The position numbers and the translations under genes were made by a program. A DNA stretch of 64,000 nt from Kiritimatiellia bacterium. GTDB lineage: Bacteria > Verrucomicrobiota > Kiritimatiellia > WLWN01. A model generated the notes under the pieces. That model saw only the letters and a list, made by a program, of their open reading frames with translations, did not search any database and had not been told where the DNA came from. Numbering within the stretch: the stretch's first letter is position 1; each line of letters starts with the position of its first letter. The stretch covers positions 1,802,538-1,866,537 of the forward strand of contig WLWN01000001.1 of NCBI GenBank assembly GCA_012103575.1, read 5' to 3'. Positions 1 to 64,000 of the stretch are shown here, piece after piece.

Positions 1-570
1 AAACGAAGTGGCTGCCATGATGAAAAAAGAGACCACCACAACGGTGCTGATATAATCTTTTACTTTTCGAATAAAATTTCTGGGCGTGGCAACCGCCCAA
101 ACACGATTAAAGGACGCTTCGACACTTCCAATCATAACGATGACCGTTGACAGCAAAAGGAAGAAAGCAGATCCGCCTAATGCCAAGTAATTAGCATTTT
201 CGACAATCCTCAAGATATCTTCCACAAACGCCTGAAATTGTTCGGGCATCACGGTCATTTTTTCATGAAGCCACGTGATCGCTTTATCTTCCGAACCCAG
301 TCCCTTCCAAATAGAAAATACAAAAGCGAGAAAGGGAACCAGCGACATGAGCGTTGTAAAGGTTAAGGCCGCCGCTTGTAGTGACAACTCGTCTTCAAGA
401 AAGCCTCTCACGACCAAATGCCCAACCCGTATGCCACGTACCCATAACCGTTTTAAACGGGGAGCAGAAGGCAGATCAATGTCCCAAACATCATGAACAA
501 CAAATTCTCGTATCCGCCTCCACCCTGTTTTTCGGTTGTCTTTGATTTTAGGCTTCGATTTTTTTTTCAT
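1..570 (-). CDS. YihY/UPF0761 family membrane protein (N-terminal part, runs off the window)
   Basis: The minus strand is open from an ATG at 568-570 to the window edge, 190 codons. It begins with a Lys-rich cytoplasmic stretch, then the family signature LSLQAAALTFTTLMSLVPFL and long hydrophobic segments such as FFLLLSTVIVMIG. This matches the start of YihY/BrkB-type inner-membrane proteins (formerly called ribonuclease BN), whose function is poorly defined. The start overlaps the last 23 bases of the upstream Nudix gene in another frame, so the two are probably co-transcribed and translationally coupled. The C-terminal half lies outside the window. Family assignment is by recognition of the motif; no function is inferred beyond membrane location. 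Confidence 0.82.
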   Translation of the reverse strand, partial: MKKKSKPKIKDNRKTGWRRIREFVVHDVWDIDLPSAPRLKRLWVRGIRVGHLVVRGFLEDELSLQAAALTFTTLMSLVPFLAFVFSIWKGLGSEDKAITWLHEKMTVMPEQFQAFVEDILRIVENANYLALGGSAFFLLLSTVIVMIGSVEASFNRVWAVATPRNFIRKVKDYISTVVVVSFFIMAATSF

Positions 571-1081
571 AAAGCAACCATGTCGCTAACGTTTTTGAGT
601 CACGAATAATACCTTGTCGGATCATTTCAATAATTTTTTCGTGGGTGAATATCTGAGGTTGTACATGCTCGTCATGATCTAAACGAACCGCATGCGGTTC
701 GTTGTTCAATGCCGCATAAAATACTTCAATACGCTCATCCACATAGCCCGGCGAAGGATAAACGGCTCCGAGATGAACCATCGATACGGCTTCATACCCC
801 GTTTCTTCGCTTAACTCACGTCGCGCACAGTCTTCTGGATGCTCTCCTTTTTCAAGGGTGCCGGCTACGACCTCTATCCTCTCTTGCTCTACGGGTTTCC
901 GAAACTGTTTAACAAAAATAAAAGGCCCATCAGGAAGCTTTGCCAAAACCGCTACGGCCCCATGATGACGAATGATTTCTCGTTTAGAGCAAACACCGTT
1001 TTCAAGTTCTACATCCAATTCTTGGAGTGTTACAACCCGACCTTTGTATATTTGACGTATATGAAGTGTTTTTTCGTACAT
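548..1081 (-). CDS. Nudix hydrolase, ADP-ribose pyrophosphatase-like
   Basis: This 177-residue protein has a clear Nudix box at about residues 74-96 (GTLEKGEHPEDCARRELSEE, then TGY), matching GX5EX7REUXEEXGU. The Glu residues of REXXEE bind the divalent metals. Length and the conserved VKQFRKPVE and YPSPGYVDE segments on either side fit NudF-type ADP-ribose pyrophosphatases, which split ADP-ribose into AMP and ribose 5-phosphate in the cytoplasm. The substrate is inferred from family resemblance only. The gene is divergent from dgt and is followed, with overlap, by the yihY-like gene. Stop is TAA. It looks intact. Confidence 0.88.
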   Translation of the reverse strand: MYEKTLHIRQIYKGRVVTLQELDVELENGVCSKREIIRHHGAVAVLAKLPDGPFIFVKQFRKPVEQERIEVVAGTLEKGEHPEDCARRELSEETGYEAVSMVHLGAVYPSPGYVDERIEVFYAALNNEPHAVRLDHDEHVQPQIFTHEKIIEMIRQGIIRDSKTLATWLLYEKKIEA

Positions 1082-1110
1082 CTGAAAATGTATAGTTCGA
1101 ACTTTTTTTA

Positions 1111-1138
1111 GATTTCGATATTCGGATTTCGGATTTTC
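1111..1138 (+). repeat. Short direct-repeat tract between the Nudix gene and dgt
   Basis: The 77-bp divergent intergenic region holds a run of near-repeats of ATTCGGATTTCGG. Dispersed repeats built of similar units occur in intergenic DNA of many bacteria; here it sits where the promoters of the two divergent genes must lie. No clear -10/-35 pair could be assigned. Confidence 0.35.
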
Positions 1139-1158
1139 ATATAAGGTATATAAAGATC

Positions 1159-2475
1159 ATGTTTCACTCGAGAAAAGAAAGAGAAAATCCGGAAGAAAGT
1201 TATCTGGCACCGTATGCCGCGCGTAATACTCAAACTCGAGGACGGGTCTACGCTGAAACCCAACATGATTACCGCACGGAGTTTCAACGTGACCGCGATC
1301 GGATTATTTACAGTCGATCGTTTCGTCGACTCGAGTACAAAACCCAAGTTTTCATTAATGGAACAGCGGACCATTACAGAACCCGTCTCACCCATACCTT
1401 TGAACTGCCGGCCATTGGTCGTACTCTTGCACGTGCTTTGCGCGTTCATGAGGATGTTACAGAAGCAATCGCACTTGCACACGACATTGGGCATAGTCCT
1501 TTTGGTCATGTAGGCGAGAGAGAGCTGGATCATCTCATGCACGCACATGGTGGATTTGACCATAACATTCAAAGTCTCCGTTGGGTCGAACAATTGGAAG
1601 AACGCTACCCTCATTTCTCAGGATTAAATCTTACATGGGAGGTTCGGGCAGGACTCCGAAAACATTTAGCGGCGAGGCCCCAAGAGACCCTCGATGATCA
1701 CCCGATTGGCCCCTTTCAATACGCCGAGGCCCAAATCGCGGATGTGGCTGACGACATTGCATACTATGCACATGATATTGAAGACGCCCTTGAATCAGGC
1801 ATTGTTTCCAGGCGCCAACTCCCAGAGCTCGAAATATGGAAGAAGGCTTAGCAACGAGCTCGAGCCCAATTTACGAGTATTCCCGAGGCCTATGAAGCGC
1901 ATACCATCATTCGGTCTTTGCTGGATATGTTAGTAGAAGATGTGATTCAAACAAGCTTGCAACGATTAGATACATATAAACCAGAGTCTCCTGAAGCCAT
2001 CATGCAATGTTCTCAACGCGTAGTCACGTTTAGCCAAGAAATGATGGGAATGATTGATGTATACCTGGATTCGTCAGTTAAACGCGGTTTTCTGCACGAA
2101 CCATTTGGGCCAAAAGGAATTACAAAAAAGCCTCGACGCACCCAGCGGGTGTGCCTGCGTTTTTTTGCAACCTTTTGCCTCCAAAGCATTCGCATAGAAA
2201 TCCCACGTTTAACTGACGGATCCAGGGTATACAGAACCTTTCTGTTTAAAAACGTATATCATCATTTTTCTGTAGATAAGGCCCACCAGGAAGCTGTCCA
2301 CATGATGAAAAGGCTTTTCCAGCATTACGTGTATGACCCTCAAGACATGGGGCATAAAGCACAAGCGCGGCTAAAAAAGGAAGGACGTTGGCGTACGGCG
2401 TGTGATTATGTCTCTGGGATGACAGATCGGTATGCGATTGAAGAATATCAAAAGTTTGGTTTGAATAAAAGATAA
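1159..2475 (+). pseudogene. dgt: Deoxyguanosinetriphosphate triphosphohydrolase-like protein, with an internal TAG and an in-frame MITE
   Basis: The protein is a Dgt/dNTP triphosphohydrolase of the HD superfamily. It has RLEYKTQV near residue 58, THTFE near 79 and the HD motif AHDIGHSPFGH at about 107-117 that binds the catalytic metal. Such enzymes hydrolyse dNTPs to deoxynucleosides and triphosphate. Codon 231 (1849-1851) is TAG, with the frame continuing as QRARAQFTSIPEAYEAHTII. A full 163-bp MITE lies at 2064-2226 with GTATA duplications and is read in frame as 56 extra codons. Removing it restores the native join MGMIDVYRTFLFKNVYHH. Without the insert the gene is about 382 codons, normal for the short Dgt type. 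The TAG would end translation halfway, so the gene is probably inactive unless suppressed. A C-to-T change of CAG is my inference. GDPD follows 9 bases after the TAA. Confidence 0.85.
2064..2226 (+). mobile_element. 163-bp palindromic MITE, copy 1 (in-frame in dgt)
   Basis: Full copy with ends CCTGGATTCGTCAG and CTGACGGATCCAGG, flanked by GTATA at 2059-2063 and 2227-2231. In this phase (element base 1 is codon position 3) the element has no stop and is translated as LDSSVKRGFLHEPF... to PRLTDGSR. Target duplication plus element equals 168 bp, so the downstream dgt frame is kept. Confidence 0.93.
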
Positions 2476-2484
2476 TCGGATTAT

Positions 2485-3234
2485 ATGCACATCATTGCAC
2501 ATCGCGGCGCATCACAGGGTGCCCCTGAAAACACAATAGCAGCCATTCGTCTAGCTTGGGACCAAGCCGCTGATGGTGTAGAGCTAGACCTTCGTTTGAC
2601 GAAGGACGGAAAGATCGTGGTGATACACGATGCCAGCACTCAGAGAACAGCGTGTGAAGACGTTCACATAGCTGATCAGGATTTTGAACAATTGCAGAAA
2701 CTTGACGCGGGAAGCTGGTGGAGTGACAGGTGGAAAAAGGAAAAGATTCCTTCACTGGAAGAGACGCTAAATTTCGTGCCTAAAAACAAACATCTTTTTC
2801 TAGATATTAAGTGCGGTGAAGAAATTGCTCCTGCATTAAAACACATCTTAGAGAAAACGAGTCTGCCTAGAGACAACGTTGTCTTTGTTGGAAAAGATTT
2901 AACAATCATACAAGCATTAAAGAAGTCGTGTTCTTTGTATCGTGTTTTATATAGTGTTTCTCATCGTAAAAATGGAAAAAGACCCATCTGGGCAGCAACC
3001 ATTGATCATTGGATCTCTCAGGCTGTGCAAGCAGGACTCGATGGCCTTGGCCTCGACGCTCGGACTAAAATCGATCCATATACGATCAAAGCCATCAAAG
3101 ATTCAAGGGTGCATCTGTTTGCTTGGACCGTAGATTCTCCTAAAGAAGTTCAACGTCTTCAGGGTTTAGACGTCACAAGCCTTGCTACAAACTGTCCGGG
3201 CCTCGTCAAGCCCAACAGAGATAGAGCCGTTTAA
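2485..3234 (+). CDS. Glycerophosphodiester phosphodiesterase family protein
   Basis: This 249-residue protein is a complete GDPD-family TIM barrel. It opens with IIAHRGAS, giving the catalytic HRG at residues 6-8, followed by PENT at 14-17, metal ligands ELD at 33-35 and the second catalytic His in VIHDAS (His48). LFLDIK and FAWTVDS later in the chain are typical of the barrel. The family hydrolyses deacylated glycerophospholipids to glycerol 3-phosphate and an alcohol. No signal peptide is present, so a cytoplasmic location is likely. It follows dgt by 9 bases, suggesting one transcript. Intact, standard length. Confidence 0.9.
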   Translation: MHIIAHRGASQGAPENTIAAIRLAWDQAADGVELDLRLTKDGKIVVIHDASTQRTACEDVHIADQDFEQLQKLDAGSWWSDRWKKEKIPSLEETLNFVPKNKHLFLDIKCGEEIAPALKHILEKTSLPRDNVVFVGKDLTIIQALKKSCSLYRVLYSVSHRKNGKRPIWAATIDHWISQAVQAGLDGLGLDARTKIDPYTIKAIKDSRVHLFAWTVDSPKEVQRLQGLDVTSLATNCPGLVKPNRDRAV

Positions 3235-3548
3235 AGTAGATGGCGTGCTGACCAAGGGCCATGAGTTTTCCTTTTGACAAGATGGGCTTAGATCGTAATG
3301 CGGCGGGAAGTATTGCAGGCCATCAAAAAAATTTAAAATACTGGCTAGTTGGCAGAATTTAAACATGATACTCTGTATTAACAAACAAGTCTAGAAAAGG
3401 ACAATTGTGTAAAAGTTGAACCCCTTAAAAGGGGCGTTTATGATAGATTCAAGTTCTGCTCCAAAATTTTCGAGTTTTGATGTCGCGTCGCTATCCCTTG
3501 AATGGTATCCTCGACTTAAAATAATAATACCTGATTTAGAATCCCGCG
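3235..3548. other. 314-bp non-coding gap with a small hairpin
   Basis: No convincing gene is visible. A short inverted repeat (CCCCTTAAAAGGGG, 3421-3434) could form a weak hairpin. A short open frame from the ATG at 3439 runs into the HPt gene in another frame and has no recognisable product; it may be eroded 5' sequence of the signalling locus. The gap presumably holds the promoter for the HPt gene. Confidence 0.4.
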
Positions 3549-4055
3549 ATGGATGCATATCAAGTTGGCTCCTTAGACCTAATCGATGACGAGTTGTTTG
3601 AAGTGTTTGCATCTGAAGCAGAACTAAAGGCTGAAAGCCTTAACAGTGCGATGGTGTCGCGGAATCTAAATCAAATCGCGGAGGATGCTCATTCGATTAG
3701 GGGGATCGGAGGCGCTATGGGATTTCCTGAAATTTCTGTTTTAGCTGAAAAGTTAGAATTAGCATCTAAAGAAGCCGGATTAGATCGTTGTGTGGAGCTT
3801 GTTCAAACGTTTGGGTCATGGAATATAAATCTTTCCAGAATAAATGGAAGACAGGTAAACCTAGATCCGGCCGTTAAACACGGGAGTTCTGTCCGAATGC
3901 TTTGGAGGCAAAAGGTTAAAAAAAATGTAGGCATACCCACAGGGTGCGTCGAGGTCTTTTTTGGAGTTCCTTTTAGTCTAAATGATTCGTGTAAAAAACC
4001 GCGTTTAACGGCCCGATCCAGGGTAAAGATAAAGGAGGCATGGGGACTGTTATGA
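3549..4055 (+). CDS. HPt-domain phosphotransfer protein carrying a MITE-encoded C-terminal tail
   Basis: Residues 1 to about 100 look like a histidine phosphotransfer domain. The motif AHSIRGIGGAMGF around His48, followed by LAEKLE, matches the phospho-accepting helix, and IDDELFEVFASEAEL matches helix 1. The protein would shuttle phosphate between a kinase and the downstream receiver domain. From about residue 105 to 158 the sequence is encoded by a diverged full-length MITE (3860-4022), followed by about 11 host codons. The MITE portion has two compensating indels, so the frame stays open. The TGA stop overlaps the ATG of the next gene (ATGA), indicating translational coupling with the response-regulator fusion. 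A native C-terminus is not recognisable after the insertion. HPt call is by motif. Confidence 0.72.
   Translation: MDAYQVGSLDLIDDELFEVFASEAELKAESLNSAMVSRNLNQIAEDAHSIRGIGGAMGFPEISVLAEKLELASKEAGLDRCVELVQTFGSWNINLSRINGRQVNLDPAVKHGSSVRMLWRQKVKKNVGIPTGCVEVFFGVPFSLNDSCKKPRLTARSRVKIKEAWGLL
3860..4022 (-). mobile_element. 163-bp palindromic MITE, copy 2 (old subfamily, in-frame in the HPt gene)
   Basis: Ends CCTAGATCCGGCCG and GGCCCGATCCAGG with GTAAA duplications at 3855-3859 and 4023-4027. It lies opposite to copy 1. Compared with the young copies it has many substitutions, one base missing near the A-tract (about 3918-3927) and one extra base before the T-tract (about 3954), so total length is still 163 bp and the host frame is open. 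Confidence 0.9.
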
Positions 4056-5693
4056 TATCAAAAAGGGACGTTCCAGACGTGTCAAACGGCACCTCGATTT
4101 TATCACCAGAGACACAGGGTCGTATATTAGTTGTCGATGATAAACGACTGAACAGATTGTTCATGGAAAAAATTTTTAAGGAAGCATGGATATGAAGTGT
4201 TTCTGGCTAAAAATGGTGAGGAAGCCTGTGCTATGGTTCGAGCCTATTTACCTGAGTTGATGCTTGTGGATGTTGCCATGCCGACCATGAATGGCTACGA
4301 GGTATGCGAAAACGTTAAGACCGATCCCCTTACACAAGATATTCCTATTATTATGGTCACCGCCAAAAACGAGATAGAAGATGTTGAGCGCGCGTTTGAT
4401 ATAGGCGCTATGGATTATATACGCAAGCCGTTTGACCCCCGGGAGCTGATTGTTAGGGTCCGAACCGCGCTCGAGCTAAAACATAGCAGTGATGCGCTAC
4501 ACCGTTGGACACGTAAAATGTCACGTGAATTAGAATTGGCGGGATCTTTTCAACGCACACTTATGTCAACGGCCCCATTTTTGACTCAAGAAATAGAAGT
4601 GCGAATTGCATATCGTCCTTCATTAGATGTGGGTGGAGATGTTTTTGATATTATACCATTATCGGATGGGCGGATATGTGTCTATGCAAGTGATATCTGT
4701 GGACATGGCGTTGCCCAGGCTATGCTCTCCTCCATGGTAAAAGCAACGTTGGCGGAGCTTATTCCAAATCTAGCTCATGCAGGTGTCAGCGCGATTTGTG
4801 CTCAACTTCATAGGCGATTTAGAGAGCAAATCGAAGATCCTTCTCTTTATGCAACCGTTTTTATATGTATTTTGGATCCTGCCACCAATCAGGCCCAGTG
4901 TCTAAACTGTGGGCATCCTTCCCCTATACGGTTAGGGCCCGATCATGAAGTACAAAAAGATATCTTTAATGAAAAAGGAGGGTTTCCCATTGGGTTGGCG
5001 GTAGCCGATGATTCCCCTTGCTCAGAAGAAGATAAAGTGGACTGGGAAATGGTTCAGGGTTCTTCGCTGTTCATTTATACCGACGGACTTACCGAAGCTC
5101 GACATAAAGATACGAACCGGGAGTGCGGGAAAGAAAAATTAATAAAATTTTCCGAAGAGGTCTGCAAAGATGATACAATTACAGATCCGTCTTCCGAAGT
5201 ATTTGAAATGATCAAACGCGCTGGATACAGACTGGATGATGATTGTACAGGTGTTTTTATACAACTTGTTGATCCCGAAAGCGTAGTCGCAAGTGAAAAA
5301 ATCCCGTGTATACTCTCTGCCATTCCGGACATTGCTATGAAAGCCAGCCAAAAACTTGGTGGGCGAGCATGGCCTGAAAAAGTTGTAACGTTGGTAGAAC
5401 TATTAATTATCGAACATTGTACCAACGTGTTGGATCATGGGGCTCCTCCAGAAAATTCGTTCATTAATATGCAACTACGGGTATCAGAAAACATTTGCAA
5501 GCTTCTTTTTGTGGACAAAGGGAGAAAATGGGGTCATGAACGGCGGCTTGCCCAAGCAAGCTTTCCTCGCCAAGAGTCAGAAAGGGGACGTGGATTGACC
5601 ATTCTTAAAAGGATTGCAAACTTTATTGAAATCCACCGTCGCAACAATGAAAATATCATTTTTTACACGGTTCCAAGAAATCTTGCCTTTTGA
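4052..5693 (+). pseudogene. Response regulator fused to RsbU-type PP2C phosphatase and RsbW-type ATPase domain (one frameshift)
   Basis: From the ATG at 4052 the first frame gives ILVVDDKRLNRLFMEKIFKEA, a receiver-domain start, then hits a TGA. The next frame resumes at about 4193 as GYEVFLAKNGEEA and continues to 5693. One surplus base at about 4188-4193 separates them. The restored protein has a receiver domain with the phospho-acceptor in LVDVAMPTMNG and the Lys in YIRKPFDP. A SpoIIE/RsbU-like PP2C domain follows (LDVGGDVFDI, ASDICGHGVAQAML), then a C-terminal HATPase_c domain (IIEHCTNVLDHG, GRGLTILKRI). Such fusions control sigma factors by partner switching: the phosphatase dephosphorylates an anti-anti-sigma and the kinase-like domain binds it. 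The upstream HPt protein is the likely phosphodonor. It could be a sequencing error or a real lesion. Confidence 0.82.
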
Positions 5694-5905
5694 GGTGCGC
5701 ATCTTGATCGCACTACCGAAAAGTGGTAAACGAGGCTAAAAAATGTAAGTCAGTCTGAGCTGTAAAATGCCCTGTATGGTTGCTGGGGGGTGTTCGATTA
5801 CTATTCTACCTCTTGACCTCCCAAAGGATAAGGGGTAGAGCTACTCCATGTAAAGAGAGATAGCCCGTTAGTGCGGGCAGGAACAAATAATAAGGAGAAA
5901 CGATA

Positions 5906-6607
5906 ATGCGAAGAATGATTCAGTGGTCATGTGTTGTTACTATGACCTGGATCCGTCAGTTAAACGCGGTTTTCTGCACGAACCATTTGGGCCAAAAGGA
6001 ATTACAAAAAAGCCTCGACGCACCCAGCGGGTGCGCCTGCGTTTTTTTGCAACCTTTTGCCTCCAAAGCATTCGCACAGAAATCCCACGTTTAACTGACG
6101 GATCCAGGTATGATTGTATGTATGACATCTATAGGATCTTATGCACAGGGTTTTGGACTTAAAAAAGGGCTTAAAATTCCAAAGCCTGAACTCACTCCAT
6201 CTGTGAGTTTAGAGGATGTAGCTCAGTATATTGAGATGTATGTTGAAAAAAATTCCAGCAATGGTGTTTACCCCATGCGAGATGATGAAGAAAATACAGT
6301 TCTTGCATTAACACTCGATAAGGTGCATCGAGAGCGGTTGTCAAAAATTGCCGATGCCACCTATTTTGTCTGTGCAGACTTTAGCCATAGTGACGGAACT
6401 GTTTATGATTTAGACTTTTTTGTCTTGGGTGTAAGCAAGGATACTTTAAAGGTCCTTCCGAATAAAACATCGATTCATAAAAAAGCCGGCGTTGCACGGT
6501 ATACATGGCATGAAAAGGCTGGTGTTTGGGAGCAAAAACCGGTGGAGACCACAGCGAGCGAGAGCGAGCATCCGGAACACCCCGAGCACCCCGAACACCC
6601 AGAGTAG
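5906..6607 (+). pseudogene. Small secreted protein with C-terminal HPE repeats, signal peptide split by a MITE
   Basis: A strong ribosome site (AAGGAG) precedes the ATG at 5906. If the MITE at 5946-6108 and one TATGA duplication are removed, the start reads MRRMIQWSCVVTMIVCMTSI then GSYAQG, a textbook signal peptide. Here the MITE is in its stop phase: translation from 5906 ends at 6094. The second TATGA copy recreates an ATG at 6110 in the native frame, giving a shortened leader MIVCMTSIGSYA. The mature part (about 155 residues) has no family I recognise and ends in four or five tandem HPE units encoded by 9-base repeats. It precedes a transglutaminase-like secreted protein and may act with it. 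Export of the shortened form is doubtful. Confidence 0.7.
5946..6108 (+). mobile_element. 163-bp palindromic MITE, copy 3 (in a signal-peptide coding region)
   Basis: Consensus copy, ends CCTGGATCCGTCAG and CTGACGGATCCAGG, with TATGA duplications at 5941-5945 and 6109-6113. Element base 1 falls at codon position 2, the phase that meets a stop about 50 codons in. The downstream TATGA supplies the restart ATG at 6110. Confidence 0.94.
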
Positions 6608-6620
6608 AGGATCGATACTC

Positions 6621-7623
6621 GTGTTAAGATTAAGCGTTTATATGAGGGTCATAACTGTTTTAGTTATGACCCTTGCTTACACAAGTCTTTCCGCTGAGAT
6701 CAGTCCTTCGGAGCGAACGGTTGAATTTACATATGGATTTACGATTCAGAATATCCCTGTTGATGCACAGAAAATTATAGCCTGGGTTCCCATTCCTTAC
6801 ATTGACGAGTACTAGCAGCTACTGAGTATACGCGTTGAAGGAGCTAGGCCATATAAGCAACTGAGGGATCCCTTATACGGGAACCGATATCTTTGCTTTG
6901 ATTTCTCTAATGTACTGCCTAGCAATAGAAATATAAAAGTCGAGGTTAAATTTGATATCCATCGGTTAGCCTATCGCGTTTTTGGAAAGGAAGCAGATCC
7001 CCCCCTTCTTTCCCGCAAGCTGTATGACCGGTTTTTAGCGCCAGACCGTTTGGTCCCTATTGATGGAGAAATTGGAAAAGAAGCAGATCGGATCGTTGGC
7101 AATATTAAAGATCCTTTGCCCCGTGCCCGCAAACTGTATGATCATATCGTCAACACCCTCGTTTATGATAAAAGCGGCAAAGGCTGGGGACAAGGTAATG
7201 CGGTGTATGCGTGTGATATCCGCAAAGGAAACTGTACGGACTTTCATTCTTTATTCATTGGTGAAGCGCGCCATCTAGGCATCCCTTCACGGTTTGCTAT
7301 TGGATTCCCTTTACCAGAAATGGGAAAAAGTGGTCCCATTAGGGGGTATCACTGCTGGGCGGAATTTTACGTACAAAAAATAGGCTGGGTTCCAATTGAT
7401 GCTTCTGAAGCTTTCAAATTTCCTGAAAAAAAAGAGATGTTTTTTTGGGGGACTAGATGCCCATCGGATTCTCTTCACAATCGGGCGCGATATATCAGTG
7501 CCTTTATCCAATGCCGGACCGGTTAACTATTCTATTTATCCACACGTTGAAGTTGACAACAAAGTGTATCCTGATGTGAAAAAGCATTTTTCATTCAAAG
7601 AACATGAAACTTCATCCGATTGA
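6621..7623 (+). pseudogene. Secreted transglutaminase-like protein (internal TAG and one frameshift)
   Basis: A GTG at 6621 (or ATG at 6642) starts a signal peptide (VITVLVMTLAYTSLSAE). The catalytic core of a transglutaminase-like domain is complete: Cys in RKGNCTDFHSLFI, His in RGYHCWAEFYV and Asp in GWVPIDASEA. Codon 65 (6813-6815) is TAG, after which the same frame continues QLLSIRVEGARPY. A surplus T in the run near 7439-7446 then shifts the frame; the native C-terminus GGLDAHRILFTIGRDI...KEHETSSD ends at TGA 7621-7623. Such periplasmic proteins are usually cysteine proteases or peptide-binding. With both lesions no full product is made. It lies 13 bases after the HPE-repeat protein, so one operon is likely. 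Confidence 0.82.
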
Positions 7624-7630
7624 GTTAAAT

Positions 7631-7664
7631 TACCGACCAAAGGGTAACGACCCTTTGGTCGGTA
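7631..7664. terminator. Strong hairpin, probable bidirectional terminator
   Basis: TACCGACCAAAGGG and CCCTTTGGTCGGTA form a perfect 14-bp stem with the loop TAACGA, just after the transglutaminase stop. It lies between convergent genes. The T-run (7678-7683) is 13 bases downstream, so termination may be factor-assisted or aided by the MITE remnant. Confidence 0.65.
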
Positions 7665-7673
7665 GGCTTGGCA

Positions 7674-7743
7674 GTGCTTTTTTCTAACCTTTTGTCTACA
7701 AAGCATTCGCACAGAAAACCCACGTTTAACTGCCGGATCTAGG
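7674..7743. mobile_element. MITE fragment (right half, old subfamily)
   Basis: Matches the right half of the 163-bp element, from the T-tract through GCATTCGCACAGAAAACCCACG to the end GCCGGATCTAGG. The left half is absent. Its outer end supplies the TAG stop of cofE. Confidence 0.75.
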
Positions 7744-8521
7744 ATAGAAACAAGTCTTCGTCCTTTGGTCTGATAAGTTCTTTAGCTGAACTGTTTGTTA
7801 TTTCCCACTGTAATCCTTTGATCAATATAGCCGGTTTCCCCCCCCTTTTTTCCATAAGCAACCCTGCACTTGCCGCTATCTCATCCGCAAAGGCCGGCAT
7901 CGTCGCGCGTAACATATGACCTGAGAGATCCCGTTCTCCACGCAGATCAATACGCGCGGGAACACCCGCCAAACCAACCGCTATATTCACCAACCCTAAA
8001 CGCCAAGGCCTTCCAAACGTATCCGTAATGATCACACCTACGTTTACACCTATTTTTTTTTGAATCGTATCTCGCAGCTCACGGGCACTGGCATCGGGAT
8101 CGATAGGTAAGAGAACAACGATTTCTTCGCTAAAAACGTTCGATTCGTCAACAGCTGCATTGGCAGATACAAACCCTAGTTTATGCTCACAAATCAAGAC
8201 CCCTTCAGGCTTATGAGGATGCCGTTCAGCTCGAATGATACGTTGACTCTCACATAAAATCACTTCTACTTTCCTCGGGTCTTTGTTGACTTGTTCGGCG
8301 AGTTGGAACGCCTCTGGGGAGGGAATAACATCTCTTAAATCTACGATTCGACCTTCTGCTTTAGAAACAATTTTATGGGCCAGAACCAAAATATCATAAC
8401 CTTCAAAGGTCTGTTTTGATTGTTCTACAGCATGGATCAAAATTTCAGCTAAAAGATCTCCGGGTCTGATTTCCGGTATTCCTGGAATATCTTGTATTAT
8501 AACTTTTCGTGAATCTTCCAT
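7739..8521 (-). CDS. cofE: Coenzyme F420:L-glutamate ligase
   Basis: This 260-residue protein matches CofE/FbiB-N ligases throughout: IPGIPEIRPGDLLAEIL, LAHKIVSKAEGRIVDL, VGVIITDTFGRPWRLG and AVGLAGV. CofE adds glutamates to F420-0 using GTP, making F420-1 and F420-2. It is the last gene of the F420 operon; its ATG at 8519-8521 overlaps the 3' end of cofC. The stop TAG lies in the end of a MITE remnant (TCC TAG), so the last residues may have been reset by that insertion, although the ending KDEDLF is normal for the family. It looks functional. Confidence 0.93.
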   Translation of the reverse strand: MEDSRKVIIQDIPGIPEIRPGDLLAEILIHAVEQSKQTFEGYDILVLAHKIVSKAEGRIVDLRDVIPSPEAFQLAEQVNKDPRKVEVILCESQRIIRAERHPHKPEGVLICEHKLGFVSANAAVDESNVFSEEIVVLLPIDPDASARELRDTIQKKIGVNVGVIITDTFGRPWRLGLVNIAVGLAGVPARIDLRGERDLSGHMLRATMPAFADEIAASAGLLMEKRGGKPAILIKGLQWEITNSSAKELIRPKDEDLFLS

Positions 8522-9150
8522 TTGGTTAATAGGGTGTGTATGGGGTGACCAGAATATTCCTTAAGGAACACTTTTAAATCCGCAGGCGTATCAAGATCTA
8601 GTATGAAACTTTGGAGTCGAAGGATTTGGCATCGAACCTTATTTTCTTGAGCCCTTTCTTGATAGTCTGGGAAGGAGTCGAGGCCAAAACGAAAAGGAAT
8701 GGCATTGGGGGGTGTTGATAAAACGGCATTCGTCCCATCATCTCCTGTTGCCGGGCAGAGGATAACGGATGGGTCAGATCTCGGGTGTTTTAACAATATT
8801 TCCATTTCTGTTGAATTAAGTTCAGCCATGTCACCAGGAATAACGAGCTGAGCATTAAACCCATGATTCATACTCCAGATAATGGCTCTTTCTATAGCAT
8901 CGGTTTCGCCCGTGGCTTTTTCCTCTTTTAGCACGGTTGCATTCATTTTATTTGCGAGTTCTTCGATCCTATCGGAATCTGTAACCACCAAAATATGATA
9001 GGCACTATTCCATTCCTGAAAAAAGGCTAGAACACGCTGAAAAAGAGAAATCGCAAGCACTATTCGCTGTTCTGAAGTAAGAACTTCGCTGAGTCGCTCT
9101 TTAGCATCACCAGGATTTTTTACAGGGATAACAATATTTAGATCTTTCAT
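8497..9150 (-). CDS. cofC: 2-phospho-L-lactate (or phosphoenolpyruvate) guanylyltransferase
   Basis: The protein has the CofC/FbiD nucleotidyltransferase hallmarks: NIVIPVKNPGDAKERLSEVL at the N-terminus, VVTDSDRIEE, and LVIPGDMAELN, the metal-binding segment. It activates 2-phospholactate or PEP with GTP for transfer by CofD. I chose the ATG at 9148-9150, since translation from the earlier in-frame ATG at 9189 would add a non-conserved 13-residue leader. About 217 residues, normal length. It overlaps cofE by 25 bases and follows cofD, fitting a coupled operon. Intact. Confidence 0.92.
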   Translation of the reverse strand: MKDLNIVIPVKNPGDAKERLSEVLTSEQRIVLAISLFQRVLAFFQEWNSAYHILVVTDSDRIEELANKMNATVLKEEKATGETDAIERAIIWSMNHGFNAQLVIPGDMAELNSTEMEILLKHPRSDPSVILCPATGDDGTNAVLSTPPNAIPFRFGLDSFPDYQERAQENKVRCQILRLQSFILDLDTPADLKVFLKEYSGHPIHTLLTKWKIHEKL

Positions 9151-9214
9151 GGTAATGTAAAAATGGTTTCTAGGCGCTATATAATACACAAAGTGGTTCG
9201 AGGTCGTTTCTATT

Positions 9215-10144
9215 TTATGGCAAGATAGAACCTGCCACTCGTTCTTTATCTTCCTGGGTCTTCATGATCGTATCGGTGATATATACTTCTAATCCTGCAT
9301 CTTCTAAAGCGTCTTTATATTTTTTATCTTGAGTGTCAATGACGATGCCTTGGATTAACGGGCTGTAATATCCCGCCACGCCTAATGGATCAACGGTATA
9401 ACCCTTTGCACTCAACATTTTATGAGCAGGCCCCTTTAGGGAAAGACCTCCCACAATGGGTGATACGGCGATTTTTAGGGCGGGCGCTTGGATTAAAGCT
9501 TCGCGTATTCCAGGTATAGCCAAAATGGGTCCAATACTTCCCAATGGATTACTCGGTGCGATGATCATGAGATCAGACCGACTCAACACATCTAACACTT
9601 CAGGTGTTGGTTTGGCTTGTTGGGCCCCATGATAATCAATGTCTAAAACTTCACGTTCACATTTTTCCCGAACATAAAATTCTTGAAAGTTTAACCATCC
9701 TTTTTCCGTCAAAATCATGGTCTGAATCACATCATCAGTAGGCACCAAAATGGGGGTGGTGACCCCTAACTTTTCAGCAATTTTTAATGCAATGTCTGTT
9801 GGACGTAATCCTTGTCTTCTTAGGTGTGTACGATAGATATGGGTTGCAAGATCTTGATCCCCCAAATTCATCCATACTTCTTCGCCGAGCTCGCCAAGGG
9901 CACGAAGCGCCTGAAATGTTTCATTTTTAAAACCCCACCCCTTTTCACGGTCCACTACATGGGCCAAAGAATACGTGATGATATCCATGTCCGGAGAAAC
10001 CCAGAGCCCATGTCGTTCGATATCGTCGCCGGTATTCCCAATCACAGTTAATGTATGTTGATCATGTAATCGGGCAAATCCTTCTACAATTTTTGACCCA
10101 CCAATGCCTCCTGCTAGAATGGTAATGTTTTTTGGCGGGTTCAA
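9215..10144 (-). CDS. cofD: 2-phospho-L-lactate transferase (F420-0 synthase)
   Basis: 309 residues, normal for CofD/FbiA. Diagnostic motifs are ILAGGIGGSKIVEG near the start, VIGNTGDD, WVSPDMDIITYSLA, WMNLGDQDLATHIYR and IAPSNPLGSIGPIL. CofD joins the phospholactate (or phosphoenolpyruvate) unit from CofC's product to the deazaflavin Fo, producing F420-0 or its dehydro form. It lies between the LLM oxidoreductase and cofC. Stop TAA. Intact. Confidence 0.94.
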   Translation of the reverse strand: MNPPKNITILAGGIGGSKIVEGFARLHDQHTLTVIGNTGDDIERHGLWVSPDMDIITYSLAHVVDREKGWGFKNETFQALRALGELGEEVWMNLGDQDLATHIYRTHLRRQGLRPTDIALKIAEKLGVTTPILVPTDDVIQTMILTEKGWLNFQEFYVREKCEREVLDIDYHGAQQAKPTPEVLDVLSRSDLMIIAPSNPLGSIGPILAIPGIREALIQAPALKIAVSPIVGGLSLKGPAHKMLSAKGYTVDPLGVAGYYSPLIQGIVIDTQDKKYKDALEDAGLEVYITDTIMKTQEDKERVAGSILP

Positions 10145-10173
10145 TATTCAGGGTTCTCGGTTCAGGGGGGGTA

Positions 10174-11215
10174 TCATGTTTTAATCGAAAGCTTCTCACC
10201 TTGGACCCCAGACCCTGAAAACGTATCAATCATTAACTGCACATTGTCTGCCATCGGATAAAGAATAGGACAGGTACATCCATGATTGATGTATTTTTGT
10301 ACTTTGGCTTTGGCTTGTTCAGGGGTTCCACTCGCAGAGATTCGATCGACTAACTCGTCAGGCACATGCTGCATCGCTTCTTCAACTTGTTCTTTGGTCG
10401 CTGGCCAACCGAGAATAGACTGAATTTTTTCTACAATGGATTGTGGGGTATTACTTGCTTTTGCAATATGAGGTTGCTGCGCGAGGTATTGGGTTAACAG
10501 CCATTTTGCAGCATGTCGCGCCTTGTCTTCATCAGGGTCAACGGAGCACACAACTAATTGCAGAAGATCTATTTCGTCAAGTGTCCTTCCCGCTTCTTTG
10601 GCCCCTTTTTCAATTTGTTCCAATGCCATGTCGTTATAATCTGGCGATACACAGTAGTTTAGGACTACACCATCGGAAATCTTTCCAGAGAGTTCTAACA
10701 TCTTAGGTCCCGTAGCCCCCAATCATCAGAGGTACATTTCGGGGGTTCGTATTTCCATGAACCACGTCGAGTTTAATATCTTTAACATGATGAAACTCGC
10801 CATCATAGGTAACTGTTTCCATGTTAAGCAGTTTGCGCATGATTTCAATAGTTTCACGCATGGCTTTTGAATGTTTTCGGCGATGAATCCCTACGTGGGT
10901 CGCCAAAGGATCCCACCAGGTGCCGATCCCACAAATAACTCGATCAGGCGCTAAATCATCTAGTGTGAGAAAAGTAGAAGCGAGTAGTCCAATATTCCGT
11001 GTCCAATTATTAATAACCCCTGAACCAATTTTAATTTTTTTCGTAACAGCCGCAAAAGCCGCCATAGGAACAATGGCGTCCCGCACCAAACGGGATTCAG
11101 CCTGCCAGACAGCTTCAAAGCCTTTTTCTTCGGCATACTTAACGTACTGAATACCTTCTTGTAGTGAATGTTTATCCTGCAAATATAGGGCAACCCGGGA
11201 ATGGTTTTGTGCCAT
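10174..11215 (-). pseudogene. LLM-class F420-dependent oxidoreductase in the F420 operon (one frameshift)
   Basis: Two overlapping frames together give a methylenetetrahydromethanopterin-reductase-like protein of about 345 residues. The N-terminal part has [19 protein letters not shown] and [19 protein letters not shown], typical of the luciferase-like barrel that binds F420. The C-terminal part starts [20 protein letters not shown]. The frame breaks where five Gs (10717-10721) replace the four needed to read PLMIGATGPKM. It lies between cofH and cofD, and oxidoreductases of this family are often encoded near F420 genes. The substrate is unknown. The one-base homopolymer change could be a sequencing error; otherwise the gene is dead. 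Confidence 0.83.
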
Positions 11216-11235
11216 ATTCTTTATCTACTTTTTTA

Positions 11236-12456
11236 TTAACAAATGTTTGTGATTCGTTCGGCCTGTTCAGAACACCTCTTTACAAGAGGCTGATGATATA
11301 ACGGATTATGATCATCATACTTCTCAACAACCTCATAGATGGTGTTTCGCTGAACGGGTGTTCTTCCCGCACCACGAATGATACGAACCATTTCTGCGGG
11401 GGTAATCTCCTGACCGTGCGGAGCGCCTGCTGCACGGGAAATACTTTCATTCATTAACGTGCCCCCTAAATCATTTCCACCACCTTGTAAAAGTTTTTGA
11501 GCAACCTCAGGCCCCATTTTCACCCAAGAAACCTGAATGTTGTTAATCCAACCATTTAACATTACACGAGCAACCGCGTGCATCTGTAAATTCTCTTTAT
11601 ACGTAGGTCCGGCCCGAGCTTTACCCTCTAGATAAATAGGAGCATCATAATGAATAAAGCCAAGGGGCACAAATTCTGTAAACCCACCGGTTTCTTTTTG
11701 AATATCACGAATCCGTCCGATGTGAGCCGCCCAGTGTCTTGGTTCGTCAACATGGCCATACATGATTGTTGACGTGGAACGCAATCCTACGTTATGTGCC
11801 GTTTTAATAATGTGAGCCCATTCGTCTGCCGACAACTTGTCTTGTGTCAACTGTTCGCGAACTTCAATATCTAAAATCTCGGCAGCTGTCCCGGGCATAG
11901 ATCCCAGGCCATGATCTTTAAGGTCTTTTAGAAATGCTTCAGGGGTGGTGTTGGACAATTTTGACCCATACCAAATCTCAAAAGGCGAAAAGGCGTGAAT
12001 ATGCATATCTGGAACTTGATCTTTTATGGTCTTTAAAATGTTCCGATAATGATCTCCTTTTATTTTTGGGTGTAATCCACCTTGAATACAGACTTCGGTC
12101 GCGCCTCTGTCCCATGCTTCTTGTGAACGTCTAGCGATTTTGTCAAAGGTCAAAAACGTTGCGTCAGAATCTTCCATTCTCTTGCTAAACGCACAAAATT
12201 TACAACCCATATAACAAACGTTTGTAAAATTGATATTGCGGGTAATGACAAAGGAAACGGTATCGCCCACCTTTCCCTTGCGGATGATGTCGGCTGTTTT
12301 TAACAGCGCTTCGAGCTCTTTGCCATCGGTATGGAACAAAGCCGTACCCTCTTGTACAGAGAGTTCTTCTCCACGCAATGCTTTTTCAAGAATAGTCCGT
12401 ATAACAGGACTCGTTGAGTTATAAAGAACATCTATATCTATGTTTGTATGGATCAT
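11236..12456 (-). CDS. cofH: Fo synthase subunit 2 (radical SAM)
   Basis: CofH: the radical-SAM cluster motif CYMGCKFC (Cys-X3-Cys-X2-Cys) is at about residues 81-88, followed by AFSKR. EVCIQGGLHP, HAFSPFEIWYG, SMPGTAAEIL and LGGTLMNESISRAAGA are diagnostic. With CofG it builds the deazaflavin chromophore Fo from tyrosine and 5-amino-6-ribitylamino-uracil. I prefer the ATG at 12456; a GTG at 12465 overlapping the cofG stop is an alternative. Bacteria such as mycobacteria have fused FbiC, whereas here CofG and CofH are separate adjacent genes. Intact, about 406 residues. Confidence 0.93.
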   Translation of the reverse strand: MIHTNIDIDVLYNSTSPVIRTILEKALRGEELSVQEGTALFHTDGKELEALLKTADIIRKGKVGDTVSFVITRNINFTNVCYMGCKFCAFSKRMEDSDATFLTFDKIARRSQEAWDRGATEVCIQGGLHPKIKGDHYRNILKTIKDQVPDMHIHAFSPFEIWYGSKLSNTTPEAFLKDLKDHGLGSMPGTAAEILDIEVREQLTQDKLSADEWAHIIKTAHNVGLRSTSTIMYGHVDEPRHWAAHIGRIRDIQKETGGFTEFVPLGFIHYDAPIYLEGKARAGPTYKENLQMHAVARVMLNGWINNIQVSWVKMGPEVAQKLLQGGGNDLGGTLMNESISRAAGAPHGQEITPAEMVRIIRGAGRTPVQRNTIYEVVEKYDDHNPLYHQPLVKRCSEQAERITNIC

Positions 12457-12464
12457 GATAAGCA

Positions 12465-13583
12465 CTAAACAGCAGCGAGCCCGTCTTTACGGACAAGTTT
12501 TTCAATAGGGTCCCCGATATTTTTGTCTACGTACTGTTTTCTCTTTTTTATATACGTAGGATATATTGTTAGCCGTTCTTGTAAATAATAGCTGGCCCGT
12601 TCTGTGGCCTGGGCTAAGGCCGTTATGTGTGGCCAAGCACGTTCAGGATTGATAAAGTCAACCGTCAACGGCGAAATGCCGCCCCAATCATTTAATCCGG
12701 CCCGAATATAATCGACATAACGGTTTTCTAAATTAGGGGGCGCTTGTAGACTAATCGAAGGGTCGAGGATGAGGCGCGCAACGCCTATGGTCCGCATCAT
12801 ATCTTCCAGAGATGGTTCTGGATGATCTTGCATGCTGATCCCAGGTTTAGCTCGGAAGTTTTGTATAATGACCTCTTGAATATGCCCATATTTTAGATGC
12901 GACTTGTTAATAGAAAGTAACGAATCAATCCGTTCTTCCCATGTTTCTCCAATACCAATAAGAATACCCGTTGTAAAGGGAACATCATATTTTCCTGCGC
13001 GTTTTAATGTTCTTAATCGTTGGATCGGGACTTTGTCAGGACACGCATAGTGCGCGTTTCCTTTATGGGTTAAACGTTTGCTAACATTTTCAAGCATCAT
13101 ACCCATGCTCGCGGTTACGGGTTTAAGCATGTGGATCTCTTCTTCGGATAATGTCCCGGCATTGGCATGGGGCAACAGACCTGTATACTCTAAGACCTGT
13201 TCGCACATATCACGAAGATAATCCGTTAAGCGTTTATAACCAAGCTTATCTAAGGCATCACGGGCCTCTTGGTATCGCTGTTCAGGTTTCTCTCCCAAAC
13301 TAAAGAGGACCTCTTTACAGCCTAATTCCTTCCCATTTTTGACCACCCTTAAGACGGCTTCCGGAGTCATGATTTTGGCACGAGGCGTTCCTGGCTTTTG
13401 GACAAAGGCACAGTACCCGCAATCATCTCGACACATATTTGTAAGGGGAACAAATACCTTTCGTGAATAGGTAATCGTCGATCCCCAATGGCTATCGCGA
13501 ATCTCAGAAGCTTTCCTCAACAAAACGTTGAGGGCTTTTCCTTCGATGTTTTCTAGCGATAAAAGGTATGATCTCCGATCCAT
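12465..13583 (-). CDS. cofG: Fo synthase subunit 1 (radical SAM)
   Basis: 372 residues. The radical-SAM motif CRDDCGYC is at residues 51-58, preceded by FVPLTNM, and followed by VLFSLGEKPE, HANAGTLSEEE, GMMLENVS and FTTGILIGIGE, all typical of CofG. It is the first gene of the F420 operon on the minus strand, with a TAG stop immediately before cofH. The promoter should lie in 13584-13723, but I could not pick -35 and -10 boxes with confidence. Intact. Confidence 0.93.
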   Translation of the reverse strand: MDRRSYLLSLENIEGKALNVLLRKASEIRDSHWGSTITYSRKVFVPLTNMCRDDCGYCAFVQKPGTPRAKIMTPEAVLRVVKNGKELGCKEVLFSLGEKPEQRYQEARDALDKLGYKRLTDYLRDMCEQVLEYTGLLPHANAGTLSEEEIHMLKPVTASMGMMLENVSKRLTHKGNAHYACPDKVPIQRLRTLKRAGKYDVPFTTGILIGIGETWEERIDSLLSINKSHLKYGHIQEVIIQNFRAKPGISMQDHPEPSLEDMMRTIGVARLILDPSISLQAPPNLENRYVDYIRAGLNDWGGISPLTVDFINPERAWPHITALAQATERASYYLQERLTIYPTYIKKRKQYVDKNIGDPIEKLVRKDGLAAV

Positions 13584-13723
13584 AATCTTACTAGTATTGT
13601 TCGATCTTCAACGATGTCAAGGCACGGGTAAAAGATGATTGAACCCCGGACAAAAAGACCCCAAATATTATATTTTTGATAGCAGGTAAAAAAACTCTCT
13701 TTTTTTAGATTAAAAGGCATCAT

Positions 13724-14150
13724 ATGAAATACCAAAAACGAAAACTGGCTAGCTATATTTCGACAGATTTGCCGCGAAAAATGGTTTTTGTCGGAGGGCC
13801 CAGGCAAGTAGGGAAAACAACACTGGCCAAATATCTCCTTGGAAAAAACCTTCAGGGTTATTTAAACTGGGATTATGCTCAACACCGAGAACAAATTCTC
13901 AAACAAGAATTTCCTGATGTCCCGCTATGGGTTTTTGGTGGATTTTGTTGCCGTAGAAAACGAGAAGCCTTTATGGGCCATTGAATGCAAATGGAGCGAT
14001 ATGGCAGTAAGCAAAAGCTTGAAATATTCTAGAAACAAATTCCCCGCCTGTGAGGTATGGCAACTATCAGCAACAGGAACCCGCAACTATATAACAAAAG
14101 AGAACATTCATGTTGCACATGCTACCTCTTTTCTTACAACCCTGGTCTGA
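13724..14150 (+). pseudogene. Remnant of an AAA_14/DUF4143 ATP-binding protein with internal deletion
   Basis: The first frame (13724-13984) gives the N-terminus of the family, with Walker A in FVGGPRQVGKTTLAKYLL and NWDYAQHR. The overlapping second frame gives the family's C-terminal nuclease-like tail: VDFVAVENEKPLWAIECKWS and SLKYSRNKFPACEVWQL, ending at TGA 14148-14150. A normal member has about 380 residues, so some 240 residues in the middle, plus the frame, are missing. The two ends are joined near 13925-13940. This is a deletion relic, not a functional ATPase. Confidence 0.8.
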
Positions 14151-14272
14151 GGATTGGGTTGTTGAAAAAAAGATAGATGGAGGTATAATCGCTATCCTTA
14201 ATTTGCAGCGTTCCTTGTGGATGTCACCTACGTTTTTATAGAAAATTCGAGTCAATATCAATATAGTTTGCC

Positions 14273-15428
14273 ATGGAAAGAAGTGATCTACTTGCTATTG
14301 CTGACCAGACGCCCACTCCCTGTTATGTCATTCATGAAGGCGTGTTGCGTAAAAACCTCGACATACTCAAAGAAGTACAAGATCGAACTCACTGCAAAAT
14401 TTTCTTAGCGTTAAAGGGTTTTGCTGCATTTTGTACGTTTCCTTTACTCCGCAACGTGTTGCACGGAACTTGTGCGAGTTCTCTATACGAAGCGCGATTG
14501 GGCCGAGAAGAATTTGGAGGAGAAGTTCACGTGTATTCACCAGCCTACTCAGAACAGGATATGGCGGGCTTGCTTCCCCTTGTCGATCATATCATCTTTA
14601 ACAATTTTCAACAATGGCGTCGCTATCGTAAAGAAGTAAACCTCTGCAAACGACGTGTTGGAGTGGGCATTAGAATCAACCCTGAACATTCGGAGGGGGA
14701 CGTAGCACTCTATGACCCCTGCGTAGAAGCCTCCCGTCTAGGCTCGACGATAAAGGTCTTTGAGGGCGAGTCGCTGGACGGTATTTTCGGGGTTGCACTT
14801 CCATACGTTATGCGGGCACAACGCAGATGCACTTGAGCGAACATTGCAGGTGGTCGAAAAAAAATTCGGTCATTTTTTTACCGACTTAGTGTGGATAAAT
14901 TTTGGGGGTGGTCATCATATTACGCGTTCGGATTACGATCTGGATAAACTGTGTGATGCCATCGTGCACGTCCAAGAGACGTATGGCGTGCACGTCTATC
15001 TCGAACCCGACGAAGCCGTGGCCCTCGAAGCAGGAGTGCTCCTATCATCGGTTCTCGACATCGCCGAGAATGACGCCCATATAGCGATACTGGACACATC
15101 AACAACAGCCCATATGCCGGATGTTTTAGAGATGCCGTATAGGCCCGATGTATTTGATGCAGGCCAGCCACACGAAAAGAAATATACCTACCGTTTAGGC
15201 GGGCAGACGTGTTTAGCCGGTGATGTTATCGGCGACTATTCTTTTGATAAACCCCTCTGTATCGGGCAAAAAATTGTTTTTATGGATATGGCTCATTATA
15301 CCATGGTCAAGAACACGATGTTTAATGGCATCGGGCTTCCTTCGATAGCCACGTACGACCCCCAAACCGAGAGGGTTACTCTGGTCAAAACGTTTGATTA
15401 CCATGATTACAAAAATCGCTTATCCTAG
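14273..15428 (+). pseudogene. nspC: Carboxynorspermidine decarboxylase (one frameshift)
   Basis: NspC is the PLP-dependent alanine-racemase-fold decarboxylase that makes norspermidine or spermidine from the carboxy form. The N-terminal frame has TPCYVIHEGVLRKNL, the PLP lysine in FLALKGFAAF (about Lys48) and ASSLYEARLGREEF. The second frame gives GLHFHTLCGHNADALE, WINFGGGHHITR, EPDEAVAL and GQTCLAGDVIGDYSF. One base is missing near 14784-14790, where the sequence should read DGIFSGLHFHTL. The stop TAG lies inside the end of a MITE fragment. With the nearby speA half-gene, it indicates a polyamine pathway that is eroding or mis-sequenced. Confidence 0.85.
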
Positions 15429-15483
15429 ATCTGCCAGTTAAACACCGTTTTCTGTACGAATCATTTGAGCCAACATGAATCGG
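15424..15483. mobile_element. MITE fragment (left part, old subfamily)
   Basis: CCTAGATCTGCCAGTTAAAC and the following 40 bases match the left arm of the 163-bp element, then similarity fades. The first bases supply the TAG stop of nspC (TCC TAG), in the same phase as in cofE. Confidence 0.75.
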
Positions 15484-15552
15484 TTTCTTGCATGTACCCC
15501 TTAACTATATTAACATAAAATCTTTCCCTAAACGTACAAAAGGAGACTGATG

Positions 15553-16554
15553 ATGGAATTTGGAATTTGTTTTAAAGGTGATATTCATCCCAAACGTACG
15601 GTTTCATTGTGCAAACAAGCCGAAGCAGCAGGTTTTGATTATGCCTGGTTTTTTGATTCTCATATTTTATGGCGTGAAGCATATGTAACCATGGCGATGT
15701 GCATTGAGCACACGGACCGATTGCGCTTTTCTCCCTGTGTCACGAATCCAGGCGTTCGTGACTGGTCAGTAACGGCAAGTATCTTTGCCACGTTGGCCAT
15801 CCAAAGTGGAGGCCGTGTCGACATGGGTGTTGGCCGTGGCGACAGTTCGAGACGTGTAATGGGAAAAAAGCCCAATACCGTTGCTCGCATGAAAAAGTTC
15901 GTGCACGACGTTAAAGGCATGGTCCGGGGAGACGCCATTCAGTATGATGAGTCGCCCGCCGAAGTTCAGATTCCATGGGCAGAAGGGTATGAGTTACCGG
16001 TATGGGTTGCCGCTTATGGCCCCAAAGCGTTGGCAGTCGCCGGAGCAGTGGGTGATGGTTTAGTCATCCAACTAGGCGACCCTCAACTCTGCAAGTGGTT
16101 TTTATCCCAATCAACACAAGCCGGGAAAAGTGCAGGTCGAGATATGTCAACATTCAGGATTGTTTCTGCCGCCCCCGTATGGGTCGGAGATATCCAAAAG
16201 GGGCGAGAACAAGCGCGTTGGTTCCCCGCTATGGTCGGGAACCATGTCGCTGATATTGTTGAAAAGTATGGAAAAGATTCCAAAGAGGTGCCTCAAAGTT
16301 TTACCGACTATATTGAGAAAAGAAAAGGATACGACTACAAGGATCATGCCAATAAAGATGCCGGACATCTTGGGTTTATTACCAACGACATCATTGATAG
16401 TTTCTCCATTTTGGGTCCTCCAGAAGCACATGTTGAACGCATAAAACAACTCGAAGAAGTTGGCGTGACTCAGTTTACGATTTATCTCATGTGCGAAGAA
16501 GAGGAATATATCGTCGAACAATATGCTGAGCATGTTTTGCCGCACTTCAAATAA
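15553..16554 (+). CDS. LLM-class F420-dependent oxidoreductase
   Basis: An intact 333-residue luciferase-like monooxygenase-fold protein: EAAGFDYAWFFDSHILW, RFSPCVTNPGVRDWSVTAS, GGRVDMGVGRGDSSRRVMG and LPVWVAAYGPKALAVAGAVG. It resembles the TIGR03842-type F420-dependent oxidoreductases; this is recognition from memory. A good ribosome site (AGGAG at 15541-15545) stands 7 bases before the ATG at 15553; an ATG at 15550 is only 4 bases away. Its cofactor would be made by the operon at 7.7-13.6 kb. In the ancestral arrangement, before the 16.6-18.35 kb rearrangement, it was next to ssnA, suggesting a shared role in amine or purine-like substrate metabolism, which is inference. Confidence 0.88.
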   Translation: MEFGICFKGDIHPKRTVSLCKQAEAAGFDYAWFFDSHILWREAYVTMAMCIEHTDRLRFSPCVTNPGVRDWSVTASIFATLAIQSGGRVDMGVGRGDSSRRVMGKKPNTVARMKKFVHDVKGMVRGDAIQYDESPAEVQIPWAEGYELPVWVAAYGPKALAVAGAVGDGLVIQLGDPQLCKWFLSQSTQAGKSAGRDMSTFRIVSAAPVWVGDIQKGREQARWFPAMVGNHVADIVEKYGKDSKEVPQSFTDYIEKRKGYDYKDHANKDAGHLGFITNDIIDSFSILGPPEAHVERIKQLEEVGVTQFTIYLMCEEEEYIVEQYAEHVLPHFK

Positions 16555-16593
16555 CAAGCAGAAGAAAGTAGAAAGATGAAAGAAAAACGTCAA

Positions 16594-16611
16594 CCTGGAT
16601 CCGTCAGTTAA
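16594..16611. mobile_element. MITE end fragment (18 bp), left part of a split copy
   Basis: CCTGGATCCGTCAGTTAA preceded by GTCAA (16589-16593). The matching GTCAA lies after the complete copy at 18190-18352. The two were therefore probably the two ends of one insertion that later recombined. Confidence 0.8.
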
Positions 16612-16691
16612 ATTGAAGAATTTGAGTTTTGAAGAGTACGAGATTAAATGCTCTTGCTTTTTTTTTCGCGTCTTTCGCGGGCTAGAGCGCT

Positions 16692-17255
16692 TTACGATAG
16701 AGGTGTCGCGATGTAGCACGAAGAAAACCAGCTGATTACCTCGTCGGGAGAAACCTCTTCGAACGCTTGTGTGAGCGTTTCAGATAGTTCCTGCTGACTG
16801 CGGGCTGCAAGGCTGCCCAACCGATTCTTTATCTTGCTCCACATTTTTTCAATGGGGTTGGAATCGGGGCTGTAGGGTAGAAGGAATCTTACATGGGCCC
16901 CACATGACTCAATGAGTTCAATGACCTTGGGATTGTGATGGACGCGAAGATTGTCCATGATGACGATGTCTTCAGGTGAAAGAGTTGGGAGAAAAACCCG
17001 ACGAATATATTCTCCAAAAACAGCCGTGTCTGTCGCCCCCTCCCCCTCCATGGCCGCTGTTGTTCCGTCCAGGCGGACCGAAGAAATCAAGGTGGTGGTA
17101 CACCAATGTCCATGAGGCGTTTTGGTAAAAAGCCTGTTCCCGCCCAACGCCCGGCCCCGCAGACGAGTCATATTCGTTTTCGCCCCGGATTCATCAATAA
17201 AGACAAGGCGACTTGGATCAAGTTTGGCCACCTCTTGGATCCACTGCTTTCTCAA
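16692..17255 (-). CDS. IS630 transposase orfB (DDE catalytic part)
   Basis: 187 residues carrying the catalytic DDE triad: Asp in RLVFIDESGAKTN, Asp in IVIMDNLRVHHNPKVIELI, and Glu in LPYSPDSNPIEKMWSKIKNR. It overlaps orfA by 38 bases in the +1 frame. It may be made as a fusion by frameshifting or started separately at the ATG at 17255. This domain cuts the element ends and inserts at TA. Confidence 0.88.
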   Translation of the reverse strand: MRKQWIQEVAKLDPSRLVFIDESGAKTNMTRLRGRALGGNRLFTKTPHGHWCTTTLISSVRLDGTTAAMEGEGATDTAVFGEYIRRVFLPTLSPEDIVIMDNLRVHHNPKVIELIESCGAHVRFLLPYSPDSNPIEKMWSKIKNRLGSLAARSQQELSETLTQAFEEVSPDEVISWFSSCYIATPLS

Positions 17256-17631
17256 GAGATTTACATCCGCCCGGTCTTGCTCGCTGGCGTGAAGCGTTTC
17301 TTTTATACCGGCAGCCCAACCGATTCAACGCCCGCTGTACGGCCATGATCGACCCCTTCACGCCGCTCATGTCCTTGAGTTCTTCAAGCGTTGCATCGGG
17401 ATGTTTGCCCCCCAGTTGAGCCAACGCCTTGAGCTGCTTTCCGCTGTAGAGGGCCTGACGATGCCCACGCGGTCGGGGAGCGGTCTGTCCGGTTTCGTTG
17501 AAACGAGAGAGCCCACGCTGAAACGTTCTAAGATCTACACGATAAGAAGATGCGATATCGGCCTGGGAACCTTTGCCCATTTTGTAGGCATCTATCGCAC
17601 GCCGCCAGATTTCTGCTGTTGCTATACTCAT
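17218..17631 (-). CDS. IS630 transposase orfA (helix-turn-helix part)
   Basis: 137 residues. AYKMGKGSQADIASSYRVDL is a helix-turn-helix like those at the N-terminus of IS630 transposases, followed by a second DNA-binding region (LGGKHPDATLEELKDMSG). The reading frame needed to continue into orfB is +1 relative to this one; the change would occur near the AAAAGAAACGC stretch (about 17305), where orfB's frame continues as KETLHASEQDRADVNLL. The final residues of orfA after RYKR are therefore probably not native. The same arrangement is present in copy 2. Confidence 0.85.
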   Translation of the reverse strand: MSIATAEIWRRAIDAYKMGKGSQADIASSYRVDLRTFQRGLSRFNETGQTAPRPRGHRQALYSGKQLKALAQLGGKHPDATLEELKDMSGVKGSIMAVQRALNRLGCRYKRNASRQRARPGGCKSLEKAVDPRGGQT

Positions 17632-17702
17632 GTCATGGAGTATAGATCTTCTAAAGAGGCATTTTAATCGTTAAATGCTCTAAAGATCTTCTTCATTCGT
17701 CA

Positions 17703-18188
17703 TCATTGCGGCACGTCCACTTCAAGCCGATAGATTTGGTGGTTGGACGTCGCATTGATATCTGTCCATTGCATATCACTTTGAGTTGCAGAAGCGGTTA
17801 ATGGATCAAAGGCGGGAACCCAGATACCCCTAGCCAAATTATCGGTTTCCCATATACGATATCTACGTCCAGAAACCCCAGACCAGGTCATGCGGGGAAC
17901 CCCATTTGTAGGCGATATGGATTGGAAGGCTAACACACTTTCCTCATCCAAGGGATCCGTTCCCGCTATATACTGGTCCCAATTACTGAATTGGTCATGA
18001 TCGGGATCATCGGCTCCACCCACATTAATGCTGCCCACCAAATGGGTATCTTCCCAACTATCAGAAATGTTATTCCCATTCTGGTCAACGGGCGTCAAAT
18101 CGAGGGTTCCCAAATCAATCGTGGCTCCAGGGGTAGGATTCAAAACAATATTGGCTATAAACATATCTTCATATCCGATTAGAGATAA
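17703..18188 (-). pseudogene. C-terminal fragment of a secreted beta-helix family protein
   Basis: Translates as LSLIGYEDMFIANIVLNPTP, then GNNISDSWEDTH, QFSNWDQYIAGTDPL, RYRIWETDNLA and IYRLEVDVPQ. This is the same C-terminal module as in the four tandem paralogues at 54.4-62.7 kb. The upstream part is missing: the frame runs directly into MITE copy 6, in its stop phase. It is a fragment brought here with one MITE arm, and an IS630 copy lies just downstream. Confidence 0.82.
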
Positions 18189-18189
18189 C

Positions 18190-18352
18190 CCTGGATCCGT
18201 CAGTTAAACGTGGGATTTCTGTGCGAATGCTTTGGAGGCAAAAGGTTGCAAAAAAACGCAGGCGCACCCGCTGGGTGCGTCGAGGCTTTTTTGTAATTCC
18301 TTTTGGCCCAAATGGTTCGTGCAGAAAACCGCGTTTAACTGACGGATCCAGG
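18190..18352 (-). mobile_element. 163-bp palindromic MITE, copy 6 (recombination junction)
   Basis: Consensus full copy. The flanks do not match (ATAAC at 18185-18189, GTCAA at 18353-18357), unlike other full copies. GTCAA instead pairs with 16589-16593 beside an 18-bp MITE end, so this copy joins two formerly separate loci. Confidence 0.92.
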
Positions 18353-18353
18353 G

Positions 18354-19699
18354 TCAATTAAGAGTCATGCAGATATAAGTACTCTGCTAATCAAAAACGG
18401 CTTTCTCGTTACGTTAAATGAAAACGATGACTTTATTGAAGACGGAAGCCTCTATATCAAAGACGAAAAGATTGTGGATGTCGGCAAAATCCCGGAAGGC
18501 AAATACACAGCCGACAAAACCATCGATGCCAACGGCAACGTCGTTATGCCAGGACTTATTAACGCCCATCACCACCTTTACTCAACCTTTGCGCGCGGGT
18601 TTAGCCCACCGGGGGAACCCGCCACAAACTTCCAAGAAATACTGGAGAAACTTTGGTGGAAACTCGATCTTGCCTTAAATGAAGAGGACGTTTACTACTC
18701 GGCACTCATTGCTATTATGCACGCTGCTCGCGCGGGATGCACTACGATCATTGATCATCATGCGTCTCCTTCTTGTGCTGACGGCAGTTTAGATCTTATT
18801 GAAGAAGTGTTCCGAGAAGTGGGACTTAGCGGTTGTCTTTGCTATGAAGTCTCTGATCGAAACAAAAAAGGCGAAAGGATCGAAGAAAACGAACGATTTG
18901 CCAAAAAATGTGAGGCGTCTGACGACCACCAAATGAGCGCCTTGTTTGGAATGCATGCGTTGATGACTCTTGGCACAGAAACATTAGAACGTTGCGCAGA
19001 TGTTGGACATGGCCTTGGGATTGGGTTTCATGTGCATGTAGCCGAATCAGAGGATGATCTACAGGTCACATTTAAAAAATATCAAAGGAGGGTGATGGAT
19101 CGCTTCCTTGAGTTTGGACTGTTGGGCGAAAAGCCGATCTTTGTACACGGCATCCATTTTGAGGCAAGAGAGATGGATTTGCTCAAGTCAAGTGATAGCA
19201 TGCTTGTCAACAACCCCGAATCGAACATGAATAACGGGCTCAGCGTGACGCCGATTTTAGAAATGCTGCAAAGAGGGGTCACGGTCGGACTAGGAACAGA
19301 TGGGATGTCTTCGCATATGATTTCCCAGGCTCGAGCCATGTATTTATTACAACGAACCTATCGCCGAGATCCTCGAGTGGCGTTTGTCGAGTCAGCTGAG
19401 ATCCTCCTTAAAAATAATCGGAAGATTTGCAACCGAGTTTTTAAAGAACCGCGAGGTCTATTAGAACGAGGATACCTTGCAGATATTATCATCCCGGAAT
19501 ACGTGCCTTTTACTCCCCCCTAAACAGCAATACCTTTTACGGGCACCTGCTGTTTGGACTCAGTTTTGCACGGATAAGGACAGCCATTGCTCGCGGAAAA
19601 GTACTTGTAGAGAACGAAAAATTACAGGGTCTGGATGAAACTGAAGTTCGAGCACAATGCGTTGACCGGGCTAACAAATTATGGGGCAGGATTATTTAG
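18354..19699 (+). pseudogene. ssnA: SsnA-like amidohydrolase (start lost, one frameshift)
   Basis: Amidohydrolase of the SsnA/atrazine-chlorohydrolase group. Metal ligands are in GLINAHHHLYSTFARGF, GFHVHVAES, FVHGIHF and GLGTDGMS. The conserved N-terminus STLLIKNGFLVTLNENDD is readable back to the MITE edge, but no ATG, GTG or TTG is in frame before it; the start was probably lost or lies at a rare codon. At 19515-19520 six Cs shift the frame; with four or seven the protein continues PLNSNTFYGHLLFGLSFA to RANKLWGRII, ending at TAG 19699. SsnA is often linked to selenium-dependent purine catabolism. Inactive as sequenced. Confidence 0.82.
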
Positions 19700-20040
19700 A
19701 AAAGATGGGGCCATACCTCCAGATATAATTCTGTTCACTCCCCCCGTTTTTTAATTCGGCGCAGCCCGGTTGCTCTGTAACCTTTAGTCGTAATCATCTC
19801 TATATAAACGTGTTAAAACATGCCATCAAGGCTCTGCATACACCGAGTTTGTCTCTGGCTATATTCTTCCAGCAATGCAACCATCAAATTCGGAAAACAG
19901 AAAAAATGAAGATGGCGGGTTTGATATAGACTAGTATAGAATGAAAAATTTCTTAAGGCGTGGCAAAGGCCAGATAAAAAATTAGAAAAGGTGGTGGATA
20001 TGTCACACTCAACGAAATTCGCGGATAAAGCAGACAACTG
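19700..20040. other. 341-bp gap before the HAD gene, with a possible 13-codon leader
   Basis: No family gene is visible. Near the end, GGTGGTGG precedes ATG at 20000, which opens a 13-codon frame (MSHSTKFADKADN) whose TGA overlaps the ATG of the HAD gene. This may be a short leader peptide that couples translation, or the last trace of a lost gene. Confidence 0.35.
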
Positions 20041-20925
20041 ATGAAAGATAAGCTCAGCCAACGTATTCTAGATCTAAGCAACCCGCTAGATCCTATTCCT
20101 ACAGGTCAGCCCAATCAAATTGTTCAGCTAGATGGGGTCCAGGCTGTTCTTTTTGATATCTATGGGACCCTCTTCATTTCAGGTTCAGGTGATATCAGTG
20201 TTGCCGGGGCCATGGATCATTCAGAAGCTTTATTCGCATCGCTCATGGCTGTTGGCTTATCTGCAAAAGCCGATGCAGGTGTGCAGGGACACATGTCTTT
20301 GAGAGAACGAGTTTCCATACATCATGGCAAACGAAAACATGAAGGCCTCGAATATCCCGAAGTGGATATACGTGTAATATGGAAAGAAGTTTTAGAAGAA
20401 TTAAAATCGAATCAACTTTTGGAAGGACCTGTTTCAGAGGAAACAATATTACTCCTGGCTGTTGAGTATGAATGTAGAGTCAATCCGGTTTGGCCGATGC
20501 CGGGCCTCAAGAAGGTTTTGCTGAGATTAAAAGAGGCGGGTATTCAACTCGGTATTGTGTCCAATTCTCAGTTCTTCACCCCGCTTTTATTTGAAGCGTT
20601 TCTCGGTGCTTCGTATGAAGAAGCTGGTTTTGATCGCGCGTTATGTAGCTGGTCGTATGAATGTCTGGAAGCAAAACCATCTACACGGCTATTTGCCGAT
20701 GTATGTGAAGCCTTAAGGGAGAAGGATATTGCCCCCGCAGCATGTCTTTATGTTGGCAATGATATGCTCAACGATATGTGGCCTGCTTCTCAATTGGGGT
20801 TCAAGACCGTGCTTTTTGCAGGGGATAACAGATCCTTGCGTCTTCGAGAAAATGACTCGCGGTGTTTGGGGGTCGAACCGAATATCGTTATAGACGATCT
20901 AGAAAAAATAGGCGTGATTCTTTGA
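20041..20925 (+). CDS. HAD-superfamily hydrolase
   Basis: 294 residues with all HAD motifs: the nucleophile in VLFDIYGTLF (motif I), LGIVSNSQFF (motif II), the Lys in LEAKPSTRLF (motif III), and LYVGNDMLNDMWPA (motif IV). The cap domain lies between motifs I and II. The substrate, probably a small phosphorylated compound, cannot be told from sequence. The unusual 50-residue N-terminal extension precedes motif I. It is convergent with nadB. Intact. Confidence 0.88.
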   Translation: MKDKLSQRILDLSNPLDPIPTGQPNQIVQLDGVQAVLFDIYGTLFISGSGDISVAGAMDHSEALFASLMAVGLSAKADAGVQGHMSLRERVSIHHGKRKHEGLEYPEVDIRVIWKEVLEELKSNQLLEGPVSEETILLLAVEYECRVNPVWPMPGLKKVLLRLKEAGIQLGIVSNSQFFTPLLFEAFLGASYEEAGFDRALCSWSYECLEAKPSTRLFADVCEALREKDIAPAACLYVGNDMLNDMWPASQLGFKTVLFAGDNRSLRLRENDSRCLGVEPNIVIDDLEKIGVIL

Positions 20926-20940
20926 ATACCTGTATCGCCC

Positions 20941-22554
20941 TTATGGAAATCCGCCTGGTCTATCTTCAATGAGCGTACTGTGGAGAGAGGCGGGTTCGCC
21001 CAGTTCAGGATAATCCAATGTATAATGTAACCCTCTGCTTTCTTTTCTCAATTGGGCCGAACGAATAATTAATGCAGCGACCGCTGTAGTATTTCGTAAT
21101 TCAAGAACGTCTGCAGTGACTTCGTATTCTAGGTAATATTGACGGATCTCTTTTGAAAGATTGTCGATCCGATGTTGAGCTCGTTCAAGGCGTTTATTTG
21201 TTCGAACAATGCCTACATAATCCCACATACATGTCCGTACTTCGTTCCAATTGTGTTCGAGGACAACGGCCTCATCGCTAGGCACGGCATCTCCGTCCTG
21301 CCATGGCGGAACGTCAATCTGTTGGCGGGGAGTCTGATCGTTGTGTTGTATAACAGACTGGGCGGTGCTATAGGCGCCGACTAAAGCTTCTAATAAGGAA
21401 TTACTCGCCAACCGATTTGCTCCATGGAGGCCTGTACAGGCCACTTCCCCACACGCGTGTAACCCTTCTAGGGCTGTGGCCCCATGGATATCTGTTTCTA
21501 CACCCCCGCAAAAGTAATGCGCAGCAGGTACAACGGGGATCGGTTCCTTGGATATGTTATACCCATAACTTAGACATGTTGAAAAGATATTGGGGAACCG
21601 TTCCTCTAAAAATTCAGACCGTTTGTGGGTGGTGTCAAGATATACACACGGGTCGCCTCGCTTTTTGATTTCATAATCAATGGCGCGAGCCACAACATCG
21701 CGAGGCGCCAGCTCTCCTCTTTTATCATAACGTTCCATAAAAGGCTCGCCCGCCGCATTGACAAGGCGTCCACCTTCTCCTCGAACCGCCTCACTGATTA
21801 AAAAAGATTTGGCTTCAGAATGGAAGAGGCACGTAGGATGAAACTGGACAAACTCCATGTTCTTAATGGGGAGCCCGGCCCGCCACGCCATGGCCAAACC
21901 ATCTCCGGTTGCTGTATCAGGATTGCTCGTATAGAGATATACTTTTCCCGCACCCCCTGTCGCTAACACCGTATGCGGAGCGCGAATCGCAATAATCTCA
22001 TTTTTACTTCGATCCAAAAAGTAAGCCCCGACACAGCGGTTTGGGCCCAAAACGTCTAACCACCCTGTTGTAACAAGGTCAATCGCCATGAGATCTGATT
22101 GGAGCATAATCTGTTGATGCGCATCAATTTTTTTTAGCAACGCATCGATCACTTCTCGTCCGGTAATGTCTCCGGCATGCAATATGCGTCGGCAAGAGTG
22201 CCCCGCTTCTTGACCCAGGTCATACTGATGACTTCCATCATTCTTTCGCGCAAATTCAACGCCTAACTTTTCCAGCTCCCGAACGCGGTCAGGCCCGGCT
22301 TGGATAATGGACCGAACGACATCTTCATCGCATAACCCCCGGCCCGTTTTAAGGGTATCTTGAATGTGTGCCTCCAAAGTATCTTGAGGGTCTGTCACGC
22401 TTGCAATACCGCCCTGCGCCCAGTTCGTATTACTATCTGAAGGCTTCTTTTTTGCAGCAACAAGGACCTGGCCATGCGTACTCAAATGTAAGGCTGACAT
22501 CAAACCGGCCAGCCCATTGCCAATCACTAAAAAATCACAATTGATCGTTCTCAT
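20941..22554 (-). CDS. nadB: L-aspartate oxidase
   Basis: NadB oxidises aspartate to iminoaspartate in NAD synthesis, passing electrons through FAD. The dinucleotide-binding motif FLVIGNGLAGLMSAL is at the N-terminus, followed by NTNWAQGGIASV, HSCRRILHAGDITG, GLAMAWRAGLPIKNMEFVQF, and ACGEVACTGLHGANRLASNS with the FAD-contacting residues. About 537 residues, normal for the family. I chose the ATG at 22554 rather than the GTG at 22572, because the family starts just before the FAD motif. No nadA or nadC partner is in view. Intact. Confidence 0.93.
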   Translation of the reverse strand: MRTINCDFLVIGNGLAGLMSALHLSTHGQVLVAAKKKPSDSNTNWAQGGIASVTDPQDTLEAHIQDTLKTGRGLCDEDVVRSIIQAGPDRVRELEKLGVEFARKNDGSHQYDLGQEAGHSCRRILHAGDITGREVIDALLKKIDAHQQIMLQSDLMAIDLVTTGWLDVLGPNRCVGAYFLDRSKNEIIAIRAPHTVLATGGAGKVYLYTSNPDTATGDGLAMAWRAGLPIKNMEFVQFHPTCLFHSEAKSFLISEAVRGEGGRLVNAAGEPFMERYDKRGELAPRDVVARAIDYEIKKRGDPCVYLDTTHKRSEFLEERFPNIFSTCLSYGYNISKEPIPVVPAAHYFCGGVETDIHGATALEGLHACGEVACTGLHGANRLASNSLLEALVGAYSTAQSVIQHNDQTPRQQIDVPPWQDGDAVPSDEAVVLEHNWNEVRTCMWDYVGIVRTNKRLERAQHRIDNLSKEIRQYYLEYEVTADVLELRNTTAVAALIIRSAQLRKESRGLHYTLDYPELGEPASLHSTLIEDRPGGFP

Positions 22555-22632
22555 ATAAACGAAGTAAAACACAGATAAGAGGGATTACGAAAGCAAACAT
22601 TTAGGCGGAAATATTGACATTCCGTTAAGGTG

Positions 22633-23584
22633 CTATACCCTCAAACTAACCTGATCCATAATGACTTCAACAATATCAACGGCATATTCGTCTACGGTAT
22701 AATTTGCGCTGCTTGACGAGTTAGAGTGAGAGCCATCATAGTCAACCGCTAAATCCCCTCCAACATTCAAGATGCCCATTTTGGCGCCTTCCTGAACCAG
22801 ATTCACATACATTCTACAGACCTCAGACACCGCGGTTCTAATATTACGGATATTCGGAATTTGGGAACCAAGATGATAGTGAAGCATTCTCAAGCTCCCC
22901 AACACCTTTTCTCTTCTTAGCCGATCAATGACATCAATAATCTGAGAAACATTTAAACCAAACATGCTTCGGTCACTGCCCGAGTTTGCCCAATACCCTT
23001 CGGCCTGCGTCGTCAGCTTTTGCGCGTATCCCCAAGAGAGGTTGCACCTCCATTTTCTTCGCCCGCTCTAAAATCAAAGGCAGCTCGCTTGGCATCTCAA
23101 GGACCAGAACTGTTTGTAATCCCATTTTTTGTCCGTAAAGAGCAAGGTCGACAAATTCTCCATCCTTATACCCGTTACAAATGATCAACGCCTTAGGGTC
23201 GGTTACATAAGCAAGGGTTGCAATGAGCTCGCCCTTACTCCCGGCTTCGAGCCCGTGATGAAAGCGAGCGCCACATTGAATGATTTCCTCCACTACGTGC
23301 TGTTGTTGGTTTACTTTGATCGGATATACGCCTTGATACGTCCCCTTGTATCCTGCCTTATCTATTGCTTTTTTAAAACGGGTATGAATCAGTTCAATCC
23401 GGGAGGCAAGGATATTACTACATCGCAGCAAAACGGGCATGTCCAATCCTCGATCTTGGAAACCGGCGACGATATCCATCATATTGACAGAACATGGAGG
23501 ATCAGTATTTTCAATCGACAAAACGACTTCACCCGTTTCGGAAACATCAAAATAACCCTTCCCCCATTTATGGATCCCATACAT
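22633..23584 (-). pseudogene. speA: Biosynthetic arginine decarboxylase, 5' half only, frameshifted
   Basis: The N-terminal frame matches SpeA: YGIHKWGKGYFDVSE, the PLP lysine region GVYPIKVNQQQHVVEEI, LEAGSKGELIA and LIICNGYKDGEFVDLAL. The frame then breaks near 23025-23030, where four As replace three. The next frame gives AEGYWANSGSDRSMFGLN, LHYHLGSQIPNIRNI and VDYDGSHSNSSSSANY, and ends in TAG at 22633. A full SpeA has about 630 residues; here about half is present and the barrel's C-terminus and beta-domain are gone. It made agmatine from arginine for polyamine synthesis, which fits the nearby nspC. Confidence 0.86.
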
Positions 23585-23622
23585 TTCAGCTGCCTGATCA
23601 ATCGACCAATCGGAAAGAACAC

Positions 23623-23931
23623 TTAACGTATGTTCACAGATCTCTGACCTCTGACATCGGACTTTTTTTTCTCCCCTTCAGCACGTGCTTTAGTGATCTG
23701 TTCGAGTCGGCTTGCTTCTAATTCTTGAACATTGTCTTGTGCTCCGACCTTTCGCGCTTCGCCAATTTTCGGGTCCATGACTAGTTCAACTTCAGCAACC
23801 TTTGCCTTTGTTTCGTTTTCGATTTGAGCAATTGCTTCTTTCTGTTCCTCGCTTAAAGGAGGGACTTTCCCGACCTGTGCGTCTAACCGCTCCATGGCGA
23901 GCTCTAATGCGCTTTTTACACCATCATTCAT
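23623..23931 (-). CDS. Small hypothetical coiled-coil protein
   Basis: 102 residues, strongly charged, Glu-, Lys- and Ala-rich, with a heptad-like pattern across residues 25-95 that suggests a helical coiled coil. I do not recognise a family. The ATG at 23931 is followed by a normal codon pattern, and it lies 38 bases upstream of the speA remnant on the same strand. No signal peptide or membrane segment. The Lys/Asp-rich tail may be altered. Confidence 0.55.
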   Translation of the reverse strand: MNDGVKSALELAMERLDAQVGKVPPLSEEQKEAIAQIENETKAKVAEVELVMDPKIGEARKVGAQDNVQELEASRLEQITKARAEGEKKKSDVRGQRSVNIR

Positions 23932-24139
23932 AATATCATCATCCTGTTCTTTCTTTTTTGTTCATGGTTAAGCCACCAAATGAGCTAGAGAATGGGTCAG
24001 GTTATCTAAAATTTTTCGATCTTTTTTTCTGACAACCGGCCGAGCAGTCCATTATAAATCAATCGCTCTCCTTGCGGAGCCAAGAAGTTTACATGCCTGT
24101 GTATAGGATAAACGCGAAAGTCTATCTTGTTCCTGAATC

Positions 24140-24164
24140 CGTCAGATAAAATCTGACGATTTTT
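24140..24164 (+). terminator. Inward-facing terminator hairpin at the IS1380 left end
   Basis: CGTCAGAT and ATCTGACG form an 8-bp stem with loop AAA, followed by ATTTTTC. It would stop outside transcripts from entering the transposase, a known self-limiting device of insertion sequences. The same hairpin is in copies B and C. Confidence 0.65.
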
Positions 24165-24236
24165 CATTACCTGTTGGGCTAAAGCGGGGAGGATACCCGT
24201 ATTCAAACAAACAACCCCACCCCAACAGGTGTGTAT

Positions 24237-25573
24237 ATGAAACAATATAAAATAAAGACTGGCAAGGGCGAACTCAACAGCACAAGCGGAAATCATCTTT
24301 GCGGCCTGCTGCTTGAGGATCATGCTCAACGGATTCTTCCCTCCAATTTTCAACCACGCCGCTCCGATGCGATCTCTGATCGGGAGATCCTCCTTACCCA
24401 GATCGGCTTACTTTGCAACGGTCGAACCGATTTCAATGATATCGACCTGTACCGGGGTGATGAGATTTTTATGAATGCCTTTGGACTTAAAAAGGGGAGT
24501 TAAAAAGGTAGCCTCTGAGCCGGTGTTCCGACGTCGTTTCGACGACCTGCCCCCAGCCAGAACCCATGTGGGGCTACGCAAACTCAACACCGAACTTCTT
24601 TCCTCGGGCCCCTTTGGCTAGGTAGATGTCGAAGGGCTTGATCTTGTTCCCGTCGATATCGATGTGAGCCCTTTAAGTCACTCAGGCTCTTCAAAAGAAG
24701 GCGTTTCCTACACCTAGAAGGGCCATGATGGTTACGCCCTGATATTTGCCTATGTGGGCACTCAAGGCCACATGCTTGAGTGCGAACTTCGACCCGGTAA
24801 ACAACATTGTCAGTCGGGAACGACCGCGTTTATTGCCCGCAGCGTTGAAACGCTCCAAACCCTGGGCCTGGGTGGAAAATGTTTGCTTCGGCTTGATAGT
24901 GGCAACGCTGCGGCCGATAACTTCGACGCTTTTGGGGATCATTATTTCATCGTAAAGCGAAATCCTCACCGCGAATGTCCTGAACAAATGCTGGCCCTTG
25001 CACGCCGAGTTGGAGACAAACAAGACAGTCGTGAAGGCAAGAACGTTTACACAGGCTTTTTCGATCATTTCCATCCCGGTGGTGACCAAAACCGCCCTTG
25101 TGTCCCGGTGGCCTTCGAAGTGATTGAACGCACCATCGATATCGATGGTCAGAAACTTCTGGTTCCTAAACTTGAGGTGAACACCTGGTGGACGAACCTC
25201 TCTTGTCGTGCCAAGACGGTGCTAGATCTCTATCATGGACATGGCCCCAGCGAGCAGTACCACAGTGAACTCAAAAGCGATCTTGATGTTGAGCGATTGC
25301 CTTCGGGGAGACTCTGTGCCAATAAGATTATTCTGTTATGCGCCATGGTAGCCTTCAACCTATTGCGCGGTCTTGGCCAAGAGGTCATCAAACGGGCTGG
25401 GCTTGCCCCGCAGAAAATCAACATCCCGCGCTGGCGAATCAAAACGGTTCTCAAAAATATCGTTTATTGCGCGGTTCGATTAGGTCCGCCACGCCGGACG
25501 AATTGAACTTCACTTTGGCAAGCGTTGTCGCTGGTTTGAAGTGATACAAGATATTGCCCATTCCTTCGCATAG
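24237..25573 (+). pseudogene. IS1380-family transposase, copy A (frameshifts and TAG stops)
   Basis: Recognisable as a group 1 DDE transposase: DAISDREILLTQIGLLCNGR, VPVDIDVSPLSHSGSSKEGV, KGHDGYALIFAYVG, ECELRPGKQHCQSGT, LLRLDSGNAAADNF, LYHGHGPSEQYHSELKSDLD and LPSGRLCANKIIL. Lesions are a surplus G after GLKKG (about 24497), TAG at 24619-24621 (before VDVEGLDLVP), TAG at 24715-24717 (between SYT and KGHDG), and an extra A near 25483 that removes the HSFA end. The first three are identical in all three copies; the last is private. No active enzyme can be made from this copy without recoding. Confidence 0.88.
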
Positions 25574-25790
25574 CCCTCCGTGCACCTTTAACAATACTCT
25601 AAGGCGACTGCCCAAGGAGGCCTACGCCCCAAAATGGTCAAATCAGAGTGAATCTGACCTGTACGCTCAAAAAATTCATCAGGGTGATACTTGCCGGTCC
25701 CAATCCGCCTAAAAGCGAGCATCTCAAGGAAAAAATTTTCAACTTTTGAGCCCCAAAACACCTTCCGAAGCGATAGCTGACGGATTCAGG

Positions 25791-25826
25791 TTTTAATGTT
25801 AACTCACGACTCTTTTTAGTTTTCAT
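25791..25826 (-). pseudogene. First 12 codons of the glycine-rich protein gene, displaced by inversion
   Basis: On the minus strand, AAGGAG precedes ATG at 25826, which opens MKTKKSRELTLK up to the IS end. Joined to the sequence right of copy B, and using the shared TAA(A/T)A target, the frame becomes MKTKKSRELTLIIGLIGYEV, in register with the protein body at 29031. The start of that gene therefore lies here, pointing away from its body. Confidence 0.75.
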
Positions 25827-26276
25827 GATTTCTCCTTTTTGGGGGCCTTTAAATGCTTATGGATCCATGCAATAGATTTGCGATGATTCTATGTGTGCCC
25901 ATTCGTTACGCCAAGTAACCTCGGCAAATCTAGCAGACGAGGAGGAGGGTGAATACCAAATTCCGTAAAATAAATTTTGCTGACGATCTAGGACTCTGTC
26001 AGCAGCAAGAAGACAAAAAAATATCGGCGGTTGGATAGAATAGTTCTGTCTCTTATACTTACAACGCATCTACCCTGAAAAGATACGGTTGATGATGAGT
26101 AACTGTATGCAAAAACAGTGCCCTTACAGGTATACGTGTCAAACTAAGGAGCAATTTGTTGATAGGAGAAGCATTACAACTAGTTTCCCCTCCCTTTGGG
26201 ATTCTGACCAAAAACCCTCGCCCTCTTCTAGAAGGGAGGGGATTGTGTTAAAGTCGCTTTTTTTGCCAAACGGTTT
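25827..26276. other. 450-bp region without a supported gene
   Basis: Short open frames exist on both strands but show no family resemblance. A G/C-rich imperfect hairpin (about 26217-26242) lies just after the stop of the minus-strand repeat protein and may be its terminator. The region near 25826 contains the ribosome site of the displaced glycine-rich gene. Confidence 0.4.
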
Positions 26277-27292
26277 CTAAAAGAACGACCCGCCATAGAT
26301 CGTGGAAGGAACCTTTTGATAGGGGAAACGACGTGTATCATAACGCAGCACTTCCCCGTGACGACCCGTCCCGTCACGGTGAGGAACAAAATAGATATAT
26401 CGCCCATCATACACGCCCCCCCCCAAAACCATCAGGATCAGTCCCTAGGCCATTGGAACCTGGGTCAAAGGTTTGCCAGCTATTCGTATCGGTAAAAGTA
26501 CCTTGGGTATCATAGCGCATGACTTCACCATGAAAGGTCCCCTGAAAAAGAGGGACAAAATAAATATACCGCCCATCATACACGCCACCAGTATACTCAT
26601 CGGGGTCGGTGCCTACGCCATTGAGACCTGGGTCAAAAGTTTGCCAGCTATTGGTATACGGCATAGGGCACCGCAATTAATTGATGGCGAGGGGTGAGGG
26701 GGACGCCATCGATACTGATTTCCTGATATAGGCCAGGATAATTAGGCAAGACGTCGGAAATACCGGTGCGTGGATATTGGTATGTTACGTTAATCGCTGT
26801 TCCTGCTAATGGAACAAAGTTCGAACTGAAATAGTTTGCCCGTACAAATCCCGTAGTGTAGTCAAATGAAGTTACATCAAACTCGGTCGGATTTGAGGAT
26901 CCCGCATCCTCGTCCCAGGTATAGGTCCCGTCATCGACTTCAAGTGTTCCCGGTGAGATCGGTGGGTTTGCTATGGTGTAGGGATAGGACACCGTGGCCG
27001 CATCGCTGATGCCCAAGGTTTCGGTGGTTGTCCAAATCGAGGTCCCAGACGATCCCCACCCAAAGGAGTAAATGCCCTGTTGGACAGAAAGCTGACCGAC
27101 CTGTTCGAAATAAACGCCCGCGCCCCCACTAATATTGGTATAGACAGCCACATTGACATTGACATTTCCATTTGCGGGTGTCCCGTTGGTATCAATCAGG
27201 CGTCCTTGATAATCGATCGTGTCGGGGACTTGAGCGAATACGGCTATTGCGCTTATAAGAAAAGTGATACGCCCTATTATTTTTATATTCAT
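26277..27292 (-). pseudogene. Secreted protein with 'DGRYIYFVP' repeats (two frameshifts)
   Basis: Signal peptide MNIKIIGRITFLISAIAVFA, then VPDTIDYQGRLIDTNGTPAN, a tail-fibre-like 'YQGRL' opening common in secreted bacterial proteins. The first frame ends at TAG 26648. A second frame continues NSWQTFDPGLNGVGTDPDEY and VYDGRYIYFVPLFQGTFHGE, then repeats this unit. A run of nine Gs (26418-26426) breaks the frame again; with eight it would read GGGVYDGRYIYFVPHRDGTG to the TAG at 26277. The repeated unit of about 50 residues is probably a beta-propeller blade. The gene lies inside the inverted segment. Confidence 0.78.
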
Positions 27293-27367
27293 GGTCTCCT
27301 CCTCTTTTTACTCTAAAGAAAAATACTTATGTTTAGTCTCCTCTCACCGTTGGGAAATGTTGAACAA

Positions 27368-29025
27368 CCTGAATCCGTCAGCTATCGCTTCGGAAGGCGT
27401 TTTGGGGCTCAAAAGCTGAAAATTTTTTCCTTGAGATGCTCGCTTTTGGGCGGATTGGGACCGGCAAGTATCACCCTGATGAATTTTTTGAGCGTACAGG
27501 TCAGATTCACTCTGATTTGACCATTTTGGGGCGTAGGCCTCCTTGGGCAGTCGCCTTAGAGTATTGTTAAAGGTGCACGGAGGGCTATGCGAAGGAATGG
27601 GCAATATCTTGTATCACTTCAAACCAGCGACAACGCTTGCCAAAGTGAAGTTCAATTCGTCCGGCGTGGCGGACCAATTGAACCGCGCAATAAACGATAT
27701 TTTTGAGAACCGTTTTGATTCGCCAGCGCGGGATGTTGATTTTCTGCGGGGCAAGCCCAGCCCGTTTGATGACCTCTTGGCCAAGACCGCGCAATAGGTT
27801 GAAGGCCACCATGGTGCATAACAGAATAATCTTATTGGCACAGAGTCTCCCCGAAGGCAATCGCTCAACATCAAGATCGCTTTTGAGTTCACTGTGGTAC
27901 TGCTCGCTGGGGCCATGTCCATGATAGAGATCTAGCACCGTCTTGGCACGACAAGAGAGGTTCGTCCACCAGGTGTTCACCTCAAGTTTAGGAACCAGAA
28001 GTTTCTGACCATCGATATCGATGGTGCGTTCAATCACTTCGAAGGCCACCGGGACACAAGGGCGGTTTTGGTCACTACCGGGATGGAAATGATCGAAAAA
28101 GCCTGTGTAAACGTTCTTGCCTTCACGACTGTCTTGTTTGTCTCCAACTCGGCGTGCAAGGGCCAGCATTTGTTCAGGACATTCGCGGCGAGGATTTCGC
28201 TTTACGATAAAATAATGATCCCCAAAAGCGTCGAAGTTATCGGCCGCAGCGTTGCCACTATCAAGCCGAAGCAAACATTTTCCACCCAGGCCCAGGGTTT
28301 GGAGCGTTTCAACGCTGCGGGCAATAAACGCGGTCGTTCCCGACTGACAATGTTGTTTACCGGGTCGAAGTTCGCACTCAAGCATGTGGCCTTGAGTGCC
28401 CACATAGGCAAATATCGGGGCGTAACCATCATGGCCCTTCTAGGTGTAGGAAACGCCTTCTTTCGAAGAGCCTGAGTGACTTAAAGGGCTCACATCGATA
28501 TCGACGGGAACAAGATCAAGCCCTTCGACATCTACCTAGCCAAAGGGGCCCGAGGAAAGAAGTTCGGTGTTGAGTTTGCGTAGCCCCACATGGGTTCTGG
28601 CTGGGGGCAGGTCGTCGAAACGACGTCGGAACACCGGCTCAGAGGCTACCTTTTTAACTCCCCTTTTTAAGTCCAAAGGCATTCATAAAAATCTCATCAC
28701 CCCGGTACAGGTCGATATCATTGAAATCGGTTCGACCGTTGCAAAGTAAGCCGATCTGGGTAAGGAGGATCTCCCGATCAGAGATCGCATCGGAGCGGCG
28801 TGGTTGAAAATTGGAGGGAAGAATCCGTTGAGCATGATCCTCAAGCAGCAGGCCGCAAAGATGATTTCCGCTTGTGCTGTTGAGTTCGCCCTTGCCAGTC
28901 TTTATTTTATATTGTTTCATATACACACCTGTTGGGGTGGGGTTGTTTGTTTGAATACGGGTATCCTCCCCGCTTTAGCCCAACAGGTAATGAAAAATCG
29001 TCAGATTTTATCTGACGGATTCAGG
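27368..29025 (-). mobile_element. IS1380-family insertion sequence, copy B (1658 bp), inverted relative to A
   Basis: Ends match copy A. Left flank AACAA (27363-27367) is the complement of A's left flank TTGTT; right flank TAATA (29026-29030) resembles the complement of A's right flank (TAAAA). Sequence is nearly identical to A, so the pair can recombine. Confidence 0.9.
27585..28920 (-). pseudogene. IS1380-family transposase, copy B
   Basis: Same protein as in copy A, carrying the same surplus G after GLKKG and the same two TAG codons. It keeps the native C-terminus (HFGKRCRWFEVIQDIAHSFA), which A has lost. From 28403 to 27585 the catalytic part is open without a break. Confidence 0.87.
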
Positions 29026-29030
29026 TAATA

Positions 29031-30149
29031 ATTGGTCTGATTGGATATGAAGTCGATGGGACCCAAACAAACCACAATTATTCAGGTAGTGACGGAAGTT
29101 ATGGGCCGCTTAATGTAACAAACGGCACTGTAACGCTGAATATGCCACGGGATGGGGTGTTCCATTGTACGACAATTTATATCTCTAATGGCGTTACGCT
29201 TAAGTTTAATCGGAATGCCCTTAACACGCCCGTTTATTTCTTGGCTCAGGGTGATATCACGGTTAATGGAACAATTGATGTGTCCGGTCAGGCATCAGGA
29301 CTCGCCTCTATAGGGGAAGGTGGACCTGGTGGTTTTGATGGCGGGATGTCGGGTTTTGTAGGAGAATCAGGGGGGGTAGGGTATGGTCCTGGTGGTGGTT
29401 TACCAGGAAACTGTACTTCTGCTCCGGGTAAAGCGGGAGCTGGTTCGTACAGAACTAGAGGATCATATAGCAATGATGGCGCCATATATGGTTCTGAATT
29501 GTTGATCCCTCTAGCTGGAGGATCTGGCGGTGGAGGCATTAATGGCAGTCCTGGTATAGGAGGAGGGGGTGGAGGGGGGCGCCATTTTGTTAGCTTCCAA
29601 CACAAAAATTGAGCTGAATGGCAATATACTTGCGCGAGGAGGAACAGGAGGGGGGGGGTTATAATCCAGTGTAGTGGCGGCGCTATACGATTGGTGGCTC
29701 CGGTTGTTACTGGTGAAGGAGGATGTAATGTCGATCAAGTTGGAGATGGTTATATACGAGCTGACCAACTCGATCCCAGTCAACTTCTTGGGATTACTTT
29801 TAGCCCTGCTTCATCGTTATATACAGGCGCAATTATGATGGTGTTCCCTCCTGTCATACCTGAGATAAACATTCTTGAAGTGGCCGAACAAACGATTCCC
29901 GAAGGGGCGAGTTCGGCCTACAACTTTATGTTGCCCTATGGAGCAAGTTCCAATCAGACGATACTCATTCAGGCCAAAGACTTTTCGGATACCAATGCGC
30001 CTGTGCGCGTGGCGCTGTCCCCTAATAAAGGTGCACCGAGCTTTTTCGATGTAGATATCGATATGACGGGGGGTAATGTAGCGACTTCAACCGTCAATGT
30101 TGTTGTTCCCCTTAATATAATAACCCATGTCCATGCCTGGACGAGATAG
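29031..30149 (+). pseudogene. Secreted glycine-rich protein, body (start displaced, two frameshifts)
   Basis: The frame opens IGLIGYEVDGTQTNHNYSGS, then VTNGTVTLNMPRDGVFHCTT and FLAQGDITVNGTIDVSGQAS, a beta-helix-like adhesin segment. A long glycine-rich region follows (GPGGFDGG, GYGPGGGLPG, GIGGGGGGG). The frame breaks in G-runs near 29565-29580 and at nine Gs (29649-29657). The last frame gives AIRLVAPVVTGEGGCNV, VAEQTIPEGASSAYNFMLPY and ends HAWTR. The start codon lies at 25826 on the other strand, separated by the IS-bounded inversion. Poly-G breaks could be errors or phase-variable tracts. Confidence 0.72.
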
Positions 30150-30235
30150 GTGACGGTCAGATCAGGCGTCGAGAAACCGATACCCTGTAAACACCGTTTT
30201 TTTGTTTCGACATGATTTTGATCCACACGTTCGAT

Positions 30236-31234
30236 TTATGTAAACGGATTCTCACGTTTAGCCAATCGACAAGCTAATTTGATGGCTTCTTTCATGCTCG
30301 ATGGATTGGCCTTGTTTTGCCCTGCTATTTGAAAGGCTGTTCCATGATCTGGTGAGGTTCTGAGAATGGGTAAACCTAGTGTTATATTTACACCTCGATC
30401 AAAAGCTACTGTTTTTAAAGGGATCAATCCTTGGTCATGATATAAAGCCACAACCGCATTATATTCACCTTGAAGCGCTTTATGAAAGATGGTGTCTGCG
30501 GATACAGGTCCATCTACGTGAATCCCTTCTTTTTGTGTTATGCGTACCGCTTCCCGGATGAACCCTAACTCTTCTTCTCCTATGGCGCCACCATCTCCTG
30601 CATGAGGATTTAACCCACATAAAGCAATCTTTTGCTGCTTGCACCCCAGCCATTTTAGCCCTTTGGCGGTTATGGAGAGTGTGTCTATAATCTTTTCTTT
30701 ATTCAGTTGAGACGGAACCTTTCGAAGAGGAATATGGCGGGTCACCAAGGTGACTCGGAGGGAATCTCCGATCAACATCATCACATATTTAGGGGTCCTC
30801 GTCAATTTCGCCAAAAGTTCGGTATGACCGGGAAAACATATGTCTGATTTGTGGAAACCCTCTTTGCAGATAGGCGCTGTGACGAGAGCATCTAACCGTT
30901 GGTCGATGCAGGCTTGTACGCCTGTTTGTATCCACTGATAAGCAGCTTTTGATGCGGCTTTATGAATTTTTCCCGGAACCCATTTAAGGGCTTGTTTGGG
31001 GGACGGATCCCATAGAACCACTTTATGTGTGGGTGTGATAAGGGTGGGTGTTTGGCAAATCGGTGGATTTTTTAGGCCAAAGACTTTTGCTTGTTGTGAA
31101 GCAATGGCATATGACCCAATTAAAACGAAACGAATATGGGGAGACCAACGGTGTTGCAATGTTGCTTTAAGGGCCACTTCTGGGCCAATGCCATTAACAT
31201 CACCGAGTGTAATACCAATTTTGATGAGAGCCAT
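30236..31234 (-). CDS. pdxA: 4-hydroxythreonine-4-phosphate dehydrogenase
   Basis: 332 residues, normal PdxA length. The N-terminus IGITLGDVNGIGPEVALKA, metal/substrate sites FPGHTELLAKL, LCGLNPHAGDGGAIGEEE, ALYHDQGLIPLK and LRTSPDHGTAF are all present. It oxidises 4-phosphohydroxy-threonine in the deoxyxylulose-5-phosphate-dependent route to pyridoxal phosphate. ATG directly follows the TAA of the surA-like gene (TAAATG), so it is the distal gene of the fusA-surA-pdxA operon. Intact. Confidence 0.94.
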   Translation of the reverse strand: MALIKIGITLGDVNGIGPEVALKATLQHRWSPHIRFVLIGSYAIASQQAKVFGLKNPPICQTPTLITPTHKVVLWDPSPKQALKWVPGKIHKAASKAAYQWIQTGVQACIDQRLDALVTAPICKEGFHKSDICFPGHTELLAKLTRTPKYVMMLIGDSLRVTLVTRHIPLRKVPSQLNKEKIIDTLSITAKGLKWLGCKQQKIALCGLNPHAGDGGAIGEEELGFIREAVRITQKEGIHVDGPVSADTIFHKALQGEYNAVVALYHDQGLIPLKTVAFDRGVNITLGLPILRTSPDHGTAFQIAGQNKANPSSMKEAIKLACRLAKRENPFT

Positions 31235-32278
31235 TTAAAAAACCTTAACATAATGCTTCTTTTTTAACCCATCAATCCAGTCTCGATACAAGTGATCTTC
31301 TTGTCCGCTTTTTAAGGTTTGTTCGATGGCATCTCTGACGTCTTCAAAGGGCGTGATGCCTGCGCTTTTTCTCGCCTCTACCTTAATAATATAAAACTCG
31401 TTTCCCATATCAATGATATCACTGATTTGAGATATCGGAACCGTGGTAATCGCTTGAGCAAGCTTTTTGCGCAAATTCATGGGGTTGATCCACCCCCAAT
31501 CGCCTCCTGAAGAAGCTTTGCTTCCTTCAGAAACGGACTTAGCCAGTGTGCCAAAATCCTTGCCTTCAGCCAGTTGTCTGCGGATGCGTTTGGCCTCTTT
31601 ACGTTTTACTTCAATCTCTTCTTTGTTTTTCCCTTTCTGGACTACGATCATACGTACGTGTGCTTTTTCTGGAATTTGATACTTTTCCTTATTGGTTTCG
31701 TAGGTTTGTCGTGAGGAGGTGGGGGATACATCTATTTTATCAAGTATTTCCCGGCGGCGTAATAACATAATGATGAGCCGATCTCTTACTTGTTCACGCC
31801 ATTGCGACAAGCTGATGCGATCTTCTTTTAGCGCTTTTGTGAACTCGCTTTTATTGTTGTCAAACCGTTCTTGAACGATTTGCGTTATATGACTATCGAT
31901 TAGCTGGTCTGGAATTCCGATTTCTTCGGTTTCGAACTCTTCTAAGATAAGTTTATTTTCGATTAAGGCATTTATGGCATCTTGAAAAGCTTCATCGAGT
32001 TTGTCTTTAAGGATTCGACCGTTGTATACCATTCGAAGTTTTTTTTCTACGGGTTGAACAAAGGCAAGCACTTCGCTTAATGTGATAACCCGATCATTGA
32101 CAATAGCCGCATAACCATCAATGGGGATGCGTTCGGCCATCAGGGAAGAGGCGACCAGTATGGAAAAAAGAACGGTTGTTAAAAAAACGTGAGACGGTTG
32201 ACGTATACGCCCGTTTGTTGGCCTCGCTACCAGCCTGAGTGAGCGGATACCATATTTATGGGTGATGGGTCTGATCAT
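31235..32278 (-). CDS. SurA-like periplasmic peptidyl-prolyl isomerase
   Basis: 347 residues. A basic N-terminal stretch precedes a hydrophobic signal segment (FLTTVLFSILVASSLMA); the start may lie further downstream. SurA N-terminal elements follow: IDGYAAIVNDRVITLSEVL and IENKLILEEFE. A parvulin domain lies at about residues 195-300: HVRMIVVQKG, FGTLAKSVSEG, GGDWGWINPMNL and EFYIIKVEARK. Such proteins help fold outer-membrane proteins, implying a Gram-negative envelope. It lies 3 bases after fusA and directly before pdxA. Intact. Confidence 0.9.
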   Translation of the reverse strand: MIRPITHKYGIRSLRLVARPTNGRIRQPSHVFLTTVLFSILVASSLMAERIPIDGYAAIVNDRVITLSEVLAFVQPVEKKLRMVYNGRILKDKLDEAFQDAINALIENKLILEEFETEEIGIPDQLIDSHITQIVQERFDNNKSEFTKALKEDRISLSQWREQVRDRLIIMLLRRREILDKIDVSPTSSRQTYETNKEKYQIPEKAHVRMIVVQKGKNKEEIEVKRKEAKRIRRQLAEGKDFGTLAKSVSEGSKASSGGDWGWINPMNLRKKLAQAITTVPISQISDIIDMGNEFYIIKVEARKSAGITPFEDVRDAIEQTLKSGQEDHLYRDWIDGLKKKHYVKVF

Positions 32279-32281
32279 CGT

Positions 32282-34360
32282 CTAACGGATTTTGTTCTCT
32301 TCTCTACGTTTGGTTACAATCTCTTCAGCAATAGAAAAGGGAACGGCTTCGTAGTGTTCGAAATGCATGGAAAAGGTCGCTCGTCCTTGAGTGAACGTTC
32401 TTAATGTGTTGGAATATCCAAACATTTCGCTCAGAGGCACCATCCCGCGAACAACCTTGTTTTCACCTTGGCTATCCATGGACTCAATACGGCCTCTTCG
32501 TTGACAAATGGAACTGGATACAGGACCCATATAATCTTCAGGAGTGACCGCTTCAACAGACATGAGAGGTTCAAGGAGTTGTGGGTTAGATTTCATAAAA
32601 AGCTCTTTAAACCCCGCGCGTCCTGCTTCTTGAAACGCAAAATCGCTGGAATCAACATCATGATAAGATCCATCTTCAAGGGTTACCCGCATGTCAACCA
32701 CGGGGTACCCTGCGTATGGACCCGTTTGCATCGCCTTAACAATACCCTTTTGAACCGACGGTATAAACTCGGCGGGAATACGACCTCCTTTAATTTTGTT
32801 GACAAAATCGAAGCCTTGTCCTGGGTCAAGAGGCTCTAATATTAGAACAACATGTCCATATTGTCCGCGACCGCCGGACTGTTTGACATGTTTATACTCT
32901 CCTTCAATGGTTCTGGTCGCGGTCTCGCGATAAGCCACCTCGGGTCTTCCGACCTGGGCGGCGACACGAAATTCACGTTTTAATCGGTCAACAATAATCT
33001 CGAGGTGTAATTCGCCCATCCCCGAGATAATGGTTTCATTGGTTTCGTGGTCATAGGAAACCATAAAGGTCGGATCTTCATCCGCTAGACGATTCAGCGC
33101 TTCACTCAATTTTTCGCTATCGGCTTGGGTGTCAGGAGCAATGCTAATGGATATGACCGGGGCCGGGAATTCAATAGCCTCTAGATAAACAGGGTTATCT
33201 TTTAGGCATAATGTATCTCCGGTTTTTGTTTCCGAGAGGCCGATAACGGCCACAATATCTCCGCTATGCGCTTCGTCTAAGTTTTCTTGTCGATTCGCAT
33301 GCATACGCAGCATGCGCCCAACGCGTTGATTTTTTTCCCGGGTGCTATTATAGACGGTTGCGCCAGACTTGAGAACGCCTGAGTAGATTCGAACATAGGT
33401 TAATTTTCCCATGTGTTTATCGGACATAATTTTGAAGGCTAATGCGGATAACGGAGCATCGTCGTTTGGTTTTAATTCGCCCCCTCCTTTTTCACAGATA
33501 ATCGGTGCAATTTCGTCGGGAGAAGGCAAACATTTCACCACACCATCGAGTAGACGTTGGATGCCCTTATTTTTAAATGCGGACCCACAATAAACGGAAA
33601 CAACACGTCTATCAATCGTGGCTTTACGGAGGATAGACCAAATCTCACTTTCAGAAAAATCGCCCTCTTCAAGGAACTTTTCCAGGAGTTCATCGTCTTG
33701 TTCTGCACATTTTTCTACCAGGTTCGCACGCCATTTTTTAGCTTCTTCTTGCAGGTCGGCAGGAATTTCTTCTTCATGATACTCTTGTCCCATCGTCTCA
33801 TCGTCATAATAAACGGCTTTCATGATGACAAGATCTATAACGCCTGAAAAGGAATCTTCTTTCCCTATAGGGACAACGACCGGAACCACGTTTGCACCGA
33901 GGACTTTTTCAATTTGATCTACCACCCCCAAAAAATCGGCGCCCACTCGGTCCATTTTATTGACAAAAGCGATTTTGGGGACATTATATTTTTCGCTTTG
34001 ATGCCATACTTTTTCGGATTGAGGCTGCACGCCCCCTACGGCACAAAACAAGGCAATGGCCCCGTCTAAAACGCGCAGGCTACGTTCCACTTCAACGGTA
34101 AAATCAACGTGTCCGGGTGTATCAATCAATGCAATCTGGTGATCTTGCCATTCAGCCGAGGTCGCTGCAGAAGTAATGGTAATGCCCCGCTCACGTTCTT
34201 GCGCCATCCAATCCATTTGTGCCTCGCCATCATGAACTTCACCAATTTTATGGGTTTTTCCTGAATAAAAAAGGATCCGTTCGCTCACCGTGGTTTTCCC
34301 GGCATCAATGTGTGCCATAATTCCAATGTTTCGTATTTTTGATAAATTTATTTTTGCCAT
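32282..34360 (-). CDS. fusA: Translation elongation factor G
   Basis: 692 residues, normal EF-G. The GTPase motifs are AHIDAGKTT (G1), [12 protein letters not shown] (switch I), DTPGHVDF (G3) and NKMD (G4). Domain IV has GGRGQYGHV and domain [20 protein letters not shown]. It translocates the ribosome. The stop is TAG, followed after one codon by the in-frame ATG of the surA-like gene, so read-through would fuse the two proteins; this shows that TAG terminates here. No rpsL, rpsG or tufA neighbours, an uncommon location. Intact. Confidence 0.97.
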
Positions 34361-34510
34361 GTTAGTTCCTTTAAAAACGACTGAATATCGTTTATTAAGT
34401 TCTTAGTTCTTAACGTAAAAAATGGCGGCGACTATGCCTGGCATAGATTCAATGTGCAAGGTAAAAAAAAGTTTTGACAACACAAATCATTCAAGGGAAA
34501 GGAAAAAGCA

Positions 34511-35272
34511 TTGATTAAAAAAACTCACGGCATCGTTCTTCGCTTTTCGCCGATATCAAATTCTTCTCGGATGGTTACGTGGCTAACCCTAGATTATGGA
34601 AAAATCACAACGCTTATCAAAGGGTCGCAAAGACCTAAAAGTGCATTCATTGGCCAGTACGACTTATTTTACACCTGTGAACTCGTTTTTTATTCACGTC
34701 AACCTCATCGTTTACCCATTGCGAAAGAGTGTATGCCCTTAAAACCTCGCGCGCAATTTCGCCACAAATGGAAAGCCTCGGCCATTGCATCCTATATGAC
34801 AGATCTCATCTCGCGTATTATCATCCCCGATACCCCTACATCTGAACTGTTCCGTTTCATGGATGCGGGTCTTGACCAGGCAGAAGAGTATGGGGTCTCT
34901 GATTCTTTTGTTTTTTGGTTTGAACTCAAACTCTTCACATTGCTCGGATTAGCTCCACGACTACAGCATTGTTTAACCTGTAACGAACCCTTTGCTCCGG
35001 GCATAGCACACACTCAGTTTGCCTATGCGCAAGGGGGCATTTTTTGCAAGAAGTGTACCTCAAAAAATCCTCAAGGGTTACCTCTTACACCGGATGTACT
35101 CGCTACTTTAATCGCATGGCAACGTGCTCAATCTCCTCAAATTACGCGAAGAAAAGTGAGACCTCAACAGCGTGATGTGATCAATCAAGTATTGAGGCTT
35201 TTCTTGGCATATCATCTCGACATGTCATTAACGCGTCGTGATATTACACTTAACACGATTAATTATTTGTAA
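34511..35272 (+). CDS. recO: DNA repair protein RecO
   Basis: 253 residues. The OB-fold N-terminus reads KKTHGIVLRFSPISNSSRMV and LTLDYGKITTLIKGSQRPK. The C-terminal part has four cysteines of a zinc site (CLTCNEPFAPG and GGIFCKKC). RecO loads RecA on SSB-coated DNA with RecR. The start is TTG at 34511 behind GGGAAAGGAA; the upstream divergent gene is fusA. The end lies inside a 27-bp tandem duplication. Intact. Confidence 0.9.
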   Translation: MIKKTHGIVLRFSPISNSSRMVTWLTLDYGKITTLIKGSQRPKSAFIGQYDLFYTCELVFYSRQPHRLPIAKECMPLKPRAQFRHKWKASAIASYMTDLISRIIIPDTPTSELFRFMDAGLDQAEEYGVSDSFVFWFELKLFTLLGLAPRLQHCLTCNEPFAPGIAHTQFAYAQGGIFCKKCTSKNPQGLPLTPDVLATLIAWQRAQSPQITRRKVRPQQRDVINQVLRLFLAYHLDMSLTRRDITLNTINYL

Positions 35273-35303
35273 TGTCTTAACACGATTAATTATTTGTAAT
35301 GTT
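35250..35303 (+). repeat. 27-bp tandem duplication at the recO-glgX junction
   Basis: Two copies, 35250-35276 and 35277-35303, differing at the last base. The unit includes the last seven codons and the stop of recO. The glgX ATG follows immediately at 35304. Confidence 0.9.
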
Positions 35304-37558
35304 ATGAAAAACAAAGCCGTAGATCCTCCCCCACTCCCCGTATTCGAAACCGCCAGTCACCAGGAAATGCGAACCTACTGCAAAAAGTTGATTCAGCATC
35401 TAAAACGTATCGCCAACAGTCCGGCCTTAATAAAGGCTCAAAAGCAAACCATGCAAAACACGATTCAAGAAATCAAGGAAACGCTCAGAGCCCATCCGCT
35501 CAACGAGGACCTTGTCCACATCATCAAAAAAACGAGTCGGCGCATTCTTCCCTTGGGCGCACACGCTATAGATAACGGTGTTCAGCTTGCGGTTTTTAGC
35601 CAATACGCGACCCGGGTCTGGCTAATGATTTTTGACACGCCTAACGCAGTGACCCCTCATAGAGAATATGAACTCACCCCCGAAAAAAATCGCACAGGTT
35701 ATATTTGGCACATCCATATTAGCCCAGCAAAATTGGGACACTATTATCTGTATCGGATGGATGGTCCAACCCCTAGTTTCAATCCAAAACAATGGTTGTT
35801 GGATCCTTATACCTTATCAATTTCAGGGGCCTCTACATGGGGCGATCCTTTTAATCTTCAACCGGGCCAACACCCCCTCCAAGGCTCCGTATTTCCTAAA
35901 AATACTATTATAGAAAATACCTTTAACTGGGAAAACGTGCAACGCCCCAACATTCCATTTGAAAAAATGATTATTTACGAAACACATCTTCGCGGATACA
36001 CGATTGACCCCTCTGCAAACGTAGAGCATCCTGGCACCTATAAAGGGTTTATCGAAAAGATACCGTATCTCAAGAATTTAGGCGTTACCACCATTGAACT
36101 CCTTCCGATCCAAGAATTCAATGAGATGGAATTTTATCTCGAGCACACGAACCGTACCCCCCTGCTCAACTTTTGGGGATACAGTACCCTGGCCTTTTTT
36201 GCCCCAAACGGTCGTTATGCGGCGGTTTATGGTCAACAGATACAAGAATGTAAAGCGCTCATAAAAGCCCTCCATCAAGCAGGTCTTGAAGTGATTCTAG
36301 ATGTCGTTTTCAACCATACAGCCGAAGGAGGCCACAAGGGGCCGACCTCCTCTTTTCGAGGTATTGATGACGGTGTGTATTACTTAAAAAAGATAATGGG
36401 AAAAAATATCGGAACGACTCTGGATGCGGAAATACTGTTAACTGTAACCACCCGGTTGTTCGTGATTTGATTTTAGACTGTTTGCGATATTGGGTCAGCG
36501 ATATGCATATCGATGGGTTTCGATTTGACCAGGCATCTATATTCACTCGCGGACAAAATGGCGAGGTTTTAGAAGGGGCATCCATTATTGACCACATCGC
36601 TGAAGATCCTGTTTTATGCAACACAAAATTGATCGCTGAAGCTTGGGACGCAACCGGCATCTATCAAGTGGGCGCTTTCCCCCATCCACGCTGGTCAGAA
36701 TGGAATGGTCGATATCGAGATGACATACGCAAATTTTGGCGAGGTGACCCCCATATGTTACGGCCCCTGGCCACACGATTGGTCGGGAGTCCAGACCTGT
36801 ACGATAAAGCTCAGCAAACACCGCTTAAAAGTATTAATTTCGTTACGTGCCACGATGGGTTTACTCTATATGATCTTGTCAGCTATAAAGACAAACACAA
36901 CATGGCAAACAGAGAAAACAACCACGATGGGGCCTCTCAGAATCATAGCTTTAATTATGGTCACGAAGGACCTACTTTAGATCATCATATTCAGACCCTG
37001 CGAAAACGTCAGCAGAAAAACTTTATAGCAACGCTGCTCCTTTCTAGAGGTGTCCCCATGCTTTTGGGGGGTGATGAATTTTCTCGTACCCAACAAGGAA
37101 ACAATAATGCCTACTGTCAGGACAATGAAATATCATGGGTTGATTGGTCCTTGCTAAAGGAACACAAAGATCTATACGCGTTTACCCGCCAGGCTATTAA
37201 GCTAAGAAAAAGGTCCCCAGCACTCCATCAGGGTCATTTTTTAGAATCGGCTGCAAAAAATGACCTATGGCCCTCGATCCAATGGTTTGGACCTAATAAT
37301 CAAGATCCCGATTGGGACCATGGAAAAACTATTGCCTGTTTGATCAACGAGCCCCTAAAAGCACAAAACGGCACGGATCATAACGAATTATATATCATAT
37401 TTAATGCGGATTTCAGCACGGCAGAATATGATCTCCCTCAATCCAAAGGTGGCGAATGGAATATTATTTTGAACACACAAGAGAAAAAGCCTGTCTATAA
37501 AAGAACACAGAAAAAGATTGAAGCAGAGCCGTTTTCGCTGCATGTTTTAGGATCATAA
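35304..37558 (+). pseudogene. glgX: Glycogen debranching enzyme / isoamylase-type GH13 (one frameshift)
   Basis: A GlgX/TreX-type alpha-1,6-glucosidase that trims glycogen branches. After a poorly conserved 70-residue leader there is a CBM48-like domain (GAHAIDNGVQLAVFSQYATR). The barrel follows with IYETHLRGYT, LDVVFNHTAEGG, the nucleophile in IDGFRFDQAS, the acid/base in LIAEAWDA, and VTCHDGFTLYDLVSY. The frame breaks at 36384-36389, where six As stand for seven in YYLKKDNGKKYRNDSGCGNT; the rest reads to 37558. A homopolymer error is quite possible because both halves are otherwise clean. Convincing family, about 750 residues. Confidence 0.88.
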
Positions 37559-37580
37559 ACTTGGAAATTATGGAGTACGT

Positions 37581-38273
37581 ATGTTTTTTATAGATATGGA
37601 TTACATCATTATGGTTTTTCTCCCTGGACTTATCTTGGGGGGTATTGCTACATGGATTACAAAGACCACCTTTCACAAATATTCCAAAATCGCGGCAGCG
37701 AGTGGGGTGACCGGCGCTGAAGCAGCACGGAAAATGTTGAATCAGCAGGAACTTTATGACGTAAACATCGAAATGACACAGGGGTTTTTAAATGATCATT
37801 ACGATCCACGAACAAAAACCTTAAGACTCTCCCCCAAAGTATATGAGTCCAACTCCCTTGCGGCTATAGGCGTCGCGTGTCACGAGGCGGGCCATGCCCT
37901 TCAACATGCTCAACAGTATGCCCCATTAGCGCTGCGTTCAGCGCTTGTTCCCGCCACACAGTTTGGGAGCAATGCGGCCTATGTTTTTCTTTTACTTGGC
38001 ATGATTATGAATTTCCAGGGCCTTATGATTGTCGGGTGCATACTTTTTGCCGTGGCCGTCGTTTTTTCTATTGTGACGTTGCCGGTTGAATGGGATGCGA
38101 GTGTGCAAGCAAAAAAGTGCATGGTGCATGCGGGTATCGTTAATGAACGCGAACAGATGTATGCAGGGAAAGTTTTAAACGCAGCTTTTCTCACCTATGT
38201 CGCAGCAGCTGTTACAGCTATACTCACGTTGTTATATTATCTCATGCGCTCAGGGCTCTTACGCAGAGACTGA
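37581..38273 (+). CDS. Zinc metallopeptidase, YugP-type membrane protein
   Basis: 230 residues. The zinc motif CHEAGHALQHAQ (HEXXH at about residues 99-103) and the preceding GVTGAEAARKML, and LRLSPKVYESNSLAAIGVA match the COG2738 (YugP) family. Membrane segments are at the N-terminus (IIMVFLPGLILGGIATWI), the middle (AYVFLLLGMIMNFQGLMIVG) and the C-terminus. The physiological substrate is unknown. TGGAG stands 5 bases before the ATG at 37581. Intact. Confidence 0.9.
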   Translation: MFFIDMDYIIMVFLPGLILGGIATWITKTTFHKYSKIAAASGVTGAEAARKMLNQQELYDVNIEMTQGFLNDHYDPRTKTLRLSPKVYESNSLAAIGVACHEAGHALQHAQQYAPLALRSALVPATQFGSNAAYVFLLLGMIMNFQGLMIVGCILFAVAVVFSIVTLPVEWDASVQAKKCMVHAGIVNEREQMYAGKVLNAAFLTYVAAAVTAILTLLYYLMRSGLLRRD

Positions 38274-38383
38274 CCCGGAAAACAACACCGCTTGCACAGC
38301 TAAATCATCAAATAGATTGGACCTATGTTTACACGTGTTTGTAGCAGCGTCGCAAGACGCGTTATCGTTGACCGATCAGGATC

Positions 38384-38968
38384 CTATTCGGGAATAAAAA
38401 GTTTTTGTCCAACTCTTAAACGGTCAGGGTTTTCGAGGTCATTCGCGTCGATAATGACTTTTATTTTTGCTTGGTAAGCCTTTGCAATTTCCGAGAGACT
38501 TTCACCGGGCTGCACTTCATGTTCATATCCATATTCGTTTGTAGAACGCTGTTTTTTCTTTGAATATCTTTTTTTGGGGGGGGCTAACAATTGGGCCATT
38601 TTTTTACTCAGGACATCGACGACTTCTTGCTTATCCTGTTCACGGTTTTTGTGGAGTTCTTCTACTTGCTTCTCTAAGTCCTCTATGTGTCTTTCCATTT
38701 TTAGGTGTTTTGCATCCGTCGATTGAGTTTGATCGGTTTGGATACGCCCCTGTTCGCGTTGGAGGCGTTCAATTTCGAATTCTACGTTTTCTAAACGCCC
38801 AGAGATTTTTTTTAGGTTTTCTTGTATAATTAATACATTCTCTCGTTTTGCCATCGTCTGTCGTTTGGTCTCTTGGGGCAACGTCATGCACCCAGTAGAC
38901 ATGAAGAAAAAATTAAATGTCGTTAAAAGAGACATAATCGAATATATCCATGTACATTTCATATTCAT
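38384..38968 (-). CDS. LysM-domain lipoprotein with coiled coil
   Basis: 194 residues. The N-terminus is a signal peptide ending STGC, a plausible lipobox, so it is likely anchored in a membrane. Residues 40-120 form a charged coiled coil (RLENVEFEIERLQREQGRIQ). A single LysM domain at about 145-194 (HEVQPGESLSEIAKAYQAKI, NPDRLRVGQKLFIPE) should bind peptidoglycan. The ATG directly follows the TAA of the PAP2-family gene. Likely a cell-wall-associated envelope protein. Stop TAG. Confidence 0.87.
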   Translation of the reverse strand: MNMKCTWIYSIMSLLTTFNFFFMSTGCMTLPQETKRQTMAKRENVLIIQENLKKISGRLENVEFEIERLQREQGRIQTDQTQSTDAKHLKMERHIEDLEKQVEELHKNREQDKQEVVDVLSKKMAQLLAPPKKRYSKKKQRSTNEYGYEHEVQPGESLSEIAKAYQAKIKVIIDANDLENPDRLRVGQKLFIPE

Positions 38969-39427
38969 TTATAACGGCCAATACGTATGGATAATAAGAG
39001 CCATTGCAATGCCCAGAGCCATACCTAAAAAAACTTCAAGAGGAGTGTGGCCCAAGAACTCAACGAGTTTTTTCTCTGAGACATGTTTTTCCTTGAAAAA
39101 TTCTTCCACAATTTGGTTCAACAATCGGGCTTGTGTTCCAGCTGCCCGCCTAACACTTTGGGCATCAAACATAATAATTCCTGAAAATGCAAGGGTTAGC
39201 GCAAAAAGAGGCGTACTAAATCCTACACACAACCCTACCGAAGTAGCTAAAGCACTAGCCATGGCCGAGTGTGAACTTGGCATCCCCCCAAGACGAACAA
39301 ACACATGAAAATCAATTTTTTTTGTTTTGATCGTACTAAATAAAAGCTTCAGAAATTGCGCAAACATCCATGCAGAAAGTGCTGCCCAAATGCTTATGTT
39401 ATGTAATATATCGAAGTCTGCTGTCAT
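38969..39427 (-). CDS. Divergent PAP2-family integral membrane protein
   Basis: 152 residues of the COG1963 (YuiD) type: a short N-terminal membrane segment, then GGMPSSHSAMASALATSVGL with the conserved SHS, FDAQSVRRAAGTQARLLN, and the C-terminal GHTPLEVFLGMALGIAMAL. The family is related to PAP2 phosphatases but its activity is not established. It is coupled to the LysM lipoprotein gene (stop and start adjacent). Intact. Confidence 0.88.
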   Translation of the reverse strand: MTADFDILHNISIWAALSAWMFAQFLKLLFSTIKTKKIDFHVFVRLGGMPSSHSAMASALATSVGLCVGFSTPLFALTLAFSGIIMFDAQSVRRAAGTQARLLNQIVEEFFKEKHVSEKKLVEFLGHTPLEVFLGMALGIAMALIIHTYWPL

Positions 39428-39520
39428 GTTCGGTGGTATTTAATACAAATTAAGATGATTTGTCTATTTTTGAAAACGCTCTTTTTTTCATAATTCCTGA
39501 ATTCGCAGGAAAAAAAACAC

Positions 39521-39548
39521 TTGAAAAGCGTTCTTCTTCATATATACT
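39521..39548 (+). promoter_or_regulatory. Sigma-70-type promoter for the AbiEi-like gene
   Basis: TTGAAA (39521-39526) and TATACT (39543-39548) are separated by 16 bases and lie 24 bases before the TTG start of the next gene. Both boxes are one mismatch from consensus. Confidence 0.6.
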
Positions 39549-39571
39549 AAAATTAATTAAGGAATTAAGTT

Positions 39572-40024
39572 TTGAAAAGATCATCAAAAGAGTCAGTTTT
39601 TAGGTTATACGAACCCGTATCTTCCCAGCAGGGGTTTTTTACCACTAAGCAGGCTATTCAAGCAGGTTATCCTGATGCTGTTCACCCCTATCACGTTAGA
39701 AATAAAGATTGGGTCCGAATACAACGTGGAATTTACCGCTTAAGTCGGTACCCAGCACCGAATCGTCCTGAACTCATGATTTGGTACCTATGGTCCAGAA
39801 ACCGTGAAGAAGAACCACAAGGCATTTACTCATACTTAACAGCGCTGGAGATTCATGGTATATTACCTGCTCGTCCAGATCAATTATACGCATTAAAAAA
39901 TCGTCCCGAGTTAAAGGTCTTTTTATCTGCAGATGTTTCTAGAGAAAAACAGGCATTCGGAAAATCACAAGAACCTGCACGAGAAAAAACAAATATGTCT
40001 TGGGCTGTATGGAACAACGAATGA
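39572..40024 (+). CDS. AbiEi-type antitoxin-domain protein (partner not seen)
   Basis: 150 residues. The N-terminal half is a winged-helix of the type in AbiEi antitoxins: GFFTTKQAIQAGYPDAVHPY, VRIQRGIYRLSRYP, then ELMIWYLWSRNREEEPQGIY and SYLTALEIHGI. AbiEi proteins repress their own operon and neutralise an AbiEii nucleotidyltransferase toxin. No toxin gene follows: the next feature is a MITE remnant and then glpD on the other strand. The C-terminal part is short, so the gene may be truncated. Start TTG with AAGGAA upstream. Confidence 0.7.
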   Translation: MKRSSKESVFRLYEPVSSQQGFFTTKQAIQAGYPDAVHPYHVRNKDWVRIQRGIYRLSRYPAPNRPELMIWYLWSRNREEEPQGIYSYLTALEIHGILPARPDQLYALKNRPELKVFLSADVSREKQAFGKSQEPAREKTNMSWAVWNNE

Positions 40025-40037
40025 CAATTCTTTTCGT

Positions 40038-40069
40038 CCTAGATCCGGCCGTTAAACGCGGGATCTAGG
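40038..40069. mobile_element. 32-bp internally deleted MITE (two ends only)
   Basis: CCTAGATCC and GGATCTAGG as a near-palindrome around GGCCGTTAAACGC. These are the two ends of the old MITE subfamily without the middle. No target duplication is visible. It lies between the AbiEi-like gene and glpD. Confidence 0.8.
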
Positions 40070-40070
40070 T

Positions 40071-41759
40071 TTATGAGGATGGCAGGTGAAACCGCTTTTC
40101 TGTCTCAGCAATTTCCGACTGTATTTTCTCTTCATCCCACCCTAATTCTTGACCCATAATCGATCCGCAGAACTCCAGGAGCGCCTGCCCTGGATGGCCG
40201 AGCGCGCCCAGTCCCGTCCGGCGAAGAACAACGTCAGCAAGCGTTAGCGCCATTTCTTTTCGAACGGCATAAATAATTTCTGCAGGTAATACGGTCATCT
40301 GTTTTTCCTCAAGATCAGAAGGTAGGTTTAACGTCTCTGCCTGTGCACCCTTGATTTCCTGACAATATTTACTGACCTCTGAGAACTTGCTTCCATAATG
40401 ATACACAAGTCGGCGCGTATGTTTTAGGTCCAGTTCCGTTTCTTGAAGCGTCTGATTCATGAATCCATTAAAATCATCAATGTTTCCTCCTTCTAAGCGA
40501 CGCTCAGCGGTTTTACAGAACCGAACAGACCCTTTAAGTTTTTTGGATATAAGGTTGACCACTTGTTCAGCCAAAAATCGGCAGGTCGTATATTTAACGC
40601 CCACCGCGCTAAGAAATCCTTCTATACCATCCACTTTTTGATGATCAATAATTCTATATGTATGGTCGGCTGTACTTGTATTCAGTATGTCACTTTCACC
40701 TGCAGGTCTAAGGCCTCCGGACCAATATAGAACATCCTCGCGTTTTAGCTGGATAGAAGGCAACGCCCGGTTGAGTGCTTGGAGAAATAGTTCTAGATCC
40801 TTTTCTGTAATAACGAAATGGTCCGGATCACTTTCATAAAGTTCGTCAGTGGTCCCAATGAATGAATGATCATGCCAAGGCGTAACAAAATAAAGTCGGT
40901 TGCCTCTTGATACCGTTGTCGAAGCATCTTTTTGAGGGCTATTGACCGTAAAGGCTGTGTTGTCTGTCAACGGCCGTGTAAGAATTTGGATCCCCTTTGA
41001 AAGCTTTGTGGGCTGTCTTGACACGTGTGGATTCAATCGTTGGATCATCGTGTTTGACCAGGGTCCGCTCATATTAACGACCAGCTTACTGCGAAGCTCA
41101 AAGGTTTCGTCTGTTCGCTGATCTTTGACTTTGACCCCTACGACTTTCTCCCTTTTCCGTAACAACCCTGTAGCTTCGACATAATTAGCTAATTGAGCGC
41201 CTTCGGCGACGGCACTTAAGGCAAAAGAAAGCGTGAGCCGTTCGGAATTAAACATTTGTGCATCGTAAAAAACAGCGCCGCCGGTGAGGCCTTCCGGAGA
41301 TATATAAGGAGCTTGTTCTATACATGCTTCTCGAGAAAGGATTTTGCCTTTTGGAATCTGTTTTTGTGAATCAGCCAATGTGTTTCTGTCACACGAAATG
41401 ATATCATTGAGCAAGAGCGCGAACCGCATTATTTCAGGTCCCTTCATTCCATGCCCATAGCAAGGAAGAATAAATTTGAGAGGGTGAACAAGATGAGGTG
41501 CCATATGCATCATACGCCTTCTCTCCAGAATAGAGATGCGCATACGCCGAAAGCCAAGGTGTTGAAGATACCGCAATCCTCCATGAATAATTTTGAACGA
41601 TCCTGATGAAGTAGCGTGACCAAAGTCACTCTTCTCAACGAGAGCGACTCGGAACCCTCTTAAGCTCGCATCCCAAGCCGTACAAAGGCCATGTACACCG
41701 CCTCCAATGATGACGATATCGTATTCTTGATTATACAGCGTTTGTAAATCTCGTTTCAT
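40071..41759 (-). CDS. glpD: Glycerol-3-phosphate dehydrogenase (FAD-dependent)
   Basis: 562 residues. The dinucleotide fold is at the N-terminus (YDIVIIGGGVHGLCTAWDAS), with LVEKSDFGHATSSGSFKIIH, HGGLRYLQ, VVNMSGPWSNTMI, and FVTPWHDHSFIGTTDE following. The C-terminal cap contains LADVVLRRTGLGALG. It oxidises glycerol 3-phosphate to dihydroxyacetone phosphate at the membrane. The nearby GDPD could supply the substrate. Intact; ends TAA, 2 bases from a MITE remnant. Confidence 0.92.
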   Translation of the reverse strand: MKRDLQTLYNQEYDIVIIGGGVHGLCTAWDASLRGFRVALVEKSDFGHATSSGSFKIIHGGLRYLQHLGFRRMRISILERRRMMHMAPHLVHPLKFILPCYGHGMKGPEIMRFALLLNDIISCDRNTLADSQKQIPKGKILSREACIEQAPYISPEGLTGGAVFYDAQMFNSERLTLSFALSAVAEGAQLANYVEATGLLRKREKVVGVKVKDQRTDETFELRSKLVVNMSGPWSNTMIQRLNPHVSRQPTKLSKGIQILTRPLTDNTAFTVNSPQKDASTTVSRGNRLYFVTPWHDHSFIGTTDELYESDPDHFVITEKDLELFLQALNRALPSIQLKREDVLYWSGGLRPAGESDILNTSTADHTYRIIDHQKVDGIEGFLSAVGVKYTTCRFLAEQVVNLISKKLKGSVRFCKTAERRLEGGNIDDFNGFMNQTLQETELDLKHTRRLVYHYGSKFSEVSKYCQEIKGAQAETLNLPSDLEEKQMTVLPAEIIYAVRKEMALTLADVVLRRTGLGALGHPGQALLEFCGSIMGQELGWDEEKIQSEIAETEKRFHLPSS

Positions 41760-41787
41760 GTCGAATCATAGGCCTTTTGAAACACGC

Positions 41788-42930
41788 TTATAGCGAATCG
41801 TATAGCTCGGAAAGAGTCCCCTTAAAACTAGAAAAGCTATTATGTTCTTCTATAAATCTTTTCGCGCATTTACCCAATTTTTCCCGTAGCGTCTCATTAT
41901 TGGCTAGTGTCCACATGGCCTCTGAAAAGTCTTCTATCTGCGGTTTTGCAAGGAACGAGATCTCCGAGGTTAACACTTGCGTATGTGTAGGAAGATCTGT
42001 TGCAAGAACAGGCCTGCCGGAATGAAGATACGAATAGACTTTCATAGGCGTATTGAGGCCTTGGATTCTTGGTGACACAAGAACATCTGCCTTTTGGAAA
42101 AGGGCGTTCATTAATTGAAGGGGACGTGGACCTATAAAATGTACCTTGTTGATGGCTCGGCAGGGCACTTTTTTTTCATAGGCTTTAATGCTCGATGTTG
42201 AACCGCCCACAATAACAAGTTCAACGTCTTCCGTCTTTCCGAGTAGTCGCTCGAAACTATCTATTAAGAGATCAATCCCCTGATAGGGTTCAAGATTACC
42301 GATATACATGAAGCACGTCCCTTTAAGAGATAAAGGGCCTAAGACATCTTCATCTTCGCCTCCTTCTCTGATTTCGAGTAACGAAATGTCGCGAAGAATA
42401 ACTGCTTTTTTTGCATCATTTTTTTGAGCAATATCGCCTAGCGCTTCGCATACGGGAATCACCACCTCTGCGCCGCGTATGGCCGCCCGCTCAAACAGTC
42501 TCAAAAAGGGTAATAGAAAAGAAAGCCATGTTTTTTTTTCCACCATTTGCTGTGGCATAGACGAATCCATGTCATAAATGTAAGCGATCTGAAAGAGGCC
42601 TTTAAACATCATCGCCATGAAAACAGACTCTTCTACCGCATGAATGATATCCGGCTTTTTGCGAAGAACCATTCCCATGGCTTTGAAAAACATATAACTA
42701 TCACAAACCAGCTTTTTGAAAGAAAAGCCGGGGGATAGGTCTTTTATAAAAAGGGGCGCAGGAATACGATGGAGTTTCACATTTGGGTAATTGATGTCTG
42801 TGCCTTCATGATATGTTAGCACCTCTATGTGATCATCCCGCTCACTCAATACGCGAAGCACAAGATCAACCGCAATCGGGGTCCCTCGATGCTGAAAAAA
42901 AGGATGGGGAGCAAGTAGTAATATATTCAT
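41788..42930 (-). CDS. GT4-type glycosyltransferase
   Basis: About 380 residues with a GT-B fold. The N-terminal domain starts MNILLLAPHPFFQHRGTPIA. The C-terminal nucleotide-sugar domain reads FMYIGNLEPYQGIDLLIDSF, VELVIVGG, VHFIGPRPLQLMNALFQKAD and VSPRIQGLNTPMKVYSYLHS. It most likely transfers a sugar to a lipid or envelope polymer; the acceptor is unknown. I chose the ATG at 42930, just after the fni stop, rather than the one at 42954 inside fni. Distal gene of the HMGR-fni-GT cluster. Intact. Confidence 0.86.
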   Translation of the reverse strand: MNILLLAPHPFFQHRGTPIAVDLVLRVLSERDDHIEVLTYHEGTDINYPNVKLHRIPAPLFIKDLSPGFSFKKLVCDSYMFFKAMGMVLRKKPDIIHAVEESVFMAMMFKGLFQIAYIYDMDSSMPQQMVEKKTWLSFLLPFLRLFERAAIRGAEVVIPVCEALGDIAQKNDAKKAVILRDISLLEIREGGEDEDVLGPLSLKGTCFMYIGNLEPYQGIDLLIDSFERLLGKTEDVELVIVGGSTSSIKAYEKKVPCRAINKVHFIGPRPLQLMNALFQKADVLVSPRIQGLNTPMKVYSYLHSGRPVLATDLPTHTQVLTSEISFLAKPQIEDFSEAMWTLANNETLREKLGKCAKRFIEEHNSFSSFKGTLSELYDSL

Positions 42931-42931
42931 A

Positions 42932-43957
42932 TCACGACAAAACAAGTCTATCACAGCCTCTCATCTGATTGACATCCTGAAGGCCCAATAGAAACATGGC
43001 CGTGGTAAATTCTTGTTTTAGTCGTTCAATAACGTTTATTACCTTTTCATGAGATTCCATGGCGGGCTGAAGAAATGGAGAGGCCAACCCACACAAGGAA
43101 GCTCCGAGGACCATGGCCTTGACCATGTCAACGCCTGAACGAATCCCTCCCGATGCGATTAAAGTAATTTTATCCCTATATGGAGCCAGCATCTGAAGTG
43201 CCATAGGCGTTGGGATCCCCCAGTCTTGAAATTGTAAGCCCAGCGCATCTTGATTATCTGATTGCCGATGGTGTTCAATGCGACTCCATGAAGTTCCTCC
43301 TGTCCCCGCCACATCGATGCAGTGAATCCCTTTACGAACCAACACCTTTACATCTTCATCTGAGATACCTGCGCCCACTTCTTTGAGAACAATGGGCACA
43401 TCTAGTGATGAAGCCAGCTGACCTATTTTTTCTGCAAGGCCTGAAAAATTCGTGTTGCCTTCAGGCTGAATAGCTTCTTGAAGGGGATTTAAATGTAAAA
43501 ATAAACCATCGGCACCCACGACCTCTATCGCTTCACGAATATGTTCTACCGCGAACCCATAATTCAGCTGTATGGCCCCAAGATTTGAAAACAATAAGGT
43601 GGTTGGTGCGTATTTTCTGAGTTCAAAACTTTTACGCGATTCAGGATGTGTAAACATAACGCGCTGAGAGCCTACTCCCATGGCGATGCCGCAGTGTTCT
43701 GCCGCTAAGGCTAAATTTTTATTAATGGTGTCGATTAATTCATTCTGGCCACCCGTCATAGAAGAAATCAGCAAGGGAAAAGAGAGTTTTTTACCCATAA
43801 AAGAAGTAGATGGGTCTACCTGGGCAAGGTCTAATTCGGGTAAGGCTCGATGCTTCAAATGAATCGTATCGAAATACGATTTTCTTCGATCTACACGCTG
43901 ATCTTGTTCAATAATTTGCAGGTGGCGTATTTTTCTGTCGTTGGTTTGATCGTTCAT
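42932..43957 (-). CDS. fni: Type 2 isopentenyl-diphosphate isomerase
   Basis: 341 residues. FMN- and NADPH-binding type 2 IDI: KHRALPELDLAQVD, PLLISSMTGGQNE, AMGVGSQRVMF, LHLNPLQEAIQPEG, VPIVLKEVGAGIS, DVAGTGGTSWSRIE and LIASGGIRSGVDMVKAMVLG. It interconverts IPP and DMAPP. The ATG overlaps the TGA of the HMG-CoA reductase gene, so the two are coupled, which fits a mevalonate route to isoprenoids. Intact. Confidence 0.94.
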   Translation of the reverse strand: MNDQTNDRKIRHLQIIEQDQRVDRRKSYFDTIHLKHRALPELDLAQVDPSTSFMGKKLSFPLLISSMTGGQNELIDTINKNLALAAEHCGIAMGVGSQRVMFTHPESRKSFELRKYAPTTLLFSNLGAIQLNYGFAVEHIREAIEVVGADGLFLHLNPLQEAIQPEGNTNFSGLAEKIGQLASSLDVPIVLKEVGAGISDEDVKVLVRKGIHCIDVAGTGGTSWSRIEHHRQSDNQDALGLQFQDWGIPTPMALQMLAPYRDKITLIASGGIRSGVDMVKAMVLGASLCGLASPFLQPAMESHEKVINVIERLKQEFTTAMFLLGLQDVNQMRGCDRLVLS

Positions 43958-45000
43958 GATCGTTCCATTTTAACGTGTGCGGCCATGAGTTCGCCTTGAT
44001 GGGTTTGAGCCGCTAACAGTGATAGTTCGCCACATAAAACAGAAGCCGCTGCTATCACCGCCAGTCTACGCGCATTTTGGCCAGGCTCGCGTTTTTCAAA
44101 GCACCCCAAGGTTTTTAAATTGTCTTGAACAAAAGGGATTTCTTTACCATTGCCCACGGTGCCTACAATAATATTGGGAATAGTGACCGAAAAGTAGAGA
44201 TCTACGTCGCGTATTTCGGCATGCACAAATCCCTGTGAGCCTTCGACTATGTTGGCTCCATCCTGTCCGGTTGCTACATAAAAAGCGAGTAACACATTGG
44301 CAAAATGTGCATTCGCCGTACGAATACCACCTGCCAACATCGTTCCTATCAGATTTTTTTTAATATGGAGTTCTACAATTCTTTCAGGGGTGCTTTTTAA
44401 ATATCTTGCCACCCATTTTTGAGGAATGGTCACTTCGGCAATAACATTTTTTCCTCGGCCCAAAATTCCGTTCACCGCAGAAGCTTTTTTGTCTGTGCAA
44501 TAGTTGCCCGATATAGAAATATACTTTACCTCAGGATACGCTTGTTGAATCCATGTAATCAGTTGATCGGCGGCGGCCGTTACCATGTTATGTCCAGCGG
44601 CATCGCCCGTTTTAAATTCAAAACGCAAGTACAGCAGGTTGCCAACGAACTGGGCATGAAAGTCAAGGAGGTGAGTAAAACGACTATGCCTCCCAACAAC
44701 ATTTTCCATTTCGTCTTTTTTACGCTTCAACTCCGAAACAAGGCGAAGCGCCTCTGACGCATCCGATGCTTCCAAGAGAACAGATCGAGTCATACGATCA
44801 TCGATAACCACTCCATGAATACCTCCGGATACAGCCGTCACGCGAGCCCCTCGATGGGTTGAAGGCCATAACGGTTGTTCGTAAGTGGCTAAAGGAACCA
44901 TAACCTCATCGTTAACTTCTGGACCGATTATTTTTACCGGCCCCACGGACTGCATAGGGAGGGAAGCATGGGTTATTGTGTGGGAATTATTCATTGCCAA
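43954..45000 (-). CDS. Hydroxymethylglutaryl-CoA reductase
   Basis: 348 residues containing the class I-like core: TGDAAGHNMVTAAAD (HMG-CoA binding), ISGNYCTDKKASAVNGIL, the Lys in NYCTDKK, NAHFANVLLAFYVATGQDGA, and IIVGTVGNGKEIP. It makes mevalonate from HMG-CoA. The protein lacks the N-terminal membrane domain of eukaryotic forms and is shorter than usual for the conventional C-terminal tail. It is the first gene of the HMGR-fni-glycosyltransferase operon. The other mevalonate genes (kinases, decarboxylase) are not in the window. Confidence 0.92.
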   Translation of the reverse strand: MAMNNSHTITHASLPMQSVGPVKIIGPEVNDEVMVPLATYEQPLWPSTHRGARVTAVSGGIHGVVIDDRMTRSVLLEASDASEALRLVSELKRKKDEMENVVGRHSRFTHLLDFHAQFVGNLLYLRFEFKTGDAAGHNMVTAAADQLITWIQQAYPEVKYISISGNYCTDKKASAVNGILGRGKNVIAEVTIPQKWVARYLKSTPERIVELHIKKNLIGTMLAGGIRTANAHFANVLLAFYVATGQDGANIVEGSQGFVHAEIRDVDLYFSVTIPNIIVGTVGNGKEIPFVQDNLKTLGCFEKREPGQNARRLAVIAAASVLCGELSLLAAQTHQGELMAAHVKMERS

Positions 45001-45236
45001 TCTGCGTCAGCCTAAGGGAAAAGGATCCTATCATGCACTAATTTTTAATCGGATCGGCCACAATCCGATGTATTCATTATTTCCATGTGGGAAACATACA
45101 TCTTCTAGTGGTGCATTCAAGTTTTTATCTTTGAGACCCATCTAAAAAACAAATAACGTCCCGATCAGATGAGTCCATTGGAATAACTGAACGAATGACT
45201 TTTCCCTTATTCGTGCTTCCTATTTGTGCAAAATTT

Positions 45237-46799
45237 ATGCAAAAGAACAGTACGTGTAGAATAACCATGTTCCTATTGATAGGATTCATTTTGTTACAGG
45301 GATGTTCATCTCCCGACCCCAAAAAAAGCGAAACGATCAGGTGTGATTTATTGGTTTATGGAGGAACGCCTGCAGGTGTTTGCGCTGCAAGAGCGGCGGA
45401 AGAACAGGGACTCTCCGTAGTGGTGGTCGAACCTACCGGGCATCTGGGCGGTATGATGAGTAGTGGGTTATGTAATTCTGACAAAGCAAACCACCGGGTG
45501 ATTGGCGGATTGGGGTTACAGGTCTTTCAGCGAATTGGAAACCATTATAGGGACGATCTGGCATGGAAGTTCGAGCCACATGTCGCTAAAAAAATATTTG
45601 ATGAAATGATCGTTCATCCTAACATCACTGTCGTTCATCGTCAACGTGTCGAAAAGGTGATTAAAGAAGAACAACAAATCACGACGGTTCTTTTTACCCG
45701 AGGTTTAACCGTGGACGCATCCATGTACATCGATGCCACGTACGAAGGAGACCTTATGGCTCGTGCGGGCATTTCATATACGATCGGGCGAGAATCAGAT
45801 GAAACCTATGGGGGGGTTCAAGAGCTATCGGAGGAAAATCAATGGGCTGGATCTATTTCTGCACGCGATAAAAAAGGCCGTCTTTTCCCAGAAATACAAG
45901 ACGTTCCCATGAGTAAACCGGGAGGGGGAGATCGCAAAGTACAAGCGTATAATTTTCGTGTATGCCTAACAGATACAAAAAAGAACCAGATCAAAATAAA
46001 AAAACCGCGAGGCTATCGATCCAAACGGTATACGTTATTAGCCCACCATTTAGAAACCCACCCCACCCTTCAACTCCATGATTTAATAAAACTCTTTCAG
46101 CTTCCCAACCAAAAGTATGACATCAATAGCAATGGTCCTTTTTCAACAGATTATCTCGGTGGAAGCTGGGACTATCCTGATGCAGATTATGAACTTCGCA
46201 AAAAAATTTGGATAGATCACCAACGTTACACACAGGGGCTCTTCTATTTTTTAGGTCATGATAAGCGGGTTCCCTCGCACATTCGTAAAGACATGAAGCG
46301 ATATGGATATGCCAAAGATGAATTTAAAGATAATCATCATTGGCCTTACCAACTTTATGTGCGCGAAGGGCGTCGTATGAAGGGCGCTTTTATTTTAACC
46401 GAACAGGATGTTATCAAAAGGTTAGAGAAAGCAGACAATATCGGCATGGGCAGCCATTATATTGAAAGTCATCATATTCAACGTTTTATGTCGCCTGATG
46501 GCTATGTCCAAAATCGAGGACTGGTGCGTACACGCGGGAAAGTCAGGCCCTACCAAATTCCTTATAGAAGCATTACACCTCAAAAGACCGAATGTGCTAA
46601 TCTTCTGGTTCCCGTCTGTCTTTCAGCTTCGCATATAGCCTATTGCTCTCTTCGTATGGAACCTCAATACATGATCTTAGGCCATAGTGCAGGAGTTGCA
46701 GCGGCTCACGCTTTACATTCCAACCGAGCTGTTCAGGATGTTGACATTGCCGCACTTCAGTCTGCATTGAAAGAGCAAGGGCAAGTTCTGGCGTATTAG
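45237..46799 (+). CDS. FAD-dependent oxidoreductase lipoprotein
   Basis: About 520 residues. The likely start at 45237 gives a lipoprotein signal ending LLIGFILLQGCSS; an earlier ATG at 45195 would add 14 residues. After it comes an FAD-binding fold (CDLLVYGGTPAGVCAARAAE, VVVEPTGHLGGMMSSGLCN) and YIDATYEGDLMARAG. The C-terminus ends MILGHSAGVAAAHAL. The family (PF12831-like) is common in Verrucomicrobia and Planctomycetes, with unknown substrates, often in polysaccharide metabolism. Stop TAG, converging with the next gene. Confidence 0.86.
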   Translation: MQKNSTCRITMFLLIGFILLQGCSSPDPKKSETIRCDLLVYGGTPAGVCAARAAEEQGLSVVVVEPTGHLGGMMSSGLCNSDKANHRVIGGLGLQVFQRIGNHYRDDLAWKFEPHVAKKIFDEMIVHPNITVVHRQRVEKVIKEEQQITTVLFTRGLTVDASMYIDATYEGDLMARAGISYTIGRESDETYGGVQELSEENQWAGSISARDKKGRLFPEIQDVPMSKPGGGDRKVQAYNFRVCLTDTKKNQIKIKKPRGYRSKRYTLLAHHLETHPTLQLHDLIKLFQLPNQKYDINSNGPFSTDYLGGSWDYPDADYELRKKIWIDHQRYTQGLFYFLGHDKRVPSHIRKDMKRYGYAKDEFKDNHHWPYQLYVREGRRMKGAFILTEQDVIKRLEKADNIGMGSHYIESHHIQRFMSPDGYVQNRGLVRTRGKVRPYQIPYRSITPQKTECANLLVPVCLSASHIAYCSLRMEPQYMILGHSAGVAAAHALHSNRAVQDVDIAALQSALKEQGQVLAY

Positions 46800-46806
46800 G
46801 TAGGAT

Positions 46807-47604
46807 TTATTTTCTTGCCATAGCATGGACCCGTTGAAAGGCATGCCAAATAGAATTGCGGGACCCTTCTATGCGTACACGTTTTTGTGGATTCCTAAAA
46901 ATCTGACGAACCGAAGTCGTGGGACTCTGAATATTAAACGTAGAAGAAACGATAATCCCGTATGTCCCAATCTGTCTTTCTTCCCCCTCGAAAGGTAATG
47001 GATCGGAACCTGCAACCATAAACCCTTTATGGCTAGCCCAGCGCATGACTCGAGGTTCCGGCCATATGTTCGGTCTTAAGGGTATATCCCCCACTATTAC
47101 TTCTCCGAGTTCATATTGTTTGAGGATATTTTTCACAATCCGGCCCCTTTTGAAAAACCATTTGCCAAGTGACCAACTAAGTACAGGGATCCCGTTAGCG
47201 TCGCGAATAGCGTTGATCACATTGTGGATGGGTTTCCCTTCCAGGTCGTTGATATCAGTGGTTAGTGCAAGAACCTCTATATTTTCTTGGGTAACAATTT
47301 GCCGCCCAGCGATCAGGTAAAGAGCCTTTCCTTTTGGGCTGCGCAACAAAATGGAGCTCTCATCTGGACAGGATTCGAGTTGATAATCTGTGCTTTCCAG
47401 AAGTTGTCCTTCTTTCAATTTCCTAAAAAAGAAAGTGCCATGTCGTTCTGTTAGGAAAAGCATCATTACAGGATCGGTGCCAGCAGATTCTGAATAGCCG
47501 TGATTACGTTGATACAGCTCTTCTAGATTGTTACATGCCATATCAAATACCTCTGACAGGTCATAACAATCGTATAGATGCACATGTGTATCAGCAATAA
47601 GCAT
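46807..47604 (-). CDS. Uncharacterised protein with PHP-like opening
   Basis: 265 residues. It starts MLIADTHVHLYDCYDL, which resembles the first metal-binding strand of PHP or amidohydrolase proteins (D-T-H-V-H). Later segments include GIPVLSWSLGKWFFKRGRIV and GFMVAGSDPLPFEGEERQIG, giving a TIM-barrel flavour, but I cannot match it to a named family. No signal peptide. It stands alone between the FAD lipoprotein gene (convergent) and IS1380 copy C, which lies about 90 bases upstream of its start and may affect its promoter. Confidence 0.65.
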   Translation of the reverse strand: MLIADTHVHLYDCYDLSEVFDMACNNLEELYQRNHGYSESAGTDPVMMLFLTERHGTFFFRKLKEGQLLESTDYQLESCPDESSILLRSPKGKALYLIAGRQIVTQENIEVLALTTDINDLEGKPIHNVINAIRDANGIPVLSWSLGKWFFKRGRIVKNILKQYELGEVIVGDIPLRPNIWPEPRVMRWASHKGFMVAGSDPLPFEGEERQIGTYGIIVSSTFNIQSPTTSVRQIFRNPQKRVRIEGSRNSIWHAFQRVHAMARK

Positions 47605-47693
47605 GGGATGATGAGTTATTCCTTAATTTGCAAAGAATCATTATACCTTTTTACCGAGAGATTGCAATGTGTCCCCCAATGGCATTATCTATT

Positions 47694-49352
47694 CCTGAAT
47701 CCGTCAGCTATCGCTTCGGAAGGCGTTTTGGGGCTCAAAAGTTGAAAACTTTTTCCTTGAGATGCTCGCTTTTGGGCGGATTGGGACCGGCAAGTATCAC
47801 CCTGATGAATTTTTTGAGCGTACAGGTCAGATTCACTCTGATTTGGCCATTTTGGGGCGTAGGCCTCCTTGGGCAGTCGCCTTAGAGTATTGTTAAAGGT
47901 GCACGGAGGGTTATGCGAAGGAATGGGCAATATCTTGTATCACTTCAAACCAGCGACAACGCTTGCCAAAGTGAAGTTCAATTCGTCCGGCGTGGCGGAC
48001 CAATCGAACCGCGCAATAAACGATATTTTTGAGAACCGTTTTGATTCGCCAGCGCGGGATGTTGATTTTCTGCGGGGCAAGCCCAGCCCGTTTGATGACC
48101 TCTTGGCCAAGACCGCGCAATAGGTTGAAGGCCACCATGGCGCATAACAGAATAATCTTATTGGCACAGAGTCTCCCCGAAGGCAATCGCTCAACATCAA
48201 GATCGCTTTTGAGTTCACTGTGGTACTGCTCGCTGGGGCCATGTCCATGATAGAGATCTAGCACCGTCTTGGCACGACAAGAGAGGTTCGTCTACCAGGT
48301 GTTCACCTCAAGTTTAGGAACCAGAAGTTTCTGACCATCGATATCGATGGTGCGTTCAATCACTTCGAAGGCCACCGGGACACAAGGGCGGTTTTGGTCA
48401 CCACCGGGATGGAAATGATCGAAAAAGCCTGTGTAAACGTTCTTGCCTTCACGACTGTCTTGCTTTGTCTCCAACTCGGCGTGCAAGGGCCAGCATTTGT
48501 TCAGGACATTCGCGGCGAGGATTTCGCTTTACGATGAAATAATGATCCCCAAAAGCGTTGAAGTTATCGGCCGCAGCGTTGCCACTATCAAGCCGAAGCA
48601 AACATTTTCCACCCAGGCCCAGGGTTTGGAGCGTTTCAACGCTGCGGGCAATAAACGCGGTCGTTCCCGACTGACAATGTTGTTTACCGGGTCGAAGTTC
48701 GCACTCAAGCATGTGGCCTTGAGTGCCCACATAGGCAAATATCAGGGCGTAACCATCATGGCCCTTCTAGGTGTAGGAAACGCCTTCTTCCGAAGAGCCT
48801 GAGTGACCTAAAGGGCTCACATCGATATCGACGGGAACAAGATCAAGTCCTTCGACATCTACCTAGCCAAAGGGGCCCGAGGAAAGAAGTTCGGTGTTGA
48901 GTTTGCGTAGCCCCACATGGGTTCTGGGTGGGGGCAGGTCGTCGAAACGACGTCGGAACACCGGCTCAGAGGCTACCTTTTTAACTCCCCTTTTTAAGTC
49001 CAAAGGCATTCATAAAAATCTCATCACCCCGGTACAGGTCGATATCATTGAAATTGGTTCGACCGTTGCAAAGTAAGCCGATCTGGGTAAGGAGGATCTC
49101 CCGATCAGAGATCGCATCGGAGCGGCGTGGTTAAAAATTGGAGGGAAGAATCCGTTGAGCATGATCCTCAAGCAGCAGGCCGCAAAGATGATTTCCGCTT
49201 GTGCTGTTGAGTTCGCCCTTGCCAGTCTTTATTTTATATTGTTTCGTATACACACCTGTTGGGGTGGGGTTGTTTGTTTGAATACGGGTATGCTCCCCGC
49301 TTTAGCCCAACAGGTAATGAAAAATCGTCAGATTTTATCTGACGGATTCAGG
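47694..49352 (-). mobile_element. IS1380-family insertion sequence, copy C (1659 bp)
   Basis: Ends CCTGAATCCGTCAG and CTGACGGATTCAGG with the perfect duplication TCTATT on both sides (47688-47693 and 49353-49358). The intact duplication means this copy has not recombined. Inserted between the PHP-like gene and the end of the caspase-like gene. Confidence 0.93.
47911..49253 (-). pseudogene. IS1380-family transposase, copy C
   Basis: Same lesions as in copies A and B (surplus G after GLKKG, two TAGs). Private changes: the ATG used in A and B is ACG here, a TAG replaces TGG between NTW and TNLSC (about 48292), and an extra base near 48460 shifts the frame at GDK. It cannot encode a working enzyme. 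Confidence 0.87.
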
Positions 49353-49362
49353 TCTATTGGGA

Positions 49363-50469
49363 TTAATCTGTATTTTCCCGCAAAAAGACAAACGCGCCAT
49401 CTTGACGGGAGAAGTCTGTCAACGACCCCATCCGAACGATACGATCTGTGAATATGCCGACTTTTTCCCGGAGCGCTTGGCCCAGGTCCACGGCTGAAAA
49501 CACAGGCGGGCCGTCTTTTAAGTAATGTAAAAGTGCCCCCGTAAAAATGCTATGTTTACCCGCATTATCGATCACGGGTTCTAATCCTCCACTGGTAATA
49601 ATATACCGAGATGGAATAGTCACCTGTTCGGCATATTCGGAAAGGGGAAGATTCGGCGAAGAAAGGGGTCCTTTCCCATTAACCTGGATCCGTCAGTTAA
49701 ACGCGGTTTTCTGCACGAACCATTTGGGCCAAAAGGAATTACAAAAAAGCCTCGACGCACCCAGCGGGTGCGCCTGCGTTTTTTTGCAACCTTTTGCCTC
49801 CAAAGCATTCGCACAGAAATCCCACGTTTAACTGACGGATCCAGGATTAATTAATGAACCGCTAAAACATGCGTCTGATAAGGTAAGAATGTGTCGGGCT
49901 CCAGATGTCTGAACCAACCGGGTGATTTCAGTATTCCATATCCAGTTTCCGATCACTTGAAATGAATCGCTTTTTTTTCTCGCGTCAGAAGGGATCCAGA
50001 ACCCTTCGTCCAATAGTTGGTTATAATCGCCATGACCCGAAAAGTAGATAAGCACAGCGTCCATATAATTCAACGCTTGAAGTTTCTGCAGGGCGAAAAA
50101 AATAGCATCGCGTGTAGCTTCTTTGTCGAACAATCGCTGTACATGAAAATGATACTTCTGTTCTAAAATGTTAGCGACGGCTTCTGCATCGTGTCGTGCC
50201 ACAGGAAGGGGCGTCCATCCGTTCTTATCCCGCTGTGCATAGTCGCTTATGCCAATGACAAGTGCATGATAAGAAAGGCCAAAAGGCCCCTTTTGAAGGG
50301 TGGGAATTTCGGATGGGAAATGGGCTTCCTGTTCTTGACTGCAGCCGGACCCTAAACCTCCGAGCAAGCAGCAGGATAGGAGAGCCCGAAACAGATCCGA
50401 GCTATAAATCTTCAATCTTTTCATTCTTTTTCTTTGCCTACTTGTTTTTGATATTTGGATTTGGGTCAA
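49363..50469 (-). pseudogene. Caspase-like (peptidase C14) secreted protein cut by a MITE in stop phase
   Basis: A signal segment (FRALLSCCLLGGLGSGC, lipobox-like) leads into a caspase-type p20 domain: YHALVIGISDYAQ, LPVARHDAEAVANILEQKYH, the catalytic His in YFSGHGD, and the catalytic Cys in TLSDACFSGSL. The MITE at 49683-49845 follows directly, in its stop phase, and ends the protein GSLINPGSVS. Without it, the gene continues NGKGPLSSPNLPLSEYAEQV, TIPSRYIITSGG and HSIFTGALLHYL (the p10 part) to 49363. The large-subunit part with both catalytic residues is still encoded, but p10 strands are lost. Probably inactive. The gene upstream in the operon is the TPR lipoprotein. Confidence 0.85.
49683..49845 (+). 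mobile_element. 163-bp palindromic MITE, copy 9 (in the caspase-like gene, stop phase)
   Basis: Consensus full copy with ATTAA duplications at 49678-49682 and 49846-49850. Relative to the minus-strand host gene, element base 1 is the first base of a codon (CCT GGA TCC GTC AGT TAA), giving a stop after five element codons. Confidence 0.94.
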
Positions 50470-50496
50470 TAGCCACGATATCCTAATGACTTCTTC

Positions 50497-52573
50497 CTAT
50501 CTCGTATACCTGGATCCGTCAGTTAAACGCGGTTTTCTGCACGAACCATTTGGGCCAAAAGGAATTACAAAAAAGCCTCGACACACCCAGCGGGTGCGCC
50601 TGCGTTTTTTTGCAACCTTTTGCCTCCAAAGCATTCGCACAGAAATCCCACGTTTAACTGACGGATCCAGGGTATAGATAAAATCTCCTACCCGTATCTC
50701 TTCTTTCCCTTTTCGAGAAATAAGTCGCGCGGTACTTTCATCTAGTGCCGAACCGTGCACGACAACCTGTATGAGTTCTTTCTTAAACGTTTGGACAGGA
50801 CTTGTAGGGGCTTCCGAAACTATAAATCGAGACCACGGTTTAACCCCCTGACGTTTTCCTCTGTCTATTTTAACATCATATTTGCGCCAGAATCGTGATA
50901 GTTCGCTAATGGTCCCTTTTAATAAAGGAAAGGTTCGCTCAATTTTTTCTGTTAGTAGCTTGACTTGTTGATCAAGGTCATCGTTGACAGGTTCATAATA
51001 CACATTTTTTCAAACGACCAACGTTTCTGATTCTGTATCAGATACATCGGCCCGAATTGTTATTCCCGGCGGATGATCCACATTGAACTTAAGATCTACC
51101 CAGTATTCAGGGTTCTGATTGAGGGGCCTAATTTGAAAACGCATCGGCTCTACTAAAAGTTCAGATTTAAACTGCTGACGGGTTTCATTATACAAATTCG
51201 AAGTGTACGATCCAGGAATCAAGCCCATGGTGAGTCGATGTTCGTGATGCAAGTATTCAGCGAGTCTTCGGATTACTTTAATGTTCCGCTCATTTTTATT
51301 TCCTGCCACATCCTGGGCAAGAATCGAAAAATAATTTGTGCCCATTTCTAGAGCGAGCCTTTGCGTGAAGCGCTGCTCGACAAGCCCTTTTTTTTTAGAA
51401 TTTCTTGACCGTTGAGAATAATACTTCCCAATCCATTGGCATCACTCGCCCTTCCGTGCATATCAACTTCTTCATCAAAAGTGGACATAACCGAACTTAT
51501 ATTTAGATCCAAGTTCGGTTTGATATGATCTTGGGATAAAAGGGCCTCTTTCGGAGGTTTAGGCAAGCGCGGAGGTGGACTGTCTATCACTCCCTGAATA
51601 GGATTGGAGGCAAACTGATAAGGCCTACCCCTTTCGGCATATCGCTGTTCCAAATCGTTTGCAGAAAACGTGGTTTTAAAAAGACTGCCAGCCTGATCTT
51701 TGGCCTCAAAAAAAAGGGGTTGCTGAGGGTAGATCTCGAGGTGTACAGGTTGACTGGTTCCCTTTGACCATTGATCAAAAACCGTGCCGTACTTTATAGA
51801 AGCCAACGCAAAATTATCTATACATCTTCCGTCAATGATCCATTGATTTCCTTGTTTTTCAACTTTTTCGATCAATAGATCTGGGGGGTGTAAATCAACT
51901 GCCAACAGCATGGTTTTTGTTGCGTGTGCCCCTTTTAAATCTGTGGCTATAATGGTGACTTGATTAGATCCCTCTGGTAAAGAAAGGAGCGTTTCAAACG
52001 GAACTTTCTTTTCGGCCAATTCCATATATTGAGCATCACCCTGAATGGTAATTTTTTTCAATATATCCTGTACCATAAGCTGTGCCTGCAACCCTTTGTT
52101 TCCGTTTCCGCGTCCACACGGTATTTTCGGTTACAGACAGATCAATACGGGGTGGTGCCACCCTCATGTCTGCAAATTTTTCTTTTCGAACACGGTTCAG
52201 ATAAAGTTTTGTTCGGCCGGTGGGTTCTTGATCCAAGGACTGTTCTAAAAAATCAATGGCCGGATCAAGTTCTCCAAGCTGATACAGGCAAATGCCTAGT
52301 TCACGATTGGGGAAATAACTTTTCAATAAAATGAAGGCCGTGAGTTCGTACACGCCATCCATCTATATCATATCCAAAGATTGCACCTGGTCGAACTCCT
52401 AAGCACCGTTCAAAGCCCTCCTTGGCAAGCTGATACTGGCCCTCGGAAAAGTGACGGACTCCTTTGGTATAGAAATTCCACCACGTAGGATCATCGGTCT
52501 CTTCAAATTGGAGGAAAAGTTGGCAACTCGTGCAAAAAGCTATAGACCCTATAACAAGAAAAGAATAAACCAC
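50497..52573 (-). pseudogene. Large TPR-containing lipoprotein of the caspase operon (several frameshifts)
   Basis: Five frames in a row make one gene of about 690 codons. The first gives a lipoprotein start (FLVIGSIAFCTSC) and a TPR-like region (DPTWWNFYTKGVRHFSEGQY, DGWRVRTHGLHFIEKL). The next continues YFPNRELGICLYQLGELDPA. The following frames hold Ig-like beta domains (QVTIIATDLKGAHATKTMLL, NYFSILAQDVAGNKNERN). The last ends with an OB-like segment: KIDRGKRQGVKPWSRFIV and RKGKEEIRVGDFIYT. Breaks fall near 52310, at seven As (about 52051) and nine As (about 51392), and an in-frame TGA is at 51010. A MITE is inserted three codons before the native stop and is read in frame, adding 56 residues. 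It lies between the anti-sigma-like and caspase genes. Confidence 0.72.
50509..50671 (+). mobile_element. 163-bp palindromic MITE, copy 10 (in-frame, adds a C-terminal tail)
   Basis: Full copy with GTATA at 50504-50508 and 50672-50676. In the minus-strand host it is in the open phase; the product reads FIYTLDPSVKRGISVRMLWR... to PRLTDGSRYTR. Without it the native end is DFIYTR. Confidence 0.94.
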
Positions 52574-52644
52574 GAATGGACGCGAAGCATTTGGGAAAAA
52601 CGCGTGCGTATGAGTAAAAAGATACTCGTGTCCATTCGTGGTTT
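52567..52644. repeat. Inverted repeat (19-bp arms) between the anti-sigma-like and TPR genes
   Basis: Arms 52567-52585 and 52626-52644 are complementary except at one position (AAACCACGAATGGAC core). The GTG used as the TPR gene's start and the last bases of the anti-sigma-like gene both lie in the arms. Dispersed hairpins with this core seem to occur in other environmental genomes, from memory. Confidence 0.75.
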
Positions 52645-53377
52645 AAAAATCTTGCTTTGAGTTTATTTCCTCAAGCCTTTGAGCTATTTCTTTCCCTATT
52701 CTACAAATTCGCCCATCAAGATCTACGATATCTTTAAAAGATTCGGAACGCGTCTCTCGAACGTTCCCGGTAGCGGGATCAAAAATATTAATTTCTAAAT
52801 CCAACTCGCCTTCGTTTTTTTCTAAAAAGGTAATACTTAGGGTCCATTCCTTTTTAAAGCTAAACCACTTTTTCCAATCAAATGGGGATGTTCGTTCCCG
52901 ATAATTTTCAAGGATTACTTTTTTAAGTGTTTTTTCATAGATCTTCAGCTCTGTATTCGTATACGAAGAAAAAACTTCTGTCGCTGAGCCCCGATGTGTT
53001 GTCTCCATCCATGCAATGGGACTCTGCATGACAGAAAACAGGCCTAGCATGAATACGAGAGAAGCCGCGATCGCCAGCCCTGAAGAGAAAGGAATAATGA
53101 TACGTTTTCGGGGTTTTGAAACGGTGTCAGATGAAGCTTGGTTCTCTTTATAAACACCAAAAGCTTCAAGCGTTTCTTTCGCAAGTCGATCGCCTGTACG
53201 TTTCATCAGAGGCGCCGCAGACTTCAATCCCTTGTCCCAATCCTGGATTTGCTTCAACTCGTTTTAAAGTTGATCATTCTGGGTTAGGATGTATTCAAAA
53301 TCCCTGAGCTCTTCAGAACTCATCTCATGATGGGTATAGGCCCACAATTTTTTATTTTGTTGATTAGAGTTGTTCAT
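52643..53377 (-). pseudogene. Anti-sigma-like membrane protein with an early TAA
   Basis: The start MNNSNQQNKKLWAYTHHEMS, then SEELRDFEYILTQNDQL, resembles the N-terminal domain of zinc-free anti-sigma proteins. TAA at 53264-53266 is followed in the same frame by NELKQIQDWDKGLKSAAP, and a single hydrophobic segment (FSSGLAIAASLVFMLGLFSV) places the rest outside the cytoplasm. A CAA-to-TAA change would explain the stop (QNDQLQNEL). Gene order, anti-sigma, TPR lipoprotein and caspase, is common in such loci, where an ECF sigma usually precedes; none is present here, so the locus is truncated on that side. Confidence 0.68.
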
Positions 53378-53442
53378 ATACCTGAAATATATATCAAGAC
53401 AGTCCATGGTCAGGAAGAGGGGTCCGTTCTAAAAACATTTCC

Positions 53443-54353
53443 GTGTACTCCGGACGTTCTGATAGTTTTGTAAACAGTCGGACCCTGCGGGCCACCGAAG
53501 GTTCATTTACCTATGAGGGGATTACCTATGACACCAATTTCCCCGATGATTCAACCAGACAGTTCACCTTCGGTAACTCAACACCTCAACCTTTTCCTTC
53601 ATTTACAAATCGTGAAACGTCAACGAGAACAGACCCTGTTCAAGTAGATGGGGTGCGTGAAGAGAATAATAGAATTGATGATCTTCATGAGTATAACGCT
53701 ACCTTGGGGATGTTATGGACATTGTCGCGCCATCTAAGTCTTGGCGCTACGGTTGACTTGCCTGGACTGCGGAAGCCACACAAACAAAATCTGTTCAGAC
53801 AGAAGAAACCATTTTCAACCAAACGCGAACCCAAGTCTTGGACCAGTTAAACCTTCAAACCAATATCACAAAGGACATTGAATTTGAGTTCCCCTTATAT
53901 TGGGCCGTAGGGTTAGTGTAGAGATGGGTGCCTGAGTTCTATACGACCTTGGATGTAAGCCAGACATGGTGGTCCGACTTTTCATTTAAAGCGGAGAGGG
54001 AAAATCGAATTAACCCCTTGGACGGTTCATTGCATGCCGATAATCCATTAAAGGATACCTGGGCAGTGTGCGCGGGAATGGAATATCTCTTTGTTTTTTC
54101 CAAAACAGAGATTCCTTTGCGAGGCGGTCTGGCTTGGGAACAGCGGCCGGCCGTGGGAAATCCGGACGATTATTATAGTTTGAGTGCTGGGTCAGGATTT
54201 TCCGTGGGTAAAGGACCCGGTAAAACGATTGTTGATATCGCTTATATCTTAACCCACGCGAGTGATATTCAGGGGATTGTTCCCGAACAATCTGGATTGC
54301 ATTCAGATGTCACCGAACATCAGGTTTTTGTTTCTTGTATCAAACGTTTCTAG
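53443..54353 (+). pseudogene. Outer-membrane beta-barrel remnant (no signal peptide, frameshift and TAG)
   Basis: Fragments read like a FadL/OmpP1-type barrel: LHEYNATLGMLWTLSRHLSL, FYTTLDVSQTWWSDFSFKAE, EYLFVFSKTEIPLRGGLAWE and DDYYSLSAGSGFSVGKGPGK, ending VFVSCIKRF. No signal peptide is present before the GTG at 53443. A frameshift lies near 53765-53775, after LGATVDLPGL. TAG at 53919-53921 stands in WAVGLV-stop-RWVPEFY. The 5' end is therefore lost and the rest disrupted. Confidence 0.65.
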
Positions 54354-54463
54354 ATACTGGATCTGGATTTTTGGTCATTATCACTATCCTTCCTATAAAT
54401 TCTACGTCTTCACGGAAGAAATAGGATACAAATTTTAGCAAAGAGACTAAACTAGGAGACAGA

Positions 54464-56922
54464 ATGACACAGAAGAAACAAAAGAAACCACAGCATTTAT
54501 TTCCGATTCTTTTCTTTTGCCTAACCTCAACGATCTGGGGAGTGACGAACTATGTTTCCTTTTCTGGAAGTCACACGCCTCCTTTTACCAGTTGGGCCAG
54601 TGCGGCTACCAACATTCAATCGGCCATTGATGTCGCTTCCAATGGGGATACGGTGTTGGTCACTAACGGAACCTACTCAACAGGGGGCGTAGCCGTTTCC
54701 TTTTATGTAACAAACCGGATTGCCATTACCAAACCGATTACCGTTCGCAGTGTGAATGGATCCGCCTTTACTGTGATCGAAGGGCAAGGACCTCTTGGTT
54801 CGAATGCCGTACGCTGTGCCTATATGACGAACGGAGCAACATTGATCGGATTTACTCTGACAAATGGTTTTTCCCAAGCTTCTGGGTGGACTGGTGAAAA
54901 TGGTCGCGGTGGAGGCCTTTGGTGTGAACCGAATGCCACGGTTTCCAACTGATTTATTGTTGGTAATAGAGCTGCTCAATGGGGGTGGTGTTCGTGGAGG
55001 AATATTGACACACTAGCCTTGTTGGTAATCAAGCGACGCCTGGTGGCGCGACATGGAACGCTGTTATTGAGAGTTGTGTATTATACAGCAACAGCGCCGG
55101 TTGGGGTGGAGGGATGTATTCCGGATCTATTCGAAACTCTATCATTAGCGACAATATTGCTTCTGTTTTTGGTGGAGGAATGTTCTGGGGTTCAGCTGAG
55201 AATTGTACCATTACTAAAAATGTTGCGCCTACCGGCGGCGGCACGTGCGGTAGTATCATTAGTAGCTCTATTGTCTATTATAACTCTTCTAATCAATGGG
55301 CTACTCAAGGATTTGGAGGCCTTTACTAGAATTCTTGTACCACTCCAGATCCTCCTGGCGCCGACAATATAACAACCCCTCCACAATTCATGGATTGGGC
55401 TGCTGGAGATTATCGACTGAACTCTATTTCACCCTGTATTGATACGGGCACCAATCAAACGTGGATGACCAATGCCTTTGATATTGAAGGTGCACCTCGA
55501 ATCATAGACTGCGTCGATATGGGAGCCCACGAATATACCCTCGAAGTAAATGATACACCGGCTCAGGCCAATCCTTATCAACAACCCCAGACACACACGT
55601 TTTATGTCACCAACGATCAAGATTGGATCCAGTTTTTGGGTACACCGGGTCATGTTTATAATGTACAACTTACCCTTCAAAGCACCAACATTGATACCGT
55701 GTTAACGATTTATTGCGATAATCGGGACGGCCCTCTTACCCTTATCAGTCAAACAACAGGAGAGGTGGCCCAGGTGCATGTGTTGACCAACAGGATTTGT
55801 TATGCGCATGTCACACAAAGCGTTACGAACGCTTCTGTACACCAGGTTTATTCCTGCAAAATATCCGTGACGAACAGGCCGGCTGATGTAGACTTTATAC
55901 GGGCTATGAATTGGTTAACCTTCTCGAATATGCCACCCGAGACTACGTTATTGATGGATGGCGAGAGACTCTATACAAACTTTAACCAATCCATTCACTT
56001 GGAAACCAATTTATCACCAGGTTGGCATGTATTTGAAGTACGGGCACCAACAGGGTGTGAGTCGTATGAAAATTCTGATGTAGTGGGTCAGGTTCGAAAC
56101 ATTGATAATCCATGCCTCGGGAACCCAAGGTTGATAAACATCGCCCCTAATGAACAAACGTTTCTTCATTTCTTTTTTGAACCGTACTTTACCGTTACTG
56201 GAAAAATAGTAGATGCCTGGGTGGGCACTCCTTGCCAAAACGTTGGATTATCCTGGCAAGCCACCAGTGGTCATCCTCAGTTCACCAATCAAACCATGAC
56301 CCATTATCCGTATCATGCCACTTGGGCGACGAATCACTGGTTAACAGACCTGGACAGTGGATTTCCTTCCAATACTTCTCTATTGACGTTGGATTACGAT
56401 CTGCCGCTCAACGTAAGTGGTTATAAACCTGTTGTATTCACGAACATCCTGATGAATCCGACCCCAGGAAGTTCTGTCGATGTGGGTACTTTAACCCTGT
56501 GTCCTTTGGATCTGAATACAAACAATATTGCTGACAGCTGGGAAGACACTTATTTTCCGGTAGGCTCAAATGTGAGTCCAACCGCCGATACCGATGGAGA
56601 GGGATCGAGCAATTGGGAGGAATATATTGCTGGGACCGATCCGCTGATGAGCACGAGTGTTTGTTCCTTCAAAAGCATTTCGTCCTCAAACGGGAACGTA
56701 AGGATGACATGGGAAACCGCTCCTGGCCGCGTTTATCGAATCGGATGTGCTGAGAATCTTCCGCCACAGGCGGATCCGCCTGTGGCGGATACCTCTAATG
56801 ACTGGCCCTACAGCGTGGGTCCTTGGACGGGTGCTGTCAACACAACGGAGATGGAATGGACCGATACAAACGGGACTCCTTTTAACCAAAACTATCGACT
56901 CGAGATTGAGGTACAGCAGTGA
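54464..56922 (+). pseudogene. Secreted beta-helix / choice-of-anchor-Q protein, paralogue 1
   Basis: Signal peptide (FPILFFCLTSTIWG) then NYVSFSGSHTPPFTSWASAA and [20 protein letters not shown], the start of a right-handed beta helix. Repeats such as SIRNSIISDNIASVFGGG and ENCTITKNVAPTGGGT follow, then the choice-of-anchor segment (CIDTGTNQTWMTNAFDIEGA), a DWIQFLGTPGHVYNVQLT domain, and a C-terminal module SWEDTYF, SSNWEEYIAGTDPL, YRLEIEVQQ. Lesions: TGA at 54950 in place of Cys, frameshifts at 54975-55055, and TAG at 55327 where a paralogue has Gln. Probably a surface adhesin family; function unknown. Its stop overlaps the start of paralogue 2. Confidence 0.82.
56761..56788. repeat. 28-bp perfect palindrome inside paralogue 1 coding sequence
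   Basis: CCGCCACAGGCGG followed by AT and its mirror arm. It is read in frame as PPQADPPVA, between ENL and DTSNDW. Paralogue 3 lacks it. Confidence 0.85.
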
Positions 56923-56941
56923 TGACACTCAAGAAATATCG

Positions 56942-57021
56942 AAAGTTGAATTTTCAATGTTCAATTTCCATGTTTTTTTCTTCCCTTGAACATTCAGCAT
57001 TGGACATTCGACATTCTGCGG
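56942..57021. repeat. Dispersed imperfect repeat, in frame at the start of paralogue 2
   Basis: TTGAATTTTCAATGTTCAA and, inverted further on, TTGAACATTCAGCATTGGAC form a weak hairpin. It is read in frame between the start codon and the signal peptide core. Confidence 0.55.
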
Positions 57022-59440
57022 TTCTCATATTTTTTTGCCTGACCTCAGTGATCTGGGGCGCAACGAACTATGTTTCATTCTCTGGAAGTCATACACCACC
57101 TTTTACCAATTGGATCACCGCGGCGACTAACATTCAATCAGCTATTGATGTGGCTTCCAATGGGGACACGGTTTTAGTTACTAACGGCACTTACTCAGCG
57201 GGTGGGGTAGCCGATTATGGGAACACCTTTGGATATGGGGTCTTTTCATATGGAATAAGCCAGATTTCTATACACCAACCCATTACCGTTCGCAGTGTGA
57301 ATGGACCCGTCTTTACCGTGATTGAGGGGCAAGGCCCTCTTGGCTCAAATGCTGTACGATGTGCCTATGTGACGAATGGGGCAACATTGACTGGATTCAC
57401 CCTGACAAATGGGTTTACGCAAACCGTGGGTGCAAATGACTTTCCAGGCATTGCGTGTCTAGCGGATCGTATAGTTTCGAACTGTTATGCTGCTAATAAT
57501 TCCGATCGCTTTAGCGGAGGAGGGGTTTTGTGTGAACCAAGTGCTGTGGTCTCCAACTGCTTTATTATTGACAATAGAAGTGGTTTTTTTGGTGGTGGCG
57601 TACACCAAGGAGTATTGGAAGACTCTAGTCTTATTGGTAATCAATCGATATATGGTGGTGGGGCTTCTTTAGTGATTGCTGAGAATTGTGTAGTATACAG
57701 CAACACTGCCCATAGTGGTGGAGGTGCGTATAACAGCGATGTCCGGGACTCTATCATTAGCGGTAACATAGCCACTAATGGCGGAGGAATTGACCGGTTT
57801 GCGGCGGGTTTAGTTGAGAACTGTATCATTAGCGATAATACGGCGGTTAATGCGGGTGGAGGGATAAAATCAGGTTTAGCTGAGAGTTGTACCATTACTA
57901 AAAATAGCGCGCCTACCGGCGGTGGCACATACAATACCACCGTTAATAATTCTATCGTCTATTATAACTCTTCCAATCAATGGTCTTATGGTCTTTACCA
58001 AAATTCTTGTACCATTCCGGAACCGTCTGGTGCTAATGATGGAGGCAATAATATAACAAATCCTCCCCAATTCATGAACTGGTCTGCTGGAGACTATCGA
58101 CTGAACTCTACCTCTCTCTGTATTGATACGGGGAGCAATCAAACATGGATGGTTAATGCACTAGATATTGAAGGGGCCCCTCGAATCATAGGTGTCGATA
58201 TGGGAGCTCACGAATATACCCTCGAAGTAAATGATACACCGCCTCAGGCCAATGCCTATCAACAACTCCAGACACATACGTTTTATGTCACCAACGATCA
58301 AGATTGGATCCAGTTTTTTGGCACCTCGAATCATACCTATAAGGTATAACTGACTCATCAGAGCACGAACATTGATACAATATTAGAAATTTATTGCGAG
58401 AATCGGGATGGTGCTTTCCCCACGCTTATTAGTCAATCAGATGCCTTTGGGGTGGAGTCCGGAGAGGTGGCCTATGTAGAGGTATTGACCAATAATATTC
58501 ATTATGCGCGGGTCACGCAAAGAGCTACGAACGCTCCTTCCCAACCGGTTTATTTTTGCGAAATATCCGAGACAAATAACCCGGATTTAGATTTTATACG
58601 AGCTATTAATTGGTTAACCTTCACGACAAATATGCCAGCGGGGACCACGTTGTTGATGGATAGCAACGTCATCTATACCTTTAACCCATTCAGCGAGTTG
58701 GAAACCAATATTTGAAATACAGGCGCCCACAGGGTATGAGTCGTATGAAGATTCTGATGTGCCCGGGCAGGTACAAAACATCCATAATCTAGCCAACGGG
58801 AACCCAAGGCGTATAAACGTCGCCTCTAATCAGACCACCTTTATTGATTTCTATTTTGAACCGTACTTTACGGTTACCGGCCGCGTAAAAAATACCTGGG
58901 TCGGAGGCCTTTCCACAAACGTCGGGCTATCCTGGCAAGCCACCAGTGGTCATTCCCAGTTTACGACCGGTCCCATGACCCGTTACCCCTATCATACCGC
59001 TTGGGCGACAAATCCGTGGGTGACAGGTCTAGATGGCGGGTTTCCTTTTTAATGTCTCTTTGTTGACGTTGAATTATGATCTGCCGCTCAACGTACTCGG
59101 CTATGAACATCGTATGATTACGAATATTCTCATGAATCCCATTCCCGGAAGCTTTGTCGATATGGGCACCTTGACCCTGCGACCTTTGGATCTGAATACC
59201 AACAACATCGCTGGTAGCTGGGAAGACTTTTATTTCGGGCCAGGCTTAAATGTGAACCCAACCGCCGATGCGGATGGGGACGGATCGAGCAATTGGGAAG
59301 AATATATTGCTGGGACCCATCCGCTTATATCCACGAGCGTTTGTGCTCTCAAAAGCATTTCGTCCTCAAACGGAAACGTGAGGATGACATGGGATACCGC
59401 CCCTGGCTGCATTTATCGAATCGGATGTCCTGAGAATCTT

Positions 59441-59468
59441 CCGCTACAGGCGGATCCGCCTGTGGCGG
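59441..59468. repeat. 28-bp palindrome inside paralogue 2 coding sequence
   Basis: Same element as at 56761-56788 with one mismatch (CCGCTACAGG), in the same coding position and read LPLQADPPVA. Confidence 0.85.
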
Positions 59469-59598
59469 AGACCTCTAATGACTGGTCCCACAGCATGGGT
59501 CCTTGGACGAGTGCAGTCAACACGACCGAGATGGAATGGACTGATACGAACGGGATTCCTTTTAACCAAAATTATCGGCTAGAGGTGGAGGTGCAGCA

Positions 59599-61952
59599 GT
59601 GATCGGACACATTCCAGATAAGAGCCTGGTCCTCAAAAATCTAATGTGGGAGGCGGCTCCGTCCGGCGAGCTTTATTTGAACAAAAGCTCGCTGGACGGA
59701 GCCGCCTCCCACATTCTAAGGGGCTGTTACTCACATTCCATCACTCCCATAACAATCGTTCTCATCCTTCTCTTTTGCCTGACCTCAGTGATCTGGGGAG
59801 CGACGAACTGTGTTTCCTCTTCAGGGAGTCACACGACTCCATTCACCAGTTGGGCCACAGCGGCTACCAACATTCAATCGGCCATTGATATGGCTGCCAA
59901 TGGGGATACGGTTTTGGTCACCAACGGAACCTACTCAACCGGGGGGGGTGGCCGTGTATGGCACCACGAGAGACAACCGGATTGCCATTCACAAACCGAT
60001 AACCGTTCGTAGTGTGAATGGACCTGCATTTACCGTAATCGAAGGGCAAGGACCTCTGGGTTCGAATGCTGTACGCTGTGCCTATATGACGAACGGGGCA
60101 ACATTTGCAGCTTCTGTTGAGCATTGCCTGGTCTACAGTAACACCGCTACTGCTTCAGGTGGAGGTGCGTATTCGGGATCTATTCGGAACTCTATCATCA
60201 GCGACAATAATGCCAATTTTGGTGGAGGCATCTCCGATGGTTCAGCTGAGAACTGTACCATTACCAGAAATAGCGCGACGACCCGCGGCGGAACGTATAA
60301 GAGTTCCGTTAGCAATTCTATTGTCTATTATAATTCCACGGATCAAACTGGACCCACGTACCACAATTCCTGTACCCCAAACCCTGGTGGCAACAATATA
60401 ACAACCCCTCCACAATTCATGGATTGGGCTGCTGGAGACTATCGCCTGTTATTTACTTCGCCCTGTATTGATAGGGGCATCAATCAAACGTGGATGATCC
60501 ATTCCTTCGATATTGAAGGCCTGCCTCGAATTATAGATCGTGTCGATATGGGAGCCTACGAATATACCTATGAAGTGAATGATACACCCGCTCAAGCCAA
60601 TGCCTATCAACAACGCCAGACACACACGTTTTATGTCCCCGGCGATGAAGATTGGATCCAATTTTTGGTACGTCTAATCATACTTACAACGTACAACTTA
60701 CTCATCAAAGCACGAACATTGATACCGTGTTAGAAATTTATCGCGAGAATCGGGACGGCGCTTTTCCGACCTTTATCAGTCAAACAAATGCCTTTGGGGT
60801 GGAGTCAGGTGAAGTAGCTCAGGTACATGTATTGACGAACAATATTCATTATACGCGGGTCACCCAAAGCGTTACGAATGCGCCTTTAAACCAGGTGTAT
60901 TCCTTGAACATCTCCGAGCAGAACAGCCCGATTGATCTAGACTTTATACGGGCTGTGAATTGGCTGACCTTCACGAATATGCCAAGTGGAACCACGTTGT
61001 TGATGGATAGCAATGTCATTTATACGTTTAACCAATCTATTCAATGGGCAACGAATTTACCGCCAGGTGTGCATCAATTTGAAGTACAGGCCCCCACAGG
61101 CTATGAGTCGTATGAAGATTCTGATATGTCGGGTCAGGTCCAAAACATGTATAACCTCGTCATTGGGAACCCTCGGTTAATCAACATTGTCTCGAATCAA
61201 ACCACCTTTCTTGATTTTTACTTTGAACCCTACTTTACGTTTACCGGGAGACTAGTAGATGCCTGGGTGGGCACTCCTTGCCAAAACGTGGGATTACCCT
61301 GGCAAGCCATCAGTGGTCATACCCAGTTTATGGCTCACCCCATGACTCGACATCCTTATCATGCCACGTGGGCGAATCCCTGGTTCACAGATCTAGACGG
61401 TGGGTTTCCTTCCAATACTTCTTTATTAACGTTGAATTATGATTTGCCGCTCAACGTAAGTGGTTATGAACCTTTTGTATTTACGAATATCCTTATGAAT
61501 CCGATCCCAAGAAGCCTTGTTGATGTCGGAACCTTAACCCTACACCCTTTGGATCTAAATGGAAACAACATCGCTGATAGCTGGGAAAATATCTATTTTT
61601 GGAACGTCTCAAACTTCAACCCAACTGCCGATACCGATGGAGACGGATCGAGTCATTGGGAAGAATATATTGCCGGGACCGATCCCCTGGTGAGTACCAG
61701 TGTTTGTGCCTTCAAAACGATTTCATCCTCAAATGGAAACGTCAGCATGGCATGGGATACTGCTCCTGGACGTGTTTACCGCATCCGATGTGGTGACCGT
61801 CTGACCATGCCTTTGGTTTGGCAAGCTTCTGGTCTCTGGCCCCACAGCGTGGGTCCTTGGACGGGCACTGTCAACACGACTGAGATGGGACGGATACCAA
61901 CGAGATTCCTTTTAACCAAAACTATCGGCTCGAGATTGAGGTTCAGGAATGA
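59599..61952 (+). pseudogene. Secreted beta-helix / choice-of-anchor-Q protein, paralogue 3
   Basis: Starts at the stop of paralogue 2 (GTG at 59599 or the ATG at 59644 in the hairpin) and includes the hairpin-encoded stretch [20 protein letters not shown] before the signal core [13 protein letters not shown]. The helix is shorter than in paralogue 2. Frameshifts occur in the run of eight Gs at 59941-59948, near 60665 and near 61890. The C-terminal module (SWENIYFWNV, SSHWEEYIAGTDPLV) ends EIEVQE at TGA 61950-61952. Same family. Confidence 0.8.
59643..59715. repeat. Long hairpin (32-bp arms, one mismatch) at the start of paralogue 3
   Basis: Arms 59643-59674 and 59684-59715 carry GTGGGAGGCGGCTCCGTCC and its complement, separated by 9 bases. 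The hairpin is open in the frame of paralogue 3. Confidence 0.9.
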
Positions 61953-62733
61953 TAATCACTTGGAAGAAAGAGGTCGATTTTTTATCGCCACAAAAATCGG
62001 AGATCCGCCGTGGTGGAACACAAGAATTCACGAAAAAGACGAACACATATAAGAAGTTTGTTGTGCCTTTTTGCGTTTTTTGTGGCCATTCTTCCGTGAT
62101 CTTTTTTTTGGGCCTAACGCCAGTGATCTGGGGAGCGAGGAACTATGTTTCCTTCTCTGGAAGTCACACGCCTCCTTTTACAAGCTGGGCCATTGCCGCT
62201 ACCGATATTCAATCAGCTATTGATGTGGCTTCTAATGGGGATACGGTGTTGGTTACTAACGGAACCTACTCAACCGGGGGTGTTTCCGTTTTTGGAACAA
62301 ATCGGATCGCCATTAACAAACCGATAACCGTTCGGAGCGTGAATGGACCAACATTTACTGTGATCGAGGGGCAAGGTCTTCTTGGTTCCAATGCCGTACG
62401 CTGTGCCTATATGGTGAGCGGGGCAAAAATTGATCGGATTCACCCTGACAAATGGGTTTACCCAAACTTCTACGGATGTAGAAAGTAGAGGTGGAGGCGT
62501 TTGGTGTAGCCCGAATGCCGTGGTTTCCAACTGCTTTATTGCTGGCAATAGAGCTGGTACTCTTGGTGGTGGTGTTCATGCAGGAATATTGAAACACTGT
62601 AGCCTTGTTGGTAATCAGGCGGATAATGGTGGCGCGACGTTTTCAGCTATTGCTGAGAATTGTGTATTATACAGCAACGTTGCCAATTGGGGGGGAGGTA
62701 CGTATCACGGGTATATTCGGAACTCTATGATTA
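61949..62733 (+). pseudogene. Secreted beta-helix protein, paralogue 4, cut off by IS630
   Basis: The ATG at 61949 overlaps the TGA of paralogue 3. A repeat-encoded N-terminal stretch (KTNTYKKFVVPFCVFCGHSS) precedes the signal core (VIFFLGLTPVIWG). The helix region begins, with a frameshift near 62425 after YMVSGA, and continues GFTLTNGFTQTSTDVESRGG to YIRNSMI, where IS630 copy 2 interrupts at TA. The rest of the gene is not found beyond the IS. Confidence 0.82.
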
Positions 62734-62740
62734 GAGCGCT

Positions 62741-63304
62741 TCACGATTGAGGTGTCGCGATGTAGCACGAAGAAAACCAGCCGATTACCTCGTCGGGAGA
62801 AACCTCTTCGAACGCTTGTGTGATCGCTTCAGATAGTTCCTGCTGACTGCGGGCTGCAAGGCTGCCCAACCGATTCTTTATCTTGCCCCATATTTTTTCA
62901 ATGGGGTTGGAATCGGGGCTGTAGGGTGGAAGGAATCTTACATGGGCCCCACATGACTCAATGAGTTCAATGACCTTGGGATTGTGATGGACGCGAAGAT
63001 TGTCCATGATGACGATGTCTTCAGGTAAAAGAGTCGGGAGAAAAACCCGGCGAATATATTCTCTAAAAACAGCCGTATCTGTCGCCCCCTCCCCCTCCAT
63101 GGCCGCTGTTGTTCCGTCCAGGCGGACCGAAGAAATCAAGGTGGTGGTACACCAATGTCCATGAGGCGTTTTGGCAAAAAGCCTGTTCCCGCCCAACGCC
63201 CGGCCCCGCAGACGAGTCATATTCATTTTCGCCCCGGATTCATCAATAAAGACAAGGCGACTTGGATCAAGTTTGGCCACCTCTTGGATCCACTGCTTTC
63301 TCAA
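62741..63304 (-). CDS. IS630 transposase orfB, copy 2
   Basis: DDE catalytic part with the same residues as copy 1 (FIDESGAKMN, IVIMDNLRVHH, DSNPIEKIWGKIKN). Substitutions against copy 1 are few and conservative, so both copies probably remain translatable. Confidence 0.87.
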   Translation of the reverse strand: MRKQWIQEVAKLDPSRLVFIDESGAKMNMTRLRGRALGGNRLFAKTPHGHWCTTTLISSVRLDGTTAAMEGEGATDTAVFREYIRRVFLPTLLPEDIVIMDNLRVHHNPKVIELIESCGAHVRFLPPYSPDSNPIEKIWGKIKNRLGSLAARSQQELSEAITQAFEEVSPDEVIGWFSSCYIATPQS

Positions 63305-63680
63305 GAGATTTACATCCGCCCGGTCTTGCTCGCTGGCGTGAAGCGTTTCTTTTATACCGGCAGCCCAACCGATTCAACGCCCGCTGTACGGCCATGATCG
63401 ACCCCTTCACGCCGCTCATGTTCTTGAGTTCTTCAAGCGTTGCATCGGGATGTTTGCCCCCCAGTTGAGCCAACGCCTTGAGCTGCTTTCCGCTGTAGAG
63501 GGCCTGACGATGCCCACGCGGTCGGGGAGCGGTCTGTCCGGTTTCGTTGAAACGAGAGAGCCCACGCTGAAACGTTCTAAGATCTACACGATAAGAAGAT
63601 GTGATATCGGCCTGGGAACCTTTGCCCATTTTGTAGGCATCTATCGCACGCCGCCGGATTTCTGCTGTTGCTATACTCAT
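63267..63680 (-). CDS. IS630 transposase orfA, copy 2
   Basis: Nearly identical to orfA of copy 1 (helix-turn-helix GKGSQADITSSYRVDL), with the same frame relation to orfB. The ATG at 63680 corresponds to that of copy 1; an earlier ATG in the terminal repeat (63716) is less likely. Confidence 0.83.
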   Translation of the reverse strand: MSIATAEIRRRAIDAYKMGKGSQADITSSYRVDLRTFQRGLSRFNETGQTAPRPRGHRQALYSGKQLKALAQLGGKHPDATLEELKNMSGVKGSIMAVQRALNRLGCRYKRNASRQRARPGGCKSLEKAVDPRGGQT

Positions 63681-63730
63681 GTCATGGAGTATAGATCTTC
63701 TAAAGAGGCATCTCAATCATTAAATGCTCT

Positions 63731-64000
63731 AACTCGAAAAACAGACGTCTATTCATCTTTCGTTAACATAGACTTAAGTCATCAGCTTTGTTCTTAAGAC
63801 GATAACCAAACGCTAACCCGAATATCTCCCATTCTCGTGTCCTACCGCCGGAACCACCTCATAACCCGTGTCTTAAGCAGGGCGCAGGGATTTTTGACAA
63901 AGAGTGTGAGGTCTGCGTGCTAAACCAAAATTTGTTATTGGTATACATCTTTTCTATGACGAACTCGCTGGATTTCTATAACAATCGTATGTTCAAAAAC
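63731..64000. other. 270-bp end region without a supported gene
   Basis: No ORF with family resemblance, no repeat and no RNA gene seen. It does not continue paralogue 4. Confidence 0.4.

Follow-up and report, generated by a model that had tools for sequence, protein, structure and literature searches.

Within the 64-kb window (the whole stretch of DNA analysed here, 64,000 nucleotides), a 163-bp palindromic repeat occurs in several copies, some of which can be read through as part of a gene. The question this raises is whether the repeat is a mobile insert tolerated within proteins, as an earlier note proposed by analogy with the Rickettsia palindromic elements (RPEs), or an ordinary repeat family. 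Seen in a single 64-kb window, the element mimics a designed protein insert, a look which is lost once 146 copies are counted. The explanation we consider very probable is a palindromic MITE whose open phase occurs in genes at chance level. On this reading the genome holds 146 or more full-length copies, and IS1380-family elements resident in the same genome likely supply the transposase that moves them.

Structure, copy number and age of the element

The 163-bp element is a MITE: the palindrome extends over its whole length, it has terminal inverted repeats and it carries no transposase gene. The predicted fold of the consensus is -86.6 kcal/mol. All six window copies lie where the earlier note placed them, each 163 bp long, and the five target duplications it reported are exact, with none at the 18190 copy (Table 1). 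Identity to the 2064 copy is 97.5-100% for the five window copies so counted, and about 83% for the 3860 copy.

Table 1. Positions of MITE copies, IS1380-family elements and associated features in the window.
Feature	Position	Strand	Target duplication or basis
In-frame TAG in dgt, 5' of the MITE	1849..1851	+	
MITE copy, 163 bp, open phase in dgt remnant	2064..2226	+	GTATA
Older MITE copy, ~83% identical, open phase, read-in near 3' end of HPt-domain gene	3860..4022	-	GTAAA
MITE copy, query used as consensus	5946..6108	+	TATGA
Apex of 5946 copy: G+C-rich hairpin between A-run and T-run, terminator-like on both strands	6006..6048		
Partial MITE copy, right arm, 89%	7678..7743	+	
Partial MITE copy, left arm, 82%	15424..15480	+	
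MITE copy without target duplication (flanks ATAAC/GTCAA)	18190..18352	-	none
IS1380-family element with ends CCTGAATCCGTCAG and broken transposase frames	24132..25790		
Second IS1380-family element, ends CCTGAATCCGTCAG	27368..29025		
Third IS1380-family element, ends CCTGAATCCGTCAG	47694..49352		
MITE copy, closed phase (2 stops) in minus-strand caspase-domain gene	49683..49845	+	ATTAA
MITE copy, open phase, read-in at 3' end of minus-strand ORF 50497-51003	50509..50671	+	GTATA

The core 27-mer of the MITE has 165 matches in the 3.14 Mb genome, of which 154 were listed with positions and fetched and 11 were left unplaced. The material surveyed, 99 fetched stretches and the window, holds 146 full-length and 17 partial copies. 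Target duplications of 5 bp, which are AT-rich, are perfect in 102 of the full-length copies, carry one mismatch in 13 and two or more in 31. The commonest sequence is shared exactly by 31 of the 126 young 163-bp copies, and beneath the many near-identical copies lie 12 older ones at about 9-19% divergence; the burst seems to be recent.

In all six window copies frame 1 lacks stops whichever way the element is read, as had been claimed, and 119 of the 146 full-length copies have a phase open both ways. Among 20,000 random imperfect palindromes of the same length and composition, 9.2% also have one phase open both ways. The claim that an insertion never shifts the host frame holds for a 163-bp copy plus its duplication (134/146) and fails for the other 12 copies, which are 153, 164 or 165 bp long; the odds that element and duplication together come to a multiple of three by chance are 1/3.

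Link to IS1380-family insertion sequences

The transposase pieces of the window elements with ends CCTGAATCCGTCAG match PF13701, the IS1380-family model, which has 136 matches genome-wide. Paired ends about 1.59-1.70 kb apart were found at 25 of the 30 loci inspected, with an exact 5-bp duplication at 6 of these 25 and no exact one at the other 19. The ends of the MITE agree with those of the 1.66-kb elements at 13 of 14 bases, and the MITE end variant CCTGGATCCGTCAG is present on one side of two IS copies. Because the ends match in this way and some of the IS copies share the 5-bp duplication, the resident IS1380-family elements are the likely source of the MITE's transposase, which would act in trans.

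It could instead be that another transposase moves the MITE, the end match reflecting convergence or old shared ancestry only. Of the 136 matches 30 loci were inspected, and none showed an uninterrupted full-length transposase frame; in the comparison made the MITE and IS ends show no resemblance beyond the 14 end bases. Set against this are the 13 shared end bases, the duplication length common to both and the two IS copies that carry the MITE variant, and we consider a different transposase quite unlikely.

IS1247 of Paracoccus, a member of the IS1380 family, is 1672 bp long, with inverted repeats of 16/13 and direct repeats of 5 according to the tabulated entry (Table 2, PMC3281130). The local elements resemble this family in their length of about 1658 bp, 14-bp ends, 5-bp duplications in some copies and PF13701 pieces. 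The MITE has the ends of these elements and differs in being 163 bp long and lacking a transposase gene, the ends being the only common part.

Genes that read through or are cut by the element

A rival reading is that selection holds one phase stop-free, so that genic insertions are tolerated as 56-residue inserts much like those of RPEs. The phase open in both orientations fits such a reading, as do five hosts. The open-phase readings claimed for dgt, the HPt gene and the 50509 gene all exist, and two further in-phase hosts are a UvrD-like helicase (L093) and the gene L053.

The condition of these hosts is mixed. In dgt an in-frame TAG precedes the insertion; it is taken as a lesion and not a sense codon, because TAG ends 91 of 331 called genes and the 22 stops inside coding sequence are of all three kinds (9 TAG, 8 TAA, 5 TGA). 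A reassigned stop codon was rejected on the same two counts. The HPt reading stops 10 residues past the MITE and the 50509 reading 3 residues past it, so both are 3'-end read-ins; a Pfam search of the 50497-51003 gene returned no family, which gives no backing to its earlier label as a TPR lipoprotein. The L093 helicase appears to be frameshifted downstream of the MITE, where homologous reading resumes in another frame beside a 7-base A-run, a change that may be a sequencing error. L053 is open throughout, over 638 codons; a relative of its left part was searched for and not found. Closed-phase insertions cut conserved genes as well, namely the caspase-domain gene, an O-methyltransferase and a CBS/TrkA_C gene. 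The earlier note had named insertion only in dead genes, alongside an absence of phase bias, as an outcome that would speak against it: dgt and the helicase look damaged, the latter perhaps through sequencing error; L053 stays open.

As a separate observation, the helicase on another contig (P0009) ends just past the MITE and has a different tail; the assembly may have broken at the repeat there, and this case was not counted as evidence.

Phase of the insertions in genes

The genome-wide phase count is the test by which the earlier note proposed that its own idea could be refuted. A first pass demanded a strict coding score on each flank and yielded 15 cases among the 146 copies, 3 of them open phase. 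It missed L053, and the thresholds were loosened and then varied. The independent count comprises 34 calls minus 5 duplicates, four from a DUF6788-gene family (closed phase) and one from an IS110 pair (open phase); the weakly supported rows L078, L100, L086 and L113 were retained, and 6 more copies with both flanks open fell below the score cut.

Where a coding frame enters the MITE, the open phase is used by 11 of 29 independent insertions (expected 1/3, p = 0.36), a sample with 86% power if the true open share were 60% and only 50% if it were 50%. With coding sequence on both flanks it is used by 6 of 18, a result that holds up across 25 threshold settings, and target preference alone predicts an open share of 33%. 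The protein-insert reading does not survive this test, and the count strongly lowers the case for an RPE-like element, which we now regard as very unlikely. Because the readable phase is no commoner in genes than expected by chance, the hairpin repeat is likely an ordinary repeat family and not a builder of proteins.

One result leans the other way. The seven old 163-bp copies contain 3 open-phase stops against a mean of 8.0 in neutral simulation (P = 0.055; P = 0.014 with the young consensus as ancestor), a weak hint toward a protein-tolerated reading, although among these seven only the HPt copy (3860) belongs to the open-phase coding calls. Owing to this shortage of stops we keep a slender place for the idea that an RPE-like system arose a second time, independently, in a bacterium distant from Rickettsia, and judge it highly improbable. 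In such a system the arms of an IS1380-linked MITE would be kept stop-free in one phase, its 163+5 length would make insertions into genes survivable, and proteins such as the UvrD-like helicase would carry 56-residue mobile inserts.

Position of the copies relative to genes

Only 22 of the 146 copies (~15%) were called genic, where target preference would lead one to expect about 60%. On the ordinary-repeat reading, selection would clear most genic insertions whatever their phase, and the 56-residue read-throughs would be by-products, neutral or harmful, of a length that by chance comes to 168 once the duplication is added.

Copies outside genes might also be kept as insulators, the G+C apex hairpin with its A/T runs serving as a mobile two-way transcription terminator. 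Three terminator-like sites (two +, one -) are predicted in a 251-base stretch, where shuffled sequences average 0.4. Most copies were given no genic call, and of the 73 called between co-directional genes 47 sit closer to the end of the upstream gene (p = 0.019), a lean that may reflect promoter avoidance alone. Convergent gaps are not favoured, however: 73 tandem, 45 divergent and 23 convergent copies were observed against 69.7, 44.5 and 26.8 expected from gap length (p = 0.70), the tandem class including some genic copies since the neighbour caller counts a MITE-split gene as two neighbours. With neighbouring gene orientation unbiased, two-way termination was rejected as the cause of copy position; it is retained as a rival, and an unlikely one.

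Comparison with known palindromic elements

As described in the source passages, RPEs are palindromic, 105-150 bp long and open in one phase that is read in some genes. They occur as in-frame insertions in many conserved genes, with a count of 19 reading frames, and of 12 homologs from other Rickettsia 11 are in frame; their target duplication is entered as '?' (PMC10969869, PMC2229807). Going by these descriptions, the MITE is alike in its palindrome, its similar size and an open phase read in some genes. It is unlike them in that about 15% of copies are genic, about one third of those in phase, and in its 5-bp duplication. The parallel drawn in the earlier note, as far as it concerns a protein-tolerated insert, is thus unsupported, since genic copies are not preferentially in frame.

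Yersinia YPAL/RU-2 is described as 168 bp with a 56-residue frame, so that this size recurs, and it and ERIC/RU-1 are likewise hairpin MITEs with an open frame, some fused in frame to genes (PMC2229807, PMC2759123). Their hosts are different, and the portions of the two source texts drawn on give no IS1380 link. No description of an IS1380-derived MITE reading in frame appeared among the titles and abstract openings searched, which leaves its absence unproven.

The family makes a useful case study, a seemingly recent burst amid many broken IS1380-family elements, with clean data on target preference, phase and orientation from which to ask how selection prunes hairpin insertions.

Distribution

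The MITE was matched in 1 of 38 genomes of relatives, its own, in 2 of 288 genomes of the class (its own and one 28-base match) and in 2 of 387 of the phylum (its own and one 22-base match); these sets overlap, and the class and phylum searches scored at most two candidates per genome. A scan of genome contigs for a single exact 18-mer taken from the old copies, which may omit records near the window's own, gave 11 stretches and no match longer than 40 bases, and plasmids and phages gave no match at 1e-5. In the material searched, the family was not found outside its own genome. A protein search with the HPt insert matched 7 of 7 candidates, which probably stem from the same or a near species because all lie on the genome's own contig or on contigs of about 11-23 kb.

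Copies in the window and the genome

The earlier note described six 163-bp copies of a palindromic MITE in the window, and all six were recovered at the positions it gave (2064, 3860, 5946, 18190, 49683 and 50509). Exact 5-bp duplications flank five of them, as claimed, the 18190 copy being the one without. Compared with the 2064 copy, five are 97.5-100% identical and the 3860 copy ~83%. Frame 1 lacks stops in both orientations in 6/6 copies, again as described. In a palindrome such as this the two orientations depend on each other, and when 20,000 imperfect palindromes of matched length and composition were randomly generated, 9.2% had one phase open both ways.

A 27-base core pattern, searched with up to 3 mismatches, matches the 3.14-Mb genome 165 times, 76 of them in forward and 89 in reverse orientation, and not once when read backwards. 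The stretches around the 154 of these 165 positions that were among the matches listed were fetched for analysis (numbered L below). BLAST over these stretches and the window gave 163 copies, 146 full-length and 17 partial. Most full-length copies are 163 bp (134), with 10 of 164 bp, one of 165 and one of 153; the 5-bp duplication is perfect in 102/146 and one base off in 13 more. The young 163-bp copies (n=126) lie 0-8 bases from their consensus, 31 being identical to it; divergence from the query is ~9-19% in 12 older copies. Target sites are symmetric and rich in A and T, approximately AC-TWWWA-GT.

One stretch, L106, holds a tandem array with three core matches spaced 266 bp. In two variants one arm looks converted by the other, with an ungapped arm-to-arm identity of 1.0 (L104) and 0.87 (L075) vs 0.6 in the consensus.

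Phase use in genes

It had been proposed that the MITE is a frame-preserving insert read as protein, like the Rickettsia palindromic elements (RPEs), and the check set for this was an excess of the open phase, the one without stops, over one third. No such excess was found. For each copy the two flanks were scored separately, using a coding model based on 218 long ORFs, and a copy was called genic when both flanks were open for at least 40 codons with a summed coding score above -5; this gave 22/146 copies, six further copies with open flanks being left out below the score cut. After duplicates were collapsed, the open phase was used in 6/18 (phases 4 / 6 / 8), and in 11/29 (p = 0.36) when copies into which a coding frame runs from one side were added. 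Varying the thresholds of the both-flank test (25 settings) kept the open fraction within 0.17 to 0.38, and target preference alone predicts 33%. Power at n = 29 was 86% for a true 60% open and 50% for a true 50%.

One result alone points towards constraint on the reading, a stop deficit in old copies. Seven older 163-bp copies carry 3 open-phase stops, where the neutral mean is 8.0 if the old-copy consensus is taken as ancestor (P = 0.055) and 9.9 if the young one is (P = 0.014). The set is small and was picked for length 163, and just one member (3860, HPt) belongs to the open-phase coding calls, so the deficit may equally reflect constraint on the palindrome.

Host genes

Three window genes had been named as open-phase hosts. 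In dgt the element is in the open phase as claimed, but an in-frame TAG stands at 1849-1851, and the genome gave no sign of TAG being read as sense. The open-phase reading also stands for the HPt and 50509 genes, though they stop 10 and 3 residues past the element, respectively. The receiver-domain gene that follows HPt is possibly broken close to its start, since for the ORF at 4197 the Pfam match starts at profile position 28.

Elsewhere, a UvrD-like helicase gene (L093) reads through the element, and near the gene end homologous sequence goes on in another frame; this change, at a 7-base A-run, could also be a sequencing error. Its named matches are ~47-49% identical, records labelled Verrucomicrobiota, Kiritimatiellae and Thermoguttaceae among them. 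In L053 the frame stays open for 638 codons; matches to LicD and glycosyltransferase-25 lie downstream of the element, and no relative was found for the left part. The element is also in phase in L115 (protein kinase) and L094, but at 164 bp it breaks the frame there; the L078 call has weak support.

Genes cut by closed-phase copies include one with a caspase domain in the window, an O-methyltransferase gene and a CBS/TrkA_C gene. Pfam supports both sides of the latter two named genes, and the left side only of the caspase-domain gene, whose DACFSG motif we take to be the catalytic site. Five places (L133, L069, L060, L044 and L107) have alike flanks and share the closed phase of the MITE, a duplicated insertion; the L133 gene matches DUF6788. 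Two near-identical transposase genes (L097, L093) also carry the MITE; the L097 gene matches IS110-family models, so the MITE may travel with that IS.

Coordinates of features in the window and in fetched stretches
Feature	Location	Strand	Remark
Caspase-domain gene (PF00656)	window 49366-50496	-	cut by 49683 MITE, closed phase, just past DACFSG motif
Receiver-domain gene, start	window 4050-4200
Transposase gene	L097:1905-3452	-	MITE close to 3' end
Transposase gene	L093:4625-6106	-	MITE close to 3' end
Tandem array	L106:2001-2695		period 266 bp, 2.6 copies, 99%
MITE variant	L104:2001		two right-type arms
MITE variant	L075:2001		two right-type arms
Head-to-tail repeats	window 54464-62488		three to four, ~2.3-2.7 kb each
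IS copy	window 16692-17631		DDE_3 transposase in split frames
IS copy	window 62741-63716		DDE_3 transposase in split frames

Position relative to genes

Landing in genes was seen for 22/146 copies vs a target-weighted expectation of 60%, a deficit of approximate size, as gene definitions differ somewhat between the two figures and the stretches had been picked for the copies in them. The apex of the element is terminator-like on both strands, a feature noted for some other MITEs (PMC10969869). By a simple gene caller, under which a gene split by the element appears as tandem neighbours, 73 copies lie between tandem, 45 between divergent and 23 between convergent genes, as gap length predicts (p = 0.70); 3/146 lie within a single called gene and 2 at the edge of a stretch. 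Within tandem gaps, 47/73 copies are closer to the upstream gene's end (p = 0.019).

Likely mover

Three 1.66-kb window repeats encode broken pieces of a transposase matching PF13701, the IS1380-family model. Their ends (CCTGAATCCGTCAG) share 13/14 bases with those of the MITE (CCTGGATCCGTCAG). PF13701 has 136 matches genome-wide, in places several per element and often with in-frame stops, TAG being the commonest; the genome's IS1380-family population is large and largely broken. Paired ends lie 1586-1704 bp apart at 25/30 inspected loci, 6 of these 25 having exact 5-bp duplications and 19 having no exact one, and the MITE's own end variant is present on one side in two of the inspected loci. 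The paired-end loci agree in size and duplication with IS1247, a published member of the IS1380 family (1672 bp, 5-bp duplication; PMC3281130). Because none of the 30 inspected PF13701 loci holds an uninterrupted full-length transposase, we can only infer that the MITE is mobilised in trans by an IS1380-family transposase.

Distribution and kind

The family was not found in 37 other relatives, elsewhere in the class (287 genomes, one 28-base match) or in the phylum (386 genomes, one 22-base match; the three sets overlap), or in plasmids or phages. Within these sets it seems new by sequence; in kind, an IS-linked MITE, it is ordinary. A 168-bp MITE with a 56-residue frame is known in Yersinia, and RPEs sit in frame in many conserved genes, one RPE-bearing enzyme being active (both PMC2229807).

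Other repeats in the window

The head-to-tail repeats encode long proteins, three of which, when tested, gave no Pfam match. The two DDE_3 IS copies are alike, at 97% over a 300-base piece.
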